Assembly: GCF_009689585.1 (NCBI RefSeq)
Contig: NZ_AP018694.1
Location: 496,001-560,000 of the forward strand
Length of the DNA stretch: 64,000 bases
From: Aquipluma nitroreducens
Lineage (GTDB): Bacteria; Bacteroidota; Bacteroidia; Bacteroidales; Prolixibacteraceae
Reading direction: 5' to 3'
Part shown: in pieces, positions 1 to 64,000 of the stretch
Position numbering within the stretch: the stretch's first letter is position 1
Layout of the letters: each line of letters begins with the position of its first letter
Made by a program: the position numbers and the translations under genes
The notes under the pieces: generated by a model
Told to the model about the DNA's origin: nothing
The model's input: only the letters and a program-made list of their open reading frames with translations
Database searches by the model: none

Positions 1-1520
1 TGAATTCGATTATCTTCAAAATCAATATTTTTAATGATAAATTCGAATTCTTCATCTACAGGAAATTTTTCGTGTAAAAAGACATATCTGCTAAAAGTCA
101 AGTCTGATCTGAAAGCAATCCCTTCAATGTTATTATCTAAATCCAGTTTTATAAAATCGTCATCGCTGTACTTTACTTTTGCCTTTAATGTATTTCCTAT
201 TTTGAAATTTAAGCTTACAATTTTATATGGGTCACTATTGGTTCCTTTTATGCTAAATTCAACTAACCCACCTTTAATTATTTCGAGTGGAATCAATTCT
301 ACTTGCATGGAGTCTTTAAAATACTTGTCAATTTCGTCAATCTGAGAGATACTCAAATTGTGCTTTCTAACAAATCCTTCAACTCCATCTACATTAACTT
401 TTAACTCATCGTGCCTTACTTTAACAATAATACCTTTAATCGGATGCTTAGAATCAATAGATTCATTAATAATGTTATAAGCTATTGCCATTGAACTTTC
501 TTTGTCGATTCTAATGCAATAGCATATTACACTTCTATCATGATTATCAAGAAATTCTAAAGGTTTATTTATCAAAGTGAAGTTCCCTGTAGTTAATAAC
601 TCCTTTGCTATATCCTCGAGAATTTCAACTCTATCTTCTCTTGCAAGAAGGTAAAATGTTTTAATTCCCCTCGCCAATCCCAATCTTATTCTTCTTAAAT
701 ATGCTTCTAACCCATGAGTCAAATAAGTTTCCTTTTTGGCAACGAGGAGGACTCCAACTTTAAGTGTTTTATCTACAAATTGTAATTGAGTATTATCATC
801 AGCTTCTCTTCTTGCAATTTCATATAAATAGCTTAAGAAGGAATCGGCTTCATTAAAATTTTCGATATTTGGAATAGTTCCAGTTAATTTATTGCCATAA
901 TAATCTAATTCTCTAATCAAAATCCTAGTTAAAAATCCGGCATTGTCGATTTCTTCAATTTGAGTACATTTATCTTTAAATGTTTCAATGTCTTTCGCGT
1001 ATTCGTCAATGAAGTAGCTGATTACGTTTCTTTGATTTTTATTAATGTGAAGTAGAATTTTCCTGGTTATCGAAAAATCAATGGATTTTCTTAATGATTC
1101 ACTGAAATATGGTTTTGCATGTTTTAGAAAGGCATCTCGAACATAGACAGAAGTTGCATTTACAACATTTCTAGTTTGATCATTTGAGAATTTTAGCTTT
1201 ACAATTGCTTTTCCTTCTTTCAACTTTGTATCAAAGTTTTTACCTCGAACCCATTCAATTGACAAATCGGGTATTTCAAAGTCAGGTAATTCTTTTCCTA
1301 TCAGCCTTAATGCTCGGCTGCAAGAACCTTCAAGTCGATTTTTTATTGACGCCTTTTTCAGGCTGTGAAATACATAAGCTCCAGCGTATTGAATCCAACC
1401 AACCCAAATTTTTATCTTATCGGTAAAAAATAGTGCGATTATTATTAAAACAATGCCAACTAATGGTAAACCTAAATTGGCCAAAGCATTCTTTGCATCT
1501 TGGTAAAATTCATTTCCCAT
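1..1520 (-). CDS. Membrane-anchored protein with S1-like C-terminal domains (partial)
   Basis: The frame is open from an ATG at 1520 to the left edge, at least 506 codons, so the C-terminus is outside the window. Residues about 12-34 form one hydrophobic segment, suggesting an N-terminal membrane anchor with the rest cytoplasmic. The middle, roughly 40-370, is charged and matches no family I recognise. From about residue 380 two stretches look like S1/OB-type RNA-binding repeats (HPIKGIIVKVRHDELKVNV, then IGNTLKAKVKYSDDDFIKLD). It overlaps the preceding 85-residue gene by 11 nt and is probably the fourth gene of the hsdM operon. The DNA here is more A+T rich than hsdM. The S1 assignment is inference from pattern; function is unknown. 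Confidence 0.72.
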   Translation of the reverse strand, partial: MGNEFYQDAKNALANLGLPLVGIVLIIIALFFTDKIKIWVGWIQYAGAYVFHSLKKASIKNRLEGSCSRALRLIGKELPDFEIPDLSIEWVRGKNFDTKLKEGKAIVKLKFSNDQTRNVVNATSVYVRDAFLKHAKPYFSESLRKSIDFSITRKILLHINKNQRNVISYFIDEYAKDIETFKDKCTQIEEIDNAGFLTRILIRELDYYGNKLTGTIPNIENFNEADSFLSYLYEIARREADDNTQLQFVDKTLKVGVLLVAKKETYLTHGLEAYLRRIRLGLARGIKTFYLLAREDRVEILEDIAKELLTTGNFTLINKPLEFLDNHDRSVICYCIRIDKESSMAIAYNIINESIDSKHPIKGIIVKVRHDELKVNVDGVEGFVRKHNLSISQIDEIDKYFKDSMQVELIPLEIIKGGLVEFSIKGTNSDPYKIVSLNFKIGNTLKAKVKYSDDDFIKLDLDNNIEGIAFRSDLTFSRYVFLHEKFPVDEEFEFIIKNIDFEDNRI

Positions 1521-1767
1521 TTTCACAATTGTATTTTTGGAGACATAAAGCACTTTCGCAGAAGAATTCCAAATAAATCTTTTCACCAGCATTTACAGGA
1601 ATAATTATACCAATATTTTCAATTGAGATAATTGTGCCGCAACATTTGCAGATCAATTTTTCATTTATTAAATCTTCATATTGACCTGTTTGCTTAAGAA
1701 GGACTTCAATGTCAGTATCTAATATGGCATTGATCATTTGTTTCTTTTTTCCAAACATATTATTCAA
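1510..1767 (-). CDS. Small Cys-rich (zinc-ribbon-like) protein
   Basis: This is an 85-residue protein of no recognised family. A CKCC cluster near residues 39-42 and a CxxxxC pair near residues 70-75 could form a small zinc site. It has no signal peptide or membrane segment. It starts 14 nt after hsdS stops and its end overlaps the next gene by 11 nt, so it is translated within the hsdM-hsdS transcript. That position suggests an accessory factor of the restriction-modification locus or of the membrane protein that follows. The spacing supports it as a real gene; its function is unknown. Confidence 0.6.
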   Translation of the reverse strand: MNNMFGKKKQMINAILDTDIEVLLKQTGQYEDLINEKLICKCCGTIISIENIGIIIPVNAGEKIYLEFFCESALCLQKYNCENGK

Positions 1768-1781
1768 ATTTAGTTTGATAT

Positions 1782-3053
1782 TTATTGCCTTATATTACAG
1801 ACTTCTTTCTTCCCTCCCAACAAATCACCCATCAATCCCCGTTTGATCGATTGGTATTTTTGTAATAGGGTTTCTTCTGATTCAAGTTTGTGATTCAATG
1901 ATTCCAGTCTATCAAATATTCTGCGTTGTTCATTTATATCTGGCATTTTAAATAATGGTTTTTCAAAATCCGATTTTCCAATATTTCCTTGTGCTCCAGC
2001 ATTTACTTTGCTAAAAACTTGATTTAAGAACTGCCGTGTTGTGAGGGTGTAATACAAGAAACCTTTATGAATTTCATCTAAATTCTTTGGTTCGAATCTT
2101 CCTACACGATAGTTCTGTAAGACATCATTTTTCAGTTTTTTTACCTGACAAGCTTTTCCCAGAGTAGCGCCAGTTAAAGCCATTAATACGTCCCCATTCC
2201 TAATTATAATGGATCTGAATTCATCAATGCGGTTTTTTGAAATAAAAGAACAGTTAGATAAATCTACATTCTCCGGCTTTATTTGACCAATTTTTACAAT
2301 GGGTATTCCATTTTCAGTAAAATCATAATCTCTAAATTGGAACCCGTGAATTAAATGTACAAAATCTCCGAACCTTTTCACTTCCCATTCTTTCGGAATC
2401 ATTCCCAATTCCGATTCTTTATACAATTCCGGGGCATCATGGTAGCTGGGGCGAAGGTGCCCGTTGGTATCTAAGCCGCAGGTAAAAAGGTCGTGCAACA
2501 TGCCTTGCTTAATGGCTTTGTTTTTAGCTATGGCCGATTGGGTTTGCTCGATAACGGTGTCACAAGTGGTGAGGATATGAGCAATTTTTTGTTGGATGGG
2601 AAATAATGGGATATTGATTTTTAGATTTCTTACATCGCCAGAGTTAATTGCGGGATAGTTTGAACCTACAACTAATGCCTCAATTTGCGTTTCAACTTCA
2701 TTTGAAAAAAGTGAATGATAAATAAATCCTATTTCCACATTTGGCCTTGATCGAAGAACAGCAAAGCCAGTTGATGCTATAAAATTTGATTTACTTCTTT
2801 TCTTAAATTGAGCAAATGCTTTGAGGTTTGGTCTAACAGTGGACATTAAAATATCATTGTCCTTTAGTATTTTCCTTGCTCTTGAAGGTGCATCTTTATA
2901 TTGAATTGAATGGATTGGAAAACTAACATTACCCAAACTAACTGAGCTAATGTCAATATAAAAGAATGAAAAATCAGCATCAGTAGAAGATGGTAATTGT
3001 TCAGGATCAACTTCAACAAGATCTTTCAGTGTTTTTTCTTTCCATTCACTCAT
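1782..3053 (-). CDS. hsdS: Type I restriction-modification specificity subunit HsdS
   Basis: This 423-residue protein has the usual HsdS layout. A first target-recognition domain covers about 5-150. A central conserved helical region covers about 150-200 (QQKIAHILTTCDTVIEQTQ). A second target-recognition domain starts near ESELGMIPKEWEVKRFGD (about 215), and a distal conserved helix covers about 375-415 (INEQRRIFDRLESLNHKLES). HsdS sets the DNA sequence bound by the HsdM2S methyltransferase and, where HsdR exists, by the restriction complex. The start overlaps the hsdM stop by 8 nt, so translation is coupled. Both recognition domains look intact, so a bipartite target is expected. The target sequence cannot be read from the protein. 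Confidence 0.95.
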   Translation of the reverse strand: MSEWKEKTLKDLVEVDPEQLPSSTDADFSFFYIDISSVSLGNVSFPIHSIQYKDAPSRARKILKDNDILMSTVRPNLKAFAQFKKRSKSNFIASTGFAVLRSRPNVEIGFIYHSLFSNEVETQIEALVVGSNYPAINSGDVRNLKINIPLFPIQQKIAHILTTCDTVIEQTQSAIAKNKAIKQGMLHDLFTCGLDTNGHLRPSYHDAPELYKESELGMIPKEWEVKRFGDFVHLIHGFQFRDYDFTENGIPIVKIGQIKPENVDLSNCSFISKNRIDEFRSIIIRNGDVLMALTGATLGKACQVKKLKNDVLQNYRVGRFEPKNLDEIHKGFLYYTLTTRQFLNQVFSKVNAGAQGNIGKSDFEKPLFKMPDINEQRRIFDRLESLNHKLESEETLLQKYQSIKRGLMGDLLGGKKEVCNIRQ

Positions 3054-5763
3054 ATCCTAACTCCTCCAAAAATTTATTTAACTCGCTGGTGAAAGTTTCC
3101 CGTTCGGTCAGGATATCGGTGAGGGTAACGGTGTATTTGTCGTGCAGTTCTTCAACGGCTTGTTGCAGTTGGCGGGTATGCACTTCAAGGTAACTGTTAA
3201 TGGTGCTGTGCAGTTTGGACTGCCAGCGGTTCATGATTAATTGTTTGGCCACTTCCGGAGTAATTTGCTCGCGGGCTTGCTCAACCAATTCTTCCTTGCG
3301 CTGTTCAATGGCACGTATCAATGAAGCGCAGGCTTTTACTTCGTTTTCCAAATCAACATGACGTTGTATTCCGGCTTCGGCAGTTTCAATGGCTTGTGTC
3401 AATGGCACAATTTGCAATTGTACTAGCTTTATTTCTTGCTGTAGTTTGGTAATGGAGGCGGTATTTCCATCCTTCCGGTAGGCCGAAATCCGCTTCTCCA
3501 GAATTTTCACATCATTCTCCAATTCCTTGCGCTGGCCGTTCAGTTGCTTAATGGTTGCTTTAATTTCAGTAATCCGGCCTTTCGGAATCACTTCATAATC
3601 GGTTTCGTTCCATTCAGTTTCTTCCAGTTCGGCCACTTCGGCAAACAGCGCTTCCAGTTCTTCCTTTCGGGCTTGTTTGGCGCGCGATTCGGCCAACAGT
3701 TCAGGAAATTGGCTTTCCAGAATATCTTCTTCAGGAATCAGCTCGGCATTCCATTCGCTGGCTGCCACCGATTTAAAATCGGTTTCCAACTCGTCAACAT
3801 ACTGAGCAAATGCTCCGCGACTTTGAAATTCGTCGAGCAAAGGATCTTCGATTGCGGCCGTTTTCAGGGCAAAAGCCTCGGTTAAACCTTGCACAAAATG
3901 ATACACATCTTTGTCTACCGGCAGGTTTTCGACCAATGGCAAAATGGTTTGCCAAAAATCGTGCATAGCATCGGCATAGCGTTTTTGTGCCTGCGCGTAT
4001 CCTTCAGAACCGTAAATAATTGTTTTAATATCCTCTTTGGCAGCAATGGCCGCGCTAAACTGCTGGTAACCTTCTTTCAGCGGATCAAAAAGCTGTACTT
4101 TCAATCCATTATAGCAGGCAAAAGCATTATCAAGTGCAGTGATTTCGCTGTCGGGCAATCCGCCTTTCAGGTGTGCATGTACATCGTTTGGAGTGGGTTC
4201 CGGAGCATTATCGACATACCGCCGGATGTTGCAATTGAACTCTTCGGCTTCGAGTTCGGCCTTTTTCACCAAACGGCTATATTTCGGAAGTGGTTTTTTG
4301 TGGGTATATACATACGATATTTTTTCAATATCCTCGGGGCGCAAAGTATTCTGGTTTTTACCTTCCCGGTATTCGCGGTCGGCATTGATAAAGAACACGC
4401 CATCGCGTTCAGCAGCTCCGGCTTTGTTTACAATCAGGATCGAGGCCGGAATACCAGTGCCAAAAAACAGTGCTGGTGGCAAACCGATGATACATTCCAG
4501 AATTCCTTGTTCGATCAACCGTTTGCGCATCCGTTGCTCTTCGCCACCACGAAACAACACACCATGAGGCATCACCACCGCCATGCGTCCATTGTCTTTC
4601 AGCGTTGCAATCATGTGTTGCACAAACATAAAGTCGGCTTGTTTTTTCTGGCTCATCCAGTTCACAAAACGCTCCTTGAATCGCATTCCAGCGGTAGTGT
4701 AGTTTTGCGAAAATGGCGGATTGGCCACCACGATATCGTATTTCCGGAGTTGTCCGTTTTCAACCAGTTTGGGATCGAGAATCGTGTCGCCTTGCTGAAT
4801 GTTGGCGTTGCGGATGTTGTGAAAAATCATATTCATCACGCACATTTTGTAGATGCCGTCTTTCAGCTCCTGCCCATGAATGGTCAGGTGTTTGGCCGTT
4901 CCGTATCGAGCCTCCACATAGTTACGCATGTTAATGGCCAAGCCTCCGGAACCAATGGTCGGATCGCAAATTTCAGCATCAATAGCCGGTTGCAGAATTT
5001 TTCCCATTAAATGCACCACCGGCGAAGGTGTATAGAATTCGCCGCCTTTTTTCCCGGCACTTTCGGCAAAGTATTTAATCAGGAATTCGTATGCAGCGCC
5101 GAGCAAATCTGGAAATTCAAACTGATCGTCGGTCAGCTTCATGCGGTTAAAGTCTTTCAGCATTTGGGAAAGCACTTCGTCGGAAAGTACTTTCTCTCCT
5201 TTGGTATTTACCGCGTTAAACTTAGTGGTACTCAAAATTCCCTGCAAAATTTCTGCATTGGCATCCTCCAACGCATTGAGAGCAATACTCAGCGCATCAC
5301 CCACATTTTCCAACACGGTTGAAATGCCATACCAGGCAGCCGTTAGTGGTAAACCGATAAGTTCATTGGCCAAAGCCAATTTTTCTTCCTTGCTGAGCTT
5401 GTCAGATTGAAGTTCAATTCGTATTTCTTCCCGGCGTAATTCGGTTTGCTTTTCTTCGGGAGTTGGTTGATAGTCAATTTTCCAACGTGCTTTTTTAGGT
5501 ACAAAAAACTCGTATTCGGGGGCTTTTACTTCTTCCAGTTCTTCCTCTATTTCTTCCTGGGACAAATCGGGATACTCCTTCAATAAGTTGCTGGTGCGCT
5601 GAATACGGCCAATTTCGAACTGGTCATTTACTCGTTTCAGAAAAAGCATAGCAATGATGTAATCCTTATATTCAGAGGCATCCAGACCGGCAGCCCGTAG
5701 ATTATCGCATTGTAATTTTAAAAATGTGTTTAATTTAGAGAGTGATATTTTTTTTGTAGTCAT
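3046..5763 (-). CDS. hsdM: Type I DNA methyltransferase subunit HsdM, long form
   Basis: HsdM is an N6-adenine methyltransferase that uses S-adenosylmethionine. An N-terminal HsdM helical domain covers about 5-200. The methylase core follows, with the SAM-binding motif DPTIGSGGLAINM near residue 270 and the catalytic motif NPPF (VVANPPFSQNY) near residue 350. At 905 residues it is much longer than the usual 500-550. The extra part, about 560-905, is Glu/Lys/Gln-rich and predicted coiled coil (KQLNGQRKELENDVKILEK), ending next to hsdS. It is the first gene of a four-gene operon. No hsdR lies upstream, where only about 400 bp separates it from the mobilisation genes. Restriction would need an hsdR beyond the left edge; otherwise this is a methylation-only or modified system. 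Confidence 0.95.
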   Translation of the reverse strand: MTTKKISLSKLNTFLKLQCDNLRAAGLDASEYKDYIIAMLFLKRVNDQFEIGRIQRTSNLLKEYPDLSQEEIEEELEEVKAPEYEFFVPKKARWKIDYQPTPEEKQTELRREEIRIELQSDKLSKEEKLALANELIGLPLTAAWYGISTVLENVGDALSIALNALEDANAEILQGILSTTKFNAVNTKGEKVLSDEVLSQMLKDFNRMKLTDDQFEFPDLLGAAYEFLIKYFAESAGKKGGEFYTPSPVVHLMGKILQPAIDAEICDPTIGSGGLAINMRNYVEARYGTAKHLTIHGQELKDGIYKMCVMNMIFHNIRNANIQQGDTILDPKLVENGQLRKYDIVVANPPFSQNYTTAGMRFKERFVNWMSQKKQADFMFVQHMIATLKDNGRMAVVMPHGVLFRGGEEQRMRKRLIEQGILECIIGLPPALFFGTGIPASILIVNKAGAAERDGVFFINADREYREGKNQNTLRPEDIEKISYVYTHKKPLPKYSRLVKKAELEAEEFNCNIRRYVDNAPEPTPNDVHAHLKGGLPDSEITALDNAFACYNGLKVQLFDPLKEGYQQFSAAIAAKEDIKTIIYGSEGYAQAQKRYADAMHDFWQTILPLVENLPVDKDVYHFVQGLTEAFALKTAAIEDPLLDEFQSRGAFAQYVDELETDFKSVAASEWNAELIPEEDILESQFPELLAESRAKQARKEELEALFAEVAELEETEWNETDYEVIPKGRITEIKATIKQLNGQRKELENDVKILEKRISAYRKDGNTASITKLQQEIKLVQLQIVPLTQAIETAEAGIQRHVDLENEVKACASLIRAIEQRKEELVEQAREQITPEVAKQLIMNRWQSKLHSTINSYLEVHTRQLQQAVEELHDKYTVTLTDILTERETFTSELNKFLEELGYE

Positions 5764-5807
5764 ATTTTGGATAAATTCTAATCTAAAGGGTTGTTTTTCG
5801 TGAAGAC

Positions 5808-5815
5808 CAAAGTTA
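5808..5815 (-). promoter_or_regulatory. Candidate -7 box for the hsdM operon
   Basis: On the minus strand the octamer TAACTTTG fits the Bacteroidota -7 consensus TAnnTTTG and lies about 45 nt upstream of the hsdM start. I see no clear -33 TTTG at the right spacing, so this is only a partial match. Confidence 0.35.
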
Positions 5816-6169
5816 ACCTTTATCGTTAATTACTCTTTGATTTTAACCGGAAATATAGAACATCTGATTCAATTAATTATTATTGTTCATTATTTTTCCT
5901 GAGATTTTTACCAACGCAAAAAGAAAATTATTTCTCTTAAAATCTACTGCAACACTCCACTTGATTCTGAAGCAAGCTTATTCGCCTAATACGTCATATT
6001 AGGACTATGGTCAAATCAAAAACTACATATCGGTAATTAATTTCTATAAATTGGCAGCAAAGTACGAATGCTGCCGAAATTTTGATCACAAATTTAGAGG
6101 CTAGACTTTCCATTATGCAAACCACGCTTGTGCTTTCAAGAGAAGTTTTCTATACCTCTAATTTCGCCT
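5816..6169. other. Non-coding spacer between hsdM and the mobilisation genes
   Basis: No plausible gene is seen. The stretch is A+T rich. A 7-bp inverted repeat, GGCAGCA at 6053-6059 and TGCTGCC at 6069-6075, could be a hairpin after the relaxase gene that ends at 6170. It has no T-run on either strand, so I do not call it a terminator. Confidence 0.5.
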
Positions 6170-7102
6170 CTATAACTTTCTCTTTGTCCTGTTTTTCTGT
6201 GATTTCAGCTTATATCTTTTGTTTCTGAAGCCTGATCCATCATCCAATTGAGTTTTTACCTGCCTGATCAATTCTTTTAAAACCAACGATTTCAAAACTC
6301 CTGTGCCCAGTCCTGTTTGATCCGGATTGAGATGTTGCTTAGAATGTTGGACCAAATTCTGCTGTTCAGGCAAATAAAACTTCGGTCGCTCCTGAAAGTC
6401 CGACATCTTAACCGGGTGCCGGATCGGATTTCCATTCTCGTCTGTTACAAAAACCAGATGACCCCTTCCTGCTTTTCGAACTTCTACCTGGAACAATCTC
6501 AAAGCCTGATCATACATTTCTTTGGAAGTGATAAACTCCATTCGGTTCAATTGCCCAAAAAGATTCTCCAGATTTTGCTTCAGGTCTTTGCTTGAATTCG
6601 AGAATCTGAAGTTTAGTTTCTCCGGATTATCATCTTTCGTCAACTGATATTTTTGTTCCAAGTTTTTAATGAACCTTTGTGTCTTTTCCTTCTCGAAGTT
6701 GTCTTTGATTTTCTTTCCGGTTTCACAATTGATACGGGTAGATACAATATGAAAATGCACCCGTTCCAGATCGGCATGTTTATACACCAGGTAAGGCTGG
6801 TTCCCATAACCCAGATGCTTCATCAGGTTATCAATTTCAGTTCTAATCCCAGCATCACCCAAACGAACCAAATCACTGACAGTCGGATTAACGGATATAT
6901 GCAATCCTGGCTTTTGTACCCGAGTGTTGCGATCTTCAATCTCTTTGAAAATCCGGTGACGGGCATTCTTATCGCCCAGGAAAGGATTGATTTCCGAAGT
7001 ATTCCGGCTGTGATAAAAAGTAGCTTTGTGCTGAACGACCTTCCGCTCATTGTAAAACAAAGCGTTTTTCGTACTGCAAGCCTGATGAATTTTGATAACC
7101 AT
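6170..7102 (-). CDS. Relaxase/mobilisation nuclease
   Basis: This 310-residue relaxase would nick the element at oriT and carry the single strand through the conjugation channel. A Tyr near residue 17 (ALFYNERK) could be the nucleophile. The metal-binding triad appears as ERVHFHIVSTRIN near residue 117, and an upstream His lies in GLHISVNPT near 75. The C-terminal third is basic (KRYKLKSQKNRTKRK), fitting DNA contact. It follows the MobC-like gene by 35 nt, forming a two-gene mobilisation operon. It resembles the MOB_P-type relaxases of Bacteroidota conjugative elements. It is compact but shows no sign of truncation. Confidence 0.9.
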   Translation of the reverse strand: MVIKIHQACSTKNALFYNERKVVQHKATFYHSRNTSEINPFLGDKNARHRIFKEIEDRNTRVQKPGLHISVNPTVSDLVRLGDAGIRTEIDNLMKHLGYGNQPYLVYKHADLERVHFHIVSTRINCETGKKIKDNFEKEKTQRFIKNLEQKYQLTKDDNPEKLNFRFSNSSKDLKQNLENLFGQLNRMEFITSKEMYDQALRLFQVEVRKAGRGHLVFVTDENGNPIRHPVKMSDFQERPKFYLPEQQNLVQHSKQHLNPDQTGLGTGVLKSLVLKELIRQVKTQLDDGSGFRNKRYKLKSQKNRTKRKL

Positions 7103-7137
7103 TGATTTACACTTTGAGATTGGCGAGAACTGGTAAA

Positions 7138-7506
7138 TTAGTGCAGCAATTTCTGGAGCATAATCAGGCAGTTTCGCATCATATCAAAAGCCTGACGGAG
7201 CAATTGCCGGTCATTGTCCCCGACATTGTAACCTGCAAAAGAATTCATGCGCTTAGAGAGCTGGTTCAGGTTGACTCCAATTTTGTTTAGCTCAAAATCC
7301 AGGCTTTTTAGTTGGGCGTTGGCTTCCTCGTCTAATGAAATGACTTTTCGGTTTGACTCATTAAAAACCTTGGACCGGATCAGATCACTCATGCAGCCAT
7401 ATTTCCCCCTTTTGGTCAGGCTTTGTAACCTGATCTTCTCATCCCTGGAAACCCGGATAATGAGCTTGGCATTTCGCTTATCGGTATCTGGCAATTTGGG
7501 TCGCAT
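7138..7506 (-). CDS. MobC-like relaxosome accessory protein
   Basis: The 122-residue protein starts with a ribbon-helix-helix-like segment (AKLIIRVSRDEKIRLQSL), as in MobC/MobA accessory proteins. These bind oriT and help the relaxase open DNA. A central loop is followed by a helical region about 65-120 (LDFELNKIGVNLNQLSKRMNS), the usual MobC signature. It sits directly before the relaxase gene. The short repeats upstream, in the probable oriT, are likely its binding sites and could also mediate autoregulation. Confidence 0.85.
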   Translation of the reverse strand: MRPKLPDTDKRNAKLIIRVSRDEKIRLQSLTKRGKYGCMSDLIRSKVFNESNRKVISLDEEANAQLKSLDFELNKIGVNLNQLSKRMNSFAGYNVGDNDRQLLRQAFDMMRNCLIMLQKLLH

Positions 7507-7540
7507 GGTTTGTTTTCTGTTCCTGTTTCAACGGTTCAAA

Positions 7541-7637
7541 GAGGGGAATCATTCATAACTGAGGGGAATGTGGGTTGGCTCCTGCCAGACAAGGTGAGAA
7601 GGTTTTTGTGCATACAAAAACACATCTTGCATTCCCC
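7541..7637. other. Probable oriT with nested inverted repeats
   Basis: Just upstream of the MobC-like gene, GAGGGGAAT occurs twice with a 20-bp period (7541-7549 and 7561-7569). GGGGAATG at 7563-7570 is matched by CATTCCCC at 7630-7637. Inside lies a 7-bp hairpin, TTTTTGT 7603-7609 and ACAAAAA 7614-7620, around GCAT. Iterated motifs plus nested inverted repeats beside a relaxase operon are typical of oriT. The nick site cannot be fixed by eye. Confidence 0.55.
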
Positions 7638-7884
7638 ACTTTGATTAAGATTTATCCGAACTAAGATAGTATTTACAATTTCAACCACAAAACACAAAAC
7701 AGCTCAATATCAATCAATTAGAATGATGAAGTAAAAATATTATATCGATTAAAATGACTCGTTTTGCTACACCAATCAGGGGAAGGATTTTATATAAATT
7801 CCAAAAAAAAACAATATTGGTAGAAATAAAAGTCGTAACGGGCGTTTGATTTATAACTACCGGATGTCATTTTTACTAAAATAA

Positions 7885-7918
7885 TTTGGATTATTGATAA
7901 ATAATTGTTGTAACTTTA
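7885..7918 (+). promoter_or_regulatory. Candidate promoter of the 8003-10391 operon
   Basis: TTTG at 7885-7888 and TAACTTTA at 7911-7918 resemble Bacteroidota -33 and -7 boxes, with a spacer of about 22 nt that is slightly long. They would give a leader of roughly 75-80 nt before the ATG at 8003. The rest of 7638-8002 shows no gene. Confidence 0.35.
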
Positions 7919-8002
7919 AGCAGAGAATAAATTACCGGAAGCAGCTGCCTCTTTCATGAAGTAGCCTTAAGCTCAAAGCCATTAACTTTAAACTATGCTC
8001 CC

Positions 8003-8674
8003 ATGAAAATTTTTCATCTGTTTGCTTTTGTCATATTGGGAATATTTCTCACCGGTTGCGCTACGATCCCCAAACAGTCTGCCAGCTTATCTGAAGAACT
8101 GGGATATAAATTAACGAATATTGAGCAATCACACGTCCAGCTTTTGCACAACTTCTTTGAGCAAAAAAGAAATACAGTCGAAGAGTTCATTGTAGAGGAA
8201 TGGATTCCTGTGTATAGTGAACAGTATTTTTCTAAACCTTCCGTGGAAAATAAATGGAATGAAATTGTCAGCAGCGGAAATAAAGAGGACCGGCTTAAAT
8301 TTATCACCATTGTTGGACCTGTCCTGTTAAATCAGATCAATGAGCAAAGACAGAAACTATTACAGCCATTGAATGATCTCGAAAAAGAAATCGAACAAAA
8401 AATCCGGAATGAATATAACTCCGCAAGAAGTATCAACAATGCTCTTACCAGCTTCTTACAATCGGCGGTGAAGGTCGAAGAAAACAGATCCAGGTATCTT
8501 GAGATGTTGGGTGTTACAGATCAGAAAATAAATGAAGCTATAGACACAACGGATCAACTGGTCAAAGACCTGGTAAAAGTTGGAGAAAACGCAGAAGATA
8601 AAACAGAAAAGGTTAATTCATTTCTATCTAAAATGGAAGAATTCAAGAAAAAAATAAATACCACTACTAAATAA
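8003..8674 (+). CDS. Coiled-coil lipoprotein
   Basis: The 223-residue product begins with a lipoprotein signal peptide ending in the lipobox LTGC (Cys near residue 19), so it should be lipid-anchored after export. The remainder is almost wholly helical and charged. One segment covers about 30-75, and coiled-coil-like stretches cover 105-150 and 165-220 (TDQLVKDLVKVGENAEDK). No enzyme motif is visible. It is the first gene of a four-gene plus-strand operon; the next starts 8 nt later. I do not recognise the family. A role in holding partners at the membrane is only inference from the anchor and coiled coils. Confidence 0.75.
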   Translation: MKIFHLFAFVILGIFLTGCATIPKQSASLSEELGYKLTNIEQSHVQLLHNFFEQKRNTVEEFIVEEWIPVYSEQYFSKPSVENKWNEIVSSGNKEDRLKFITIVGPVLLNQINEQRQKLLQPLNDLEKEIEQKIRNEYNSARSINNALTSFLQSAVKVEENRSRYLEMLGVTDQKINEAIDTTDQLVKDLVKVGENAEDKTEKVNSFLSKMEEFKKKINTTTK

Positions 8675-8682
8675 TTACTCAC

Positions 8683-8964
8683 ATGTCAGACTGGGACCAA
8701 TTTGAAAAAGATGCAAAGGAGGCAGCCAAAATAGCTGCTGAAGAAACCAATGAAATTCTGTCCACACGGATTGCCTCAATTACCTCACTCACCCCGAAGG
8801 AAATTACCGAATTATTTCCGGCGGCTACCGATGCCAAAAATTTTGAAGAGTTGGTAAAGATTGTACGTTCAGCCGAGGGAAAAAACATTCAGGTAAATCG
8901 GATAATGGAAAACTCGGAAAAGTTTGGCGGAATAATCCTGAAGCTATTAACCAAATTTATTTAA
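8683..8964 (+). CDS. Small helical hypothetical protein
   Basis: This 93-residue protein starts 8 nt after the lipoprotein gene and ends 9 nt before the phospholipase-like gene, so it is co-transcribed. It is acidic at the N-terminus (WDQFEKDAKEAAKIAAEE), predicted helical, and lacks a signal peptide or membrane segment. No family is recognised. Its tight placement in the operon is the main reason to accept it as real. Confidence 0.6.
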   Translation: MSDWDQFEKDAKEAAKIAAEETNEILSTRIASITSLTPKEITELFPAATDAKNFEELVKIVRSAEGKNIQVNRIMENSEKFGGIILKLLTKFI

Positions 8965-8973
8965 GCTATAAGC

Positions 8974-9942
8974 ATGGCAAGTGGATTAACTCATATCCTT
9001 TTAACTAAAAAGTTACAGGATAATTTACCCGAGACCCGGCTTAAGAATATTTTTGCTGCCGGTTCAGATTTCCTTCTGGTTGGAGCTGTTGGCCCAGACC
9101 TACCTTACGCAAGTGTTGCAGACCATTATTTTTTCAGTGACGAAAGTGAACTTGCAGATAAATTCCATTATAAAAAGACCAATCAAATCCCATTACGAGC
9201 ATTACAGGAGCTAAAGTCCAGAAATGGCAACATGGAAGAAATGGCCCATTTTTATATGTTTTCGTTCTTTATGGGCTATATCTCCCACGTAGTTGCAGAT
9301 GGAATAATTCATCCGTTTGTCCGAGATAAAGTCGGGAATTATGCTGAAAACAAGGCAGAGCACCGTTGTCTGGAAATGCAGTTGGATGTTCTTTTTATGG
9401 AAGATTTCACTAAAGAAACAGGCTATACGCTTGAGCTCAACTACACCAACCTTCATGATGAATTGTCTAATATTAAAGATTACAAGGAATCTGCCGTTAT
9501 TGTCACGCTATTTAGTGAACTGATCGAACAGGTATATCATGAAAGACATTCTTCCAAAACGATTCTTGAATGGATTAATGGCCTGCACCGGTTATTTGAA
9601 GTTGCGGAAGGGGAACATCCCAAATTCTACAGGGTTCTTGAAGCGAACACCTTTTTCTTTAAAAACAGGGCAGATATTAACCGGGATCGGGCTATTTTAT
9701 TGGGAAAACCTAAAGATCGTGATTCCAACTTTTTAAATGTTGATCAAATCAGTTTTTTCGATCATTGTGTTCCCCGGTATTTTCAAACATTTATTCCATT
9801 GGCTCAAAAGGCCTATGCCTATGTTTATGAAGATGGTCCGGAATTAACAGAAGAAGACATCCCTTCCATCAATTTAGACACGGGTAGACTACTTGCTCAT
9901 GATGACTTAAACGTAACACCAAGATTTTGGCAAAATAATTAA
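8974..9942 (+). CDS. Zinc-dependent phospholipase C-like protein
   Basis: The 322-residue protein matches the zinc-dependent phospholipase C family (alpha-toxin N-domain type). An N-terminal THILLTKKL is followed by AVGPDLPYAS near residue 47 with a conserved metal-site Asp, then SHVVADGIIHPF near residues 107-118, then AEHRCLEMQLDVL near 130. These His/Asp residues would bind zinc. Many bacterial members are uncharacterised and may act on phospholipids or other phosphodiesters. No signal peptide is seen, so the protein is probably cytoplasmic, unlike secreted phospholipases. It is third in the four-gene operon, with 9-nt and 5-nt spacers. Substrate unknown. Confidence 0.8.
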   Translation: MASGLTHILLTKKLQDNLPETRLKNIFAAGSDFLLVGAVGPDLPYASVADHYFFSDESELADKFHYKKTNQIPLRALQELKSRNGNMEEMAHFYMFSFFMGYISHVVADGIIHPFVRDKVGNYAENKAEHRCLEMQLDVLFMEDFTKETGYTLELNYTNLHDELSNIKDYKESAVIVTLFSELIEQVYHERHSSKTILEWINGLHRLFEVAEGEHPKFYRVLEANTFFFKNRADINRDRAILLGKPKDRDSNFLNVDQISFFDHCVPRYFQTFIPLAQKAYAYVYEDGPELTEEDIPSINLDTGRLLAHDDLNVTPRFWQNN

Positions 9943-9947
9943 TAATT

Positions 9948-10391
9948 ATGACTCGATTTTTACTTATTTGTTTTATGATGCTGGCCTTTTCGGGTAGTGT
10001 TTTACAGGCTCAGACCCGGTATCAAAAGCCGGATGATTTCATCTTTGATTTAGGTTCCTCTAACAACAAATTAAAAGGGAATCTGCTTCTCTCCGGGATT
10101 TACAAAGATGATTTAACCCAACTTACCTATGAGAAATATCTAATCGCATTAAAAGAAAGCGAAAAGAGTTCAAACCAAGGGCTTGCGGAAGTAATCCGGA
10201 AAGCTGATCAACATTTTTTCACCACCAAAGAGAAATCCTTTTTAATCGCTATTTATTCCAAAGAGTTCAACCTGGTTTTGTTTGATGATGCTGTTTCGCA
10301 AAAAACAGATTCCGTCGTTCATTTGCCAAAAGGTGGCACCATCCCCGATTTATCTGAATTCGCAAAGAAATCGAAATTCTTTAATAATTGA
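9948..10391 (+). CDS. Exported hypothetical protein
   Basis: This 147-residue protein has a clear signal peptide (hydrophobic residues 3-17, likely cleavage after LQAQ) and no lipobox, so it should be periplasmic or secreted. The mature part has no motif I recognise. It starts 5 nt after the phospholipase-like gene and closes the operon. The pairing of an exported protein, a lipoprotein and a lipase-like protein hints at an envelope function, which is inference only. Confidence 0.65.
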   Translation: MTRFLLICFMMLAFSGSVLQAQTRYQKPDDFIFDLGSSNNKLKGNLLLSGIYKDDLTQLTYEKYLIALKESEKSSNQGLAEVIRKADQHFFTTKEKSFLIAIYSKEFNLVLFDDAVSQKTDSVVHLPKGGTIPDLSEFAKKSKFFNN

Positions 10392-10460
10392 TTTTTACAT
10401 TGGCCGGTTAGCGCATGGTCATTGCAAGTTCATCGCTAACATCTATAAAAATCCATTAGG

Positions 10461-11504
10461 CTAATCATCGTCTTTGGTCCCGATCATCTGAAAATATACC
10501 GGGTTATGGTCGGAGAAATGCTGACGAAATTCATCATGGACGTAAGGTTCACCCGGGTACGGGGTATTTTCATCCCATAGCGGCTTACAGGCTTGAATCA
10601 GGTTTATCACTTTGAAGCCCAGATTGTGATCTACCTCGTTCCATGTAAAAGTGCGATTGATCATGATGTGATCGTAAGGTTTCCCTTTAATTTCATTGGG
10701 CTGCAGGGTAGTTGTATTTTTACATTCAAAATTCAGTGATTTGAAATTTACGGGTGTCACAGCGACCAATTCATCTTTATTGTAGATATTCATGTCTCCG
10801 AGAATAATAAAATCCTTCTCCTTCTGACTATGATTTTCAATCCACCTGGCGATACTCTGTAATTCGTGGGCCCGTCTGGGGCTGTCCCCTGATTTTTCAC
10901 CAGGTCTGAGATGCACAGGAATCAGTACAAAATCCAAACTTCGGTTTTTAGACCTTAAGGAAAAGGCATAAGGAACCCGATCAAAATCCGGATTCTTGGA
11001 CCGGTCTTCAGCCAGAAATCCATTGGGGAGATCTGGAGCCAATTCTATCTTTCCCGGCTTATAAAAACAAATCCACCATTCCGTTGACGTACCATTGCTG
11101 TGAATCCTTTCTCCGGTACCTGTATCTTCGGTAGAGAGAACATATTTAAATCCTTTCCCAAGCATAGCATCCACAAAACCTTTGGCTTCGGGATCCGCAA
11201 AATAAGCTGATCCATCCGGATATGCCCCATCCACAGGAGGCGCCACCAATTCCTGCACGACAACCACATCAAACTTTTTCAAAACCTGGGATAACAATTC
11301 ATTTTTTTTATTCTTAAAGGAACCCACAAACTGATTGTTAAACGAACATATCTGCAAGGTATCAGAGGTATTTTCAGTAAACGCTTGTTTCTTAATCCGA
11401 TGGGATCGGTCTTGTGTTAAGGTTGAACTTAGGACATGATTAAACCCCAACAGGACAACAACCAGAAAGCCTGAAATTAATAATCGTTTTTTCACCTTTT
11501 TCAT
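10461..11504 (-). CDS. Secreted endonuclease/exonuclease/phosphatase-family (DNase I-like) enzyme
   Basis: The 347-residue protein has an N-terminal signal or anchor (about 7-24) and then a full DNase I-fold motif set. These are an Asn in ICSFNNQFVG, the metal-binding Glu in VVVVQELVAPP, the His in FVLIPVHLRPG, Asp-x-Asn in ILGDMNIYN, YDHIMINR, and the C-terminal SDHNPVYFQ. With all catalytic residues present it should be an active metal-dependent phosphoesterase outside the cytoplasm, most likely a nuclease. It is convergent with the preceding operon (69 nt between stops). It may be ICE cargo for nutrient release from DNA, or it may act on sugar or lipid phosphates; the fold alone cannot decide. 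Confidence 0.85.
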   Translation of the reverse strand: MKKVKKRLLISGFLVVVLLGFNHVLSSTLTQDRSHRIKKQAFTENTSDTLQICSFNNQFVGSFKNKKNELLSQVLKKFDVVVVQELVAPPVDGAYPDGSAYFADPEAKGFVDAMLGKGFKYVLSTEDTGTGERIHSNGTSTEWWICFYKPGKIELAPDLPNGFLAEDRSKNPDFDRVPYAFSLRSKNRSLDFVLIPVHLRPGEKSGDSPRRAHELQSIARWIENHSQKEKDFIILGDMNIYNKDELVAVTPVNFKSLNFECKNTTTLQPNEIKGKPYDHIMINRTFTWNEVDHNLGFKVINLIQACKPLWDENTPYPGEPYVHDEFRQHFSDHNPVYFQMIGTKDDD

Positions 11505-11671
11505 TATTTAGCTTATTCAACAATAAAATTAAGATATAAAATACTATCTACAAAACAAAAATTTAATTAATTATAAGCTAAGGCAATTAAAAGGTTTTAA
11601 TATAAAAAGAAAGGGAAACCTGCACTTCAGAATTTCCCCTTCCGGTTTTGAAAACGAGACCTGTTATTGAA

Positions 11672-12355
11672 TCAATGGACTTTCTGTTTAGCCCCTTGTT
11701 TTTCGGATTGTTTGGCATCGATTTTTAAGTCTTCAGATTTCTCCTGCTTGAATTGAGAGAACCCGATGTTCCGGTTAGCTGCATCCACCTGAAGCGTGGC
11801 TGAAAACTTCTTGTCATTCTTGCCAGTCATTCCGTCCACGGTTACTTTTTCACCCGCTGCCAGTTTCTCTTTTTGCTCGGAAGAAAGGTTTGCTCCTTTG
11901 ATCTTCTCCGGCACCTGAATATAACTTGAACGCAATGGAATGAGCTCATTCGTCTTGGAATCAATGCTCAGGTAGTAATTGTCCTTTTTTCCATCTCTTC
12001 CGGTCAGTTCCACCGTTTTGCCCAGGTTTTTGTCATTGAGCAAAGCTCCCTTTTCTTCCTTGGAAAACTTATGCCCCATGTACTCATCCGGCACATTTAA
12101 CCGCTGGATCGGATGTACTTTAATGTCTACCGATCCGTCCTCTTTACTTTGCAAACGGATTTTGGCCGGAATCCGGTAATCCTCTCCATTGATCTTTGCA
12201 TTGACGGTGTAGAGTTTTTCTGAACGGAACCCGTTCAGAAAATCGGTCATTTCCTGTTTTTCCATTTGTTTAATCAGATCGGATTTAATACCTACTTTTT
12301 CGAGCTTGTCAAACGGAATCTGGTCCATGCTCATGCGTGTTTTCTGTTGTTCCAT
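11672..12355 (-). CDS. DUF4099/DUF3945-like conjugative-element protein
   Basis: This 227-residue hydrophilic protein opens with a segment like the DUF4099 N-terminus (QIPFDKLEKVGIKSDLIKQM). Two repeats resembling DUF3945 follow (RLNVPDEYMGHKFSKEEKGA and SYIQVPEKIKGANLSSEQKE), each followed by a Lys/Asp-rich GR-DGKKD or TGKNDKKF strand. Such proteins are common on Bacteroidota conjugative elements next to transfer genes; their role is unknown. There is no signal peptide. It lies downstream of the PH-domain gene in the same direction and may share its transcript. Confidence 0.65.
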   Translation of the reverse strand: MEQQKTRMSMDQIPFDKLEKVGIKSDLIKQMEKQEMTDFLNGFRSEKLYTVNAKINGEDYRIPAKIRLQSKEDGSVDIKVHPIQRLNVPDEYMGHKFSKEEKGALLNDKNLGKTVELTGRDGKKDNYYLSIDSKTNELIPLRSSYIQVPEKIKGANLSSEQKEKLAAGEKVTVDGMTGKNDKKFSATLQVDAANRNIGFSQFKQEKSEDLKIDAKQSEKQGAKQKVH

Positions 12356-12386
12356 GATTTTTAATTTTTGTTGTTATATAATTGGG

Positions 12387-12902
12387 TTAATCAACCTCAA
12401 ATACATGTTTCTCCATGCGGTTCAGTTCCACCAAACCACGAAGGATTTTATACTTTTCTTCCGGTTCACTGATGGCATTCAGTTGGAGTACCGGTGTAGT
12501 CTTATCAGAGCTATAGATAGTCAAGTCTCCAAGGCCGAACATGCGGTAAATCATTGGTTTTTCTACTCTGAAATCTTTAATCCTGTAAAGTTCTATATAC
12601 TCATGCTTCCTGCTAAGTATCCCTGAATAGTATCTCAGCTCTTCAGGATCAATTTCATAACTGATGCAATAAACTTTTAGGATTTGCCAGATCAGGTTCA
12701 GCATTACCAGAATTGAAAGATAAACCGGAAGCCTGTTCACATGGACAGCCATTTTTTCCGGAAGAAGAAAAGCCAGATGGTGCTCTTTAAGCATCATATC
12801 CATCAGGATAACTATCGGAATAAATAAAAGGGTTAGCAGGAAATTCTCCAGATTGAGAAGCTGGGATGGCCTGCATTTGAAGTAAAGCGTTTGTTCGATC
12901 AT
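12387..12902 (-). CDS. Membrane protein with bacterial PH domain
   Basis: The 171-residue protein has two hydrophobic segments (about 22-37 and 55-78), then a bacterial PH (bPH2/YdbS-like) domain. That domain shows the signature ISYEIDPEELRYYSGILSRK and the end strand FGLGDLTIYSSD. Its start overlaps the stop of the coupling ATPase gene (ATGA, 4 nt), so the two are translationally coupled. A partner or membrane-targeting role with the coupling protein is inference. PH-domain proteins of this type are not a standard CTnDOT tra component. Confidence 0.75.
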   Translation of the reverse strand: MIEQTLYFKCRPSQLLNLENFLLTLLFIPIVILMDMMLKEHHLAFLLPEKMAVHVNRLPVYLSILVMLNLIWQILKVYCISYEIDPEELRYYSGILSRKHEYIELYRIKDFRVEKPMIYRMFGLGDLTIYSSDKTTPVLQLNAISEPEEKYKILRGLVELNRMEKHVFEVD

Positions 12903-14881
12903 TGTTTTTGGATTTTTTTATTCGTTAAAGATTTTGGATTTGATTGATCTTTTTGATCTGATTCTGAATTCAGAAGGGTTATTGTCCGGATGTCATTCTG
13001 GATTTTGGTGCGGTTGCGTTCCAGTACTTCCGGGATATTGTCAAACTGATAAAAGTCCGGAATGGGAACAAAACGGCCTTCCTCCCACTGCTGGGCTTTC
13101 ACATCAACATGAACCAGGCAATTGAAATTCTTCTGTGCGATGGCTTCTCCAAAGTTGTCGGCAACCTGGCCAACCATATATCCTTGTGGCAGGGTCGCAA
13201 TCTTGCCTTCAGGTACCAGAAAGTCCAGTTGGGTTGAAAAGGTGGAGGATTGTGTATTGCGGTTGATGTTGACCGATTGCCGTTCCTGAAGGATTTTGCC
13301 CATCCGGTTCTGGATAAACTTGGCAGTCTCACCGGCAGCCTGTCCGCAAAACACATTGCCGATGTTGCTGGTAATGGCATTGGCCTGTTCTTTCCCGTAA
13401 TCCCGGATCAGTTGATCGATGGTCTGGACACCCAATAAAGTAGATATTCTGTTACTCCTTGCTGTGGCAATCAACGTGTCCAGCCCCCGGAAATAAATAG
13501 TTGGCAGCTCGTCAAAGATCAGTGAGGATGGCCGTTGCCCTTTCTTATTAATAACCTTGAGCATCCTGGTGATGTAAAGAGACAGGACAGCACCGTACAT
13601 CTCTACACGAAGCGGATCGTTAGCCAGGCAAAGGATTTTGGGAGAGTCAGGGTTATTGATGTCCAGCGAGAAATCATTACCAGAACATATCCAGTAAATC
13701 TCAGGGCTGATGATCTTGGAAATGGCAATCTTCAGGCTTCCCAATTGTCCTTCCAGTTGCTCCCTTGCCCCACGTTTATGGGCATTGATAAACGGGTTGA
13801 TGATGTTGGCCACATCTTTTTCCTGTTCCATTACCGCGAACAGATCGTCGTAGTCTATCTGAAGCAATTCAATAGCATGGGGCAAAGTGCAAAAACGACC
13901 ATCTTTGTATTTTTTCAAGAACCAGATTACCGCCGCAAAAAAGGAAACGGCGGATTCGGAGAAGAACTCTCCCTGCTGGCGTATCCATTCCCTGTTCAGG
14001 TTGTACAGTACCGTCCTGGATGATTCAAAAGCATCAATTGGGCTTTCCATCCACTCCGGCGCCAAAGGGTTGCAGCGAAAAGATTTTTGAATGTTCTCAA
14101 AATTGATCACATAGAACCGGCTTGATTCCGGGAGCTTTCCGCTTTTCTTTGCCTTCAGAAAATGGTTATAAGTAACCAAGGATAAATCCGGATATTTAAA
14201 ATCATAAACGCACATCGAGAACCCTTTTTTCAGGTGTTGCCGGATAAATGGCAATACCACCGAAAAAGATTTTCCAGAGCCGGGAGTGCCAATCACCATT
14301 GTGGCCCGAAACGGATTGACAATATTGATCCAGCCATTGTGCTCGCTGCCTTTATGCTGGTAAATGGTTGGCAGGTTGACCGAGTACTCGTTCTTCCTTA
14401 AAACTTCTTCCTGTGGAAAGCTTTCATTCTCCACGTTGAACCGATCTTTCATCAAATTGACGTTGATCAGTTTGGAGATGTTGTCAAATCCGATATTCAG
14501 TAAAACAAAGCCAAAGAAAGTCAGGGTCAGATAGGACACCGGGTAAGATTTGAACAGGATCAGGCTTCCCCAATATAAAATGAGCCCGGCAATCACCTGC
14601 CCGACTATGGTAGAAACAGCCAGTTCTCGGTCTTTATGGGCTTTAGTTCCAACACATGTAATCGCCAAAAACACCAGGCAAACGGTCTTGGATTTATAAA
14701 CGTTTGCCAGAAATGTCAGGTTTTGCATTTTGGCCACCAGCGGATGAAAAGCAGGGATGTCTATCCCGTGCAATATAAAGTAACCCAATTGGTTCAGGTA
14801 CATGGATAAAAACAATAACAGGTAGCTGAAGAACCGAAAGCCTTCATGCAATTTAACCAGTTCATGAGATTCGTGTTCCAT
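12899..14881 (-). CDS. Type IV coupling protein (VirD4/TraG-like ATPase)
   Basis: The 660-residue protein has three or four hydrophobic segments within about residues 15-135. A P-loop ATPase follows, with Walker A (IGTPGSGKSFSVVLPF) near 197 and Walker B (SSLIFDELPTIYFRG) near 456. A conserved TARSNRISTLLGVQTIDQL segment comes after, and a Lys/Asn-rich tail ends the protein. Coupling proteins bring the relaxase-DNA complex to the type IV channel at the inner membrane. It lies between traN and the PH-domain gene and resembles the MobC/TraG coupling proteins of Bacteroidota conjugative transposons. Confidence 0.93.
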   Translation of the reverse strand: MEHESHELVKLHEGFRFFSYLLLFLSMYLNQLGYFILHGIDIPAFHPLVAKMQNLTFLANVYKSKTVCLVFLAITCVGTKAHKDRELAVSTIVGQVIAGLILYWGSLILFKSYPVSYLTLTFFGFVLLNIGFDNISKLINVNLMKDRFNVENESFPQEEVLRKNEYSVNLPTIYQHKGSEHNGWINIVNPFRATMVIGTPGSGKSFSVVLPFIRQHLKKGFSMCVYDFKYPDLSLVTYNHFLKAKKSGKLPESSRFYVINFENIQKSFRCNPLAPEWMESPIDAFESSRTVLYNLNREWIRQQGEFFSESAVSFFAAVIWFLKKYKDGRFCTLPHAIELLQIDYDDLFAVMEQEKDVANIINPFINAHKRGAREQLEGQLGSLKIAISKIISPEIYWICSGNDFSLDINNPDSPKILCLANDPLRVEMYGAVLSLYITRMLKVINKKGQRPSSLIFDELPTIYFRGLDTLIATARSNRISTLLGVQTIDQLIRDYGKEQANAITSNIGNVFCGQAAGETAKFIQNRMGKILQERQSVNINRNTQSSTFSTQLDFLVPEGKIATLPQGYMVGQVADNFGEAIAQKNFNCLVHVDVKAQQWEEGRFVPIPDFYQFDNIPEVLERNRTKIQNDIRTITLLNSESDQKDQSNPKSLTNKKIQKQ

Positions 14882-14980
14882 TTTCAGGATATAAAGCCCC
14901 TGCGTCCCCTTCCGGGAAACGCAGGTAAACAGGATTAAAAAATGTGTGATGTTTATGATTGAATTTTCCTCTCGCTTGAT

Positions 14981-15784
14981 TTATTTCAGGGATCTGGCTT
15001 TGAGGATATCCTTGTTTTTCAGGTTGAAGCTGAGTTTTCGCCCTGTGTTGCCCAGGGCTTTTTCATTGAGTTCGATCTTTAGGATACGCTGGTCAGGAAT
15101 GGTCATCTTTTCGATCACAAATACTTCCCGAACAGTAACCTCACCCGGAATACGCAGTACCTTGTTCCGCTGGTACTGCGGAAAGACTTGGTATTCCTGT
15201 ACGTTGGTTGCTTTGGCCTTTTTCTTATCGGTGATCCAGAAGTTAAAACTTTCGACATCATAAGCCATGGTGGTTTTGTTGGTGATCTGAAGCTCAAAAA
15301 AGAGTGCCTCGTTTTTCAGGCTGATCGAATTCAGGCGAACCTTGATTCCGTCTTTTTCTGATTTGCGTTTCCGAAACCTATGCCTATGCTGATCCAGGAC
15401 CTGATCACAAAGGTCTTTCAGAAGATAGTCAGGCATCATCTTACCGGAAAATGTCATAGCTTTTTGGGAATCAAAAGTTTCAATCGGGTACGTGATCGGT
15501 GCATCGTTGCCGAATTGAAGTTCGAAAGAATAAATCTGGTCCGCACAAACAACGGTCAGGGAGGTCGGTTTGTCAAAAGGCTGCACGGCTTTCACCCGGA
15601 TCAGATTTGAAAGTTCCGGAACAACTTCGGCCTGGACTATTGAATAATCACCGGCCTGCACGTAGTTGACTTTATCGGGGCAAACCAGATGACTGGTTTT
15701 ACTATCAGATATTTTTAGGATATTTTGTGCGTCAACCGAAATCTGGATCAATGCACAAATCAAAATGATTAAAAAGGTTTTCAT
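14981..15784 (-). CDS. traN: Conjugative transposon protein TraN
   Basis: The 267-residue protein has a cleavable signal peptide (about 1-19) and the TraN/DUF4138 pattern: SDSKTSHLVCPDKVNYVQAG near the N-terminus, VRLNSISLKNEALFFELQI near 150, and YQVFPQYQRNKVLRIPGEV near 210. TraN is thought to form the outer part of the type IV transfer channel, working with TraM. It starts 2 nt after traM stops. Length and order match the CTnDOT family. Confidence 0.9.
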   Translation of the reverse strand: MKTFLIILICALIQISVDAQNILKISDSKTSHLVCPDKVNYVQAGDYSIVQAEVVPELSNLIRVKAVQPFDKPTSLTVVCADQIYSFELQFGNDAPITYPIETFDSQKAMTFSGKMMPDYLLKDLCDQVLDQHRHRFRKRKSEKDGIKVRLNSISLKNEALFFELQITNKTTMAYDVESFNFWITDKKKAKATNVQEYQVFPQYQRNKVLRIPGEVTVREVFVIEKMTIPDQRILKIELNEKALGNTGRKLSFNLKNKDILKARSLK

Positions 15785-15786
15785 GG

Positions 15787-16974
15787 TTATTTACTTTTGT
15801 TGATTAAATAGACTAGGGTATTTTTTTTGATGGTGACTTTTTTGATTTTGATCATTCGGAGAATAGATTGAGCCGTTTTGTCGGCAGCTTGCATTCCCAT
15901 ATAAGTCAGCGGATTGTTACTTGCTCCGAACATTGAGGAAGTGTTGGCGCTGCTACCAACCTCTTTGGCAACTTTTCGGGAGGCATTGTCGGGAACATAC
16001 AGGCCTGGCAATCCGTCCAGATCACAAACCGTTACCTGAACCGGAACAAACTTTTCAACAACCGGAATTTGCAACACTTCGATCTGAAGGCGTTCGTTGC
16101 TGACTTCGCAGATGCCATACAAAAAAGTGTTGGCCGGGATTTTAACTCCATTCAGCCAGGCTTCTTCCAGAAGTCTCAGCTTCACCCGGTTGCCGGTCAA
16201 AACTGTAGTAGTTTCATAAACCTCAGCCTCAATAACCGGGACTGCTGTATCTTTGGGTTTAAACTCGGACTTGCCACCTTTCTCCAGAGTAGAACGTTTG
16301 TTCTTTTCGGCTTCCAGCTTTTCGTTAATGGAGGTTGTTTCCTTCAGCCGGATGTTCAGGGAATCATTCTGTTTTGCCAGTCTGCTGTTTTGCCGGAATA
16401 CCTTGTCCAGTTCTTCAATGCCGGTTGGAGCAATTGAAGCTGATCCTTTTTGATTATTTAAATCCCCTTTGTCTTTCTCTTCCTGATTTGAGTCAGCATC
16501 CGCATTTTTTGATTTCGTTTCTGTTTGGCTGTTTTCCAGATCTTCCCGAACAGTCCGTTCCTTTTGCCGGATGTGTGCCATAAGGTCAGTCGAAACATCA
16601 GCATTCAATTCAGGAACCGGATCGTTCTTATACAGGTTCTTCCTTCCAGAAAGTAGCTGTTCTTCGGTGAGAGTTTCTTCTTCCAGGTTTTCCTCGTTGG
16701 TGGAATCTGTCTCCCCAGCAATATTGTAGTCATGACTGGTGGTGACTTCCTTCTTCGAAGAATAGTTGTCCATCTTGTCGTAAATGGCGACGCTTTTATC
16801 AGCATCCGGCAGGGTGTAATTCGCTCCCTTTGCCACTTGCTGCTCTTTTTGCTTTTGTTCTTCCTTTGCCTTCTTTTCTCCACCTCCCAGTACATAAAAT
16901 ATCAGTACAATAAAGGGAATCAAGACCAGTGGAAGGAATAGCAGTGGCTTATTTCTTTTCAGGTAACTTTTCAT
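15787..16974 (-). CDS. traM: Conjugative transposon protein TraM
   Basis: This 395-residue protein has one N-terminal membrane segment (about 11-30, LLFLPLVLIPFIVLIFYVLG). A long Lys/Glu/Gln-rich linker follows, then a coiled coil near 195-225, then the conserved TraM C-terminal domain (VEAEVYETTTVLTGNRVKLRL and ICEVSNERLQIEVLQIPV). By layout it is VirB10-like, spanning the periplasm to join inner and outer channel parts. Its start overlaps the end of the upstream traL-like gene by 26 nt, as expected in a tight operon. Confidence 0.9.
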   Translation of the reverse strand: MKSYLKRNKPLLFLPLVLIPFIVLIFYVLGGGEKKAKEEQKQKEQQVAKGANYTLPDADKSVAIYDKMDNYSSKKEVTTSHDYNIAGETDSTNEENLEEETLTEEQLLSGRKNLYKNDPVPELNADVSTDLMAHIRQKERTVREDLENSQTETKSKNADADSNQEEKDKGDLNNQKGSASIAPTGIEELDKVFRQNSRLAKQNDSLNIRLKETTSINEKLEAEKNKRSTLEKGGKSEFKPKDTAVPVIEAEVYETTTVLTGNRVKLRLLEEAWLNGVKIPANTFLYGICEVSNERLQIEVLQIPVVEKFVPVQVTVCDLDGLPGLYVPDNASRKVAKEVGSSANTSSMFGASNNPLTYMGMQAADKTAQSILRMIKIKKVTIKKNTLVYLINKSK

Positions 16975-17308
16975 GTATTTCTTGTTTTAATGCGTTTTCA
17001 AACGAGTCAACAGGCATTTCAAAAGAGAGGGATTTTTTGTGTTTCAGTGTTTTCGCTGTATCCGGGTTTCCTTCACTGACCGGTTGAATGGGTTCATAGG
17101 TGATTGCCGGTTTGGGGAAAACAAAGAACGAAATCAGGTAAATCAGGAACGATGCAACCAGTATGATCATCCACTTTTTCTTCCGTTTGGCCGGGTCTAG
17201 TTTTTGATCATTCTGGTCCAGCCGCTTGATCCATTCATGGAAGCGGATAGCTTCACTGATTTGGCTCACAAGGTTTTTGGATTTTGTATTTTCAGTATTC
17301 ATTATCAT
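16949..17308 (-). CDS. traL: TraL-like single-pass membrane protein
   Basis: The protein is about 119 residues with one membrane segment (KWMIILVASFLIYLISFFVF) in the middle and hydrophilic ends. I place the start at the ATG at 17308, just after the traK stop. A longer frame to 17374 would overlap traK. An ATG two codons further in is also possible. Position between traK and traM and the single-pass layout fit TraL; sequence similarity is not strong enough to be sure by eye. Confidence 0.7.
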   Translation of the reverse strand: MIMNTENTKSKNLVSQISEAIRFHEWIKRLDQNDQKLDPAKRKKKWMIILVASFLIYLISFFVFPKPAITYEPIQPVSEGNPDTAKTLKHKKSLSFEMPVDSFENALKQEIHEKLPEKK

Positions 17309-17319
17309 TGTTTTAAAAA

Positions 17320-17946
17320 TTAAAAGGACTTGCGTTTCATCGTTTCCAAATCTTTGTTGTCCGTTATCAGCCAATCCTCGATCATAAACCCGTGCGGGTT
17401 ATTGTCTGTCCTGGAGATGTTCCGGAGCCGTCCGGAGGTTTCTAGGTTGCGAATGGTGATGTTGGATTTGCGGACAATTTTCTGCCGTCCGAAAAACCGG
17501 AACTGGTAAGGGTAGGCTGAGAAGTCTATCTGGACAGAATCGGTTGTCAGGGTCATGCTGATGTCAGAAGCAATGATCTGGTTATAGACGTTGTTTTCTT
17601 TGTAGGACTGGTACTGTTTCATGGCTGAACCATCCGCCAGATAGAGTGCTTCCCTTGCATTGTTTTCGATGTACTGTTTGTCGGGTTCCATCGTAAAAAA
17701 CAGCTCGTGAAAGCGTTTTACATGGTCTTTGGCCTCTGATGGCCGATTGTCCGTGATGTCGGCACGAAGTGCCAGCAAAAGGGATTTCCCGTTGTCCAGC
17801 ACATAGATTTTCTGCCGGGAACGTTCGACCAGCACCATTGAACGGGTAAAAACAAAGGTGCTAAAGCCTGTCATCAGCAGGCTGACAGCCAAAAGGACAT
17901 AAACAGTAAACCGGAATTTACGCTGGATATCAAATATCTTGTTCAT
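17320..17946 (-). CDS. traK: Conjugative transposon protein TraK
   Basis: The 208-residue protein begins with a cytoplasmic stub and a membrane segment (about 12-33), then a periplasmic domain. The segments RQKIYVLDNGKSLLLALRAD and NPHGFMIEDWLI near the end are characteristic of TraK, a VirB8-like scaffold subunit of the transfer channel. It lies between traJ and traL in the standard order, and its length agrees with CTnDOT TraK. Confidence 0.92.
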   Translation of the reverse strand: MNKIFDIQRKFRFTVYVLLAVSLLMTGFSTFVFTRSMVLVERSRQKIYVLDNGKSLLLALRADITDNRPSEAKDHVKRFHELFFTMEPDKQYIENNAREALYLADGSAMKQYQSYKENNVYNQIIASDISMTLTTDSVQIDFSAYPYQFRFFGRQKIVRKSNITIRNLETSGRLRNISRTDNNPHGFMIEDWLITDNKDLETMKRKSF

Positions 17947-17988
17947 CTTGATTTTGGATTATTTGAGATTTAATAAATTCAGATTAGA

Positions 17989-18939
17989 TTATTTCATTGC
18001 CCCTTTGGTGATCATCATCATGGCTGCTGTTTTCACCATCCGCCCCCCGCCGCTTCCGGTACCGGATGCGCTGACAATCCATGATGCAATTTTGGGTACC
18101 ATCATCAGGCCTACGATGCCACAAACCGGAACAACCATGTTGGAAACGTAGTACAGTGAGGGCTGGTAGATCAACGAGGCTTTGGTGGCTGCTATCTCGG
18201 CATCAAGCACATAAATCAGTACTTCCTGAACCAATGAAAGGACAATCAATGCGATGGGTAAATACAGGTTCACGTTCACAAACCGGGCAATCCATTGCAG
18301 GTAGTTTTCCTGAAAGCCGTCAAAGATAGAGACTGCAAATACCAACGGCCCGAAGATGATCAGCAGCACACAAAAGACGGTTCGCAAAAAAGCGATCAGA
18401 TAGACCAGCGCTTCAAAAAAGGATTCCAGAAGCTGCCGGACACTGTCCATAAAGTAGAAGTTGATCTGGTGTTGCAATGCCCTTCCAGAAACAATGTTAT
18501 AGGTGGTCAAAAGAAGGTTAACCCCTTTGTCCCATAGCGCTGCTTCTTTTTCTTCATTCTCTTGAAAGGAAGGCAAATCGACCGCTAGGATGGCATCCTG
18601 CTTTTCTTCCAGTTTGGCTGCTACAATGTGTTTTTTGTCTGCATAGATGGCTTCAGAGAGCTTGGTCAGCCCTTTGGTGGGAACCATCAGCAGTTGAACA
18701 AAGGGAGCCCAGAAGGTAATGACCAGCACCAGTGCAAAAGGCCTAAGCAAGGGTAAAAGTGAGATTGGATTATCAGCAATCAGCTGTTCATAGATGCGTT
18801 TGGAGATGTACAGAAAAGCGGCGATGCCGCCAATGGCACGGGCCATATTCACCAGCAACTGGGCATTGTCCAGGCCTCCGCGGACCAGTACATCCGTAAA
18901 TTGGAAAAAGCTTTGGGTACTCATTACTTGTAAAAGCAT
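17989..18939 (-). CDS. traJ: Conjugative transposon protein TraJ
   Basis: The 316-residue polytopic membrane protein has about six hydrophobic segments, including FALVLVITFWAPFVQLLMVP near 85, FLRTVFCVLLIIFGPLVFAV near 195, and Val/Gly-rich segments near the end. The pattern matches TraJ, a VirB6/TrbL-like inner-membrane channel protein. The C-terminus has a short Gly-rich stretch (SGTGSGGG) before a basic tail. It lies between an exported unassigned protein and traK. Confidence 0.92.
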   Translation of the reverse strand: MLLQVMSTQSFFQFTDVLVRGGLDNAQLLVNMARAIGGIAAFLYISKRIYEQLIADNPISLLPLLRPFALVLVITFWAPFVQLLMVPTKGLTKLSEAIYADKKHIVAAKLEEKQDAILAVDLPSFQENEEKEAALWDKGVNLLLTTYNIVSGRALQHQINFYFMDSVRQLLESFFEALVYLIAFLRTVFCVLLIIFGPLVFAVSIFDGFQENYLQWIARFVNVNLYLPIALIVLSLVQEVLIYVLDAEIAATKASLIYQPSLYYVSNMVVPVCGIVGLMMVPKIASWIVSASGTGSGGGRMVKTAAMMMITKGAMK

Positions 18940-18978
18940 GAATCAAGTTTTAAATGGTTAATGATCAATGGTTAATTG

Positions 18979-19692
18979 TTAGTCCTTCAGGAAAGCATAG
19001 GACTGAGGCACATTGTTGTTGAAAGCCTGAAAGTGTAATACCTTTCGGTAGGTGTAGTCAGTCTCTCCGATTTGCTTGTTTAGTTCGCAATGGATTTCGT
19101 CAAAGGCTTCCAGCTTTTTGCCGTGGTCGGTCAGAAACAGGTTGACGGAAATAAACCGGGTCAGTAACTCATCAGCCTCCTTTTGATAGGTTTGCCTGAG
19201 CCATTTGCAGTTGGGCAATTTATCCAGGTTGTCGATACTGATATAAAGCCGGATAAATCCGGAAGCGATACTGTAAACGTCGGGCAACTGGTCGGAATTG
19301 GCATCGAAGATCTTCTTTTCAATGTCCCGCTGGGTTTCTGTATTGTTTTTGATTTGCTCCGTCTCCTCGTGCCTGCCTTTTATCTGTGACTTTTCAAATA
19401 ACCGTTCAGCAAGTTTCAGCAAGTTGACTTTCAGCAATCCAACATAACCTTCAGTATCATAGACCGGTTCCGCTATTACTTCTATATAATAGTGGGTAGG
19501 CCAGGTGCGGATAAAAACATGAGGGATGGGGATCAGGCTGCCTTTGAAGGCAATAAAAGAAAGCGGATAGGTTCCTTGCATGTCCGGATAAGTTCCATTC
19601 CACGGTTTAATGTCAAAAACCTGGGCTTTCAATTCCTTCCCCGGCAGCAGAGCTGCCAAGGGAAAGATGAGAATGAAAAGTATTGTTTTCAT
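18979..19692 (-). CDS. Exported tra-operon protein, unassigned
   Basis: I choose the ATG at 19692 because it begins a clean signal peptide (MKTILFILIFPLAALLPG) and follows a purine-rich GAAGAAG. The upstream ATG at 19728 would overlap the previous gene. The mature protein, about 215 residues, is helical with a charged stretch near 110-140 (HEETEQIKNNTETQRDIEKK). It sits where CTnDOT-type operons carry traH/traI, but I cannot align it to either. It is probably a periplasmic component of the mating channel. Confidence 0.75.
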   Translation of the reverse strand: MKTILFILIFPLAALLPGKELKAQVFDIKPWNGTYPDMQGTYPLSFIAFKGSLIPIPHVFIRTWPTHYYIEVIAEPVYDTEGYVGLLKVNLLKLAERLFEKSQIKGRHEETEQIKNNTETQRDIEKKIFDANSDQLPDVYSIASGFIRLYISIDNLDKLPNCKWLRQTYQKEADELLTRFISVNLFLTDHGKKLEAFDEIHCELNKQIGETDYTYRKVLHFQAFNNNVPQSYAFLKD

Positions 19693-19720
19693 AGCTTCTT
19701 CTGTAATTAGCCGTTGATTG

Positions 19721-20404
19721 TTAATCATAGAGGGTATAGTAAAAGGCGAACTTTTCGATCTGCCCGGTATTGAAACTTCTTTGGTAGGATGCCCAGGCCA
19801 GCTTGTTGTAGAGGTAACAGATCGTTCCGTAATGCTTTTTCACTTCGTTATAAATCCCGTTGATGGTGTCATACCGCTGTTTGTCGTCCATCATAAACAG
19901 GTCATCTTCCACGATGGTATTCAAAATGGTGGTGACCAGTTGGCGACTGTCATCCAGTACCAGGTCAAAAGATTCGACAATCACCGCTGCTTGTCGTGTT
20001 GTGAAGTTTTCGTCCTCAACCAGCAAGGGTAATTTGGTTGTATAGATGTAGATGATCTTATCCAGCATCTCTTTGGTCTGCTTGATGCGCTTGTAATCTT
20101 TGATCAGGTAGCTCACCTTTTGAAGGCTTGCAAGTTTCTTCTGATCAATCCCAACCAGTTCTGAGGTTAACCCTTTGATATCGCCGTTCAGGATTTTAAT
20201 CAGCACATTGTACCAGTTAATTTCTGACAGGATTCCCTTTTCCTGTTCCCATAAGGTTTCGCGCTGGATGCCTGCCCCCACATCAGTCACCGGGGCCTGG
20301 GCAAAAGTGTTTTTGGGGATGAGTATGCTGAATAAAACAACTATCCCAATGGTTAAAAATGGTGCTTTTGTTCTCGTTGTTGGCGTTGTTGTAATTGTTT
20401 GCAT
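19721..20404 (-). CDS. Exported TraI-like tra-operon protein
   Basis: I place the start at the ATG at 20404, just past the traG stop at 20424. A frame extension to 20449 would overlap traG. The protein, about 227 residues, has a signal peptide (hydrophobic FLTIGIVVLFSILI, then FAQAP). It is otherwise helical, with coiled-coil-like segments near 85-115 (ASLQKVSYLIKDYKRIKQT). Position right after traG and the exported helical layout recall TraI (VirB5-like minor pilin/assembly type), but the assignment is tentative. Confidence 0.72.
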   Translation of the reverse strand: MQTITTTPTTRTKAPFLTIGIVVLFSILIPKNTFAQAPVTDVGAGIQRETLWEQEKGILSEINWYNVLIKILNGDIKGLTSELVGIDQKKLASLQKVSYLIKDYKRIKQTKEMLDKIIYIYTTKLPLLVEDENFTTRQAAVIVESFDLVLDDSRQLVTTILNTIVEDDLFMMDDKQRYDTINGIYNEVKKHYGTICYLYNKLAWASYQRSFNTGQIEKFAFYYTLYD

Positions 20405-20423
20405 GACTGTAATTGTTGATGTT

Positions 20424-22850
20424 TTACATGGATTTGAGGATTTCGACAAAGGATTGATCCTGCCCTTCCTGGAGTTTTTTCAGGATCGCTTCCTTTTCGC
20501 TTTGTTCAGAGGTGTAGCAGTAGTATTCAGGCTTACTCACTTCCAGTGCATAAACCTGAGAGTAGCTTCCAAGGCCAATAAAGACTTCCTTGAGCTTTCT
20601 TCCCGAAGGCAGGTTTTTATTGATCGAAAGGATCTGGTCTTTCTGGAAGTCGGACAATCCAAGGGTATCGCTGATACTCTGGAACTTGTTCCGAAATTTG
20701 CTCATGTCAAGTAGTATTCGGGTATCGGCATTGTTGATAATCGCATCCCGGATCACCGGAGAGGAAATCACATCGTCCACTTCTTGGGTGACCACCATCG
20801 CTTCTCCAAAGAATTTGCGGATCGTTTTGTAGAAGTATTTGATGTAGCTGGCCATCTGTGGAGTGGCAATGGCCTTCCATGCTTCTTCGATGCACAGGAC
20901 CTTTCGAACACCTTTTAACCGCCTCATTTTCTGCATGAAAATGTCGATAATGATCAGGGTGGCAACCGGAAAAATCGTTGCATGATCCTTGATGTTATCT
21001 AATTCGAAGACAATAAATGGGCACCGGAAAAACTCATCGGTATCCATCTGCTTGTTCAGCAAATAGTCATACTCTCCTCCCCGATAATATTTGCCCAGAA
21101 TGAAGAAAAATTCATTGCTGTTGAACTGGATGGATTGTTCTTTAACCAGTGTTGGAATGTAGCTTTCGCAGAATTCGTAATAACCATTGAAAGACCGCTC
21201 ATTTGAGTCTGATTCAAAAAAGGCTGTTAATGAATGGGCAATCACATCCTTCTCCATCTCGGAAAGGTTTTCCTTGTAAATGGTATAGATCACCGACAAA
21301 ATAGTCTGTTTGCGTTCAATGTCGAGTTCGCCTTCCAAAATAAAAGGATTGAACGAAATCGGATTTTCAGTAGTAAACTCCACCATCATTGCTCCACCCT
21401 GGTCTTTGAGTCTTTCGTTCAGGTAGATGGTCAGCAGTTCATAGCTTCTACCTACGTCCAACAGCACAATGTGGCAATTGCCGCTTTCTGCATATTGTCT
21501 GAGCAGATGGTTGGTGAAAAACGATTTTCCTGAACCTGATCCTCCAATAATAATTTTATTGCGGTTATGGATCAGGTGTTTGTGCGTCGGTTCATCCGAA
21601 ATGTCAATCTTCACCGGGCAACCCTCCAAGCGGTCGGAAAGCCGTATGGTAAAATCAGAATTACTGTTTTTCAGTTCCCCTTCAAAATTGGTCAAACAGC
21701 AAGCCTGTGGAACCTGGGTGATAAAAAGCTCTGTTTCAGGAAGCTGCGTTGAAAACGGCACACAAGAAAAAAACAGCATTGGCAGATCATGGGTGTGCTG
21801 GTAAGGGAAACAGTTCATCATCGAAAAAGCGGAACTGGTTTCGCTTTTGTGTTGCTTCAAATCTTTCAGTGCTGAATTGAAAAGCATCACATTAAAGTGT
21901 GTTTTCACGATTTTTTCTCCAGATGTTTGTACCTGGTCCAGAAAGGATTCAATCAGCCCTGAATTGACTTTGTTCTCGGATGAGAATTTGGATAAACTGA
22001 AAATCTTTTTGTAACTGCCTTCCAGAAAGCCTTTGATATCCTGTTGGTCGGGAATGTAAATGAACTGGTTGGTGATGTGCGAAAACGGCAGATGATAACT
22101 GACCGGATAAACCAGAGACACAGGCAGTCCTGTCTGCGGATGTTCTGAAGCGGGCCTGAGTTCTGCCGGAATGTGGGAATAATCGCTTAATGACAATACT
22201 TCCACAAACTGATCCATTACTTTCAGCCTATCTCTGAAATCGATCCCGCCAAGAGCCGGATGGTTTTCAGTAAAGTTCAGGCTCAAAAAGCGTTCGATCA
22301 GTCCCAGGGAATGATCATCTCCGATGGCTTCTTCCATAGATATGGGCTTACAGACAATTCCGTTTTGCTGAAAGATGGCCATCACATTTCCTTTCAGTTC
22401 GTTGATCTTGTCGTATTGCAATTTTTCCAGGTTGCGATCTTTCCGGGAAAAGATCAGGGCAGATTCCAGATAACTTTTCAGAAGACCTTTATTCAGCAAG
22501 CTGATGTAAAAACAGCAGTCGTGCTTTAAGTAATGTCTTCCGTCAAAGTGTTCCAGGTATGATTCATTCAGACTTTCAGTGTTATTTATTTCGGACTCTT
22601 CTTCCAAATCTGTCGGATGAAATTCGTTGACCAGAAAGAAATCCTGCTTATGGATAAAACTTCCGGCTGGCAACAGGTTGATCATCCGCTGAAAGGTATC
22701 ATGTAGCATATACAGTTTCTCGGTACTACACGAGAGCACTTCTGGCAACTGAAGCCGAAACCCGATGGTCATATCCAGGTTATTGGAAACCTGAATGTCG
22801 TTGTTGAATCCCAGTATTGGGAGAATCGTTTCAAGGTTCTTGATCTTCAT
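20424..22850 (-). CDS. traG: Conjugation ATPase TraG (VirB4-like)
   Basis: This 808-residue ATPase powers assembly and transport in the transfer channel. The N-terminal domain (about 1-420) is the TraG/VirB4 type (FRLQLPEVLSCSTEKLYMLH). Walker A (IIGGSGSGKSFFTNHLL) is near 435 and Walker B (KVLCIEEAWKAIATPQ) near 653, followed by VTQEVDDVISSPVIRDAIIN. Its start overlaps the traF stop (ATGA). It is the largest tra protein and is intact. Confidence 0.95.
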   Translation of the reverse strand: MKIKNLETILPILGFNNDIQVSNNLDMTIGFRLQLPEVLSCSTEKLYMLHDTFQRMINLLPAGSFIHKQDFFLVNEFHPTDLEEESEINNTESLNESYLEHFDGRHYLKHDCCFYISLLNKGLLKSYLESALIFSRKDRNLEKLQYDKINELKGNVMAIFQQNGIVCKPISMEEAIGDDHSLGLIERFLSLNFTENHPALGGIDFRDRLKVMDQFVEVLSLSDYSHIPAELRPASEHPQTGLPVSLVYPVSYHLPFSHITNQFIYIPDQQDIKGFLEGSYKKIFSLSKFSSENKVNSGLIESFLDQVQTSGEKIVKTHFNVMLFNSALKDLKQHKSETSSAFSMMNCFPYQHTHDLPMLFFSCVPFSTQLPETELFITQVPQACCLTNFEGELKNSNSDFTIRLSDRLEGCPVKIDISDEPTHKHLIHNRNKIIIGGSGSGKSFFTNHLLRQYAESGNCHIVLLDVGRSYELLTIYLNERLKDQGGAMMVEFTTENPISFNPFILEGELDIERKQTILSVIYTIYKENLSEMEKDVIAHSLTAFFESDSNERSFNGYYEFCESYIPTLVKEQSIQFNSNEFFFILGKYYRGGEYDYLLNKQMDTDEFFRCPFIVFELDNIKDHATIFPVATLIIIDIFMQKMRRLKGVRKVLCIEEAWKAIATPQMASYIKYFYKTIRKFFGEAMVVTQEVDDVISSPVIRDAIINNADTRILLDMSKFRNKFQSISDTLGLSDFQKDQILSINKNLPSGRKLKEVFIGLGSYSQVYALEVSKPEYYCYTSEQSEKEAILKKLQEGQDQSFVEILKSM

Positions 22851-23152
22851 ATGGAAAATGTTTGAGGAATTCGTCGTTTGCAGCTAATGAATTGAGGCAG
22901 CTTTCTGGCGGTCTGTTTCTTGCCCCACCCTTCCGGACCGTACTTCTTCTGGATGGTGTTGAGCCGGTAGAGATATCCGAAAAAAGCAGGAACCCCGATC
23001 AGAACGGCAGGGAAAACACCGACTAGAATGTAGAGTGCTGAGAACAAAAAGAAAGTCGCAATGATGCCATACAATGCCCGGAATACCAAAGGGCCGGAAA
23101 GCCCTTTGATATACAACCGGGTATCCACCTTTTTGACCGGATAGCCCTGCAT
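22847..23152 (-). CDS. traF: Conjugative transposon protein TraF (DUF4133)
   Basis: The best start is the ATG at 23152, which overlaps the traE stop as TGATG and gives 101 residues. A frame extension to 23257 lies inside traE and is not needed. The protein has two hydrophobic segments (LVFRALYGIIATFFLFSALY and VGVFPAVLIGVPAFFGYLY) followed by QKKYGPEGWGKKQ, the DUF4133/TraF pattern (VirB3-like). It partners TraG at the inner membrane. Confidence 0.9.
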   Translation of the reverse strand: MQGYPVKKVDTRLYIKGLSGPLVFRALYGIIATFFLFSALYILVGVFPAVLIGVPAFFGYLYRLNTIQKKYGPEGWGKKQTARKLPQFISCKRRIPQTFSI

Positions 23153-23466
23153 CAGACAAAGAATGCTTTGATCACCACTCCCACCAAAATCAGGAACAAA
23201 CATGCACCAAACCAACCCATGATGGCTTTCTGTGTGTCCTGATCGCCACTCTGCCATTTGATGTAAACACGAACACCACCGATCAAACCGACTACGGCAC
23301 CAATAGCAATGATCAGGTTCGAGATCGGGTCAATGTAGGAACTGACTTCGGCTGTAGCTTGGTCAATCCCGGCAGCGGACTGGGCCATCGTTTGGTAAAT
23401 GCCAAGGATTAGGAATGCAACAAGGGCTTCCACCCCTTTAAAAAAACGCTGAACTTCTGTTTTCAT
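23152..23466 (-). CDS. traE: Conjugative transposon protein TraE (DUF4134)
   Basis: The 104-residue protein has an N-terminal hydrophobic segment serving as signal (LVAFLILGIYQTMAQ). Two membrane helices follow (SNLIIAIGAVVGLIGGVRVY and GWFGACLFLILVGVVIKAFF) around the conserved KWQSGDQDTQKAI loop. This is the DUF4134/TraE pattern, a VirB2-like pilin candidate. It directly precedes traF. Confidence 0.92.
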   Translation of the reverse strand: MKTEVQRFFKGVEALVAFLILGIYQTMAQSAAGIDQATAEVSSYIDPISNLIIAIGAVVGLIGGVRVYIKWQSGDQDTQKAIMGWFGACLFLILVGVVIKAFFV

Positions 23467-23505
23467 GAAACTTTGAGTTTTTAAGAATGAATAATTGAGG
23501 ATGAT

Positions 23506-23865
23506 TTATGACTGAAACTGGATGTTCTCCAGAATTTTTGGCAATTGCGGATGATTGTGATTTGTAAAGCACTCGATGGGATAACCGTCGTCCATCCCGG
23601 TTTCTTCGTATAAGGAAACAGGTAAGAGAATCGCTTCTGTCAACCGGATCGGGATAAGCTCAGAAGGATAATCCTTCGAGGAAACGGCAATGGGTTGCAA
23701 TCCTTCAGAAAGAACCGGAGTAAATTGGTCGTCCTCAAAAAGAGTTTTCCGATTGTTTTTTTTATTGACAAGCGCCATAAGGACAATTGACAGGTTCCAT
23801 AAAATAAGGGCTCCTGTAATGAATTGAATGAATTGCCCCCAACTAATTTGATCGATTCCAAACAT
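23506..23865 (-). CDS. Small membrane protein at the head of the tra operon
   Basis: The 119-residue protein has one membrane segment near the N-terminus (FIQFITGALILWNLSIVLMA) and a cytoplasmic tail rich in Pro, Glu and Asn. It is the first gene before traE (39 nt gap) and is probably the first gene of the tra transcript. Family not recognised; its position recalls small TraC/TraD-type proteins of related elements. Confidence 0.65.
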   Translation of the reverse strand: MFGIDQISWGQFIQFITGALILWNLSIVLMALVNKKNNRKTLFEDDQFTPVLSEGLQPIAVSSKDYPSELIPIRLTEAILLPVSLYEETGMDDGYPIECFTNHNHPQLPKILENIQFQS

Positions 23866-23980
23866 ATTTTATCTTTTTATAAGTTGATAACTGCTGATGG
23901 GCTTGAATTGGATTTTGGAATCCATTTTCTAAATCATCGCTGCAAATCTCCGGCTTTGGAATCAAACCATTTGTACAGAT

Positions 23981-24001
23981 GAGTTCAGGTGGGGTGTTTT
24001 T
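23981..24001 (-). promoter_or_regulatory. Motif shared upstream of the tra and replication operons, copy 1
   Basis: GAGTTCAGGTGGGGTGTTTT (plus strand) lies about 115 nt upstream of the first tra gene. The same sequence with one T-to-C change occurs at 26975-26995, upstream of the HTH/replication operon. A near-identical 21-nt non-coding motif before two operons of one element suggests a common regulator or RNA control site. Confidence 0.55.
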
Positions 24002-24043
24002 ATTATTAACAAATTGATTGATAATCAATTTGTTAATAATAAA
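23999..24043. repeat. Perfect 21-bp inverted repeat with 3-nt spacer
   Basis: The arm 23999-24019 (starts TTTATTATTAACAAATTG) is the exact reverse complement of 24023-24043, around GAT. It abuts the shared motif upstream of the tra operon. Such a long exact palindrome is not expected by chance. It may be an operator for a dimeric regulator or a strong cruciform/hairpin. Confidence 0.85.
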
Positions 24044-24382
24044 TTTTGGATAGATTTGATAGGGATTGAATTGGTTCCTGAATAGAAGTAATTTGAATTG
24101 ATCGGTTTTGGATCAATTTGAAAGCCGGATCATTTTCGAAAAGAAAAAGAAAAAACAGTCAAAAAAAAAGAAAAAGAAAGCCAATCAAGAGCCGGTCGGG
24201 GCGGAAATGCAAGGCTGTCCCGCTTTCTTTAGTAATACTTTGATAAAAGTGAAAACCAAAATGATTAAAAAAGCGGGGCACTTGCTTTGGTCTTGCATTT
24301 GTTCCGACGTTGGGTTGTGTGGAGACTGGCTAAATTAGGCTTGCTTTTTGATTTTGACGAAACGATTAACTGACCAAAATTT
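24044..24382. other. A+T-rich non-coding spacer
   Basis: No credible gene is seen. The plus strand has a poly-purine tract near 24138-24180 made of AAG/AAA runs. Short frames here are low-complexity Lys runs or antisense and were not accepted. Confidence 0.4.
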
Positions 24383-24860
24383 TTGAGAGCAGGCGGGCGA
24401 AAGGCAAGTGTGGCCCGGAAATGGAATGAAGCTGACAGCCAGGGCCGGAATGGAGCCCTGCATCCGGTTTTGTACAGGGAAGTGGTTGTGGGGAAACCGG
24501 GCGGGCGCAATAGAATGAATCGGGCTACTCTTGCCGTGCGGTACAACCCGGCTTATGAGCTGAACGAGCAAATTGAGCGACCGGTCCCGGTGAGGCACGA
24601 ACGGGGAAAGGGAGCGATAAAGCGAGGGAAGCGAATGTGCCGGGGTACAGGGGAAATACCTGCTAAAAGGAGTTCTAAACCTCTAAATTCATTTTAAACC
24701 TAAAAAAACGGGGAAGTGTGGCCCAATGACGGGAAAAGTCAATCCAGGCATGAAATGACAGGGATTGATCTTTGAACCGGCTTGGACCACTCTTCCATGC
24801 TGAATCGAGGCTTGTTCGCGCCCGGCGGAGCCAAAGCGCGAACAGGCCGCAGAACCAACT
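24383..24860. other. GC-rich, hairpin-rich non-coding region
   Basis: This block is clearly richer in G+C than its A+T-rich left flank. It contains AAGTGTGGCCC twice (24406-24416, 24714-24724), a 6-bp hairpin CAGGGC/GCCCTG (24440-24445, 24455-24460), and a long hairpin at 24809-24848. A plus-strand frame of 104 codons (24383-24697) exists, but its product is Arg/Gly-rich with no recognisable domain. I favour a structured RNA or cis site over a protein. It lies between the replication operon and the tra operon. Confidence 0.5.
24809..24848. repeat. 13-bp GC-rich hairpin
   Basis: 24809-24821 pairs with 24836-24848 over 13 positions with one G-T wobble (core TGTTCGCGC / GCGCGAACA). The 14-nt loop itself holds GGC/GCC. 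No T-run follows on either strand, so it is not a simple terminator. Confidence 0.7.
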
Positions 24861-24913
24861 AACCAAACATCGGCTAATACCTGATTTGGTGTTTATCTTT
24901 TATGGCTTTTATC

Positions 24914-25642
24914 CTAAGCCCTTTTGTCCTTGGTGTCCCGGTCAAAGGCTACCAAATTAAACATTTCGCGCATCCGGCTTCTGATGCGGTTGCCGTATAT
25001 CTCCTCCAACTCTGATGCAGAAAGGTTGGTGGTGATGTGTGTTAGCATCCGTTTTGAAATGAAAAGATCGTAGCGATTCAGCAGGATTTCGGCCATTACG
25101 TTGCATTCATTGCCGTAATATTTCGGGGTTTGTTCCAATCCCAAATCATCAAAACAATACACTTTGGGGATGAAAGGCATGTTGGCATACCTGACAAACG
25201 ATCCCTTGCTGTACTGGTTGATCACTGCAAATCCGTCTTTTTCGAACTCAAAACTAATCTCTCTTGTTGGTTTGACTTGGTATTGGGTTTCTCTTGGGCA
25301 AAAATAGCTAATGAGCTTTAATAAACTGGTCTTGCCGCAGCCGATTGGGCCGCACAAGAGGATACCTTTTCTTAGGTTGATCCCGTGCCTTTCGGCATTT
25401 TCCTGGTCGCCGATGGCATAAACCAGCAGTTTGTAGATCAGCTCTATATCCGTTGGAACTATCGCAAAGTGGTTCCCAAACAGGATTTTACCCCGTTCTT
25501 CCATCCATAGCAGACTGGTCTGTAAATTGAAATTAAACACTCCGCCGCTATAATTGGCTATCTGTTCATAAGGGTTCAGCGTAATTTTTGTTGACGGTGA
25601 CACTGTGTTTGCTGGTCCCGATTTGATTGAATTCTCGTTCAT
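24914..25642 (-). CDS. DnaC/IstB-like ATPase (putative helicase loader)
   Basis: The 242-residue AAA+ ATPase has Walker A ILLCGPIGCGKTSLLKLI near residue 92, Walker B VYCFDDLGLEQTPK near 165, and a sensor-1-like THITTNLSASELEEIYG near 205, ending in RIRSRMREMFNL. This is the DnaC/IstB-type arrangement. Its start lies inside the end of the initiator-like gene (77-nt overlap). Together they look like a self-replication module that would load DnaB on the excised element. Confidence 0.8.
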   Translation of the reverse strand: MNENSIKSGPANTVSPSTKITLNPYEQIANYSGGVFNFNLQTSLLWMEERGKILFGNHFAIVPTDIELIYKLLVYAIGDQENAERHGINLRKGILLCGPIGCGKTSLLKLISYFCPRETQYQVKPTREISFEFEKDGFAVINQYSKGSFVRYANMPFIPKVYCFDDLGLEQTPKYYGNECNVMAEILLNRYDLFISKRMLTHITTNLSASELEEIYGNRIRSRMREMFNLVAFDRDTKDKRA

Positions 25643-26606
25643 CTGTTTTAAAACTTTGGGTATTGTTCATCCATTTCCGGGCAACGGCCTGCCAGGAAAT
25701 TATTTTTTTCATATCTCCCGTCTTCCAGCCCGAGGACTGGTAGTGGGCGTAAAACTTCTGAGCCTCGCTGCGCGGAAACTGGTTCTGTTCAAAAAATTGT
25801 TCGACCTCGGACAAATCCGGAACCTGAAATTTCTCATCCGGAAGATTTTCGGAATTGGTCGTTCGCAGTCGTTTTTGTTTTTTTTCGTTTTCATCAACAT
25901 TTAATTTTTGATTTCCTCTGACTGACTTTTCTTCCTGTTTGTTTTTGTTTAGACTGTTTATAAGAAGTGTATCACTTCCTGTATCACATCCGGTATCAGT
26001 TTTGATACTGGCAGCATCTTTTTTTTTACTTGCGGTACTTCTTCCTGTATCAGTTTCGGTATTGACTGTGATACCGGTATCACTGGCAGTATCGCTTCGT
26101 GTATCACTTTTGGGATTGCTGGAAGTACCGGTATTTCTTCCTGTATCATTTGTTGTATCAGATTTAGTACCGGTATCACTTGTTGTATCCCTTCCTGTAT
26201 CGTTTTCGGTACTGCCTGAAATACCGGTATTTCTTCCGGTATCATTACCGGTATCGGTTGAAGTATTAGTTTTGATACCGGTATCGGTTCTTGTATTTCT
26301 TGGAGTATCAGTTGCAGTATCGAATCTAATACAGGAGACCCGGCTACCTGAGTGGAAGTTGGACGAAGCGGTGTATAAGATATATCCCCAATCAGACAGC
26401 TCTTTTATGCAACGGGCGTACGTGTTGGCAGATCCGATCCGGGACAGTTGCATCATTTCACTTCGGGAAATGACAAACCAATCCCCAAATCGTTCCGCAT
26501 TCCACTGTTGGAACAGTGCAAAATACAGGCTAATGTGATAGGGTGTCATCCGCTGATCTTCAGCCAGCCGGATAAAGAATCCGCTCAGGTGCCTGATGTA
26601 GTTCAT
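25566..26606 (-). CDS. Replication-initiation-like protein with Asp-Thr-rich repeats
   Basis: Residues about 1-90 form a winged-helix-like domain (MTPYHISLYFALFQQWN and FVISRSEMMQLSRIGS), as in element-encoded initiators. Residues about 94-215 are a low-complexity tract with a four-residue period (DTG/DTx), rich in Asp, Thr, Asn and Gly. The end, about 270-330, has the primosomal-type QKFYAHYQSSGWKTGDMKKI and WQAVARKWM pattern. It overlaps the HTH gene start by 4 nt and the DnaC-like gene by 77 nt. The architecture (DNA binding, linker, helicase-interaction tail) fits DnaD/DnaT-like initiators. The replication role is inference from architecture and neighbour. Confidence 0.72.
   Translation of the reverse strand: MNYIRHLSGFFIRLAEDQRMTPYHISLYFALFQQWNAERFGDWFVISRSEMMQLSRIGSANTYARCIKELSDWGYILYTASSNFHSGSRVSCIRFDTATDTPRNTRTDTGIKTNTSTDTGNDTGRNTGISGSTENDTGRDTTSDTGTKSDTTNDTGRNTGTSSNPKSDTRSDTASDTGITVNTETDTGRSTASKKKDAASIKTDTGCDTGSDTLLINSLNKNKQEEKSVRGNQKLNVDENEKKQKRLRTTNSENLPDEKFQVPDLSEVEQFFEQNQFPRSEAQKFYAHYQSSGWKTGDMKKIISWQAVARKWMNNTQSFKTDEREFNQIGTSKHSVTVNKNYAEPL
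25960..26325. repeat. 12-nt-period GTATC repeats inside the initiator-like gene
   Basis: I count 17 copies of GTATC on the plus strand in this stretch, mostly spaced by 12 nt or multiples. There are six copies of TACCGGTAT, two of them extended to the 12-bp palindrome GATACCGGTATC. They encode the Asp-Thr repeats on the minus strand. Repeated palindromic sites inside an initiator gene resemble iterons. Confidence 0.75.
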
Positions 26607-26899
26607 CGTTTCCCGTCGAAACTGAACCTGGGCACATTTTTGTTATCTTCCAGTATTTTACGAATGTCTTCGGAATCATAGAAAAGGATTCCTCCCATTT
26701 TTGTAAACGGAATGGTTCCATTGATCCTCATGTTCTGGAGGGTTCCCGGAGAAATACCAAGCATTTTTTTGACTTCGTAGGATTTGAGCCACTTTTTGGA
26801 TGGCAGACCATGATGCTCTTTCAGCATCTTTCTGAACTCAGTAAGTAATTCGGTTTTGAACTCTCGCAGATCGTCGGTTGTAATAATTTCTGAAGGCAT
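26603..26899 (-). CDS. Excisionase-like helix-turn-helix protein
   Basis: The 98-residue protein has an N-terminal helix and then a MerR/HTH_17-type DNA-binding domain (LKSYEVKKMLGISPGTLQNM, then GTIPFTKMGGILFYDSEDI). Such proteins on Bacteroidota ICEs act as excisionase or transcription factors. The gene overlaps the initiator-like gene by 4 nt, so it heads the replication operon. The shared 21-nt motif lies about 75 nt upstream. Confidence 0.85.
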   Translation of the reverse strand: MPSEIITTDDLREFKTELLTEFRKMLKEHHGLPSKKWLKSYEVKKMLGISPGTLQNMRINGTIPFTKMGGILFYDSEDIRKILEDNKNVPRFSFDGKR

Positions 26900-26974
26900 A
26901 ACTTTTAAATTTAAATTGGTACATTTTGAATAGTCCCAAATTTGAAGCCTTCAAAAATCATTTGTTGTCAATAC

Positions 26975-26996
26975 GAGTTCAGGCGGGGTGTTTTTT
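26975..26996 (-). promoter_or_regulatory. Motif shared upstream of the tra and replication operons, copy 2
   Basis: GAGTTCAGGCGGGGTGTTTT (plus strand), with one change from the copy at 23981. It lies about 75 nt upstream of the HTH gene start. The rest of 26900-27200 is A+T rich with no gene seen. Confidence 0.55.
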
Positions 26997-27200
26997 ATGG
27001 TTAAATAAAAAGAAAAGAATTCACAAGGCAATACAATATTACACTGATAAATAATCAGATATAATACAATTCAAATAGATAATAGAGATATTTTATTCAG
27101 ACAAGAATTTGGAGAGAAATAGCAACATTATATAGCCAACGATATCCAATTGGGAAAGGAATGATATAACAGGGGAAGGGTGGAATTCCTCTGCCGATTT

Positions 27201-27461
27201 TTATATTGTTTTCATTTTTGGATTTTTCGGCTTCCATTCTCCGTTCCTGTATTTTGCCATGCAGTCACGATGGAATTTGCGGAGTTCATCCAGTTCTTCC
27301 TGTGGGATAACTTCAACTAGTTCCATTTGCTTTCGTTCATTCTTCAGTGCATAATAAGGGATGAAGGGGCATCCAGCGATTGGATCGCCAAACGGACATT
27401 CTGAGATTGGGACAAGCAGATCAGCATTTTGGCGAATTTTTTCGGTGTAAAGACTTGACAT
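27201..27461 (-). CDS. Small Cys-motif protein (ECPx6CP family), copy 1
   Basis: The 86-residue protein has the motif ECPFGDPIAGCPF near residue 20 and a later Cys in FHRDCMAKYRNG. A second protein at 39188-39433 shares the ECP-x6-CP spacing and a similar C-terminal Leu/Glu/Arg-rich helix ending in a Cys. Both genes lie beside an rteC copy. Two Cys-Pro pairs suggest a metal site or redox switch. Function unknown. It begins about 40 nt after the terminator of the structured RNA candidate. Confidence 0.65.
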   Translation of the reverse strand: MSSLYTEKIRQNADLLVPISECPFGDPIAGCPFIPYYALKNERKQMELVEVIPQEELDELRKFHRDCMAKYRNGEWKPKNPKMKTI

Positions 27462-27500
27462 GATAAAATTGCTTTGGAGTAATTTATTTGAGCATTATTC

Positions 27501-27520
27501 AAAAAAGTGGCGCAAGCCAC
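27501..27520 (-). terminator. Intrinsic terminator ending the RteR-like RNA
   Basis: On the minus strand GTGGC-TTGC-GCCAC (27520 to 27507) is followed directly by TTTTTT (27506-27501). This is a compact Rho-independent terminator. Confidence 0.8.
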
Positions 27521-27640
27521 AACCAACTGCTTCTAGGTACTGCCAAGCACCCGTACAACAATCAGGAATAGCCCACGCCAAAGCATGAGCGTCATCCATT
27601 TATCCTTGTTGTACTTAAAATTTGGCAGTTTTAGAAGCAA
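27501..27640 (-). ncRNA. Candidate RteR-like small RNA downstream of rteC
   Basis: A long foldback pairs 27529-27561 with 27606-27638: GCTTCTA/TAGAAGC, ACTGCCAA/TTGGCAGT and GTACAACAA/TTGTTGTAC, in matching order with small internal loops. It is followed on the minus strand by a textbook terminator hairpin at 27507-27520 and a T-run. In CTnDOT the small RNA RteR is encoded immediately downstream of rteC and represses the tra operon; this is the same place and strand. RNA identity is inferred from structure and position; the 5' end is unknown. Confidence 0.6.
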
Positions 27641-27642
27641 GA

Positions 27643-27664
27643 ATAAAAAGCCAACGCTTTTTAT
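27643..27664 (-). terminator. Probable rteC terminator
   Basis: ATAAAAAGC (27643-27651) pairs with GCTTTTTAT (27656-27664) around a 4-nt loop. On the minus strand the second arm is T-rich, giving an A-stem-T intrinsic terminator about 117 nt after the rteC stop. A further 8-bp hairpin CATCGGAA/TTCCGATG lies at 27675-27696. Confidence 0.6.
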
Positions 27665-27780
27665 AAGTTTACTTCATCGGAAAATCTATTCCGATGATCA
27701 TTTTCGAATCATTATTCTATCAATTGCAAAGATATAAAACATACCGTAAAAATTAATTTTCGATCATTTTTACTTTTCTG

Positions 27781-28629
27781 TTAAGGAGTTTGAAATTTGT
27801 CATCTTCATCGATCCTGCGTTTCAGAATGGCTTTCAGATGATCCAAAAACTTGGCTTTTTCAACCTTCCGCTGCTTGATTTCTATATAGAATTTGTAAAT
27901 GTCTTTTGTTACATCCACATTGAAAATATACCCCATCGCTTCGGCCAATTCTTTGATCGTAGTATTGCCGTCGTTGACTGCATTCGAAAAATGAATTGAG
28001 TAAAGTATTTCGGCAAAGTCAATTTTATTTCCAGTCCAACGCAGGGTCGACTTAAAGATTTCCGTAGTCTCTTTACCTGAGCTTTCTAGATGTTCCATCT
28101 CTTTTCGGAGATAATCCATCAGCATTTCATTGGATCTGATTGTCGAGAATGTGTGGTCATGCCATGTAAAGAAGTCTTCATCCAACAGGTGTTGGTCTCC
28201 CCGAATTTCCATCGGGATTTCATTGTTTTCACGCACAAAATACTTCTCGTCAAGATGCTTGAAATTGCACTTGTAATACTGGACTTTCGGCTGGTGCTTA
28301 TCCATGTATTCCTTGATTTTGTCCATTTGCTGCTGAAAATACTTCTTCTGCCCTTTTATGTCTATTTCATTACGATTGGACTCAATTTCAAAAACAGCCC
28401 GATAGTATAACAGCTTGCTGTAAACCGCCGGTTTGATCTTCTTGAAAAAGTATATTTCCAACTTCTGGTCGGGAAAACCTTCACTAACCACAAGTTTGCG
28501 CATTCGATCCAGTGCTACCTTGCACTGCCCGACGGCATACTCCAATTGTTCCGGTACGCTTTCCGAAACGTCTTTCATCCGGGACAGGTCATTCTCTAGG
28601 TCCAAGATGATTTCACAACATGCTTCCAT
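27781..28629 (-). CDS. rteC: RteC-family regulator
   Basis: The 282-residue protein matches RteC of Bacteroides tetracycline-element transposons: CEIILDLENDLSRMKD at the start, AVGQCKVALDRMRKLVVSEG near 30-50, IYFFKKIKPAVYSKLLYYRA near 60-80, then YYKCNFKHLDEKYFVR and FFTWHDHTFSTIRSNEML. The C-terminus (about 195-282) has KIDFAEILYSIHFSNAVNDG, a winged-helix-like region. RteC controls excision and, through RteR, transfer in CTnDOT. This copy is full length. No rteA/rteB two-component pair is seen nearby. A truncated paralogue lies at 38435-38955 with the same leader. Confidence 0.92.
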   Translation of the reverse strand: MEACCEIILDLENDLSRMKDVSESVPEQLEYAVGQCKVALDRMRKLVVSEGFPDQKLEIYFFKKIKPAVYSKLLYYRAVFEIESNRNEIDIKGQKKYFQQQMDKIKEYMDKHQPKVQYYKCNFKHLDEKYFVRENNEIPMEIRGDQHLLDEDFFTWHDHTFSTIRSNEMLMDYLRKEMEHLESSGKETTEIFKSTLRWTGNKIDFAEILYSIHFSNAVNDGNTTIKELAEAMGYIFNVDVTKDIYKFYIEIKQRKVEKAKFLDHLKAILKRRIDEDDKFQTP

Positions 28630-28641
28630 AGCTAAAATTTA

Positions 28642-28712
28642 AACTGTTAATATTTGGGCTTCTGTAAAGCCCGTTAATAATTTTCGCCCATCCACCAGAT
28701 TCTATAACAGTT
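28642..28712 (-). promoter_or_regulatory. Conserved rteC leader with hairpin and inverted repeat
   Basis: AACTGTTA (28642-28649) and TAACAGTT (28705-28712) are exact reverse complements. Between them is a hairpin, GGGCTT 28656-28661 with AAGCCC 28667-28672 (5-nt loop). The truncated rteC copy has the same layout with a compensatory change in the stem, which argues for selection on the structure. Confidence 0.65.
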
Positions 28713-28978
28713 CAATTTCCCTAACCTGTAAATGCATTTTATGTTTAATTAGATAGTCAATAAACAATTTAAATTTTCAAGTTTAAGTATGAAAAATGGA
28801 ATAATGTCGTATTTCGTTTTTCGCTCTTCCTTTAAGGTCAAAGGATTTAGCGTTTATGAATACAACAATAAATAGTTCTTATTACTTAATATGATTTCAC
28901 AATACTATTTTTCCTATTGGAAATAGTGGTTATTAAAAGTTTCTTACAACATCGTCAAGCAAAAGATTATTAAATCGT
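28713..28978. other. Spacer between rteC and the first glycan locus
   Basis: A+T rich, no gene seen. A bulged hairpin at 28904-28927 (ACTATTTTTCC / GGAAATAGT) about 50 nt past the DUF1080 gene could end its transcript, but it lacks a T-run on the minus strand. Confidence 0.4.
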
Positions 28979-29791
28979 TCAAAACAGGGGATGAATCTTA
29001 ATGTTTCGGAACCACACGTCATTTCCATGGTCCTGCAGAGCGATTATACCTTCTTTGTTAACATTTGTCCAATCGGGATTAAGCCGTGGAAACTTCGAGC
29101 CTCTTACGAGTTCATTCCATTCGGGTGTCCATAAATGGTATTCGACAACTACTTCACCATTCATTTTATGAATTACCGTTCCCTGATAACAGATAATTTC
29201 GACACTGTTCCATTCTCCTGCTGGTTTTGCGTTTTGAGGATTAGCGGAAATCAGGTCATATAACGAACCTGCTTTACGGTTGCCGTCTTTCCCCAACAAC
29301 GCATCTGGGTGTCGATCATTGTCTAGTACTTGCATCTCAGGAGCTGTTTTGTAAATAGGCCAGCCTTTAACTTCTTTTCCCAGATAGAAAATGCCTGAGT
29401 TTCCACCTTCTGAGATTTTCCACTCCAGCTTCAGATCAAAATTGGAAAACATTTGTTTGTCATAAAGGATGTCACCACCGTTGGCAGCACCCGGCTCACC
29501 TCTTCCGGATGCCTGGCATTTCAGACAACCGTCTTCGATAACCCATCCTGAAGGGAAATCGGGTCTGTTGTTTCCTCTCCATCCTTCGCTGGTGGAACCA
29601 TTGAACATCAGTATCCAACCCTGAGCTTTTTCATCTTCAGTTAGTGAATTCAACAAACCAATTTCAGCATTAGCGCTTTTTAGTGTGTCTGTTCCAACTG
29701 CTTTTACCAGATCGACTTTTGTAGACTGTATTTTGAAACTGGCGAACAAGAAAGCTGTTGCCAATAGTATTAAAATTGTACTTTTATTCAT
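28979..29791 (-). CDS. Exported DUF1080 (3-keto-disaccharide hydrolase-like) protein
   Basis: The 270-residue protein has an N-terminal hydrophobic signal (ILILLATAFLFASFKI) and a single DUF1080 domain, a concanavalin-like fold. Motifs include GWILMFNGSTSEGWRGN, NFDLKLEWKISEGGNSGIFY, EMQVLDNDRHPDA and the end GIIALQDHGNDVWFRNIKI. Family members hydrolyse 3-keto-glycosides or bind glycans and act in the periplasm or outside. It is the last gene of the first SusCD locus, 36 nt after the PHP gene. The exact substrate is not readable from sequence. Confidence 0.88.
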   Translation of the reverse strand: MNKSTILILLATAFLFASFKIQSTKVDLVKAVGTDTLKSANAEIGLLNSLTEDEKAQGWILMFNGSTSEGWRGNNRPDFPSGWVIEDGCLKCQASGRGEPGAANGGDILYDKQMFSNFDLKLEWKISEGGNSGIFYLGKEVKGWPIYKTAPEMQVLDNDRHPDALLGKDGNRKAGSLYDLISANPQNAKPAGEWNSVEIICYQGTVIHKMNGEVVVEYHLWTPEWNELVRGSKFPRLNPDWTNVNKEGIIALQDHGNDVWFRNIKIHPLF

Positions 29792-29827
29792 TGTTTATTT
29801 ATGTTACTAACAAAATAAGATGCGTTT

Positions 29828-30898
29828 TTAGTCTTTTATGAATGTCAATTTTATTTTTAGTTTCTCGTTTGAACGGATCATGACATTCTCTACCTCATAT
29901 TCGAGTATGGATGTGCTATCGGAAGGAAGTGCGAATATTGCAGATTCCTTGGCTCCAAGCTGAATAGATGCCGAACTTTTATCCTGATTCATAGGGTTTA
30001 ATATGTATGGAATGTCGCTGGTATTCGAGATACTCACAGAAGCATTTCTGCTAATGTCGTGGTGTATTTTCCCAATTTGAATTGATTTCAGGAATAGCTC
30101 TTTGACCAGTTCTTCTTTTCCATAGATCACATTCCTAAAAAAACCAACCGTCCGTCCTGCGATCAATGCTTCTTTGATTCCATCGATAGATCTTTCCCGG
30201 GCAAAGACCAAGGTCATCGGGCGGCGAGCCATGTGCAACTGACTCAGATACAAGGCACTTTCGTTATGAATATCGGTTGCGCTGAATATCGTCATATTTT
30301 TATTTAGTGCCCAATCGAAAGCTCTTGGATAATAATCATTCCAGTTAAAGATTTCAATTCCCTGAAAGAGGTTTTCCCGAAAAAGTTCGTCAAGTTCTTT
30401 ATACCACCATTCGCCGCCATTGGGGACAGCCTCACGGGGATGGTTTAAAATCACAAAAGCCCCTTGTTTATTAGCTTCTTCAATGGCTTTTTTATAATCG
30501 TCATTTGCAATTTTGGTAGCATCTTTAATGAAAAGTGCATTAAAATGTCCTGGCATTTTTTTTGTAATTTCAGTTCCGTGAATAAGCAGAATATCCTTTT
30601 GGGCAGCAATTCCTTTCGCAATGTCATATCCTGCATTGTGATCGACTTTTAGGTAATTGCTGTGTGGGGTATATTCCAAATGGTCGGTAATGGCAATAGC
30701 ATCCAGCCCATCGTTCCAGGCTTCTTCAACTCGTTCTGTTGGCCATACAACCCCATCGGAGAAGGTTGTATGAATATGTAAATCGCATTTTAGAATTCTA
30801 TAGCCGTTAAGGTCAGGAATATAAAAATTCTTCCGGGTTTGGGAATGGGTTACTAATGCTATAAGCATCAGTAGGCATCCAAAGAATGCATTTTTCAT
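29828..30898 (-). CDS. Exported PHP-domain metallophosphoesterase
   Basis: The 356-residue protein has a signal peptide (about 1-19) and a PHP domain. Metal ligands are visible in CDLHIHTTFSDG near residue 40, AIAITDHLEY near 75, an HGTEI motif near 110, FVILNHP near 155 and FSATDIHNE near 215. PHP enzymes remove phosphate from small esters. Being exported and within a SusCD locus, it probably dephosphorylates imported or surface glycans. The C-terminal 110 residues are a beta-rich extension. Confidence 0.87.
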   Translation of the reverse strand: MKNAFFGCLLMLIALVTHSQTRKNFYIPDLNGYRILKCDLHIHTTFSDGVVWPTERVEEAWNDGLDAIAITDHLEYTPHSNYLKVDHNAGYDIAKGIAAQKDILLIHGTEITKKMPGHFNALFIKDATKIANDDYKKAIEEANKQGAFVILNHPREAVPNGGEWWYKELDELFRENLFQGIEIFNWNDYYPRAFDWALNKNMTIFSATDIHNESALYLSQLHMARRPMTLVFARERSIDGIKEALIAGRTVGFFRNVIYGKEELVKELFLKSIQIGKIHHDISRNASVSISNTSDIPYILNPMNQDKSSASIQLGAKESAIFALPSDSTSILEYEVENVMIRSNEKLKIKLTFIKD

Positions 30899-30971
30899 GT
30901 GTTGATAATAAAATGATTGGTGTCAGGGAAAAACTGGCACCAATCGGATTTATAAATTAATGGCATGTTAA

Positions 30972-32528
30972 TTAATTCCAGCCGGAATAATAGACGCTGT
31001 TCGTCATTTTTTTATTGATGTCCAACTCATCGGTTGTAATTGGAAATTTATTGTGTTTTTCCTGATAAGGGGTTCCCTCGCTTTGTGCTGATTTTTCAGG
31101 ATTTAAAGTCGAAACCAATTCTCCCCAACGGATTAAGTCGAAGAAACGGACTTGTTCGCCGCTAAGCTCCAACCTTCTTTCCCGTTTTAATATCGTCATT
31201 GGAGTACTCCCCAAGCTAGTGTATTTCTCTGCTCCTGAACGCTCCCGAACTTGGTTGATCAGGGTCAAGGCTCCTGATGTATTTCCTGTCTGAATCATGC
31301 ATTCAGCCCTCATTAAAAGTACGTCGGCGTACCTAAGCACTCTTGTATTAATTGGGCTACAGGGTTTCCCTTCTTTCTCCTGTGTTTCATACCTTTGATA
31401 TTTCTTCCATGCATAACCTTTTGTTGCAAATGGATATGACTGTTCATTATTAGCAGCCGTTGCACTGTAATACGTTGTGTCGCCACCGCTTGCGGCATTT
31501 CCATAAAAAGTGTAGAATGCCCTTGGATCAACATAACTATGCTCGTTGATGGTGTATTTAAACGATTCAACGCAAGAGTTTGATACATAGACATTAAACC
31601 AATCATTGAACCCATATTCCATGGCGCGTCCGGTGACAGCCTGAGCAACTCCATACTCTTGCGACCCGAACATGTACCAGACAGATCCAGACTTATTGTA
31701 GGCATGTTGCACTTCAAATAATGATTCTACATTGTTGTCGCCAGCCTCAGTATTATTGTCCGAAAACTTAGGGGCTAAAGCATAGCTATAAGGTGTGGTT
31801 GCCAGTTTCGCAAATTCGGCTTCTGCCAGGGCATAACTCTTTTGCCACAAGTAAAGCTGGCCACGTAGAGCAATGGCAGCTCCGCGGGTAACCCGGCCTT
31901 TATTGGCGGTACTCCAAGAGACTGGGAGGTCGGCTTCTGCATCTTTAAGTACTTCCAGAATATAATCGACAACTTCTTGTTCTGTTCCTGCTCGAGCGAA
32001 GTCATTAATAGCCATATCATCAATTGTTTTTCTCAATGGGATCACCCCCCATAACCGATATAGAGTAAAATACGACCATGCTTTTAAGAAGCTTGCCTCA
32101 CCAACGGTATTGTTTTTAACCGTAGTCTCATCGGTTGTGGTGGGCGTAAATTCGTTACTTTTATCAATGGCAATGGTCGAGCGCAAAACAATTCGGTAAA
32201 GGCTTCTCCACAAGTTTTGGATTTCACTGTTTGTTCCGTCGTATGATAATGCAGGCAATTGTCCCATAGAACCCGTTCCAACCATTGCAGGGGCAGCTTT
32301 TGCGTCGTTCCCCAGCATGTCGTGGTAAAAATACCATTCCCTTGCAAATAACCCGATTTGATAAAATCCGCAATAAGCGGCTACAACAGATTCCTGGAGT
32401 TGGCTTGCTGTTGTGAAATAGCTGTCTTCCGTATAACTATTTTGATTTTCTAAGTTCAAAAAATCTTCATTACATCCTATTATTCCTAATAAAAGGATTG
32501 CTGTGGCAATAACTATTTTGTGTCTCAT
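30972..32528 (-). CDS. SusD/RagB-family glycan-binding lipoprotein
   Basis: The 518-residue protein starts with a lipoprotein signal (lipobox LGIIGC, Cys near 19) and NEDFLNLENQNSYTEDSYF, the SusD N-terminus. A TPR-like region around 180-250 contains RGAAIALRGQLYLWQKSYAL. The SusD end RVLRYADVLLMRAECMIQTG, then RERRLELSGEQVRFFDLIRWG, is present. It caps the SusC transporter and binds the glycan at the cell surface. It lies 23 nt after SusC, the normal pairing. Confidence 0.95.
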   Translation of the reverse strand: MRHKIVIATAILLLGIIGCNEDFLNLENQNSYTEDSYFTTASQLQESVVAAYCGFYQIGLFAREWYFYHDMLGNDAKAAPAMVGTGSMGQLPALSYDGTNSEIQNLWRSLYRIVLRSTIAIDKSNEFTPTTTDETTVKNNTVGEASFLKAWSYFTLYRLWGVIPLRKTIDDMAINDFARAGTEQEVVDYILEVLKDAEADLPVSWSTANKGRVTRGAAIALRGQLYLWQKSYALAEAEFAKLATTPYSYALAPKFSDNNTEAGDNNVESLFEVQHAYNKSGSVWYMFGSQEYGVAQAVTGRAMEYGFNDWFNVYVSNSCVESFKYTINEHSYVDPRAFYTFYGNAASGGDTTYYSATAANNEQSYPFATKGYAWKKYQRYETQEKEGKPCSPINTRVLRYADVLLMRAECMIQTGNTSGALTLINQVRERSGAEKYTSLGSTPMTILKRERRLELSGEQVRFFDLIRWGELVSTLNPEKSAQSEGTPYQEKHNKFPITTDELDINKKMTNSVYYSGWN

Positions 32529-32551
32529 AATACTTGTGTCTAATTTGTGTG

Positions 32552-35500
32552 TTAAAATCCTAATTCTAATCCAATCATAACCGTTTTAGGATTTGGAACT
32601 AATCCAACATCAATCCCTCTGTTCAGGTTATAGCTATTCGCGTTACCAGGATCGTATGATGATATTTCAGGATCGTAACCTTTTTTATATTTGGTGAATG
32701 TAAGCAGGTTTTGTCCTGATAGGTAAACTTTTAAGTTTGATCCCGGATCAAGTTTGATTCGGCGAAGGATGTTTGCCGGAAGCGTATATCCAACCGAGAT
32801 GTTGCGCATTTTCAGATAAGAGCCATCGCAAACATAGCGGTCGGAAGTCCTCATATTGTTGTTCGGGTCACCACTGATTGCCCTTGGCATATTCGTGTTG
32901 GTGTTTGTCGTGGTCCAGCGGTTCAATACTGCGGAGGAATGGTTTTCGGTAATCCTCATTCCTTCCAGATACCAGGTGTAATAGGCACTATAAATATCAA
33001 CATCTTGTACACCTGAGAAACTGGTCGAGAAATCGAAGTTCTTGTAAGAAAGATCAATAGCGAAACCATACGAATACTTAGGGATAGGGTTGCCTATGTA
33101 TGTGCGATCCTTGGTATCTACATAGCCATTTCCGTCCAGATCTTTAAACCGGATATCGCCAGCTGCGGTCAGATTACTTTGATAATAGTTGATGCTCCCT
33201 TTTGAGAGGGAAACTGCATTGGCATTGTCAGTATCAATTTCAGACTTGCCGGCATAAACTTTATCAACTTTATATCCATAAAAAGAACCAATCGGGTGGC
33301 CAATATCTGTAAGGGTAATGGCCGCTTGTCCTTGATAGGTAGTGCCTTGGATGGCAACCCCATCACCAAGTCCGGTAACTTTGTTGGTCACATAGCTAAG
33401 GTTTGCCGAAATGTTGTATTTAACTTCTCCGATATTTCCGGCATAGCTTGTTGCAAATTCAATCCCCTTGTTGGTGGCTGATGCCGCATTGGCAACACGG
33501 CTACCGCCAGATCCGCCTCCGGCTAGACCCAATCCCATTGATGGCGAAGTTGGTACGGTTACCAAAATATCATCGGTGGTTTTGTCGAAATAATCAACGG
33601 TGAGAGATAGCCTGTTTTTAAAGAAGCCCATATCCAACCCAATGTTTTTTGTTGTGGCTTCTTCCCACCTGATGTCGGGAGAGGCCAGCGCTTTGATAGT
33701 TGTGCCAGTCAGCCATGTCTCAGAAGTGGATGTCCCGACAGGATAGGCAACCCCTTGATTATGGGTATAAGAAGTGTATTGAAAGGAGCCAATGTTTGAA
33801 TTCCCGTTTTTGCCCCAGCCCAAACGAAGTTTTAAATTGTTGAATGCGGGAAGGTTGTCTTTTACGAACTTTTCTTCAGTCATTTTCCAGGCTACCGATA
33901 AGGCTGGGAATTTACCCCAACGGTTGCTTGGGGCAAAACTTGCAGAGGCATCAGCCCTGACAATGGCCGTCAATAAATACTTGTTTAAAAAGCTGTAGTT
34001 TAACCTGGAAAAATAGGACAAGCCAGCCGATTCGCCTACACTTTCGGATGATACGGTTGATGTACCGGCAAGCTTAACGTTGGTTAATTCCTCATTAGGG
34101 TAATTTTGTGCATATATGGAAGCACTTCTGCTTTTTCCCCAACGCGATATGGACATACCTCCAAGTAACGTAATATTGTGTTTGCCAATACTTCTGACAT
34201 ATGTTAATGTTTGTTCCAACATGGGATTTATTCCCCACGAATATGTTTCGGTATATTGATTTGAATAGGTTAGGTTTCCATTTTCATATTTCTTCTGGAA
34301 AGTGCCGGTATGACCATAGCTAGTATTGATACCCAAACTAGTGTAATAAGTCAAACCTTTCATTAATTCGACCGAACCATAGATATTCCCAAACACCATT
34401 AGGTTCTTGTTAGTGTTGTCGTTATAAGCCACGGCTGTGATAGGATTTCCCGCATTGTTGTTGTCGTTTACATTGTTGCAATTACCATATCCCCACCAAT
34501 TGTTGCTATCGTAAACCGGGACGTAAGGCGGCATGATCAGGGCGCTAGTAATCGACCCGACATTTTCGTCGCGGTTGACATACGAAAAGTTTATATTCTC
34601 CCCGATCTTGATTCTTTTGCCGATCTTGAAGTCGGAGGCCAGGCGCATGGTGTATCGCGCAAAATCTCCCCCATAAACAATTGGTTCAGAACTTGAATAT
34701 CCTAACGAGAAGAAAACATTGGAAGTCTCGCTTCCACCTCGTATGCTAAAATCAGCTTCGTAAAGGCTGGCGTTCTTAAATAATTCGTCCTGCCAATCTG
34801 TTCGGGTTACCCTCGAATAATCGTAATTCAAAACAGTTGACCCAACAATTGATGTCAGACTACTTGTAGGGTAGGCTGCTGTTTGTTGTTCAACCAACAA
34901 ATCAACATAGTCGCTTGCGTTAAGCAAATCCAATTTCCGGGGAGTGGAGGCAACGCCATATTGGGCTTTGAAATTGACTTTTGGTTTTCCGGCAACACCC
35001 CGTTTGGTTGTAATCAAAATAACGCCATTTGCTCCATTAGCCCCATAAATTGCAGCAGCAGAGGCATCCTTCAGTATTTCGATATGCTCGATATCCGAAG
35101 GATTGATCATCGACAAAGTATTGAAGTTCGTTCCGCTGCCATTAGTAAACTGAACCCCATCAATGACATATAGAGGCTCTGAGTTGTTGATGGTGCTAAC
35201 GCCTCTGATTTTGATTGACACACCTGCACCCGGCATTCCGCTGGCCGAAGTGATGTCGACGCCAGCGACCCGTCCCTGTATCATGTTGTTGACACTTAGT
35301 GAAGCTGACCTAGGTAAGTCTTTCGTATTCAATGAAGATATTGAGGCGGTGAGATCGCTTTTCTTTTGTGCTCCATAACCAACTACGACAACCTCGTCAA
35401 CACCAATTGTTTCTTCCTGCAAAACTATATTTATTGTTGTCTGGGCTTCAACTTTTACCTCTTGCAGACTCATCCCCACAAACGAAAACTGTAAAGTTGC

Positions 35501-36034
35501 ATTTTCTGGAATTTTAGAAATCGAATATATCCCGTTACTATCAGTAATTGTTCCATTAGTTGTGCCTTTTACAACCACAGAAACGCCTGGCAGAGATGCT
35601 CCCGAGGAGTCTGTCACTTTACCGGAAATAGATTTTTGTTGCTGGTTAACAGATGATATTTCATCATTTTTTGAAAGGGCAATTAAACGGCCGTCGATCT
35701 TGTAGGAGATGTCGGTTCCTTTAAGAATGTCTTCCAAAATCTCAGGCACTAATTTATTTGTAGCCTCAATATCTACGGTCCTCTTAACATCAATAACTAA
35801 GACACTATACATGAAGTAATAGTCGGTCTTGTCTTCAATTAACTGCAAGGCATTCTCAACACTTATGTTCTTTTGATTAATACTTAACTTTACATTTTGT
35901 GAGAAAGTGCCTATCGCGAATGATTGCAACACGCAAAACAAACATATCGAAAAGGTTAGTCTCATGATAAATAACATTTTATGTTTCCATACCCGCGAGA
36001 GTATAGAAACCATTGAACAATGATTTTTTTTCAT
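32552..36034 (-). CDS. SusC-family TonB-dependent transporter with STN domain
   Basis: The 1160-residue outer-membrane transporter has a signal segment. An STN domain for sigma/anti-sigma signalling follows (about 50-125; SVENALQLIEDKTDYYFMYS), then a carboxypeptidase-regulatory-like domain (ISGKVTDSSGASLPGVSVVV near 140). The plug follows (SVNNMIQGRVAGVDITSA, then IRGVSTINNSEPLYVIDGV) and a beta barrel to the end (TKYKKGYDPEISSYDP). The STN domain links it to the FecR/ECF pair just upstream. It is complete, with no frameshift. Confidence 0.95.
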   Translation of the reverse strand: MKKNHCSMVSILSRVWKHKMLFIMRLTFSICLFCVLQSFAIGTFSQNVKLSINQKNISVENALQLIEDKTDYYFMYSVLVIDVKRTVDIEATNKLVPEILEDILKGTDISYKIDGRLIALSKNDEISSVNQQQKSISGKVTDSSGASLPGVSVVVKGTTNGTITDSNGIYSISKIPENATLQFSFVGMSLQEVKVEAQTTINIVLQEETIGVDEVVVVGYGAQKKSDLTASISSLNTKDLPRSASLSVNNMIQGRVAGVDITSASGMPGAGVSIKIRGVSTINNSEPLYVIDGVQFTNGSGTNFNTLSMINPSDIEHIEILKDASAAAIYGANGANGVILITTKRGVAGKPKVNFKAQYGVASTPRKLDLLNASDYVDLLVEQQTAAYPTSSLTSIVGSTVLNYDYSRVTRTDWQDELFKNASLYEADFSIRGGSETSNVFFSLGYSSSEPIVYGGDFARYTMRLASDFKIGKRIKIGENINFSYVNRDENVGSITSALIMPPYVPVYDSNNWWGYGNCNNVNDNNNAGNPITAVAYNDNTNKNLMVFGNIYGSVELMKGLTYYTSLGINTSYGHTGTFQKKYENGNLTYSNQYTETYSWGINPMLEQTLTYVRSIGKHNITLLGGMSISRWGKSRSASIYAQNYPNEELTNVKLAGTSTVSSESVGESAGLSYFSRLNYSFLNKYLLTAIVRADASASFAPSNRWGKFPALSVAWKMTEEKFVKDNLPAFNNLKLRLGWGKNGNSNIGSFQYTSYTHNQGVAYPVGTSTSETWLTGTTIKALASPDIRWEEATTKNIGLDMGFFKNRLSLTVDYFDKTTDDILVTVPTSPSMGLGLAGGGSGGSRVANAASATNKGIEFATSYAGNIGEVKYNISANLSYVTNKVTGLGDGVAIQGTTYQGQAAITLTDIGHPIGSFYGYKVDKVYAGKSEIDTDNANAVSLSKGSINYYQSNLTAAGDIRFKDLDGNGYVDTKDRTYIGNPIPKYSYGFAIDLSYKNFDFSTSFSGVQDVDIYSAYYTWYLEGMRITENHSSAVLNRWTTTNTNTNMPRAISGDPNNNMRTSDRYVCDGSYLKMRNISVGYTLPANILRRIKLDPGSNLKVYLSGQNLLTFTKYKKGYDPEISSYDPGNANSYNLNRGIDVGLVPNPKTVMIGLELGF

Positions 36035-36072
36035 AGTTTTGTAATGATTTGAATTTATGATTCGGATTATTT

Positions 36073-36143
36073 ATGCCTTTAGCTGACTGCAAATTAGAAA
36101 AGGCATGAATTTCAAGAAGGGAGATGTTTACATCTCCTTTTTT
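36073..36143 (+). terminator. Plus-strand terminator-like hairpin upstream of susC
   Basis: GGAGATG (36120-36126) pairs with CATCTCC (36131-36137) around TTTA and is followed by TTTTTT on the plus strand, opposite to the susC direction. A second inverted repeat, ATGCCTTT/AAAGGCAT, lies at 36073-36080 and 36099-36106. A terminator on this strand would end an RNA antisense to the susC leader; alternatively both hairpins are part of the leader. Confidence 0.55.
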
Positions 36144-36179
36144 AGGGTTATTTCATAGGCTTATACTTTTAGTTAAGTT

Positions 36180-37199
36180 TTATTTCATTTTTTCTACAAC
36201 AAGTTTTGTCACTCCGTCTGCCTTGTATATTGAATATTTAAAAGGAGTTGAATATTTCAGGAGATCGACAATCTGATCTAGGTTTTCATTTTTTATGGTT
36301 GCTGTAAAAAGAAAATTCGAGATTTCTCGGTCATTAACTTCTATGGAAATGTTATACCATTTCCCCAATTTTTTTAGCACTTCTTCAAAACGATCATTGT
36401 GAAACAGAAGAGTTCCGTTGATCCATGAAATATATTTGTCAACATCAACATAGCTAATCAGAAATTCCGGTTCTCCTTTTTTGTAAGTCATCAATTGTCC
36501 AGGAGCCAAATGGACGAAATCATTATCCGGATTGTATTTTCCTTTAAACAGATCGACCTTCCCGGTTTTTAGAACAACATTAACACGATCTTCATCGCCG
36601 TAATTCATCACATTAAAGCTTGTCCCAACCACTTTTAACCCAACTTCGCCAAGATTTAGAATAAAAGGGTGCAATGAATCCTTGGCAACATTTAAAAAAG
36701 CTTCACCGGTAATTTCTACATTCCTGGTTTTGTTCTCTGAAAAATTTGATGGATATGTAATTGTACTTCCTGACATTAACCAAACAGCGGTGCCATCCGG
36801 CAAAGTCATTTTTCTTATCTTTTCGTTCGATAAGGATTCTTTGAGATATACCACCTTCTTATTATCCTTCTGCGGGTTCAGTACCGTGAAATATATTGTC
36901 GGAATTAAAAGCCCGAGTATAAAAATGGCTGCTACTTTCCTGAATCTGATAAGGAGTTGCTTCCTACTTGATAACTGTTTATCTTCAATCTTGGTCTTAA
37001 TTCTTGAGAACAGAATAGTAGAATCTATATTTTCAGTTGTTTGAAATTTATTGGTTAACCACTTTTCATTTAGAAGTTTCTCAAACTCCATATTGCCTTT
37101 TTCGCTATTCAACCAAACAAAGAGGTTCTTTAATTCCTGATCGGTAATACTGCCATTGAGGAAGTTTTGCAGCAGTTGTATTTTATTGTCAGTTTGCAT
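36180..37199 (-). CDS. FecR-family anti-sigma factor
   Basis: The 339-residue protein has a cytoplasmic N-terminal region (about 1-85, QNFLNGSITDQELKNLFVWL) and one membrane helix (AAIFILGLLIPTIYFTVL near 90-108). A periplasmic FecR domain follows (KMTLPDGTAVWLMSGSTITY, GEAFLNVAKDSLHPFIL, VGTSFNVMNYGDEDRV), then the C-terminal DUF4974 domain contacting the SusC STN domain. It holds and releases the ECF sigma encoded just before it. It lies between sigma and susC. Confidence 0.93.
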   Translation of the reverse strand: MQTDNKIQLLQNFLNGSITDQELKNLFVWLNSEKGNMEFEKLLNEKWLTNKFQTTENIDSTILFSRIKTKIEDKQLSSRKQLLIRFRKVAAIFILGLLIPTIYFTVLNPQKDNKKVVYLKESLSNEKIRKMTLPDGTAVWLMSGSTITYPSNFSENKTRNVEITGEAFLNVAKDSLHPFILNLGEVGLKVVGTSFNVMNYGDEDRVNVVLKTGKVDLFKGKYNPDNDFVHLAPGQLMTYKKGEPEFLISYVDVDKYISWINGTLLFHNDRFEEVLKKLGKWYNISIEVNDREISNFLFTATIKNENLDQIVDLLKYSTPFKYSIYKADGVTKLVVEKMK

Positions 37200-37287
37200 A
37201 AATAGGTTTTAAAGTCATGAGTAATACACATGAACATCAAAAAACTATTATCCGGTATTAAAATATTTTCAAAAAAAGTGAGAAAAT

Positions 37288-37863
37288 TTATAAAAAGAGA
37301 ATGTTGATCATCAGAATGCTAAACTTTTGAAATTCTTCCTTTAAGAATTTGTTTGCCTTAAGCAATTGACTGTCAACCGTAATAATCGAAATCCCTAATT
37401 TGTCAGCAATTTCTTGCCGGGAAAGTCCCTCTACTTTTTGCAAAAGAAAAATCTCTTTTCTTTTGGGAGGTAATCCATTCACTATTGTTTCAATAATGCT
37501 TTGTGTTTCCTGAAAGAGGATATATTGATCCGCTGAACTCTCTGAAAGTTCAGTAAATAATCCGAAATGTTTTTCAAAGACCGCGCGGTTCACTTTTTTC
37601 CGGTTATAATTTAGAAAAGCGTTTTTCGCAATTCTGAAAAGCAAAGATTCGAAAGGGTAATTCTCCCAAAAAAATTCACGGCTTTCCCAAATTTTCAAAA
37701 ATGTTTCCTGAACAATTTCTTCAGCATCTTCTTTCGACTTTAACAACCCGAACAAGAAGTAATACAGTCGCTTGTGATACAAATTAAAAAGCGACTCAAA
37801 AGCCTGGGCATCTCCCTTCTTAAATGCTTTAATGAGTTGTATTTCAGAAATTTGCGAGTCCAA
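37288..37863 (-). CDS. ECF-type RNA polymerase sigma factor
   Basis: The 191-residue protein has sigma region 2 (AFESLFNLYHKRLYYFLFG, then DAEEIVQETFLKIWESREF) and region 4 (LPPKRKEIFLLQKVEGLSRQ, then IADKLGISIITVDSQLLKA). It belongs to the sigma/FecR/SusC trans-envelope circuit that turns on glycan loci when substrate is bound. It is first in the operon, and the integrase stump ends 145 nt before its start. Confidence 0.94.
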   Translation of the reverse strand: MDSQISEIQLIKAFKKGDAQAFESLFNLYHKRLYYFLFGLLKSKEDAEEIVQETFLKIWESREFFWENYPFESLLFRIAKNAFLNYNRKKVNRAVFEKHFGLFTELSESSADQYILFQETQSIIETIVNGLPPKRKEIFLLQKVEGLSRQEIADKLGISIITVDSQLLKANKFLKEEFQKFSILMINILFL

Positions 37864-38008
37864 CTTTTCTAAAAATAAATATATGATGTTGCAAATATGG
37901 TTTATAATTGTCAGATTTTACTACCCAGACAATTTTTCGGATGCAAATGATATCTAAATATGACGCTTTACTGAAAGAACAAATAAAATGTTGTTTCAAA
38001 TATGTTAT

Positions 38009-38430
38009 TTAATTCGCACTCTCGATTAATTTGGGTTTCAGATTTTCCATGTCCTTTGATATCTTCGTATCTACAATTCTTGCATAGATTTGAGTCGTTT
38101 TTAATGAGGTATGTCCCAGCATCTTTGAAACGGTCTCAATAGAAACGCCGTTTGATAAGGTTATTGATGTTGCAAAAGTGTGACGGGCCACATGCATGGT
38201 TAAGTTTTTTCGGATGCCGCAAATGTCAGCAAGTTCTTTCAGGTAACAGTTCATCTTTTGTTTGGAATGAACTGGAAGTAGCCCGTTTGAAGAATTTGCC
38301 AACGGATGGTTCTCGTATTTATTCAATATCTCCTGAGCAACTGGAAGGATTGGAATCCGGCACCTCAATTCTGTTTTGGTCCGGTCAATAATAATCCAAT
38401 TACTGCCATCGTTTCCTTTTTGAATATGAT
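38009..38430 (-). pseudogene. Integrase C-terminal stump (tyrosine recombinase)
   Basis: About 138 residues of a tyrosine recombinase catalytic domain remain, from NHIQKGNDGSNWIIIDRTKT to the end. The HxxR box (MHVARHTFAT), LGHTSLKTTQ and nucleophile Tyr (IYARIVD) are present. Nearly the same sequence occurs at the end of the intact integrase at 54130-55371. The N-terminal two thirds are missing: at about 38430 the sequence switches to rteC. It is the likely integrase of the left element, truncated by recombination. The open frame upstream of the join reads out-of-frame rteC DNA. Confidence 0.9.
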
Positions 38431-38434
38431 TTGG

Positions 38435-38955
38435 ATGTAATCGATCAACATTTCGTTGGCCATGATCATTGAAAAGGTATGGTCGTGCCATGTGAAAAAA
38501 TCCTTGTCCATTAAATGATGGCTGCCGCGGAGTTCAAGTGGTATTTCAGTCGTGCCTCGGACAAAGTACTTTTCATCCAAGTGCTTGAATCCACATTTGA
38601 AGTACTGGAGTTTTACTTGGTGTTCTTCCATATACTCATTGATTTTGTAGAGCCTTTTCTGAAAGTACCTCCTGATAACTGATGAGTCGGCTTTCTGACG
38701 TTTACTTTCCAGATCAAGGACCGCCTGATGGTATAATAATTTACTATAAACGGCCGGTTTAATTTTCTTGAAAAAGTAGATTTCAGACTTTTGATCGGGA
38801 AAGCCTTCACTGATCACAAGTTTGCGCATACGGTCTAATGCAACCTTGCATTGACCGATGGCATATTCCATCTGTCCCGGAATATTTTCCGATACTTCTT
38901 TTATCCAGGATAGTTCATTATCCAAGTCCAGGATGATTTCACAAAATGTTTCCAT
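38435..38955 (-). pseudogene. rteC: Truncated rteC, copy 2
   Basis: The first about 172 residues match the RteC at 27781-28629 almost position by position, from CEIILDLDNELSWIKEVSEN to FFTWHDHTFSMIMANEMLID. The sequence then breaks at about 38435 and runs into integrase DNA in another frame, which adds a spurious tail to a stop at 38365. The C-terminal winged-helix-like third is lost, so it should not work as a regulator. The leader is kept. It marks the left end of what remains of a second element. Confidence 0.9.
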
Positions 38956-38967
38956 AGCTAAAATTTA

Positions 38968-39039
38968 AACTGTTAATGTTTGGGTCTTAAATAAAGACCG
39001 GTAATATCTTGAATCCATCCTCCAGATTCTATAACAGTT
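38968..39039 (-). promoter_or_regulatory. Leader of truncated rteC, with covarying hairpin
   Basis: AACTGTTA 38968-38975 and TAACAGTT 39032-39039 match the arms found before the intact rteC. The hairpin GGTCTT 38983-38988 / AAGACC 38994-38999 has a T-A pair where the other copy has G-C. Confidence 0.65.
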
Positions 39040-39187
39040 CAATCTTTCATTAAACGATTCCGTAATATCTATGTACAGTAAAAAAATCATTTTCCTCAGT
39101 TTAATCCCGGGAGCATCAAAATGCCCCCGGAAAACCTTCCTCTTGTGAAACAGAGGGGGATTCACTTAACTAATCAAACTAAACCTA

Positions 39188-39433
39188 TTATTTAACCACA
39201 TTCTTAATAACTGAGCATTTTTCTCTATTTCTAATTTGAGAACAGACTATATGTTGTTCCCATAATAATCTTTTTCTTTCTTCATTTAAGTCATCAATCC
39301 AATCAACTTTTTCTTGGAATAGAAGAGAATCGATACCTTTCAATGGGCACTTATTTTTTCGCCTTTGATATGGGCATTCATAAGACAAACCGTATAGATT
39401 TATTTCAAAACCAATAAAATAGTATTTAAACAT
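39188..39433 (-). CDS. Small Cys-motif protein (ECPx6CP family), copy 2
   Basis: The 81-residue protein carries ECPYQRRKNKCPLKG near residue 19 and a later Cys in LLWEQHIVCSQIRNR. It shares the ECP-x6-CP spacing and a Leu/Glu/Arg-rich helix with the protein at 27201-27461. It sits about 230 nt upstream of the truncated rteC start. It may be a conserved ICE gene near rteC, or a remnant. No function is known to me. Confidence 0.55.
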   Translation of the reverse strand: MFKYYFIGFEINLYGLSYECPYQRRKNKCPLKGIDSLLFQEKVDWIDDLNEERKRLLWEQHIVCSQIRNREKCSVIKNVVK

Positions 39434-39497
39434 GATATAAAAGTGTTGGTTTTTTCAATTAAAGAGGTTTTATTCAAGATCGGTGAAATATTGTTAG

Positions 39498-41657
39498 CTA
39501 TTTTGCCGGCTTATTTCCCATGATAAATCTTAATGTTCCACCTTGGATAATATCAGAATAGCTAATGGTTGATTTTAAGAACAAAACTCCATTTAATTCA
39601 ACCAACTGCACATAAATGTTGTCTTTTGAAAAATTAACTGCTTCAACCGTGAACGATTTACTGTTTTGCAGTTTGATCCTTGCTTTTGGTAATTGAGGAG
39701 CTCCAAGCACAAATTCGCCGCCGCAGGGATTGACCGGGTAAAAGCCTAGGTTGGTGAAAATATACCAGGCCGACATTTGCCCACAGTCATCGTTTCCGCA
39801 CAAACCGTTTATCTTATCCTGATACTGTGTTTGGCAAATCTCCCTGATGAGTTTCTGCGTTTTCCAAGGCTTTCCGGCCAAAGTGTATAAATAGGCAACG
39901 TGATGACTCGGCTCATTTCCTTGGGCATACTGACCAATCAATCCGGTAACGTCGATCACAAAACCACTGCCTTCTTTCTTGCTTGACATCTCGAAAAGCG
40001 AATCAAGTTTTGCAGTGAAATAATCAGAGCTGCCCATCAAATCGATCAAACCAGGAACATCGTGCTGGATGTGCCAGGTGTATTGCCAGGCGTTTCCTTC
40101 GGTATAATCGCCGCCTGAACTTGAAGCTTGCGAAAGCTCAAATGAGTTAAATGGCTTTCTCCATTGGCCTTTCGAATCTTTTCCCCGCATCAGTTTAGTT
40201 TGCTGGTCGAACAGGTTTTTGTAAAACAACGAACGTTTCAGAAAGTAATTGTAATCGTCGGTTTTGTTAAGCGCTTTGGCAAATTGTGCTGCACAATAGT
40301 CGTCAAACACCGATTCGAGCGTTTTCGATACCGACTCGGTTTTAATCAGGTCGAATGGATAATATCCGTATTTATTATACACCTCCCATTCCGAATTCTG
40401 ATGGTTTTTCGTCAGTGAAGTCTTTACTGCCTGATAGGCTTTCTCGTCATCAAAACCCCGAAATCCTTTCAGGTAAGCATCAACAACTACCGGAACGGCG
40501 TGGTTAGCGATCATGCAATAAGTTTCTTTTCCCCACAAAGCCCAAATGGGTAAAAAGCCCTGCTGATCATACTGATGAAGCATTGAATTCACAAAACCAT
40601 CAACCCGTTCAGGAGCCAAAATGGTATAGAGCGGATGGGCAGCTCTGTAAGTGTCCCACAACGACAAGGTTGAATAAAACGGTGGCTGGTTCACATCTGC
40701 AATGTTGTTGGGCTGAATAAACAAATGGTACATCGAAGTGTAAAAGATGTTCTTTTGTTCCGTAGAACCTTCTATTTGAACACGCGACAATAGTTCGTTC
40801 CATTTTCGTTTGGCCGCTGTACGGATATTTTCAAAATCCCAGTTTTTAATTTCTGCCTGAAGATTCTTATTCGCTCCATCAATTCTGGTAGAAGACAATG
40901 CCACCTTTACAAGTAATGTTTCACCGGGATTCAGGTCGAAACTGAACACGTAACGAGGTGCTTTTTCCTGTTCTTTTAGCTTTGGCAACAAAACTTTTGA
41001 GGTATATGGTTTACTGAATTTGATCACATAATAATAAGTACGGTCGAGCCAAACTTTGGTGCGCGTATAACCCGAAACGGTTGTCGGGTTTTCAAGAATG
41101 ACTTTGGCATCCAAAACATGGTCATACAAATGTTTTTCCGATCCGACTAGGCCGCTCTGAAAATCAACCAATAGTTGTGGCTTTTCTTTTCCCTGAAAAG
41201 TATAACGATGAATGGCAGTATGTTCGGTTGCCGTCATTTCAGCCTTAACATCGAAATCTGAAAGCTGTACTGAATAATAGCCGGGGCTGGCCTTTTCCAG
41301 TTCTTTACGGAACCCACTTTTGTAAGTTTTCCGAACCGGTTCTCCGGTAAACGGAAGCATGAGCAAATCGCCCAGATCGGGACAACCGGTTCCATTCAAT
41401 CTTGTCTGCGAAAAACCGTTGATCGACGAATCTGTCGACTGGTAGCCTGAACAATATGCCCAATTTCCGTTTCCGGTTTCGGGACCCACCTGGATCATCC
41501 CAAAAGGGACACATGCACCCGGGAAACAATGTCCAAACTCGGCTGCACCTACAAAGGGATTGACATAATCTACAGGATGCTTTGATTGTCCTGATGATGC
41601 AAAAACATTCATCAAAACATAGAATAACGTTGAAAAAAATTTAGCTGATTGGTTCAT
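39498..41657 (-). CDS. Exported GH92 alpha-mannosidase
   Basis: The 719-residue protein has a signal peptide and the full GH92 layout: a beta-sandwich N-domain (DYVNPFVGAAEFGHCFPGAC, then GFSQTRLNGTGCPDLGDLL) and an alpha/alpha barrel (TLSLWDTYRAAHPLYTIL, GNAWQYTWHIQHDVPGLI, GNDDCGQMSAWYIFTNLGFY). GH92 enzymes are calcium-dependent exo-mannosidases acting on alpha-mannosides, some on mannose-phosphate links. It is the last gene of the second glycan locus, separated from the rest by an IS remnant. It probably trims mannose from glycans in the periplasm. Confidence 0.94.
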   Translation of the reverse strand: MNQSAKFFSTLFYVLMNVFASSGQSKHPVDYVNPFVGAAEFGHCFPGACVPFGMIQVGPETGNGNWAYCSGYQSTDSSINGFSQTRLNGTGCPDLGDLLMLPFTGEPVRKTYKSGFRKELEKASPGYYSVQLSDFDVKAEMTATEHTAIHRYTFQGKEKPQLLVDFQSGLVGSEKHLYDHVLDAKVILENPTTVSGYTRTKVWLDRTYYYVIKFSKPYTSKVLLPKLKEQEKAPRYVFSFDLNPGETLLVKVALSSTRIDGANKNLQAEIKNWDFENIRTAAKRKWNELLSRVQIEGSTEQKNIFYTSMYHLFIQPNNIADVNQPPFYSTLSLWDTYRAAHPLYTILAPERVDGFVNSMLHQYDQQGFLPIWALWGKETYCMIANHAVPVVVDAYLKGFRGFDDEKAYQAVKTSLTKNHQNSEWEVYNKYGYYPFDLIKTESVSKTLESVFDDYCAAQFAKALNKTDDYNYFLKRSLFYKNLFDQQTKLMRGKDSKGQWRKPFNSFELSQASSSGGDYTEGNAWQYTWHIQHDVPGLIDLMGSSDYFTAKLDSLFEMSSKKEGSGFVIDVTGLIGQYAQGNEPSHHVAYLYTLAGKPWKTQKLIREICQTQYQDKINGLCGNDDCGQMSAWYIFTNLGFYPVNPCGGEFVLGAPQLPKARIKLQNSKSFTVEAVNFSKDNIYVQLVELNGVLFLKSTISYSDIIQGGTLRFIMGNKPAK

Positions 41658-41872
41658 TTCATTTTAATTCTAAACGAGATAATAATAAATGAAAATATTG
41701 ATCATTAATTGGTTAATGGATTTCTCAGACAGCATAAGGGGTTCTCCAATATCTCAAATAAAAAAACTTAGTTTCCTATTTCCCTAACTTGATAATACAC
41801 ATATTAGTTTCTTTTCTTTCAATACATAAACTATTTATCAAATTCACCTTCTCGATTTAGACTCTTGAAATT

Positions 41873-42601
41873 TTATTTTTTGATTCTATTAAGCATTAAT
41901 CTTATTATTGCAAGCTGAATCACGACCTCGCTGGCGTCGGTCTGGCATTCGAAGTCTTTCCCAAGTCCTCGGTAACTTTCAAACTAAGCAAATGTTCTTT
42001 CGACAATCTATCTTTTAAGAGTAAAGGTAAATTTACTGTAATGGTTTGATTTTAAATTGATTTAAAGAATCGAGCTGAATGTGGTTTTGGTCTTCTCTAT
42101 GAGTTCTCTACGATAACTATCATCTGCAACGATCTTGACCAGCCTTTCGAACCGACTTTTCAGTAAGGCAATTAAATCGCTTTCGCCTTTGCTGTCATGT
42201 ACACATGCAGCATGTATAATAAAGGCAAGCAGCAAACCCATTGCATTTCAAACTTTATTGCATTTCCCACCTTTGATCATTTTGTTACTTTCAAAACTCA
42301 ATATTCGCCACCTAATCTTATTGTATTAATATAATGAATGTCAATGTATTACAAATGGTAAGGTTCATGTATTTCTGTTTTTTGCGTATTCTGTCGCGAA
42401 GCAGTTCATGAACTTATTCTAAGACGCCGTTTCCTTCCAACTACTGAAATTGTAATAAACTAGTTCTCCGTTGGGAAAACTTCCTTGTATTATTCGCGAT
42501 TGACAGCTTGTTTTAATCAAATAGAAAATGGCATTGAAAATATTCCGCAAATATCTTTTTTCTTGCGGTTGTCGTTCAAAATACCGCATAAAAGCATCCA
42601 T
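41873..42601 (-). pseudogene. Decayed IS5-type transposase
   Basis: Three pieces in order on the minus strand match an IS5-family transposase. They are an N-terminal part at 42419-42601 (RYLRNIFNAIFYLIKTSCQS), an internal part near 42065-42190 (RFERLVKIVADDSYRRELIE), and a C-terminal part near 41873-42010 (DFECQTDASEVVIQLAII, RLMLNRIKK). Frameshifts and an internal deletion separate them. No clear terminal repeats were found. It lies in the 1.3-kb gap between the mannosidase and phosphatase genes. Confidence 0.75.
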
Positions 42602-42989
42602 TGGCTGTCTGAAAGGTTGGTCGAGTGGTGTTTTATTTGTTCTTACAGTTTGGATCCCATTAATATAACGAAATTAATTTGATTAAATATGTTGATAATC
42701 AGTACTTTGTTTATATCTGTTCTAAATCTAAACAGTCCCTTAGTTTTTAATTTATTTTTCAAATTACACCATCTCTAAAAAGCAATCGCTCTTTATGAGG
42801 AATTGGAGCAGCCTTCACTTCGTTGCCAAGTTCAATTATCGCCAGATTATTTTCCCCAAATCAAGTTAGACCGAAAGACATTCTCCATTTTTTCTAATTG
42901 CCTGATAAGATTTTGTCTCGGATTACTTTATCTCCAAAATTCATAATTGTCACACGAACAAAGTATGTAAAAGTCAGATATTTAAATTG
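42602..42989. other. Non-coding spacer after alkaline phosphatase
   Basis: No gene is seen. A+T rich with no clear repeat or terminator. It may hold one end of the decayed IS. Confidence 0.4.
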
Positions 42990-44189
42990 TCAATATTTTA
43001 TACTGAAATTTTGCTTTTCTACCTTCAAGAGTATCATCATTTTTTTTGCAATATCTATATTTTCCATGAATCCAGTAAACAAATCAGCTCCGGGGCCAAA
43101 AGCAAAAATGGGTACAGTAATTCCGGTATGGCTGCCATTTGTAAATATTGCTGACACTTCACCTGTTTTGTAATTACCGTTATTTATCGACATTCCGCCT
43201 GTTTCATGATCAGCAGTTACAATAACTAGGGTTTCGCGATTATATGCGGCAAATTTTAGTGCAACTCCGACCGCTCTGTCGAAGTCCAACGTTTCAAGGA
43301 TAACACCAGGAAGTGAATTCCTATGTCCAAAGAAATCAATCTCGGAACCTTCAACCATTAAAAAAAAGCCCTTCTTACTTTGGGATAATATATTAATAGC
43401 AATTTGGGTTGCAGGTACAAGCATTTCACCACGTTCTGGCATGGGCTTGTTATGTTCCTGAGCAGTAAGTCCAGCCAGTTTTCCTGATTTCACTTTCTGT
43501 ATATCCTCGATAGTGTACAAAACCTGATAACTTTTATCTTTCAATTCTTGGCTTAGATTTCTTCGATCCCTTCGTTCTTCGAAATTTTTAATACCCCCAC
43601 CAATGAAAACATCAATATTTGTTTTTAAAAAATCAAGAGCAATATCTTCATAACTGCCCCTTGAGTCTACATGAGCAATAAAAGAGGCTGGTGTTGCATG
43701 GGTAATTGACGAAGTGGAGATAATGCCTGTTTTTAGTCCTTTATATTCAGCTAGTTCACGAATGTTAATGACAGGTTTTTTATCAGGATCAACTCCAATT
43801 GCTCCATTATAGGTTTTAACACCTGTTGCAAGAGCTGTCCCACCTGCTGCAGAATCTGTGATATAATTATCAGATGAGTAAGTTCTTGAGAACCCAATGT
43901 TTCTAAAATTTTCTAAATAAAGATGACCTCCATTAGCTGTCATAGCAGAATATACCTGAGCAAGCCCCATCCCATCACCAATCATAAGGATAATGTTTTT
44001 AAGTTGCTTAGATTTCTTCGACTGTGAATAATGCTCTACTTCATAAAACAAACCTCCTGGATAAAGTTCTTTTAAATCCTTATTTTTCAAGTCTTTGTAT
44101 TCCTCCTGACCAAAGCTTGCGAAAGCAAAACAACTTATAATTAGAGTACTAAATAATATATAAAGGAGAATTTTAAATTGTTTTTTCAT
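42990..44189 (-). CDS. Exported alkaline phosphatase (PhoA family)
   Basis: I prefer the ATG at 44189, which begins a standard signal peptide (MKKQFKILLYILFSTL); an ATG six codons upstream is possible. Motifs include NIILMIGDGMGLAQVY (metal Asp), TDSAAGGTALATGVKTY with the nucleophile Ser near residue 113, HVDSRGSYEDIA, MVEGSEIDFFGHRN and VTADHETGGMS. This is a complete zinc/magnesium alkaline phosphatase acting in the periplasm. In this locus it likely frees phosphate from sugar phosphates made by the partner enzymes. Confidence 0.94.
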   Translation of the reverse strand: MKKQFKILLYILFSTLIISCFAFASFGQEEYKDLKNKDLKELYPGGLFYEVEHYSQSKKSKQLKNIILMIGDGMGLAQVYSAMTANGGHLYLENFRNIGFSRTYSSDNYITDSAAGGTALATGVKTYNGAIGVDPDKKPVINIRELAEYKGLKTGIISTSSITHATPASFIAHVDSRGSYEDIALDFLKTNIDVFIGGGIKNFEERRDRRNLSQELKDKSYQVLYTIEDIQKVKSGKLAGLTAQEHNKPMPERGEMLVPATQIAINILSQSKKGFFLMVEGSEIDFFGHRNSLPGVILETLDFDRAVGVALKFAAYNRETLVIVTADHETGGMSINNGNYKTGEVSAIFTNGSHTGITVPIFAFGPGADLFTGFMENIDIAKKMMILLKVEKQNFSIKY

Positions 44190-44532
44190 GTTGTTGTTTT
44201 CATGCAATTATTGAAGATTTTGGTGTGGTTGTATCCCAAATACCTGGAGTTGGTTTTTATTAGATCTACTAATAGTATATTTTTCAAAAAAAAGATTATA
44301 TAGTAAATAAAAATAGACTCCAGTGGCAGAAAATACCTAACGAATAAAATTTTTGTAATAGAAATACAAGGTGGCTGAGAATTATTCGCATTTATTCACT
44401 CTCCTTACCTTAAAGCAAAGGCCACCTTGTTAAAACTGATATTTTCTTAATTCAGTACTTTTAAGAATTGTTGATCCTCAGAACTTTAAAGAAAGTCGTT
44501 TAGGTTTGAAACTTTATGCGCTCTCAAAACGG
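44190..44532. other. Spacer with a 10-bp inverted repeat
   Basis: No gene is seen. ACAAGGTGGC at 44366-44375 and GCCACCTTGT at 44421-44430 are exact reverse complements 45 nt apart. This may be an RNA stem between operon genes or the ends of a small relic element. Confidence 0.5.
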
Positions 44533-46605
44533 TTATCTAGATGTTTTTGATATCTTATATTCCGCAATAAATTTTTTAAAACCGGATTTAGTCATAGGTG
44601 TTGATTTCTTAATCGCTTTGGAAACTTCGGGAGAACTTAAAATATCTCCTTGTTCTTGTAAAATAGCAGCAACCTGAATAGCAACAGCAGCATCATAGGA
44701 TGTTAATTTTTCAATCAGATTACTAATATTGCCTTTGGAAACTTCTATCAATTTGCGTGCATACATATAAGCACTTGTATGTTGACCATCTCCATCTCCA
44801 TCAATCCATATAGCACCTGTTGATCCGAAAACTCGTGGAATCCAGCTTGATGAAGTGTTTTGATAGGGTTTTGGAACTGGCCAGAAAGGTTTGTTGCCTC
44901 CAGGCCCTTCAGCGATGGCAACCAGGAACACATCGTATTTTGGACGGGGAATTTTCCATGTTTTGAAGTATTTTATACCAGGACCGCTACCATTAAGGAT
45001 CGCGTCCTCCCTGATCTTTATGCCGTTTGCATATAATACGATCCGATTAGCGGTAGTCCAACCGGGTCCCATTACCCGAACTGAAACCATCAATTCTTTA
45101 GATGTTGATGGTACAAGTTCACCTGGCCCATATTTTGTATCTACCACCATCTCTGTCAACAGACCAAAACTAACCATCACTTTCCCATCCTTAAAGTTTT
45201 TTACTGCTTCCTTTATTTCAATTTTATCCGGATTAGTATCTTTGGTTTTGATGTAAGTACGCCCCTGTCCCACGAGATAGCGGGAAACCGTATGAGAATC
45301 ACTTGCCCCAACGGGTGTTAAGTTGTATCCTCTGTTCATCATCCCAAACCATTCTTCATACAGCCTCATATAGTCAGTCAGTTGAGCGCTTGAGTTGATT
45401 ACTTCCATGGCAATTGCAGGAAATTTCCAATCCCGGAGATCTGTACCAGCACAGCTTATATGGTATTTGGAGTCAAACGGGCGAAAATTATTGTGGTTAT
45501 CAAGGGCATGATTAAGAATAGTGATCTCAGGTTTATCGGATTTCTGAAGGTTATCAGCAACATCATTCCAGCTCTTTACGTGATTATCAGGAACCGGAGT
45601 ATGAATTGTAACAGGGAAGACGTTGAAATGTCCCAAAGGGGTTGTATATTCAAAACCAACGATGGGTGTGTAATATTTCTTCATCCCCAACAAATTGGCG
45701 ATTGAATCTAGATTACTCTTCACATTGTGATCCGTCAAAACCGGAAGTTCAATGCCTTCGCCGGCAATTGTTATTGCCCGCTCCATCAGGGTGGCATCTC
45801 CATCGCCAGCATAATAGTTGGTGTGAATATGTGTATCGGTGGAAATCCAACCTTCAGTGGACACTTCTCTTGAAATTACAAGCTTTTTAGAGAGGATTTC
45901 TCCCGACTTGACAACAATCTTTACTGAATCGACACCGTACTCAAATCCATGGTTAGCATAAATAGTATAAACGCCTGCAGGAAGTCCAAATGTTACTTTC
46001 CCAGTGCCTGTGTAAATACATCCTGTACGTGTTGCTAAATACCGATCAGTCGGAGCAGCCAGCGGTTGAAGTGCACCATCCTTTCCCACAACTGTAATAC
46101 GCGCGGGAACCAAATATCCGTTATCCCCATCTGTTACTGAGATCTCAACCTTCCCTTGTGACAGCAACTGGAGTAAAGGTTGATCAATTAAACTAATATT
46201 ACCAATCCGAATATCATCTATTGTGGTATCTGCCGGTTCAATCAATAGTGAGTTTTGCCCGTTATTCAAGCAATCAGGTGGTACAGCCCAATATGTAATC
46301 ATTGGATTCTCATCAATATTAAGATTACCAAGCTCTTTCCCATTAAGTTGCAATAGCCATTTCTGCTTTACATCTTCTTGTCTTAGGCTAAGTGTCTTTT
46401 GAGTTGGGTTTTGTGTGCATTCAAAAACTATTTTAAGCTCGCGTTGGGGAGCATTTGAAAAGTTAAGCCATTCTGGATGATTTCCAATCCTCAGAGGAAC
46501 CATTTGATTCTCGAGAACAATAGTTTGAGAACCCGCTTGTTTTACAGTAATAAAAAGTAATATAAGACAGATGAGTTTTGTTTTTCTCTGAATGTATAAT
46601 TTCAT
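44533..46605 (-). CDS. CehA/McbA-type metallohydrolase (PHP-like)
   Basis: The 690-residue protein has a signal peptide and a beta-rich N-terminal region to about 145. A carboxypeptidase-regulatory-like domain follows (about 150-245, PARITVVGKDG, GLPAGVYTIYANHG). A PHP-like catalytic domain covers about 250-510, with GWISTDTHIHTNYYAGDGD, ELPVLTDHNVKS, FNVFPVTIHTPV and GASDSHTVSRYLVGQG. His/Asp clusters would bind two or three metals. Relatives cleave phosphoesters or carbamates. The C-terminal 150 residues are unassigned. It lies between SusD and alkaline phosphatase, so a glycan phosphoesterase role is plausible. Confidence 0.82.
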   Translation of the reverse strand: MKLYIQRKTKLICLILLFITVKQAGSQTIVLENQMVPLRIGNHPEWLNFSNAPQRELKIVFECTQNPTQKTLSLRQEDVKQKWLLQLNGKELGNLNIDENPMITYWAVPPDCLNNGQNSLLIEPADTTIDDIRIGNISLIDQPLLQLLSQGKVEISVTDGDNGYLVPARITVVGKDGALQPLAAPTDRYLATRTGCIYTGTGKVTFGLPAGVYTIYANHGFEYGVDSVKIVVKSGEILSKKLVISREVSTEGWISTDTHIHTNYYAGDGDATLMERAITIAGEGIELPVLTDHNVKSNLDSIANLLGMKKYYTPIVGFEYTTPLGHFNVFPVTIHTPVPDNHVKSWNDVADNLQKSDKPEITILNHALDNHNNFRPFDSKYHISCAGTDLRDWKFPAIAMEVINSSAQLTDYMRLYEEWFGMMNRGYNLTPVGASDSHTVSRYLVGQGRTYIKTKDTNPDKIEIKEAVKNFKDGKVMVSFGLLTEMVVDTKYGPGELVPSTSKELMVSVRVMGPGWTTANRIVLYANGIKIREDAILNGSGPGIKYFKTWKIPRPKYDVFLVAIAEGPGGNKPFWPVPKPYQNTSSSWIPRVFGSTGAIWIDGDGDGQHTSAYMYARKLIEVSKGNISNLIEKLTSYDAAVAIQVAAILQEQGDILSSPEVSKAIKKSTPMTKSGFKKFIAEYKISKTSR

Positions 46606-46674
46606 ATTTTATATAATATTAAATGTTAAAATCCAATGGTTAGGTGAAAATATATGTATTGACTTAGCTTAAAG

Positions 46675-47003
46675 ATAATTGATTATGATATAGTGAATTA
46701 TAAATGTCCTGACTTCTGATACTAGGCAATTTATACAATAAATAAATTTGTAAATAATTGATATAAAAGTTGTTAGATGTGATAAAAATTAATTTTACCG
46801 CACTAATCCTTATTTTTCGATATCGATCATCAAAATTGGTTTTAATGACTTGAGAATCGTTTTAAGGAAATTTCAACTCGCTTTTTAAAGTTCATGCAAT
46901 TCTCAAGGACTTAATTTTGAAAACTTTATCAATTTCGAGTATGCTACCGCACTAAATGTCAGAAGTCGGGATAATTGATTATGAAATAGTGAATTATAAA
47001 TGT
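46675..47003. mobile_element. MITE-like insert between 33-bp direct repeats
   Basis: 46675-46707 and 46971-47003 are direct repeats of 33 nt with one mismatch. The 263-bp segment between has imperfect terminal inverted repeats: CCTGACTTCTGATA at the left and CCCGACTTCTGACA read inward from the right. Its interior folds back on itself and holds TACCGCACTAA twice. There is no gene. It looks like a small non-autonomous element or foldback, though a 33-bp target duplication would be unusually long. Confidence 0.55.
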
Positions 47004-47112
47004 TACAGCATCTATTTGTGTCATTTTAGTAAACACATTGTGTCAAATGGGAAGTACATTGGTGTGGAAGGCGAAAATAGAGCTCATCTTTATTTTCCCC
47101 TTCCAGTTTAAT

Positions 47113-48684
47113 TTACCAATTTGGATTCTGTCCTAAAGCAGGATTCAATTCTTTTTCTTTTTGTGGAATCGGCCACAAATAATCCCGCCCTGGCCTGAAA
47201 ACTCGCTCAACTGCTGGCACTTCAATTGTTTTTAGAATACCATTATCGGAATAGGTCATTCCATATATCTTCCCTGGCATAACATTTTCAGCAATTCTCC
47301 AACGACGAATATCAAAATATCTGAACCCTTCAAAGGCTAATTCAACTAACCTTTCCTTTCTTACAATATTTCTCATTTCTGACTGAGATAAAATAGAAAC
47401 AGGGGGCATGTTTACGTCATCACGATGTCTAACTTCATTGATTGCGTCTACAACTGTATTATCTATTTTATTCAATTCTATCTTTGCTTCCGCATAAGTT
47501 AATAATACTTCAGCATAGCGTATAAGAATAATATTTATACCACAGTTAGTAGGCTCTGTGAGATCTTCTGAATTAATATATTTCTTTAAAGTGAACCCTG
47601 TTTTAGTTGATATATAGTCATAATCTACTGCGTCAGCTGTACCACTTTGAGGTTTTGAATTAAATACTTTACCGTCTGGCAATAGTGAACCCAACACATA
47701 TACAGAGTATTTTAAACGTGGATCTCTGTTTGCATAGGGATTTTGTGGATCAAACCCACTTGTTGGATCCTCGATATTTTTCCCATTATTCATTTGGTAG
47801 GCATCAACTAATTTATTGGTAGGCACCAATAAGTTTGAGCTTGCCCTTTGACTGTGGGGAGCCATATTGGCAAACATACTATTGCTATAAATGCTTTTAA
47901 TAAATTGCTTATCTAAAATAACCTCCTTATTATTTTCAGCACCATAACTAAACAATTTTTCATAGCTGGGGTATAGGCTATAAATGTTCATGTCTATTAC
48001 TTGCCTTGCTGCAGTGGCTGCCTCTTCATATTTCCCTATATAAAGCATCACCCTTGCTTTTAACGCCAATGCTGCACCTTTAGTAATTCTGCCTTTTTCA
48101 GTAGGGGTTACTGGTAATAATGTTGCTGATTCAGTAAGTTCTGATCCAACGAAATCCCATATCATACTGACTTGTGTTCGAGTTAAACTTCTACTCTCTT
48201 TCAAGGAAATTTCAGAGGTAATTAAAGGAACATCCCCATACAAAAAAGCAAGTCTGATATACATGTATGCACGTAGTACTTTTACCTCACCTTTTAAACG
48301 GGCTATTAAATCAGGACTTGCAGCATCAATTTTATCAACATTGGAAAAAAAACTATTGGCAGCCCTGATGCCAGCGTAATCATTGGTCCATTCTTGTAGG
48401 ACTTTAGAATTAAGGGCATCGTATTGTCCGCTTTCAATCATCGCTTCATTATTAAAGGTCTGATTACTGTGTCCTATGTCGCTCATACCATCCCAACTAA
48501 AAATATCGATACCTTCAAGGTAGGTATAAATTGCATTTGTTGCTAATTCCGCGTCCTTATCAGTCTTCCAATATAAGTCGACAGCCAAGCGATCGTTAGG
48601 AATGGTTTCCAACAATTCATTCTGACAACTGGAGATTAAGATTACCAGTAAAATCATAGTGGATATTATCTTTAGTAAGTTCAT
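47113..48684 (-). CDS. SusD/RagB-family glycan-binding lipoprotein
   Basis: The 523-residue lipoprotein (lipobox ILISSC, Cys near 20) begins QNELLETIPNDRLAVDLYWK, a SusD N-terminus. The TPR-like part has ITKGAALALKARVMLYIGKY near 200. The C-terminal signatures ILIRYAEVLLTYAEAKIEL, RKERLVELAFEGFRYFDIRRW and GRDYLWPIPQKEKELNPA are typical of this subfamily. It pairs with SusC, 28 nt away, at the outer membrane. Confidence 0.95.
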   Translation of the reverse strand: MNLLKIISTMILLVILISSCQNELLETIPNDRLAVDLYWKTDKDAELATNAIYTYLEGIDIFSWDGMSDIGHSNQTFNNEAMIESGQYDALNSKVLQEWTNDYAGIRAANSFFSNVDKIDAASPDLIARLKGEVKVLRAYMYIRLAFLYGDVPLITSEISLKESRSLTRTQVSMIWDFVGSELTESATLLPVTPTEKGRITKGAALALKARVMLYIGKYEEAATAARQVIDMNIYSLYPSYEKLFSYGAENNKEVILDKQFIKSIYSNSMFANMAPHSQRASSNLLVPTNKLVDAYQMNNGKNIEDPTSGFDPQNPYANRDPRLKYSVYVLGSLLPDGKVFNSKPQSGTADAVDYDYISTKTGFTLKKYINSEDLTEPTNCGINIILIRYAEVLLTYAEAKIELNKIDNTVVDAINEVRHRDDVNMPPVSILSQSEMRNIVRKERLVELAFEGFRYFDIRRWRIAENVMPGKIYGMTYSDNGILKTIEVPAVERVFRPGRDYLWPIPQKEKELNPALGQNPNW

Positions 48685-48712
48685 ATCGTTTTCTTAAGTA
48701 ATGTTTTATTAA

Positions 48713-51700
48713 TCAGAAATTTATATTAATACCTAATGCAGTTGATCCGATTTGAGGATAATAGTTTGCTCGTCCGGGTGGTGTTTCTGGATCTAGGTTC
48801 CACTCATTTAATTTAGAGAAGGTAAGCAGATTAGTTGAGGATACATAAACATTAACCTTCTCAATATGGAATTTTTGCGTTAGAGATGTGGGTAACTGAT
48901 ACATCAACTGAATATTTTTTAAACGCAAATATGTCGCGTTGATCATCATCCTATCTGAAGAATTAAAATTTCGAATATCAGAAGTAATTGGCCTTGGGAA
49001 ACGGGCATTTGTATTTTCCGGAGTCCAATAATTATTAGTATAAATCTTATGGGTAAAGGCATTATTGGCCCCCATTTCAACTAAAGCTCCGGCTATTCGG
49101 GTTTTAACATCTGCAGCTCCTTGAAATAAGAGATTTAAGGAGAAATTACGATATGACAGATTAATGTTACCCCCGAATGTATATTTTGGAAAACTATCTC
49201 CCATATAGGTCATATCATCCGCATTAATCACACCATCATTGTTCCTGTCGACATACTTTACATCTCCGGGCTTTGTTCCACCAACGAGAGTTGGATAATT
49301 TCGTATTTCTTCTTCACTCTGAAATAGCCCATCAGTTTCATACCCCCAGAAAGAATTTATTGCATAACCTTCTGCAGTAATAAAAAGGGGATCAATATTG
49401 GAGCCATTAAGATAAGGACCCGTTTCTGCGAGGCTAATTACTTTGTTGTTGTTTATGTTGATATTTGCATTTGCAATAAATCCTAAGCGCCCCCATTTAT
49501 TCCGTGTTTCCATTGATATTTCCCAACCATTATTGTCTACAACTCCTGCATTCTGAGGTGATGCAGTTAATCCAAAAGTACCAGGTACCGGAAGAAGCAA
49601 TAATATTCCATCAGTTCTCTTCCTATAATAATCGATTATTAGGGAAAACTTGTTGTTTAAGAACTGCGCGTCTAAACCAACATTTGCTTGTGTCGTAGTT
49701 TCCCATGTTAAGTTTGGATCAGCCATTTTTTGCTGTACATAACCTTGTGCCGAATTGCCGCCAAAAGTATAAGTAACCGAGTTCAAAACGGGGAAGTAAC
49801 TATAAAGTTCCACAGCTTGATTACCAGTCTTTCCCCAGGAACCTCGTAATTTCAGCTCATTTACATACTTATCCAAATATTTCCAGAATGTTTCTTTTGA
49901 AAGTCGCCAACCGGCGGAAAAGGAAGGATAAAAACCGTATCTGTGTTTTTCCGCAAAGCGTGATGAACCATCATAGCGACTATTGCCTTCAAAGTAATAT
50001 TTTTCGGCAAAGGAATAATTAATACGACCAAAATAGGAGCGCAGACCCCATTCTGCATCATAGCCTCCATTACTTTTAGTATTGTCATTGGCACCCTGAC
50101 CTAGGGATTGAATGTCGTTATTATAAAACTGTTGTCGATATGCAGAAATATAGTTACTGCTATGTTCAATCTGCGAATATCCAGCTAAAATATTTAAAGT
50201 ATGTTTTCCTATAGTTGTTGAATAATTTAGAAGATTATTGATCGTAAACTCACGTTCCATACTTCTTAGTTCATCGAGGCGATTAGGAGATACTGTCTTT
50301 TTTATAATTGTTGGATTGTAATAATCCCTTACTACATAGCTGTTAGCAAAAGCTTTAGTAGCCGAATTCTCTATTTGCGCTGCGAGTTGAGTGCTAAACT
50401 TCAACCCTTTTAAAATTTCCCAATCACCTTTTACGCTGCCAACAACATAATCATCAATAGTTTTCGAAGTTCCGCCAATCTCTGCATACATGAGTGGATT
50501 ATGTCCCTGAGGACTTAAGCCATACGTTCCGTCAGGATATTTAGGCACAGCCCACAGGCTGGAATGTAACATTCTATTGTAAATATTCTCATATATATTA
50601 TTGTCATTTACCAAAGATGTATAAGATGAACTCCGATAGTTTAAGTCTGTAATAAGGTTTATTTTATTTGATACCTTAAAATCGTTATTTATTCTTACCT
50701 CTTTAATATCAGATCCAGAGTTAGGAACGATTGCATCCTGATTCTCATATCTAAGACTTGCTCGTGTTTTGATGTGCTCACTTCCACCACTTACCGACAA
50801 AGAGTGACTTTGGTGTGGGGCAACACTAAAAACTGTCTGAAACCATGTATTTGGCAATGGATATTTGTAACGGTCTTTTGCATTAACATATTCAGAAATA
50901 TATGCTTCAGTGTATCTTGGTGAAATTCCAGCATTTTTATCTCCAACGTTCATCATATGCATATAATCTTCTAATCCCATATGCTGAGGTATATTAATTG
51001 CCTTTTCTAAGGCATAGAATCCATTATAAGCCACAGACACTTTCCCTGACTTTGCACGCTTTGTAGTAATTAACATAACTCCATTGGCAGCTCTTGATCC
51101 GTATATTGCTGTAGAGGATGCGTCTTTTAGGACAGAAATAGATTCGATATCATTTGGATTTATATCGGATAATCTTTGCTCCAAACCATCTACTATGATG
51201 AGGGGGTTATTATTACCTAAAGTTGTCAATCCTCTCACTCTTATTGTAGTATTGGACTTTCCAGGCGCTCCTCCCAAATCTGTTACTGTCACTCCTGGCA
51301 ATTGTCCCTGTAATGCCTGCTGTAGATTGGAAACTGGCCTTTCTGTCATTGCATCTCCTTTAATTGATCCGACCGAGCCAGTTAGGCTGACTTTTTTCTG
51401 AGTGCCATATCCAATGGCTACTACTTCCTCTATGCCTATAGTCTCTTCTATAAGGGTCATATTAATGGTTGTTTTACCACTCACCATAACCTCTTGAGTC
51501 TTCATGCCGACAAACGAGAACTGTAAAATAGAATTTTCAGGAATATTTGAAAGAGTGTATTTTCCATCCATATCAGTAATAACTCCCGTTGTTGTTCCTT
51601 TCACTACAACAGAAACACCCGGCAACGAACCACCGGAAGAATCAGTGACTTTTCCGGAGATGGATTTGGGCTGCTGGGAAGACTCAGTTCCAATCTTCAA

Positions 51701-52084
51701 ATAAGAATTTTCAGTTGATCCCTTCTCAAGTATCGAAATCTGTCTATTTCTTATCTCATAGAAGTTTCTAGTACCATTGAACAATTGGTCTAAAACAACA
51801 TCAACTGTTTGGTTAGTTACATTAACATCGACTTTTCTGTCAACATCAACTGATTTTTCACTGTACAGGAAAATAAACTCACTGGAGTCCTCAATTTTTT
51901 GAAGAACTTCCCGAACTGTTGCGCTACGAAAAGAGATGTTAAATTTGGTTTGTTGCGAATAGCTATTCGCAGCTAGCGTCGTAATTGCAGAAACCAGGAT
52001 GAAAAAACTCAGTAGTTTCATTTTTAAGAGAAATTTTGGCATACAACCCCTACACAGGTTCTGCCTGATTCGTTTTTTTTTCAT
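48713..52084 (-). CDS. SusC-family TonB-dependent transporter with STN domain
   Basis: I choose the ATG at 52084 (1123 residues) because the longer frame to 52177 would nearly touch fecR and place a hairpin inside the coding region. The order is signal segment, STN domain (VREVLQKIEDSSEFIFLYS near 45), regulatory-like domain (ISGKVTDSSGGSLPGVSVVV near 145), plug (RPVSNLQQALQGQLPGVTV, IRVRGLTTLGNNNPLIIVDG), and barrel to the end (WNLDPETPPGRANYYPQIGS). The regulatory-like domain is almost identical to that of the first SusC, showing common descent, while the barrel has diverged. Confidence 0.94.
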   Translation of the reverse strand: MKKKRIRQNLCRGCMPKFLLKMKLLSFFILVSAITTLAANSYSQQTKFNISFRSATVREVLQKIEDSSEFIFLYSEKSVDVDRKVDVNVTNQTVDVVLDQLFNGTRNFYEIRNRQISILEKGSTENSYLKIGTESSQQPKSISGKVTDSSGGSLPGVSVVVKGTTTGVITDMDGKYTLSNIPENSILQFSFVGMKTQEVMVSGKTTINMTLIEETIGIEEVVAIGYGTQKKVSLTGSVGSIKGDAMTERPVSNLQQALQGQLPGVTVTDLGGAPGKSNTTIRVRGLTTLGNNNPLIIVDGLEQRLSDINPNDIESISVLKDASSTAIYGSRAANGVMLITTKRAKSGKVSVAYNGFYALEKAINIPQHMGLEDYMHMMNVGDKNAGISPRYTEAYISEYVNAKDRYKYPLPNTWFQTVFSVAPHQSHSLSVSGGSEHIKTRASLRYENQDAIVPNSGSDIKEVRINNDFKVSNKINLITDLNYRSSSYTSLVNDNNIYENIYNRMLHSSLWAVPKYPDGTYGLSPQGHNPLMYAEIGGTSKTIDDYVVGSVKGDWEILKGLKFSTQLAAQIENSATKAFANSYVVRDYYNPTIIKKTVSPNRLDELRSMEREFTINNLLNYSTTIGKHTLNILAGYSQIEHSSNYISAYRQQFYNNDIQSLGQGANDNTKSNGGYDAEWGLRSYFGRINYSFAEKYYFEGNSRYDGSSRFAEKHRYGFYPSFSAGWRLSKETFWKYLDKYVNELKLRGSWGKTGNQAVELYSYFPVLNSVTYTFGGNSAQGYVQQKMADPNLTWETTTQANVGLDAQFLNNKFSLIIDYYRKRTDGILLLLPVPGTFGLTASPQNAGVVDNNGWEISMETRNKWGRLGFIANANININNNKVISLAETGPYLNGSNIDPLFITAEGYAINSFWGYETDGLFQSEEEIRNYPTLVGGTKPGDVKYVDRNNDGVINADDMTYMGDSFPKYTFGGNINLSYRNFSLNLLFQGAADVKTRIAGALVEMGANNAFTHKIYTNNYWTPENTNARFPRPITSDIRNFNSSDRMMINATYLRLKNIQLMYQLPTSLTQKFHIEKVNVYVSSTNLLTFSKLNEWNLDPETPPGRANYYPQIGSTALGININF

Positions 52085-52129
52085 AACTTTAAAAGGTTTA
52101 TTAATTAAAAACTGTATTTGATAAACTTT

Positions 52130-52162
52130 GAAAACCGGCGGAGGCCTAATTCCCCGGTTTTC
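52130..52162. repeat. Hairpin upstream of the second susC
   Basis: GAAAACCGG (52130-52138) and CCGGTTTTC (52154-52162) are exact reverse complements 46 nt upstream of the susC start. It occupies the same position as the 36120 hairpin before the first susC. A pyrimidine-rich run follows on the plus strand. Confidence 0.6.
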
Positions 52163-52184
52163 TCCTTCTTTAATCATCAGATCA

Positions 52185-53402
52185 TCAATGATTTTTCATC
52201 ATAATAACTATATTTTCATTCGATATTTTGTAATCAATTTTTGCTACGCCAGATAACACACCCATAACTTCAGATAATGAATCCTTTAAATCAAGCTTGC
52301 CCGAAATAGGAAGTGCATTTTCAACAAGTGCTCTGTCATAAATGAATTTTACATTATAAAATCGTTCAAGTTTCCCAAGAACTCTGTCTAATTTCTCATT
52401 TGAAAAATCGTACCACCCATTTATCCATGTTGTGTACATACTGGCATCCGAAATGTTTGATTTAGTAAGTTGTTTGGTGTCATCGGAATATATAGCCTTT
52501 TGGTTTGGTGTTAAATCGATCCTGTCATTAAATACTTTTCCCTTTCCATGTATCTCCACTTTACCCTCCAGCAAAACAGTTTCACAAATATTATCGGATG
52601 AATAGGCTGAAAGATTAAATTTTGTGCCTAATACTTTTACATCAACTTTTGGCGTCGAAACAATAAATGGTTGTTTCTCATTTTTTGAAACCTCAAAATA
52701 ACCTTCTCCAACGAGGTAAACTTCTCTGGTCTTGCCATTAAATGATTGGGGAAATGCAAACTGGCTTCCGGCATTTAGCTGAACTTTAGTTCCATCGGAC
52801 AATTGTAGAGTTACTTTTTTCCCGTAGGGAACGGTGATTTCGTTAAAAGCATTTAGATCTGTTCCTGACTGTGGAATATTTTGAATTATACTGTCATTGT
52901 TCACCAAGATCGCATCTTGATTTTTCAGAACAATAATATTTGATTCTTTATCCGAAGCTAATTCAACCTTCTCTTTATTGGCTAAAACCAATATGGGATT
53001 ATTATCTTTTACTGATTCAATTTTTGAAAAACTATACTTGTTATCGGAAGTGGAGAATCCCCAATAAATTGCACTGCCTATTGCAAATACTATCAAAATA
53101 GAGGCAGCATACCGGATAAAAACATTTAATTGTGCAACTTTTCGCTTTCTTGAAAAATTTGTGTTGAAGTCACTAACGTTTTTCCAGAGATTGAATTTGG
53201 GTTCGTCCCGAAGTCTTCCTTCAGATACTCTGAAGATTTGAATAATTTTCCTCGCCTGTACTATATTGTATTTAGCAGAATGGTTGGCTTGCAGAAAATC
53301 TTCCCATTCTTCATTCGTCTGTATGCTAATTATCTGATTGACGAAATCCTGATCTTCGAGAAGTTCTTCAAGAGAACATCCTTTGTACTTTTCTTCTTTC
53401 AT
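52185..53402 (-). CDS. FecR-family anti-sigma factor
   Basis: The 405-residue protein has a cytoplasmic N-terminus (about 1-95), one membrane helix (YAASILIVFAIGSAIYWGF near 105-122), and a FecR domain (TVPYGKKVTLQLSDGTKVQL, GEGYFEVSKNEKQPFIV, VLGTKFNLSAYSSDNICETV). The C-terminal DUF4974 part ends in DYKISNENIVIMM. It regulates the sigma encoded 54 nt upstream by sensing the SusC STN domain. It is longer than the first FecR by a central insertion. Confidence 0.93.
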   Translation of the reverse strand: MKEEKYKGCSLEELLEDQDFVNQIISIQTNEEWEDFLQANHSAKYNIVQARKIIQIFRVSEGRLRDEPKFNLWKNVSDFNTNFSRKRKVAQLNVFIRYAASILIVFAIGSAIYWGFSTSDNKYSFSKIESVKDNNPILVLANKEKVELASDKESNIIVLKNQDAILVNNDSIIQNIPQSGTDLNAFNEITVPYGKKVTLQLSDGTKVQLNAGSQFAFPQSFNGKTREVYLVGEGYFEVSKNEKQPFIVSTPKVDVKVLGTKFNLSAYSSDNICETVLLEGKVEIHGKGKVFNDRIDLTPNQKAIYSDDTKQLTKSNISDASMYTTWINGWYDFSNEKLDRVLGKLERFYNVKFIYDRALVENALPISGKLDLKDSLSEVMGVLSGVAKIDYKISNENIVIMMKNH

Positions 53403-53456
53403 TTATTGCCTTTTTACATATATAAGGCAACAAATACCAATTTGTGACAAAAAATA

Positions 53457-54053
53457 TCAAATAGAATTGATTTTTTTCAATTCTCTGAAAATGACCAATA
53501 AAATTGAGCCACAATCATCCAAATAATTTTTTAATGATGAAACTGCGCGTGATACAAGCTGACGGGCGGAATCATTCGTAATTGACATGATCTCGCTAAT
53601 TTGTTTATAATTAAACCCACAGTTAAACCTGTAATATAGAATTTCTCTCTGTTTTTCATTTAGTTCACCCATCGCTTTTTTCAGGATGTTTGTTTTTTGA
53701 GACTTTTCTTCTTCTGCGATTAAATCTTCTTCTACAGAGAAAACAACATTGGGGAATATTCCGAGCTCAGAAACTTGCTCTTCCTGCTTTTGTTTTTTCT
53801 GAATTTCACGGATCAATTTTCGTCTAAGCGATTTCAATAGATATAACCGAATATTATCTGTTTCACCCAAATTTCCTTTTTTTCGAATTAATTCATAAAA
53901 TAGATCCTGTATACAGTCTAAAACTAAATTCTCATCTTTTGTAAATTTTTTGCCAAAAAAGAAAAGAGCATCAATATTCTGATAATAAATATACGAAAGG
54001 GCATGATCCTCCCCATTCTTAAATTCTTCCCATATATATTTATCTTCTTTCAT
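53457..54053 (-). CDS. ECF-type RNA polymerase sigma factor
   Basis: The ATG at 54053 gives 198 residues starting MKEDKYIWEEFKNG. An upstream extension to 54161 would overlap the integrase and looks artefactual. Region 2 is ALSYIYYQNIDALFFFGKKF and CIQDLFYELIRKK; region 4 is ELNEKQREILYYRFNCGFNY and SEIMSITNDSARQLVSRAV. It is the first gene of the second SusCD locus and activates it with FecR. Confidence 0.92.
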   Translation of the reverse strand: MKEDKYIWEEFKNGEDHALSYIYYQNIDALFFFGKKFTKDENLVLDCIQDLFYELIRKKGNLGETDNIRLYLLKSLRRKLIREIQKKQKQEEQVSELGIFPNVVFSVEEDLIAEEEKSQKTNILKKAMGELNEKQREILYYRFNCGFNYKQISEIMSITNDSARQLVSRAVSSLKNYLDDCGSILLVIFRELKKINSI

Positions 54054-54129
54054 AAGTAAATTGCAGGCTTCAAATGTAAATATAACTGTTTTAATAATAA
54101 TCAAGTTAAGAACAAAATGCAGGCATTGG

Positions 54130-55371
54130 CTAAATGAGCACGTTATCTTCCTTTTTTTCATTTAGGATAGCATTCAATTTTTTCATATCTGCTGATATTT
54201 TTGAATCCACAATCCTTGCATAAATTTGAGTTGTTTTCAAAGAAGTATGCCCTAACATCTTTGAAACTGTTTCTATCGGTACACCATTGGTTAAGGTCAC
54301 AGTAGTAGCAAAAGTATGTCTGGCAACATGCATAGATAGATTTTTATTGATTCCGCAGATGCCAGCCAGTTCTTTGAGATATTCATTCATTTTTTGGTTT
54401 GAGTGCACAGGGAGCAATTTCCCTCTGTTCTGTGTTATGGGAAAATTCTCATATTTCTGCAATATGGCTTTGGCTTGTGGTAATAGAGGAACTCTACACC
54501 GGATATCTGTCTTGGTTCGGTCAATAATGATCCATTTTCCGCTATCGTTTCCTTGATGGATATGTGTACTGTTCAACTTTTTTAGTTCGGCATACCCCAA
54601 TCCTGTGTAACATGCAAAAATAAATATGTCGCGAATAGTCTCCATTCTGAGGGTACAAATTTCCTTATTCCTGATTTGCTCCAGTTCTTGAATTGTCAGG
54701 TAATCACGGTGGGTCTCGTTACGGGAAACTTTGAATGAGTTGTAAGTATTATTCGAGATCAGATTCATCGCTATGCCCGTGTTCAACGTCTTTTTTAGAT
54801 GTTTATGGTATGTTAAAGCCGTATTTGGTTTTAATTGGTATTCCGTTTTCAGGTAGATGTCAAATGAGTTTAGAAAACTGTAATCCACCAAAGAAAGTCC
54901 AATATCATTCCTCCCAAATTTCTTTCTCAGAAATTCTATAAGTCTTTCTCTGGTTGTTTTGTAGTGCTTTAATGTTCCTTCGGAATAATCATTCCCGACA
55001 CGTGCCTCAATACCTTTGATAATACCATCAAGAATTTCTAATAACCCCTTTTCGTTGCTAATCCCCAGCAATTTATCTTTTACATTTAAAGTAGAGAAAG
55101 GTTCTCCTTTTGATTCCAATTGACTATAAACCTCCTGTACTCTGTTACGGATTTTATTCAACCGGTTATTCAAAATTTTAGATTCTTCGGATCTTCCAAC
55201 AACTTGCTGCCGCTCATCATCCCATGATTCAGGACAAATAAAGATGCTGGTAGATAATTCAAAACGTTGATTGTTCATGGTACACCGTACATAAACCGGG
55301 CATTTCCCATCAGCACGGGATTTCGTTTTCTTTAGTGAAAAATTTACTGTTACTCTCATAATTAGACTCAT
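54130..55371 (-). CDS. Site-specific tyrosine recombinase (ICE integrase)
   Basis: The 413-residue integrase has an N-terminal arm-binding region (about 1-100; NFSLKKTKSRADGKCPVYVR), a SAM-like core-binding domain (about 110-215), and a catalytic domain. The latter shows MHVARHTFATTVT (HxxR), LGHTSLKTTQ and the nucleophile Tyr in IYARIVDSK. The place of the first catalytic Arg reads CYTGLGYAELKKL, with Gly at that spot; the CTnDOT integrase also lacks this Arg. An ATG four codons in (55359) is an alternative start. It lies 277 bp from tRNA-Lys and would integrate and excise the element there. Confidence 0.92.
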   Translation of the reverse strand: MSLIMRVTVNFSLKKTKSRADGKCPVYVRCTMNNQRFELSTSIFICPESWDDERQQVVGRSEESKILNNRLNKIRNRVQEVYSQLESKGEPFSTLNVKDKLLGISNEKGLLEILDGIIKGIEARVGNDYSEGTLKHYKTTRERLIEFLRKKFGRNDIGLSLVDYSFLNSFDIYLKTEYQLKPNTALTYHKHLKKTLNTGIAMNLISNNTYNSFKVSRNETHRDYLTIQELEQIRNKEICTLRMETIRDIFIFACYTGLGYAELKKLNSTHIHQGNDSGKWIIIDRTKTDIRCRVPLLPQAKAILQKYENFPITQNRGKLLPVHSNQKMNEYLKELAGICGINKNLSMHVARHTFATTVTLTNGVPIETVSKMLGHTSLKTTQIYARIVDSKISADMKKLNAILNEKKEDNVLI

Positions 55372-55388
55372 TTTTTAGTTTAAAAAAT

Positions 55389-55544
55389 GGTCTCGTTTTC
55401 ATGCTTAAAACTAACCTGTTTGGGTCTCATTTCCAAGCATCAAAACAAACCAAAATAAATCAAAATGAATTAATTATCAGAATCTTACATCGATTACCGA
55501 GACCTGTTTGAGTTTTTCTGCCGATAGGTCTCGATATAGTCTCG
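55389..55544. repeat. GTCTC/CCTGTTTG repeats near the element end
   Basis: GTCTC occurs on one strand or the other at 55390, 55424, 55499 (as GAGAC), 55528 and 55539. CCTGTTTGGG/CCTGTTTGAG occurs at 55415-55424 and 55503-55512. They lie between the integrase start and tRNA-Lys and are likely arm-type integrase sites. Confidence 0.55.
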
Positions 55545-55590
55545 TTTATTTTGCGAATTGGTGCACATTTTGACACTTTTCCGAAAATAA

Positions 55591-55623
55591 AAAAGCGCTT
55601 AAACCTTTGATTTAAGCGCTTTT
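55591..55623 (-). terminator. Intrinsic terminator downstream of tRNA-Lys
   Basis: AAAAGCGCTTAAA (55591-55603) pairs exactly with TTTAAGCGCTTTT (55611-55623) around 7 nt. The T-rich arm and following T-rich DNA suit termination on the minus strand, 25 nt after the tRNA; it would also work on the other strand. Confidence 0.75.
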
Positions 55624-55647
55624 AGTGTCAATTGATGTCTTTTGGTG

Positions 55648-55720
55648 TGACCCAGCTGGGATTCGAACCCAGGACCCCATCCTTAAAAGGGATGTGCTCT
55701 ACCTGCTGAGCTACTGAGTC
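55648..55720 (-). tRNA. tRNA-Lys (anticodon UUU)
   Basis: The minus strand folds as a tRNA: acceptor GACTCAG/CTGGGTC with one T-G pair, TAGCTCAG D-arm, anticodon arm CATCC-CTTTTAA-GGATG with anticodon TTT, T-arm CTGGG-TTCGAAT-CCCAG, and discriminator A. The length is 73 nt and CCA is not encoded. tRNA genes are common ICE targets; this is the probable attachment gene, although no second copy of its 3' end was seen in the window. Confidence 0.95.
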
Positions 55721-56035
55721 ATCCTCATGTGCCTTTGTTTTTCAAAAGCGGATGCAAAAATATGCTTTTAAATTTTAAATAACAACACTAATATGAATAA
55801 TTTCAAATATATTTCTCAAGCTTTTGATAATCAACAAACAATACATGCTTACTAAACAATCAATTCTTCGACATGTTCAATTATCTTAATAATAATCGTT
55901 GAGCTGAAGTGCGAAAAATCCTGATCTGACCAAACAAATTCCTATTTTTGCTTAATCAAAGTTTAGCTGCAATTAAGAATACGTAGCTTCATACAAAAGT
56001 GAACAAATATTGCGTTTTATGTCAAAATACATTCT
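55721..56035. other. Spacer upstream of the aminosugar genes
   Basis: A+T rich with no gene. It should hold the divergent promoters for tRNA-Lys (minus) and the aminotransferase operon (plus), but I see no box clear enough to mark. Confidence 0.4.
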
Positions 56036-57157
56036 ATGAATATTCAAATGGTGGATTTGTACAGTCAGTACCAAAAGATAAAAGATGAGATAGATCGGGC
56101 GATGCAAGAGGTTATTCGCTCTTCTGTATTTGTCAAAGGAGGAAAAGTCAACGAATTTGAGGATAACCTGAAAGAATACCTGGATGTAAAACATGTTATT
56201 TCATGTGGAAACGGTACCGATGCTCTTCAAATTGCCCTTATGGCTTTGGATTTGAAAGAAGGAGATGAGGTGATCACTACGCCATTTACCTTTGTTTCAA
56301 CGCTCGAAGTATTAGCCCTAATGAAATTAAAGCCTGTTTTGGTGGATGTTGACCCGAATAGCTTTAATATCAGACCCGATTTGATTAATCAGCACATCAA
56401 CCACCTCACAAAAGCTATCGTGCCCGTTCACCTTTATGGTCAATGTGCCGATATGGAAACGTTGAATGAAATTGCCCGTGAAAATAACCTTTTCGTAATT
56501 GAAGATGCCTGCCAGGCTTTGGGCACAGAATACATTTTCAGGAATGGGATGACCGCTAGAGCCGGGACTATTGGCGACATTGCCTGTAATTCTTTCTTCC
56601 CGACCAAAAATTTAGGTGCATTTGGCGATGGCGGCGCCTTGTTTACAAATAACGACGAATTGGCAAAGAATATGCGTTCCATCGCCAATCATGGTATGAG
56701 CAAGCGCTACTATTACCAGCAAATCGGCTTGAATTCGAGGTTAGACGCCATTCAGGCTGCTATTCTCGATGTGAAACTAAAATACCTCGATCAATATATT
56801 GCAGCCCGGCAAGCTGCTGCTGACTTTTACGATCAAAAATTATCCAAGATTTCAGGATTAACGATTCCTGCAAGGGTTTCGTACAGTTCCCATACTTTTC
56901 ATCAATATACCATTCAAGTGCCTGAAAAGCGCGATGCACTTCATAAATTCCTTGCTGACAAAAATATTCCGAGCATGATTTATTATCCCGTACCGCTTCA
57001 TCTTCAGGAAGCCTATAGCTATCTGGGGTATAAAAAAGGCGATTTTCCTGTTTCAGAGAAACTATCGGAACAAGTATTATCTTTGCCCATGCACACCGAA
57101 TTAACCGTTGAACAACTTGATTATATCACCTCGGCAATTCGCGAATTTTTCAACTAA
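56036..57157 (+). CDS. DegT/DnrJ/EryC1/StrS-family sugar aminotransferase
   Basis: This 373-residue PLP enzyme starts [19 protein letters not shown] (after four residues) with the family's [16 protein letters not shown] cofactor loop near 60, [12 protein letters not shown] near 130, EDACQALG near 155 and the PLP-binding Lys in [14 protein letters not shown] near 189. Close to WbpE/WlbC, which aminates UDP-3-keto-GlcNAcA at C3 using glutamate. It overlaps the next gene by 1 nt (TAATG). With its two neighbours it supports a UDP-2,3-diacetamido sugar pathway for surface polysaccharide. Confidence 0.9.
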
Positions 57158-57732
57158 TGGAAACATTTTTTTTTGCACACGAAACTTCGGTCATCGATCC
57201 GGATTGTCAAATTGGAGAAGGAACTAAAATCTGGCATTTCTCTCACATCATGTCTAATTGTAGTATTGGGCAAAACTGTTCGATAGGTCAGAATGTGGTT
57301 ATTTCGCCTGAAGTAAAAATTGGCAACCGCGTGAAGATTCAGAATAATGTTTCAGTTTATACAGGCGTGATTTGTGAAGACGATGTCTTTCTAGGGCCGT
57401 CCGCAGTTTTTACTAATGTATTTAATCCACGAAGCGCCATAGTCCGGAAAGATGAGTACAAGCCAACCCAGGTACTAAAAGGAGCAACAATTGGCGCCAA
57501 TGCCACCATCGTTTGCGGAATAACCATCGGAAGATATGCTTTTATTGGTGCTGGAGCAGTCGTCACCAAGAATATTCCGGATTATGCATTGGTCATGGGT
57601 AATCCAGCTCGTCAAACCGGTTGGATGAGTGAATATGGTCACAAATTAAAATTCAATCCGGAAGGGTTGGCTGTATGTCCTGAAAGTCAGGATAAATACA
57701 GGCTCGAAAATGGGAAAGTATCAAAAATCTAA
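57157..57732 (+). CDS. Left-handed beta-helix sugar N-acetyltransferase
   Basis: The 191-residue protein consists of hexapeptide repeats ([20 protein letters not shown], then [19 protein letters not shown]) and a coenzyme-A-binding end ([38 protein letters not shown]). It resembles WbpD/WlbB, which acetylates UDP-3-amino-GlcNAcA. A short Cys-containing tail follows. It lies between the aminotransferase and oxidoreductase genes in one operon. Confidence 0.9.
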
Positions 57733-57746
57733 GCTAGAAATCAACT

Positions 57747-58781
57747 ATGTCATCATCAAAAAAAATACGATTTGCTGTTGTTGGACAAGGGCACGTTGGC
57801 AAACGCCATGCTGAAATGATTCTTCGGAATCCGCAGTCGGAATTGGTTGCTGTTTGCGATATCCTAACTCCGGAAGAATGCAAAACCTCATACAATGGAA
57901 TTTCATTTTATCAGTCTCTTGACGAATTATTTGAAAAAGAGAATGATATCGATGTTTTGAATATCTGCACTCCAAATGGATTACATGCTGAAATGGCGTT
58001 AAAAGCACTCGGGAAAGGTTTGCATGTCGTGGTTGAAAAACCAATGGCTTTGACAAAAACGGATGCCGAACGAATTGTTTTCAAATCGCTCGAGAAAAAT
58101 CGTAATGTATTCTGTGTTATGCAGAACCGCTACTCTCCCCCATCGGTATGGCTCAAAAGTGTGATGCAAGAAAACCTGTTGGGTCAGCTTTTCCATGTTC
58201 AGATTAATTGTTATTGGAACCGCGATGATCGTTATTACACCCGCAAAAACTGGCATGGCGACGCGAAACTGGATGGCGGAACCTTGTTTACCCAGTTTTC
58301 GCACTTTGTCGACATCATGTATTGGTTGTTTGGCGACATCAAAAATATCAGTGGCCAATTCAAAGACTTTAATCACCAGACCTTAACTGATTTTGAAGAT
58401 ACCGGGATTGTTAATTTCGAATTCGTTAATGAAGGAATTGGCACATTAAACTATTCGACAGCCATTTACCAAGAGAATCTGGAAAGCAGCATGACCATTA
58501 TTGGCGAAAAAGGCACCATTAAAGTGGCCGGACAATACATGAATGAAGTGGTTTACTGCAACATCAAAGATTATCAAATGCCTGAACTGGAAGCCAGCGC
58601 CCCTCCAAACGACTATGGCTTGTATAAAGGATCCGCTCAGAATCATCATTTGGTCATTCAAAATGTGGTCAATTCTCTAAATGGACATGCGCCAATCAGT
58701 ACAAATGCTCTTGAAGGTTTAAAAGTAGTCGACATTATTGAGCGTATTTACGCCGTTAGAGATCAAGTCTGGAAAAAATAA
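57747..58781 (+). CDS. Gfo/Idh/MocA-family sugar-nucleotide oxidoreductase
   Basis: The 344-residue protein has an N-terminal NAD-binding domain (FAVVGQGHVGKRHAEMIL), CTPNGLHAEMALKALGKG, VEKPMALT near 105, and the catalytic-domain segment LDGGTLFTQFSHFVDIMYWL near 175. Next to the aminotransferase and acetyltransferase it is probably the WbpB/WlbA-type 3-dehydrogenase of UDP-GlcNAcA. The 6-dehydrogenase that makes UDP-GlcNAcA is not in the window. It starts 14 nt after the previous stop. Confidence 0.9.
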   Translation: MSSSKKIRFAVVGQGHVGKRHAEMILRNPQSELVAVCDILTPEECKTSYNGISFYQSLDELFEKENDIDVLNICTPNGLHAEMALKALGKGLHVVVEKPMALTKTDAERIVFKSLEKNRNVFCVMQNRYSPPSVWLKSVMQENLLGQLFHVQINCYWNRDDRYYTRKNWHGDAKLDGGTLFTQFSHFVDIMYWLFGDIKNISGQFKDFNHQTLTDFEDTGIVNFEFVNEGIGTLNYSTAIYQENLESSMTIIGEKGTIKVAGQYMNEVVYCNIKDYQMPELEASAPPNDYGLYKGSAQNHHLVIQNVVNSLNGHAPISTNALEGLKVVDIIERIYAVRDQVWKK

Positions 58782-59113
58782 TCACTACACATTTCCAACG
58801 CGCTATTCACATATACTTGTGTCGTGTCAACCAACAATTGACGCAATGTCATGTCAGACTTGTTTCGGTATCTCTGCGCTGATGAGAACCTGAAACCTCG
58901 CCTGACAAGCAAGAAGTCCAGAAGTCCAGAATGACCTGCCAGACCATATCAAGTTAACATGACACTAGAAACAAAATCAGCATAAAACGAGTTTGATTTT
59001 ATAAGTATAAAAGCCTAAAGGCAAGTCGGCATTGTTACCTACTTTTGAATCGTATTTTTAAAATGGCGGTAAAAACTGGTAAATTACCTACAATTATTGC
59101 GGCAATTTAACTG
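58782..59113. other. Spacer before cysQ
   Basis: No gene is seen. It holds a tandem AAGTCCAG repeat near 58913-58930. A promoter for the sulfate genes is expected here but no clear box is visible. Confidence 0.4.
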
Positions 59114-59908
59114 ATGGAAGTAATAAAATTAATTGATAAAGCTATAAATGCAGCTTTGCTTGCGGGAATCAAAATCAGGGAAGTTTATTCTTTAGCTGAT
59201 TTTGAAGTGCAGGTAAAAGATGATCAAACACCGGTAACTTTAGCTGACCAATATGCACATGATGAAATTCTGAAGGCACTCGAGAGCACTCACCTTCCGG
59301 TTTTAAGCGAGGAAGGAATTCATTTAAGTTTTCAGGAACGGAAAAATTGGGATTTCTTTTGGCTCGTTGATCCGTTGGACGGAACCAAAGAATTCATTAA
59401 GCGCAATGATGAATTTACGGTTAATATTGCCCTTATCCGGAATAATGAACCCGTTGCTGGCGTCATTTATGCACCTGTAACAGGAGAACTTTACGTCGGC
59501 ATTCAGGGAATCGGAGCTTTCAAACTTTTCAATCCGGCTGAAAACTGCAACTTTCAAATCGTGCAGCTTTCAGGAATAAAACTTCCGGAGAAAGCAAAAC
59601 GGAACGAATTTGCAGTTGTGGTTAGCCGATCGCACATGAATCAGGAAACAAAAGAATACATTGAAAATCTTAAAAGTAAACATGAATCAATTCGCCTAAT
59701 TAATAAGGGAAGTTCGCTTAAAATATGCATGGTTGCCGAAGGAACCGCTGATGTTTACCCAAAAATTGGAAAAACGATGGAATGGGATACCGCTGCTGGA
59801 CATGCGATAGTTAAAGCAGCCGGGAAGAACATTTTCCTTCAGGATTTAAAAACAGAATTGACTTACAATAAAGAAGATTTACAAAATCCAAATTTCATAG
59901 TAAAATGA
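59114..59908 (+). CDS. cysQ: 3'(2'),5'-bisphosphate nucleotidase CysQ
   Basis: The 264-residue protein is an inositol-monophosphatase-fold enzyme. The metal site is visible as LSEEGI near 73, WLVDPLDGTKEFIKRNDEFT near 88-107, and MEWDTAAGHAIV near 230. CysQ removes phosphate from PAP/PAPS made during sulfate activation. Its stop overlaps the next start (ATGA). Position with a sulfate-type permease, cysD and cysN supports the assignment over a generic inositol phosphatase. Confidence 0.92.
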   Translation: MEVIKLIDKAINAALLAGIKIREVYSLADFEVQVKDDQTPVTLADQYAHDEILKALESTHLPVLSEEGIHLSFQERKNWDFFWLVDPLDGTKEFIKRNDEFTVNIALIRNNEPVAGVIYAPVTGELYVGIQGIGAFKLFNPAENCNFQIVQLSGIKLPEKAKRNEFAVVVSRSHMNQETKEYIENLKSKHESIRLINKGSSLKICMVAEGTADVYPKIGKTMEWDTAAGHAIVKAAGKNIFLQDLKTELTYNKEDLQNPNFIVK

Positions 59909-61710
59909 CATCACAAGGATTTTTCGTACTGGCCATCCTCATTATCACGATTGCAGCTCTCGCTAAAGAGGTAATGCGACCTGGCCTGATTTTATTTTCA
60001 GCCCTTATCTTTTTGATGACATTCGGGATATTAAAGTCCGACGAAGTTTTGGCCGGCTTTTCGAACAAAGGAATGATAACTGTTGCCATTTTATTTGTTG
60101 TTAGCGAAGGAATAACCCAATCAGGTGCATTAAATCGATTGGCCACAGCCTTTTTGCCTCGACGGAGGGGAAATATCCGATCTCTGTTTTTCAGAGTGAT
60201 GTTTCCCATTTCATTTATGTCTGCATTTCTAAACAATACTCCAATCGTGATTATTTTTGCCCCTATTGTAAAAAAATGGGCTGAAAATCTGAACCTTTCT
60301 TCTCAGAAATTTTTAATTCCACTTTCGTATGCAACCATATTAGGAGGGGTTTGTACATTGATTGGCACATCAACCAATCTGGTTGTTCACGGATTGATGC
60401 TGAACAACGGATACAAAGGGTTTTCGATGTTTGAGCTCGGAATGGTTGGCGTACCACTTGCTTTCGCCGGATATATTTACATGAGCTACATTGGCGTTCA
60501 CCTGCTTCCCGGAGAGAAAAATTTCATTCGTAAGCCGCTCGCCGACCAAAAGGACTACTATTATGAACTTATTGTTCCAGAAGATAGTTTGCTGGTTGGT
60601 CAAAGCCTGAAAAACGGACGGAGCAAAGACCTGAAAGGATTTGATATTATCCTGATTGAACGTGACGGTGCAAAACTGGAGGGAAAAACACATGGATTAA
60701 CCATTGAAGCAAACGATCACCTTTTAGTAGCCGGAAAATCAAATGGATTGGATATAATCAAAAACCTAACAAGTGTTCGTCTGCGAGGACTCGATCTGCT
60801 GAAAGATGAAATTAACACCAATGATTTGAAGCAATACGAAGCCGTTCTGGCCCCACGTTTCCCGGGCATTGGAAAAACAATTTTCGAGTTCAACTTTTTC
60901 GATCACTACCAGGCTGCCATTGTTGCTGTTCATCGTAACGGAGAACGAATTACTTCTAACCTGCGAAGCCTGAAACTCAAAGAGGGTGATAATCTGGTTC
61001 TTTTAACCACCGATCGCTTTATTAAAAACTGGGGCGATTCAAAAATATTTTACCTGACCACTTACATTGGCGATCACGACAAATCAGTTGGAAGAGGGAA
61101 AAGATGGATGGCTCTCAGCATTCTGGCGTTTATGATTGCGGGAGCAACAGCTACCGATTACCTCCCAAAATTCGAAAATGTACAGGCCGACATGTTCTTT
61201 TTCTCGGCGGTTGCCGCTATGCTGATGGTCTGGTTAAAAATTGTTCCGCATCAGAAATATACAAAAGCTATCAGTTGGGATTTGCTTATTACTATTGCTT
61301 GTTCATTCGGTATAAGCAAAGCCATGCAAAACTCCGGACTTGCCGGTGGAATCGCCCATACAGCAATCGATTTTGCTAAAAACTGGGGACCCATTGGGGT
61401 TCTGGCATGTATATACCTTATAACCAATATTTTTACTGAAGTCATTACAAACAATGCTGCTGCTGCCATTTCGTTTCCGATTGCAATGGCTGCCGCCACT
61501 CAGATGGGCGTTAGTCCGAAACCATTTTTTGTTGCCATTTGCATCGCGGCTTCTATGAGTTTCTCAACTCCAATTGGCTACCAAACAAACCTGATTGTTC
61601 AGGGTATCGGAAATTACAAATTCAAAGATTTTGTAAAAGTTGGACTGCCGTTTAACCTCATCGCTTTTCTGATTTCAATTTCCCTGATTCCTTTTTTCTG
61701 GAAATTTTAG
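59905..61710 (+). CDS. SLC13-family permease with two RCK_C domains (likely sulfate)
   Basis: The 601-residue membrane protein has about five N-terminal membrane helices (FLNNTPIVIIFAPIVKKWA, GTSTNLVVHGLML), two cytoplasmic TrkA-C/RCK_C domains (about 210-295 and 305-385), and C-terminal helices (ITNIFTEVITNNAAAAISF, STPIGYQTNLIVQGIGNYK). The NTP and SxT/N motifs are those of the DASS/SLC13 symporters. Translational coupling to cysQ and the following cysDN point to sulfate uptake. Confidence 0.9.
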   Translation: MTSQGFFVLAILIITIAALAKEVMRPGLILFSALIFLMTFGILKSDEVLAGFSNKGMITVAILFVVSEGITQSGALNRLATAFLPRRRGNIRSLFFRVMFPISFMSAFLNNTPIVIIFAPIVKKWAENLNLSSQKFLIPLSYATILGGVCTLIGTSTNLVVHGLMLNNGYKGFSMFELGMVGVPLAFAGYIYMSYIGVHLLPGEKNFIRKPLADQKDYYYELIVPEDSLLVGQSLKNGRSKDLKGFDIILIERDGAKLEGKTHGLTIEANDHLLVAGKSNGLDIIKNLTSVRLRGLDLLKDEINTNDLKQYEAVLAPRFPGIGKTIFEFNFFDHYQAAIVAVHRNGERITSNLRSLKLKEGDNLVLLTTDRFIKNWGDSKIFYLTTYIGDHDKSVGRGKRWMALSILAFMIAGATATDYLPKFENVQADMFFFSAVAAMLMVWLKIVPHQKYTKAISWDLLITIACSFGISKAMQNSGLAGGIAHTAIDFAKNWGPIGVLACIYLITNIFTEVITNNAAAAISFPIAMAAATQMGVSPKPFFVAICIAASMSFSTPIGYQTNLIVQGIGNYKFKDFVKVGLPFNLIAFLISISLIPFFWKF

Positions 61711-61834
61711 CCATCTTGAATTAACTGATAGTTAAAATAGTTGTTATATTTTGCCACTAAGTATCAATACCAATCAATAGAAGAGTTATAAGTATTATTT
61801 TAGCGACCTTGAAATTATAAAGTAAATACAACAT

Positions 61835-62743
61835 ATGACAGAATACAGTCTTTCGCATCTCAAAGAACTGGAAGCCGAGGCTATCCACATTATCCGCGAA
61901 GTGGCAGCCGAATTCGAGAATCCAGTGATGCTTTATTCCATTGGAAAAGATTCGTCGGTGATGGTTCGTTTGGCCGAAAAAGCCTTTTATCCCGGGAAAG
62001 TACCATTTCCGCTGATGCACATCGATTCAAAATGGAAGTTTAAGGAAATGGTTGAATTCCGCGACAATTATGCCCGCGAAAACGGTTGGAACCTGATTGT
62101 TCATTACAACAAGGCAGCTTTCGAAGCCGGTGTTGGCCCATTTACCCACGGAAGTAAAGTGCATACCGATGTGATGAAAACCCAGGCTTTGCTCGAAGGA
62201 CTAAGTCTTTACAAATTTGACGCTGCATTTGGTGGCGCCCGCCGCGATGAGGAAAAATCGCGCGCAAAAGAGCGGATCTTCTCGTTCCGCGATAAATTTC
62301 ACCAGTGGGATCCAAAGAATCAACGTCCTGAATTGTGGGACATTTACAATGCCCGTGTTCACAAAGGCGAATCAATCCGTGTTTTCCCAATTTCAAACTG
62401 GACAGAACTCGACATCTGGCAATACATCCGTCTGGAAAAAATCCCAATTGTACCGCTTTATTTTGCCAAGGAACGTCCGGTGGTAAACCAGGATGGTAAC
62501 TTGATTATGGTTGACGACGACCGCATGCCGAAAGAAATAGCCGAAAAAGCCGAAATGAAAATGGTTCGTTTCCGCACGTTGGGTTGCTATCCATTGACTG
62601 GTGCAGTTGAATCAGAAGCTGATACCATTGAAAAGATTGTGGAGGAAATGATGACCGTTACCGTTTCGGAACGCACCACCCGCGTGATCGACTTCGACCA
62701 GGACGGATCGATGGAGCAGAAGAAGAGAGAAGGATATTTCTAG
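61835..62743 (+). CDS. cysD: Sulfate adenylyltransferase subunit 2 CysD
   Basis: The 302-residue protein is a PP-loop ATP pyrophosphatase: [17 protein letters not shown] near 40, [20 protein letters not shown] near 130, [17 protein letters not shown] near 180, and the end [20 protein letters not shown]. With CysN it makes adenosine 5'-phosphosulfate from ATP and sulfate. It is full length. A 130-nt spacer separates it from cysN. No cysC (APS kinase) lies between them here. Confidence 0.96.
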
Positions 62744-62873
62744 TATTTACATTTGATGTCCGTCACATGAATGTGATGGCAAAGGATATGGCTCTTTCCA
62801 AATTGAACGCTTATATTCTTTGCCGTTCGGCTTTAGCCAACCGAGATAGAAATAAAATCAAACAAGAAACAAA

Positions 62874-64000
62874 ATGAACAACAATAAACTTCAAAATACT
62901 TCGACCGACAACTCGCCTTTTGGTGAATCAAGAGGAACGCTCGACATAAACGCATATTTGGATCAGGACGAGAAGAAAGACTTGCTTCGCTTGTTAACAG
63001 CCGGTTCGGTGGACGATGGGAAATCTACCCTAATTGGCCGTTTGCTGTTCGACAGCAAGAAGATCTACGAGGATCAGCTTTCGGCATTGGAACGCGACAG
63101 CAAACGCGTTGGTCATGCCGGCGAGGAAATCGACTACGCGCTCCTGCTCGACGGTTTAAAAGCCGAACGCGAACAGGGAATCACGATCGATGTGGCTTAC
63201 CGCTATTTCTCGACCAACAAGCGTAAATTCATCATCGCCGATACACCCGGACACACGCAGTACACACGAAACATGGTGACCGGCGCATCAACCGCCAACC
63301 TGGCCATTATCCTGATTGATGCTACCAAGGGCGTGATTACCCAAACACGTCGCCACACGTTTTTAGTTTCTTTACTGGGCATCAAACACGTGGTTTTGGC
63401 TGTTAACAAAATGGATTTGGTGAATTACGACCAGAAGGTGTTCGACGAGATTGTGGCCGACTACAAATCATTCATTACCCAGCTCGATGTTCCGGATGTG
63501 AACTTTATTCCTCTTTCGGCTCTGAAAGGTGAAAATGTAGTGGAACCTACAACTCAAATGGCTTGGTATCATGGTCCGAGTATGCTGGAGTTTCTCGAAT
63601 CGGTACACATCAGCAGCGACCGCAACTTCGACGACATGCGCTTCCCGGTTCAATATGTACTTCGTCCCGATCTCGATTTCCGCGGATTCTCAGCTCGTGT
63701 GGCTTCAGGAATTATCCGGAAAGGCGAAGAAATTATGGTTCTGCCCTCGCGCAAAACTTCGAAGATAAAAGAGATTATTACTTACGACGGAAACCTGGAC
63801 GAGGCTTTTCCGCCGCAATCGGTTACCATTACGCTGGAAGACGAAATCGATATTTCGCGTGGCGACATGATTGTTTATCCCGACAATCTGCCGCGGGTGG
63901 AGCGCCATTTCGAATCGATGCTGGTTTGGATGGACGAAAAGCCGATGGACCCCAATGTGCAGCTTTTCATTAAGCATGCCAACAACACGACCCGGGTGAA
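62874..64000 (+). CDS. cysN: Sulfate adenylyltransferase subunit 1 CysN (partial)
   Basis: From the ATG at 62874 the frame is open to the right edge, about 375 codons, so the C-terminus is outside. GTPase motifs are all present: G1 [15 protein letters not shown] near 45, G2 [16 protein letters not shown] near 100, G3 [17 protein letters not shown] near 123, and G4 NKMDL near 180. The EF-Tu-like domain 2 is seen near 255-340. CysN hydrolyses GTP to drive sulfate activation by CysD. A C-terminal APS kinase domain, found in some CysNC fusions, cannot be judged. Confidence 0.96.

Follow-up and report, generated by a model that had tools for sequence, protein, structure and literature searches.

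In the genome of Aquipluma nitroreducens, a single ICE of about 78.9 kb at a tRNA-Lys gene carries two glycan loci, and at the boundary between them, the front of an rteC gene is fused to the back of an integrase gene. We propose that this composite ICE probably arose by a deletion between two related, distinct ICEs that lay head to tail. The window that we analyzed is a 64,000-nucleotide stretch of the source genome (G000, a single contig of 5.71 Mb), at G000:C1:496,001-560,000. Positions are those of the window unless a genome is named.

Gene content of the element

On the minus strand, the window has the order int2-ECF-FecR-SusC-SusD-enzymes-rteC', followed by 'int1-ECF-FecR-SusC-SusD-enzymes-rteC-tra (Table 1). 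The genes in the modules were identified with Pfam and the tRNA with ARAGORN. By their Pfam content, both modules are PULs, with adjacent SusC and SusD, a regulator, and enzymes. A preliminary description had read the modules as parallel series on the same strand (rteC, hydrolases, SusD, SusC, FecR, ECF, integrase), with an integrase stump in unit 1, an rteC stump in unit 2, and an intact integrase beside tRNA-Lys; the Pfam and ARAGORN results agree with it on these points.

Table 1. Features of the window, with coordinates, strand, and the basis of each assignment.
Feature	Position	Strand	Basis or comment
Relaxase, MobA-like	6170-7102	-	Pfam Relaxase 1e-21; other ICEs keep the same order with the MobB-like neighbor
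MobB-like, 122 aa	7138-7506	-	Named from position only; same order in other ICEs
Conjugation region: T4CP/MobC, TraN, TraM, TraJ, TraG (VirB4-like), others by position	12899..23865	-	Pfam T4SS-DNA_transf, Transposon_TraM, P-loop_TraG; NCBIfam
AAA-like, rep-like (346 aa), and HTH-like (98 aa) genes, next after rteC	24914..26899	-	Named from order and weak Pfam matches
rteC1, full-length	27781..28629	-	Pfam RteC 2.7e-61
Module 1 glycan genes: 3-keto-disaccharide hydrolase, PHP-domain (CehA-like) metallohydrolase, SusD1	28979..32528	-	Pfam
SusC1, FecR1, ECF1	32552..37863	-	Pfam
'int1, C-terminal catalytic stump of tyrosine integrase, residues ~259-405	38009..38437 (ORF 38009-38491)	-	Pfam Phage_integrase 4.2e-13
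Fusion point rteC2'::'int1, short microhomology ATCC	38433..38437		Alignment with rteC and int relatives
rteC2', N-terminal ~174 codons	38433..38955 (ORF 38365-38955)	-	Pfam RteC, positions 1-116 of 219
Module 2 enzymes: GH92, alkaline phosphatase, CehA/McbA metallohydrolase (690 aa)	39498..46605	-	Pfam; NCBIfam CehA_McbA 1.7e-34
Degraded insertion sequence, between GH92 and phosphatase	41859..42748		80% to L240 stretch
SusD2, SusC2, FecR2, ECF2	47113..54161	-	Pfam
int2, full-length tyrosine integrase	54130..55371	-	Pfam Arm-DNA-bind_5, Phage_int_SAM_5, Phage_integrase
21-bp arm-type repeat	55524..55544 (= G000:C1:551,524-551,544)	-	Exact second copy at G000:C1:472,854-472,874, opposite ICE end
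attL core CCAGCTGGGTCAC (13 bp), in the tRNA-Lys 3' end	55647..55659	-	Second copy at G000:C1:472,782-472,794
tRNA-Lys(TTT), integration target	55647..55720	-	ARAGORN

The element resembles CTnDOT-type ICEs (with the Bac_Flav_CT T4SS) in having rteC, a tyrosine integrase, a MobC-like coupling protein, and TraG and TraN proteins that score above the NCBIfam cut-offs set for conjugative transposons of Bacteroidetes (TraG 653 bits, cut-off 262; TraN 169 bits, cut-off 164). However, TraJ (144 bits, cut-off 290), TraM (137, cut-off 172), and MobC (811, cut-off 900) fall below theirs, and unlike in the CTnDOT plan, int and rteC are separated by a SusCD glycan locus. CTnDOT-type ICEs also have the rteA-rteB two-component pair and tetracycline resistance. 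Two other proteins score below NCBIfam cut-offs: the relaxase (310 aa) against MobB (140 bits, cut-off 400) and the PHP protein of module 1 against CehA (73 bits, cut-off 80). The AAA-like, rep-like, and HTH-like genes are found behind rteC in the same order in G127, G035, G107, and G014 C34. (The L240 stretch, which resembles the degraded insertion sequence, has an intact 255-aa ORF that we read by eye as a putative transposase.)

Boundaries of the element

The element extends past the window to G000:C1:472,782, which is 23.2 kb left of the window. In G014, a congener, tRNA-Lys continues directly into DNA that matches the left side of G000 472,782, so the site is uninterrupted. The flanks are 92.2% and 92.5% identical to those of G000 (one value per side). 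Both flanks were bridged in one of the seven loci compared; the other six gave the tRNA side only, plus short scattered matches. Because the core and arm repeats are at both ends and the G014 site is uninterrupted, the insertion is about 78.9 kb, and both glycan loci are inside it, as are int2, the tra and mob genes, and a single full-length rteC. Besides bounding att cores and an uninterrupted site in a relative, the element has what is expected of an ICE: a full-length integrase, a relaxase, a coupling protein, and a VirB4-like ATPase. The 21-bp repeat is probably an arm site for the integrase.

No copy of the core or arm was found near the junction (~38 kb), between the modules. Therefore, the two loci share a single integrase, a single full-length rteC, and a single tra region. 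A tandem ICE array or a CIME has an att site between its units, and none was found between the modules here, so this is no longer a tandem and is now one element. As no att copy was found there, we also reject module 2 as a separate mobilizable element. From its sequence, we expect that the composite would be excised and transferred as a unit. The preliminary description had interpreted the region as two ICEs joined by deletion, with the second possibly mobilized by the first. The joining by deletion is supported, but the mobilization is not: both modules lie in one att-bounded insertion, so module 2 would travel in cis.

The junction joins two unrelated genes

At about 38,433-38,437, rteC2' reads directly into integrase sequence. 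Relatives of rteC match up to the junction and relatives of the integrase match from the junction on, with ATCC common to both. Rteg and integrase genes are not related to each other and have only about four bases in common at this point, so we reject homologous recombination of the two units as the cause. The single non-homologous junction and the order of the stumps fit the deletion between head-to-tail related elements that had been supposed earlier. Both stubs are open reading frames with low dN/dS (0.075 and 0.10 versus their nearest relatives), so they have not gone through a long decay.

The fused rteC-int block was not found in the 139 other genomes of the family (140 including its own, with three candidates scored per genome). 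All other matches listed cover either the rteC half or the int half. Among them, the rteC half closest to rteC2' is at G000:4.56 Mb (84% nucleotide identity).

The two modules come from different lineages

The two rteC copies are 69% identical over 174 amino acids and the two int copies are 68% identical over 147 amino acids. In a blastn comparison of the modules (E 1e-3), the only stretches that align are in rteC (610 bp, 73%) and in int (394 bp, 70%). At the protein level, identity over the aligned part is 33% for SusC, 26% for SusD, and 37% for FecR, and ECF1 has no significant similarity to ECF2 (E = 0.33). Synonymous sites are close to saturation, with pS of 0.82 for rteC and 0.80 for int. 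Near-saturated synonymous sites and dissimilar ECFs imply two lineages instead of a duplication, and a recent tandem duplication is ruled out, given also that DNA similarity at E 1e-3 is confined to rteC and int. These comparisons support the earlier idea of two distinct but related ICEs.

Related ICEs and the slot between int and rteC

Five loci have the order int-glycan locus-rteC-HTH/rep/AAA-tra in one piece: G127 C11, G127 C33, G035 5.21 Mb (where the SusC match is weak, E = 6.6e-15), G035 7.55 Mb, and G107 C32. Two of these, G127 C11 and G035 5.21 Mb, are single-module relatives next to tra at tRNA-Lys, as the preliminary description led us to expect. G000 itself has another element, ICE-B (5.143-5.215 Mb), which contains a remnant of an integrase, a SusCD locus of its own, and an rteC (79%). 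The tra and mob genes of ICE-B are ~80-99% identical to those of the focal ICE, the cargo differs, and the arm repeat is at its distal end.

Among the matches listed, we counted by eye at least 20 same-strand int-to-rteC pairs within 70 kb, with the focal element counted once. We read 19 non-focal pairs wholly or partly (G060 C24, G039, G067, G071, and G036 in part only). In the parts read, a SusC-like gene was present in 14 of the 19 and an ECF gene in 13; G060 C24 and G036 have SusCD without ECF in the part read. SusC did not turn up in the whole int-rteC interval of G008, in the 11-13 kb behind int in G038 C11, G038 C24, and G060 C12, or at either end of the interval at G000 321-388 kb (only the two ends were read, and an ECF-FecR pair is present there). 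With 14 pairs having a SusC-like gene and five showing none in the part read, the int-rteC slot is favored by glycan loci, not reserved for them. The integrase itself is broken or a remnant in ICE-B, G071, G036, and perhaps G038. We also considered a general linkage of integrase and ECF, which was not upheld: an ECF gene lies directly behind int in just 8 of 33 int loci (focal included; loci with at least 700 bp downstream).

Tandems and scars in other elements

In G127 C11, which contains a tandem remnant, the tRNA-Lys core of G127 occurs twice, at 11,585 and 88,521. The second core has an arm repeat on each side, followed by the front of an integrase (residues 1-183) and the front of an rteC (1-86). 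This internal att site with int' and rteC' shows that tandems occur in this ICE family.

Scars are found in other relatives as well. In G127 C33, a remnant of int (residues 354-401, 87.5% to int2) lies between the intact int and the first ECF gene, and the one slot holds two SusCD units with no rteC between them. In ICE-B, the int remnant comes after the opening codons of a GH92-like gene (matched by tblastn to two GH92 proteins, E = 6e-5 and 5e-7), and an rteC front precedes the full rteC. In G131 C10, an ECF1-like SusCD locus is preceded at 174 bp by the decayed front of an rteC, and in G071 C30, ECF-SusCD follows a remnant of int. In G108 C1, a glycan locus, rteC, HTH/rep/AAA, and one further gene are followed by a second ECF-FecR-SusCD locus where tra would be expected. 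Within the 4-8 kb read, there was no SusC beside the truncated or decayed rteC of G028 C219, G072 C115, G035 5.756 Mb, or G051 C11. And in G032 C360, where two ECF-FecR heads lie behind one int, no int or rteC scar was found between them. Taken together, the scars suggest that the fusion in the window is not unique in kind; each scar could have other causes, and the rteC genes without SusC and the heads of G032 C360 argue against it. More tentatively, we speculate that ICEs of this family repeatedly stack glycan loci by being captured head to tail at tRNA genes and then undergoing deletion, with the int-rteC stretch as the favored slot, and that the rteC', 'int, and rteC-to-AAA-end scars beside glycan loci elsewhere in the family are footprints of mergers.

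How the composite could have formed

In our proposal, two ICEs, each with the order int-ECF/FecR/SusC/SusD glycan locus-rteC-tra-att, would have ended up head to tail. A deletion at a microhomology of a few bases would then have begun in the rteC of the outer unit, at codon ~174, and ended in the integrase of the inner unit, at codon ~262, removing the outer unit's tra region, the intervening att site, and the front of the inner integrase. Left over are one att pair, a full-length int (from unit 2), a full-length rteC and tra (beside unit 1), and two glycan loci as cargo. Int2 would recombine the outer core sites, and the excised DNA would include the two loci and the tra region next to unit 1. 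RteC regulates excision in CTnDOT, and by analogy, RteC1 would do so here. The undeleted pair of units 1 and 2 was found in no genome searched.

The ancestry of the integrases bears on whether the two units were ever in tandem. In a 33-row tree, int2 groups with tRNA-Lys integrases, while the sister of int1 is the G012 integrase at tRNA-Arg(CCG) (support 100/99; 89% identical to the stump). G010 C377, at tRNA-Arg(CCT), has int (75% to int1), ECF (82% to ECF1), and FecR (65%) in the same order, which favors reading int1 and module 1 as a single native unit. Given these two relatives, unit 1 possibly did not belong to tRNA-Lys; that the distal end has a Lys-type core argues instead that it did. 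(Also against our proposal, among the matches listed, rteC2' is nearest to rteC genes that are convergent to integrases of the tRNA-Leu group, rather than to the rteC genes of Lys ICEs. At E 1e-150, int1 had no match beyond its own genome in 393 genomes from the order, with four candidates scored per genome, and plasmid relatives of int2, from 135 records, are all below 60% identity.) So we also considered that two co-resident ICEs, never in tandem, were joined by illegitimate recombination, either between different sites or between an integrated and a circular ICE, to give the same chimera. The tRNA-Arg relatives fit this, and so does ICE-B, whose similar tra/mob genes and different cargo make modular exchange evident. 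However, we consider it unlikely, as the orientation and order of the stumps are what a tandem predicts, the distal end has a Lys-type core and arm, and G127 C11 has an internal att site between units of the same ICE family. Even less probable is that a second glycan locus inserted next to int and that the stumps reflect a local rearrangement instead of the loss of a whole tra region. The paired SusCD units of G127 C33 and the doubled heads of G032 C360 indicate that loci also double in other ways, but the slot in G127 C33 does hold an int remnant, and the window keeps both the rteC front and the int back, joined together.

Where our proposed deletion took place is a separate question. The earlier view that one tRNA-Lys site captured both ICEs is unproven; the fusion could have arisen elsewhere and arrived as one ICE, so that this tRNA-Lys never captured two. 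We consider this quite possible, and it is compatible with a deletion between head-to-tail ICEs, differing only on the location. The uninterrupted site in G014, with flanks at ~92%, implies that the insertion is younger than the split or has been lost since, and DNA searches with the glycan loci (two candidates per genome) gave only short matches of 66-75% in G014, which also fits an arrival from elsewhere. On the other hand, no other genome of the 140 searched was seen to have the fusion.

Relation to known elements and implications

Both PULs on ICEs and tandem ICEs are already known. For gut ICEs and islands, PMC6907783 reports 47 SusC/SusD loci on mobile elements, as well as a tandem ICE insertion (GI46), an island that a deletion produced (GI73), and recombination modules that were exchanged. 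The element in A. nitroreducens is similar in its mobile SusC/SusD loci, and differs from the PUL-bearing ICEs reported there in that two PUL units are merged by deletion, with matching rteC and int stumps, and in coming from the Prolixibacteraceae. In the tandem accretion of ICEs and IMEs outlined in PMC5704250, elements accumulate at a gene's 3' end and decay by deletion, which resembles our proposal; in contrast to the CIMEs outlined there, which retain their own att sites, the att site between the units has been lost here, leaving one element. In titles and the starts of abstracts in the open-licence literature, we found no description of a fused double-PUL ICE with matching stumps, or of the int-PUL-rteC order, and the former is apparently new. 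On tandem accretion and on CIMEs of ICEs and IMEs, PMC5704250 cites Pavlovic 2004.

The gain of glycan loci by Bacteroidota is usually discussed as the transfer of single loci. If a tRNA gene collects related ICEs that later fuse, two or more loci could be delivered in one transfer, and the scars would keep this history readable. Also, the order int-ECF-SusCD-rteC is an easy signature with which to search relatives outside of the well-studied gut species for mobile glycan loci. Fusion may thus be one way for bacteria to stack sets of sugar-use genes on a single transferable DNA.

Short rteC genes and convergent integrase–rteC pairs

Three rteC genes, namely the stump rteC2' between the two modules of the focal ICE and one gene each in two other Prolixibacteraceae genomes (G028 and G072), all stop at residue ~172–182 of 282. 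Their similar end points may be due to chance, or they may mark a domain border. The closest relative of rteC2' is the rteC of a convergent integrase–rteC pair in the same genome (G000). Such pairs, with ~0.7–1 kb between the two genes, are present in three genomes: G000, its congener G014, and G016, from the same family. Only beside the G000 copy was a tRNA (Leu CAG) detected.

Coordinates of the short rteC genes and the convergent pairs
Feature	Genome	Position
Short rteC gene (rteC2')	G000	window 38,431-38,955
Short rteC gene	G028	C219 873-1397
Short rteC gene	G072	C115 18745-19305
Convergent integrase–rteC pair	G000	C1:4.564-4.567 Mb
Convergent integrase–rteC pair	G014	C34 177-180 kb
Convergent integrase–rteC pair	G016	C330 26-30 kb

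Other ICEs and att-like sites in the genome

ICE-B (G000:C1:5,143,500-5,215,050; loci L031-L035) is a second ICE of the focal family. It has an integrase remnant, and its distal end adjoins an integrase at tRNA-Leu(GAG); a similar layout is found on C34 of G014. A more distant ICE-like set lies at G000:C1:311-388 kb (integrase 36% to int2, the full-length integrase of the focal ICE; rteC 33%), and it also has TraK/M/N-like genes and an ECF-FecR pair.

At G000:C1:224,699-224,915, the core (with 1 mismatch) is flanked on both sides by the arm repeat, the arrangement of an att site that separates one ICE from the next, but we did not find an integrase of the focal family beside this site. A serine recombinase gene (identified by eye; G000:C1:471,270-472,823) ends inside the distal att site of the focal ICE and is also present at the uninterrupted tRNA-Lys site of G014. 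A similar gene at 228.8-230.3 kb of G000 likewise ends over a copy of the core.

Contents of the glycan loci

Module 2 contains a degraded insertion sequence (window 41859-42748; 81% to G000:C1:1,262,540). Both glycan loci encode a metallohydrolase of the PHP-domain or CehA/McbA type (window 29828-30898 and 44533-46605), and module 2 additionally encodes an alkaline phosphatase. The substrates may be phosphorylated glycans.
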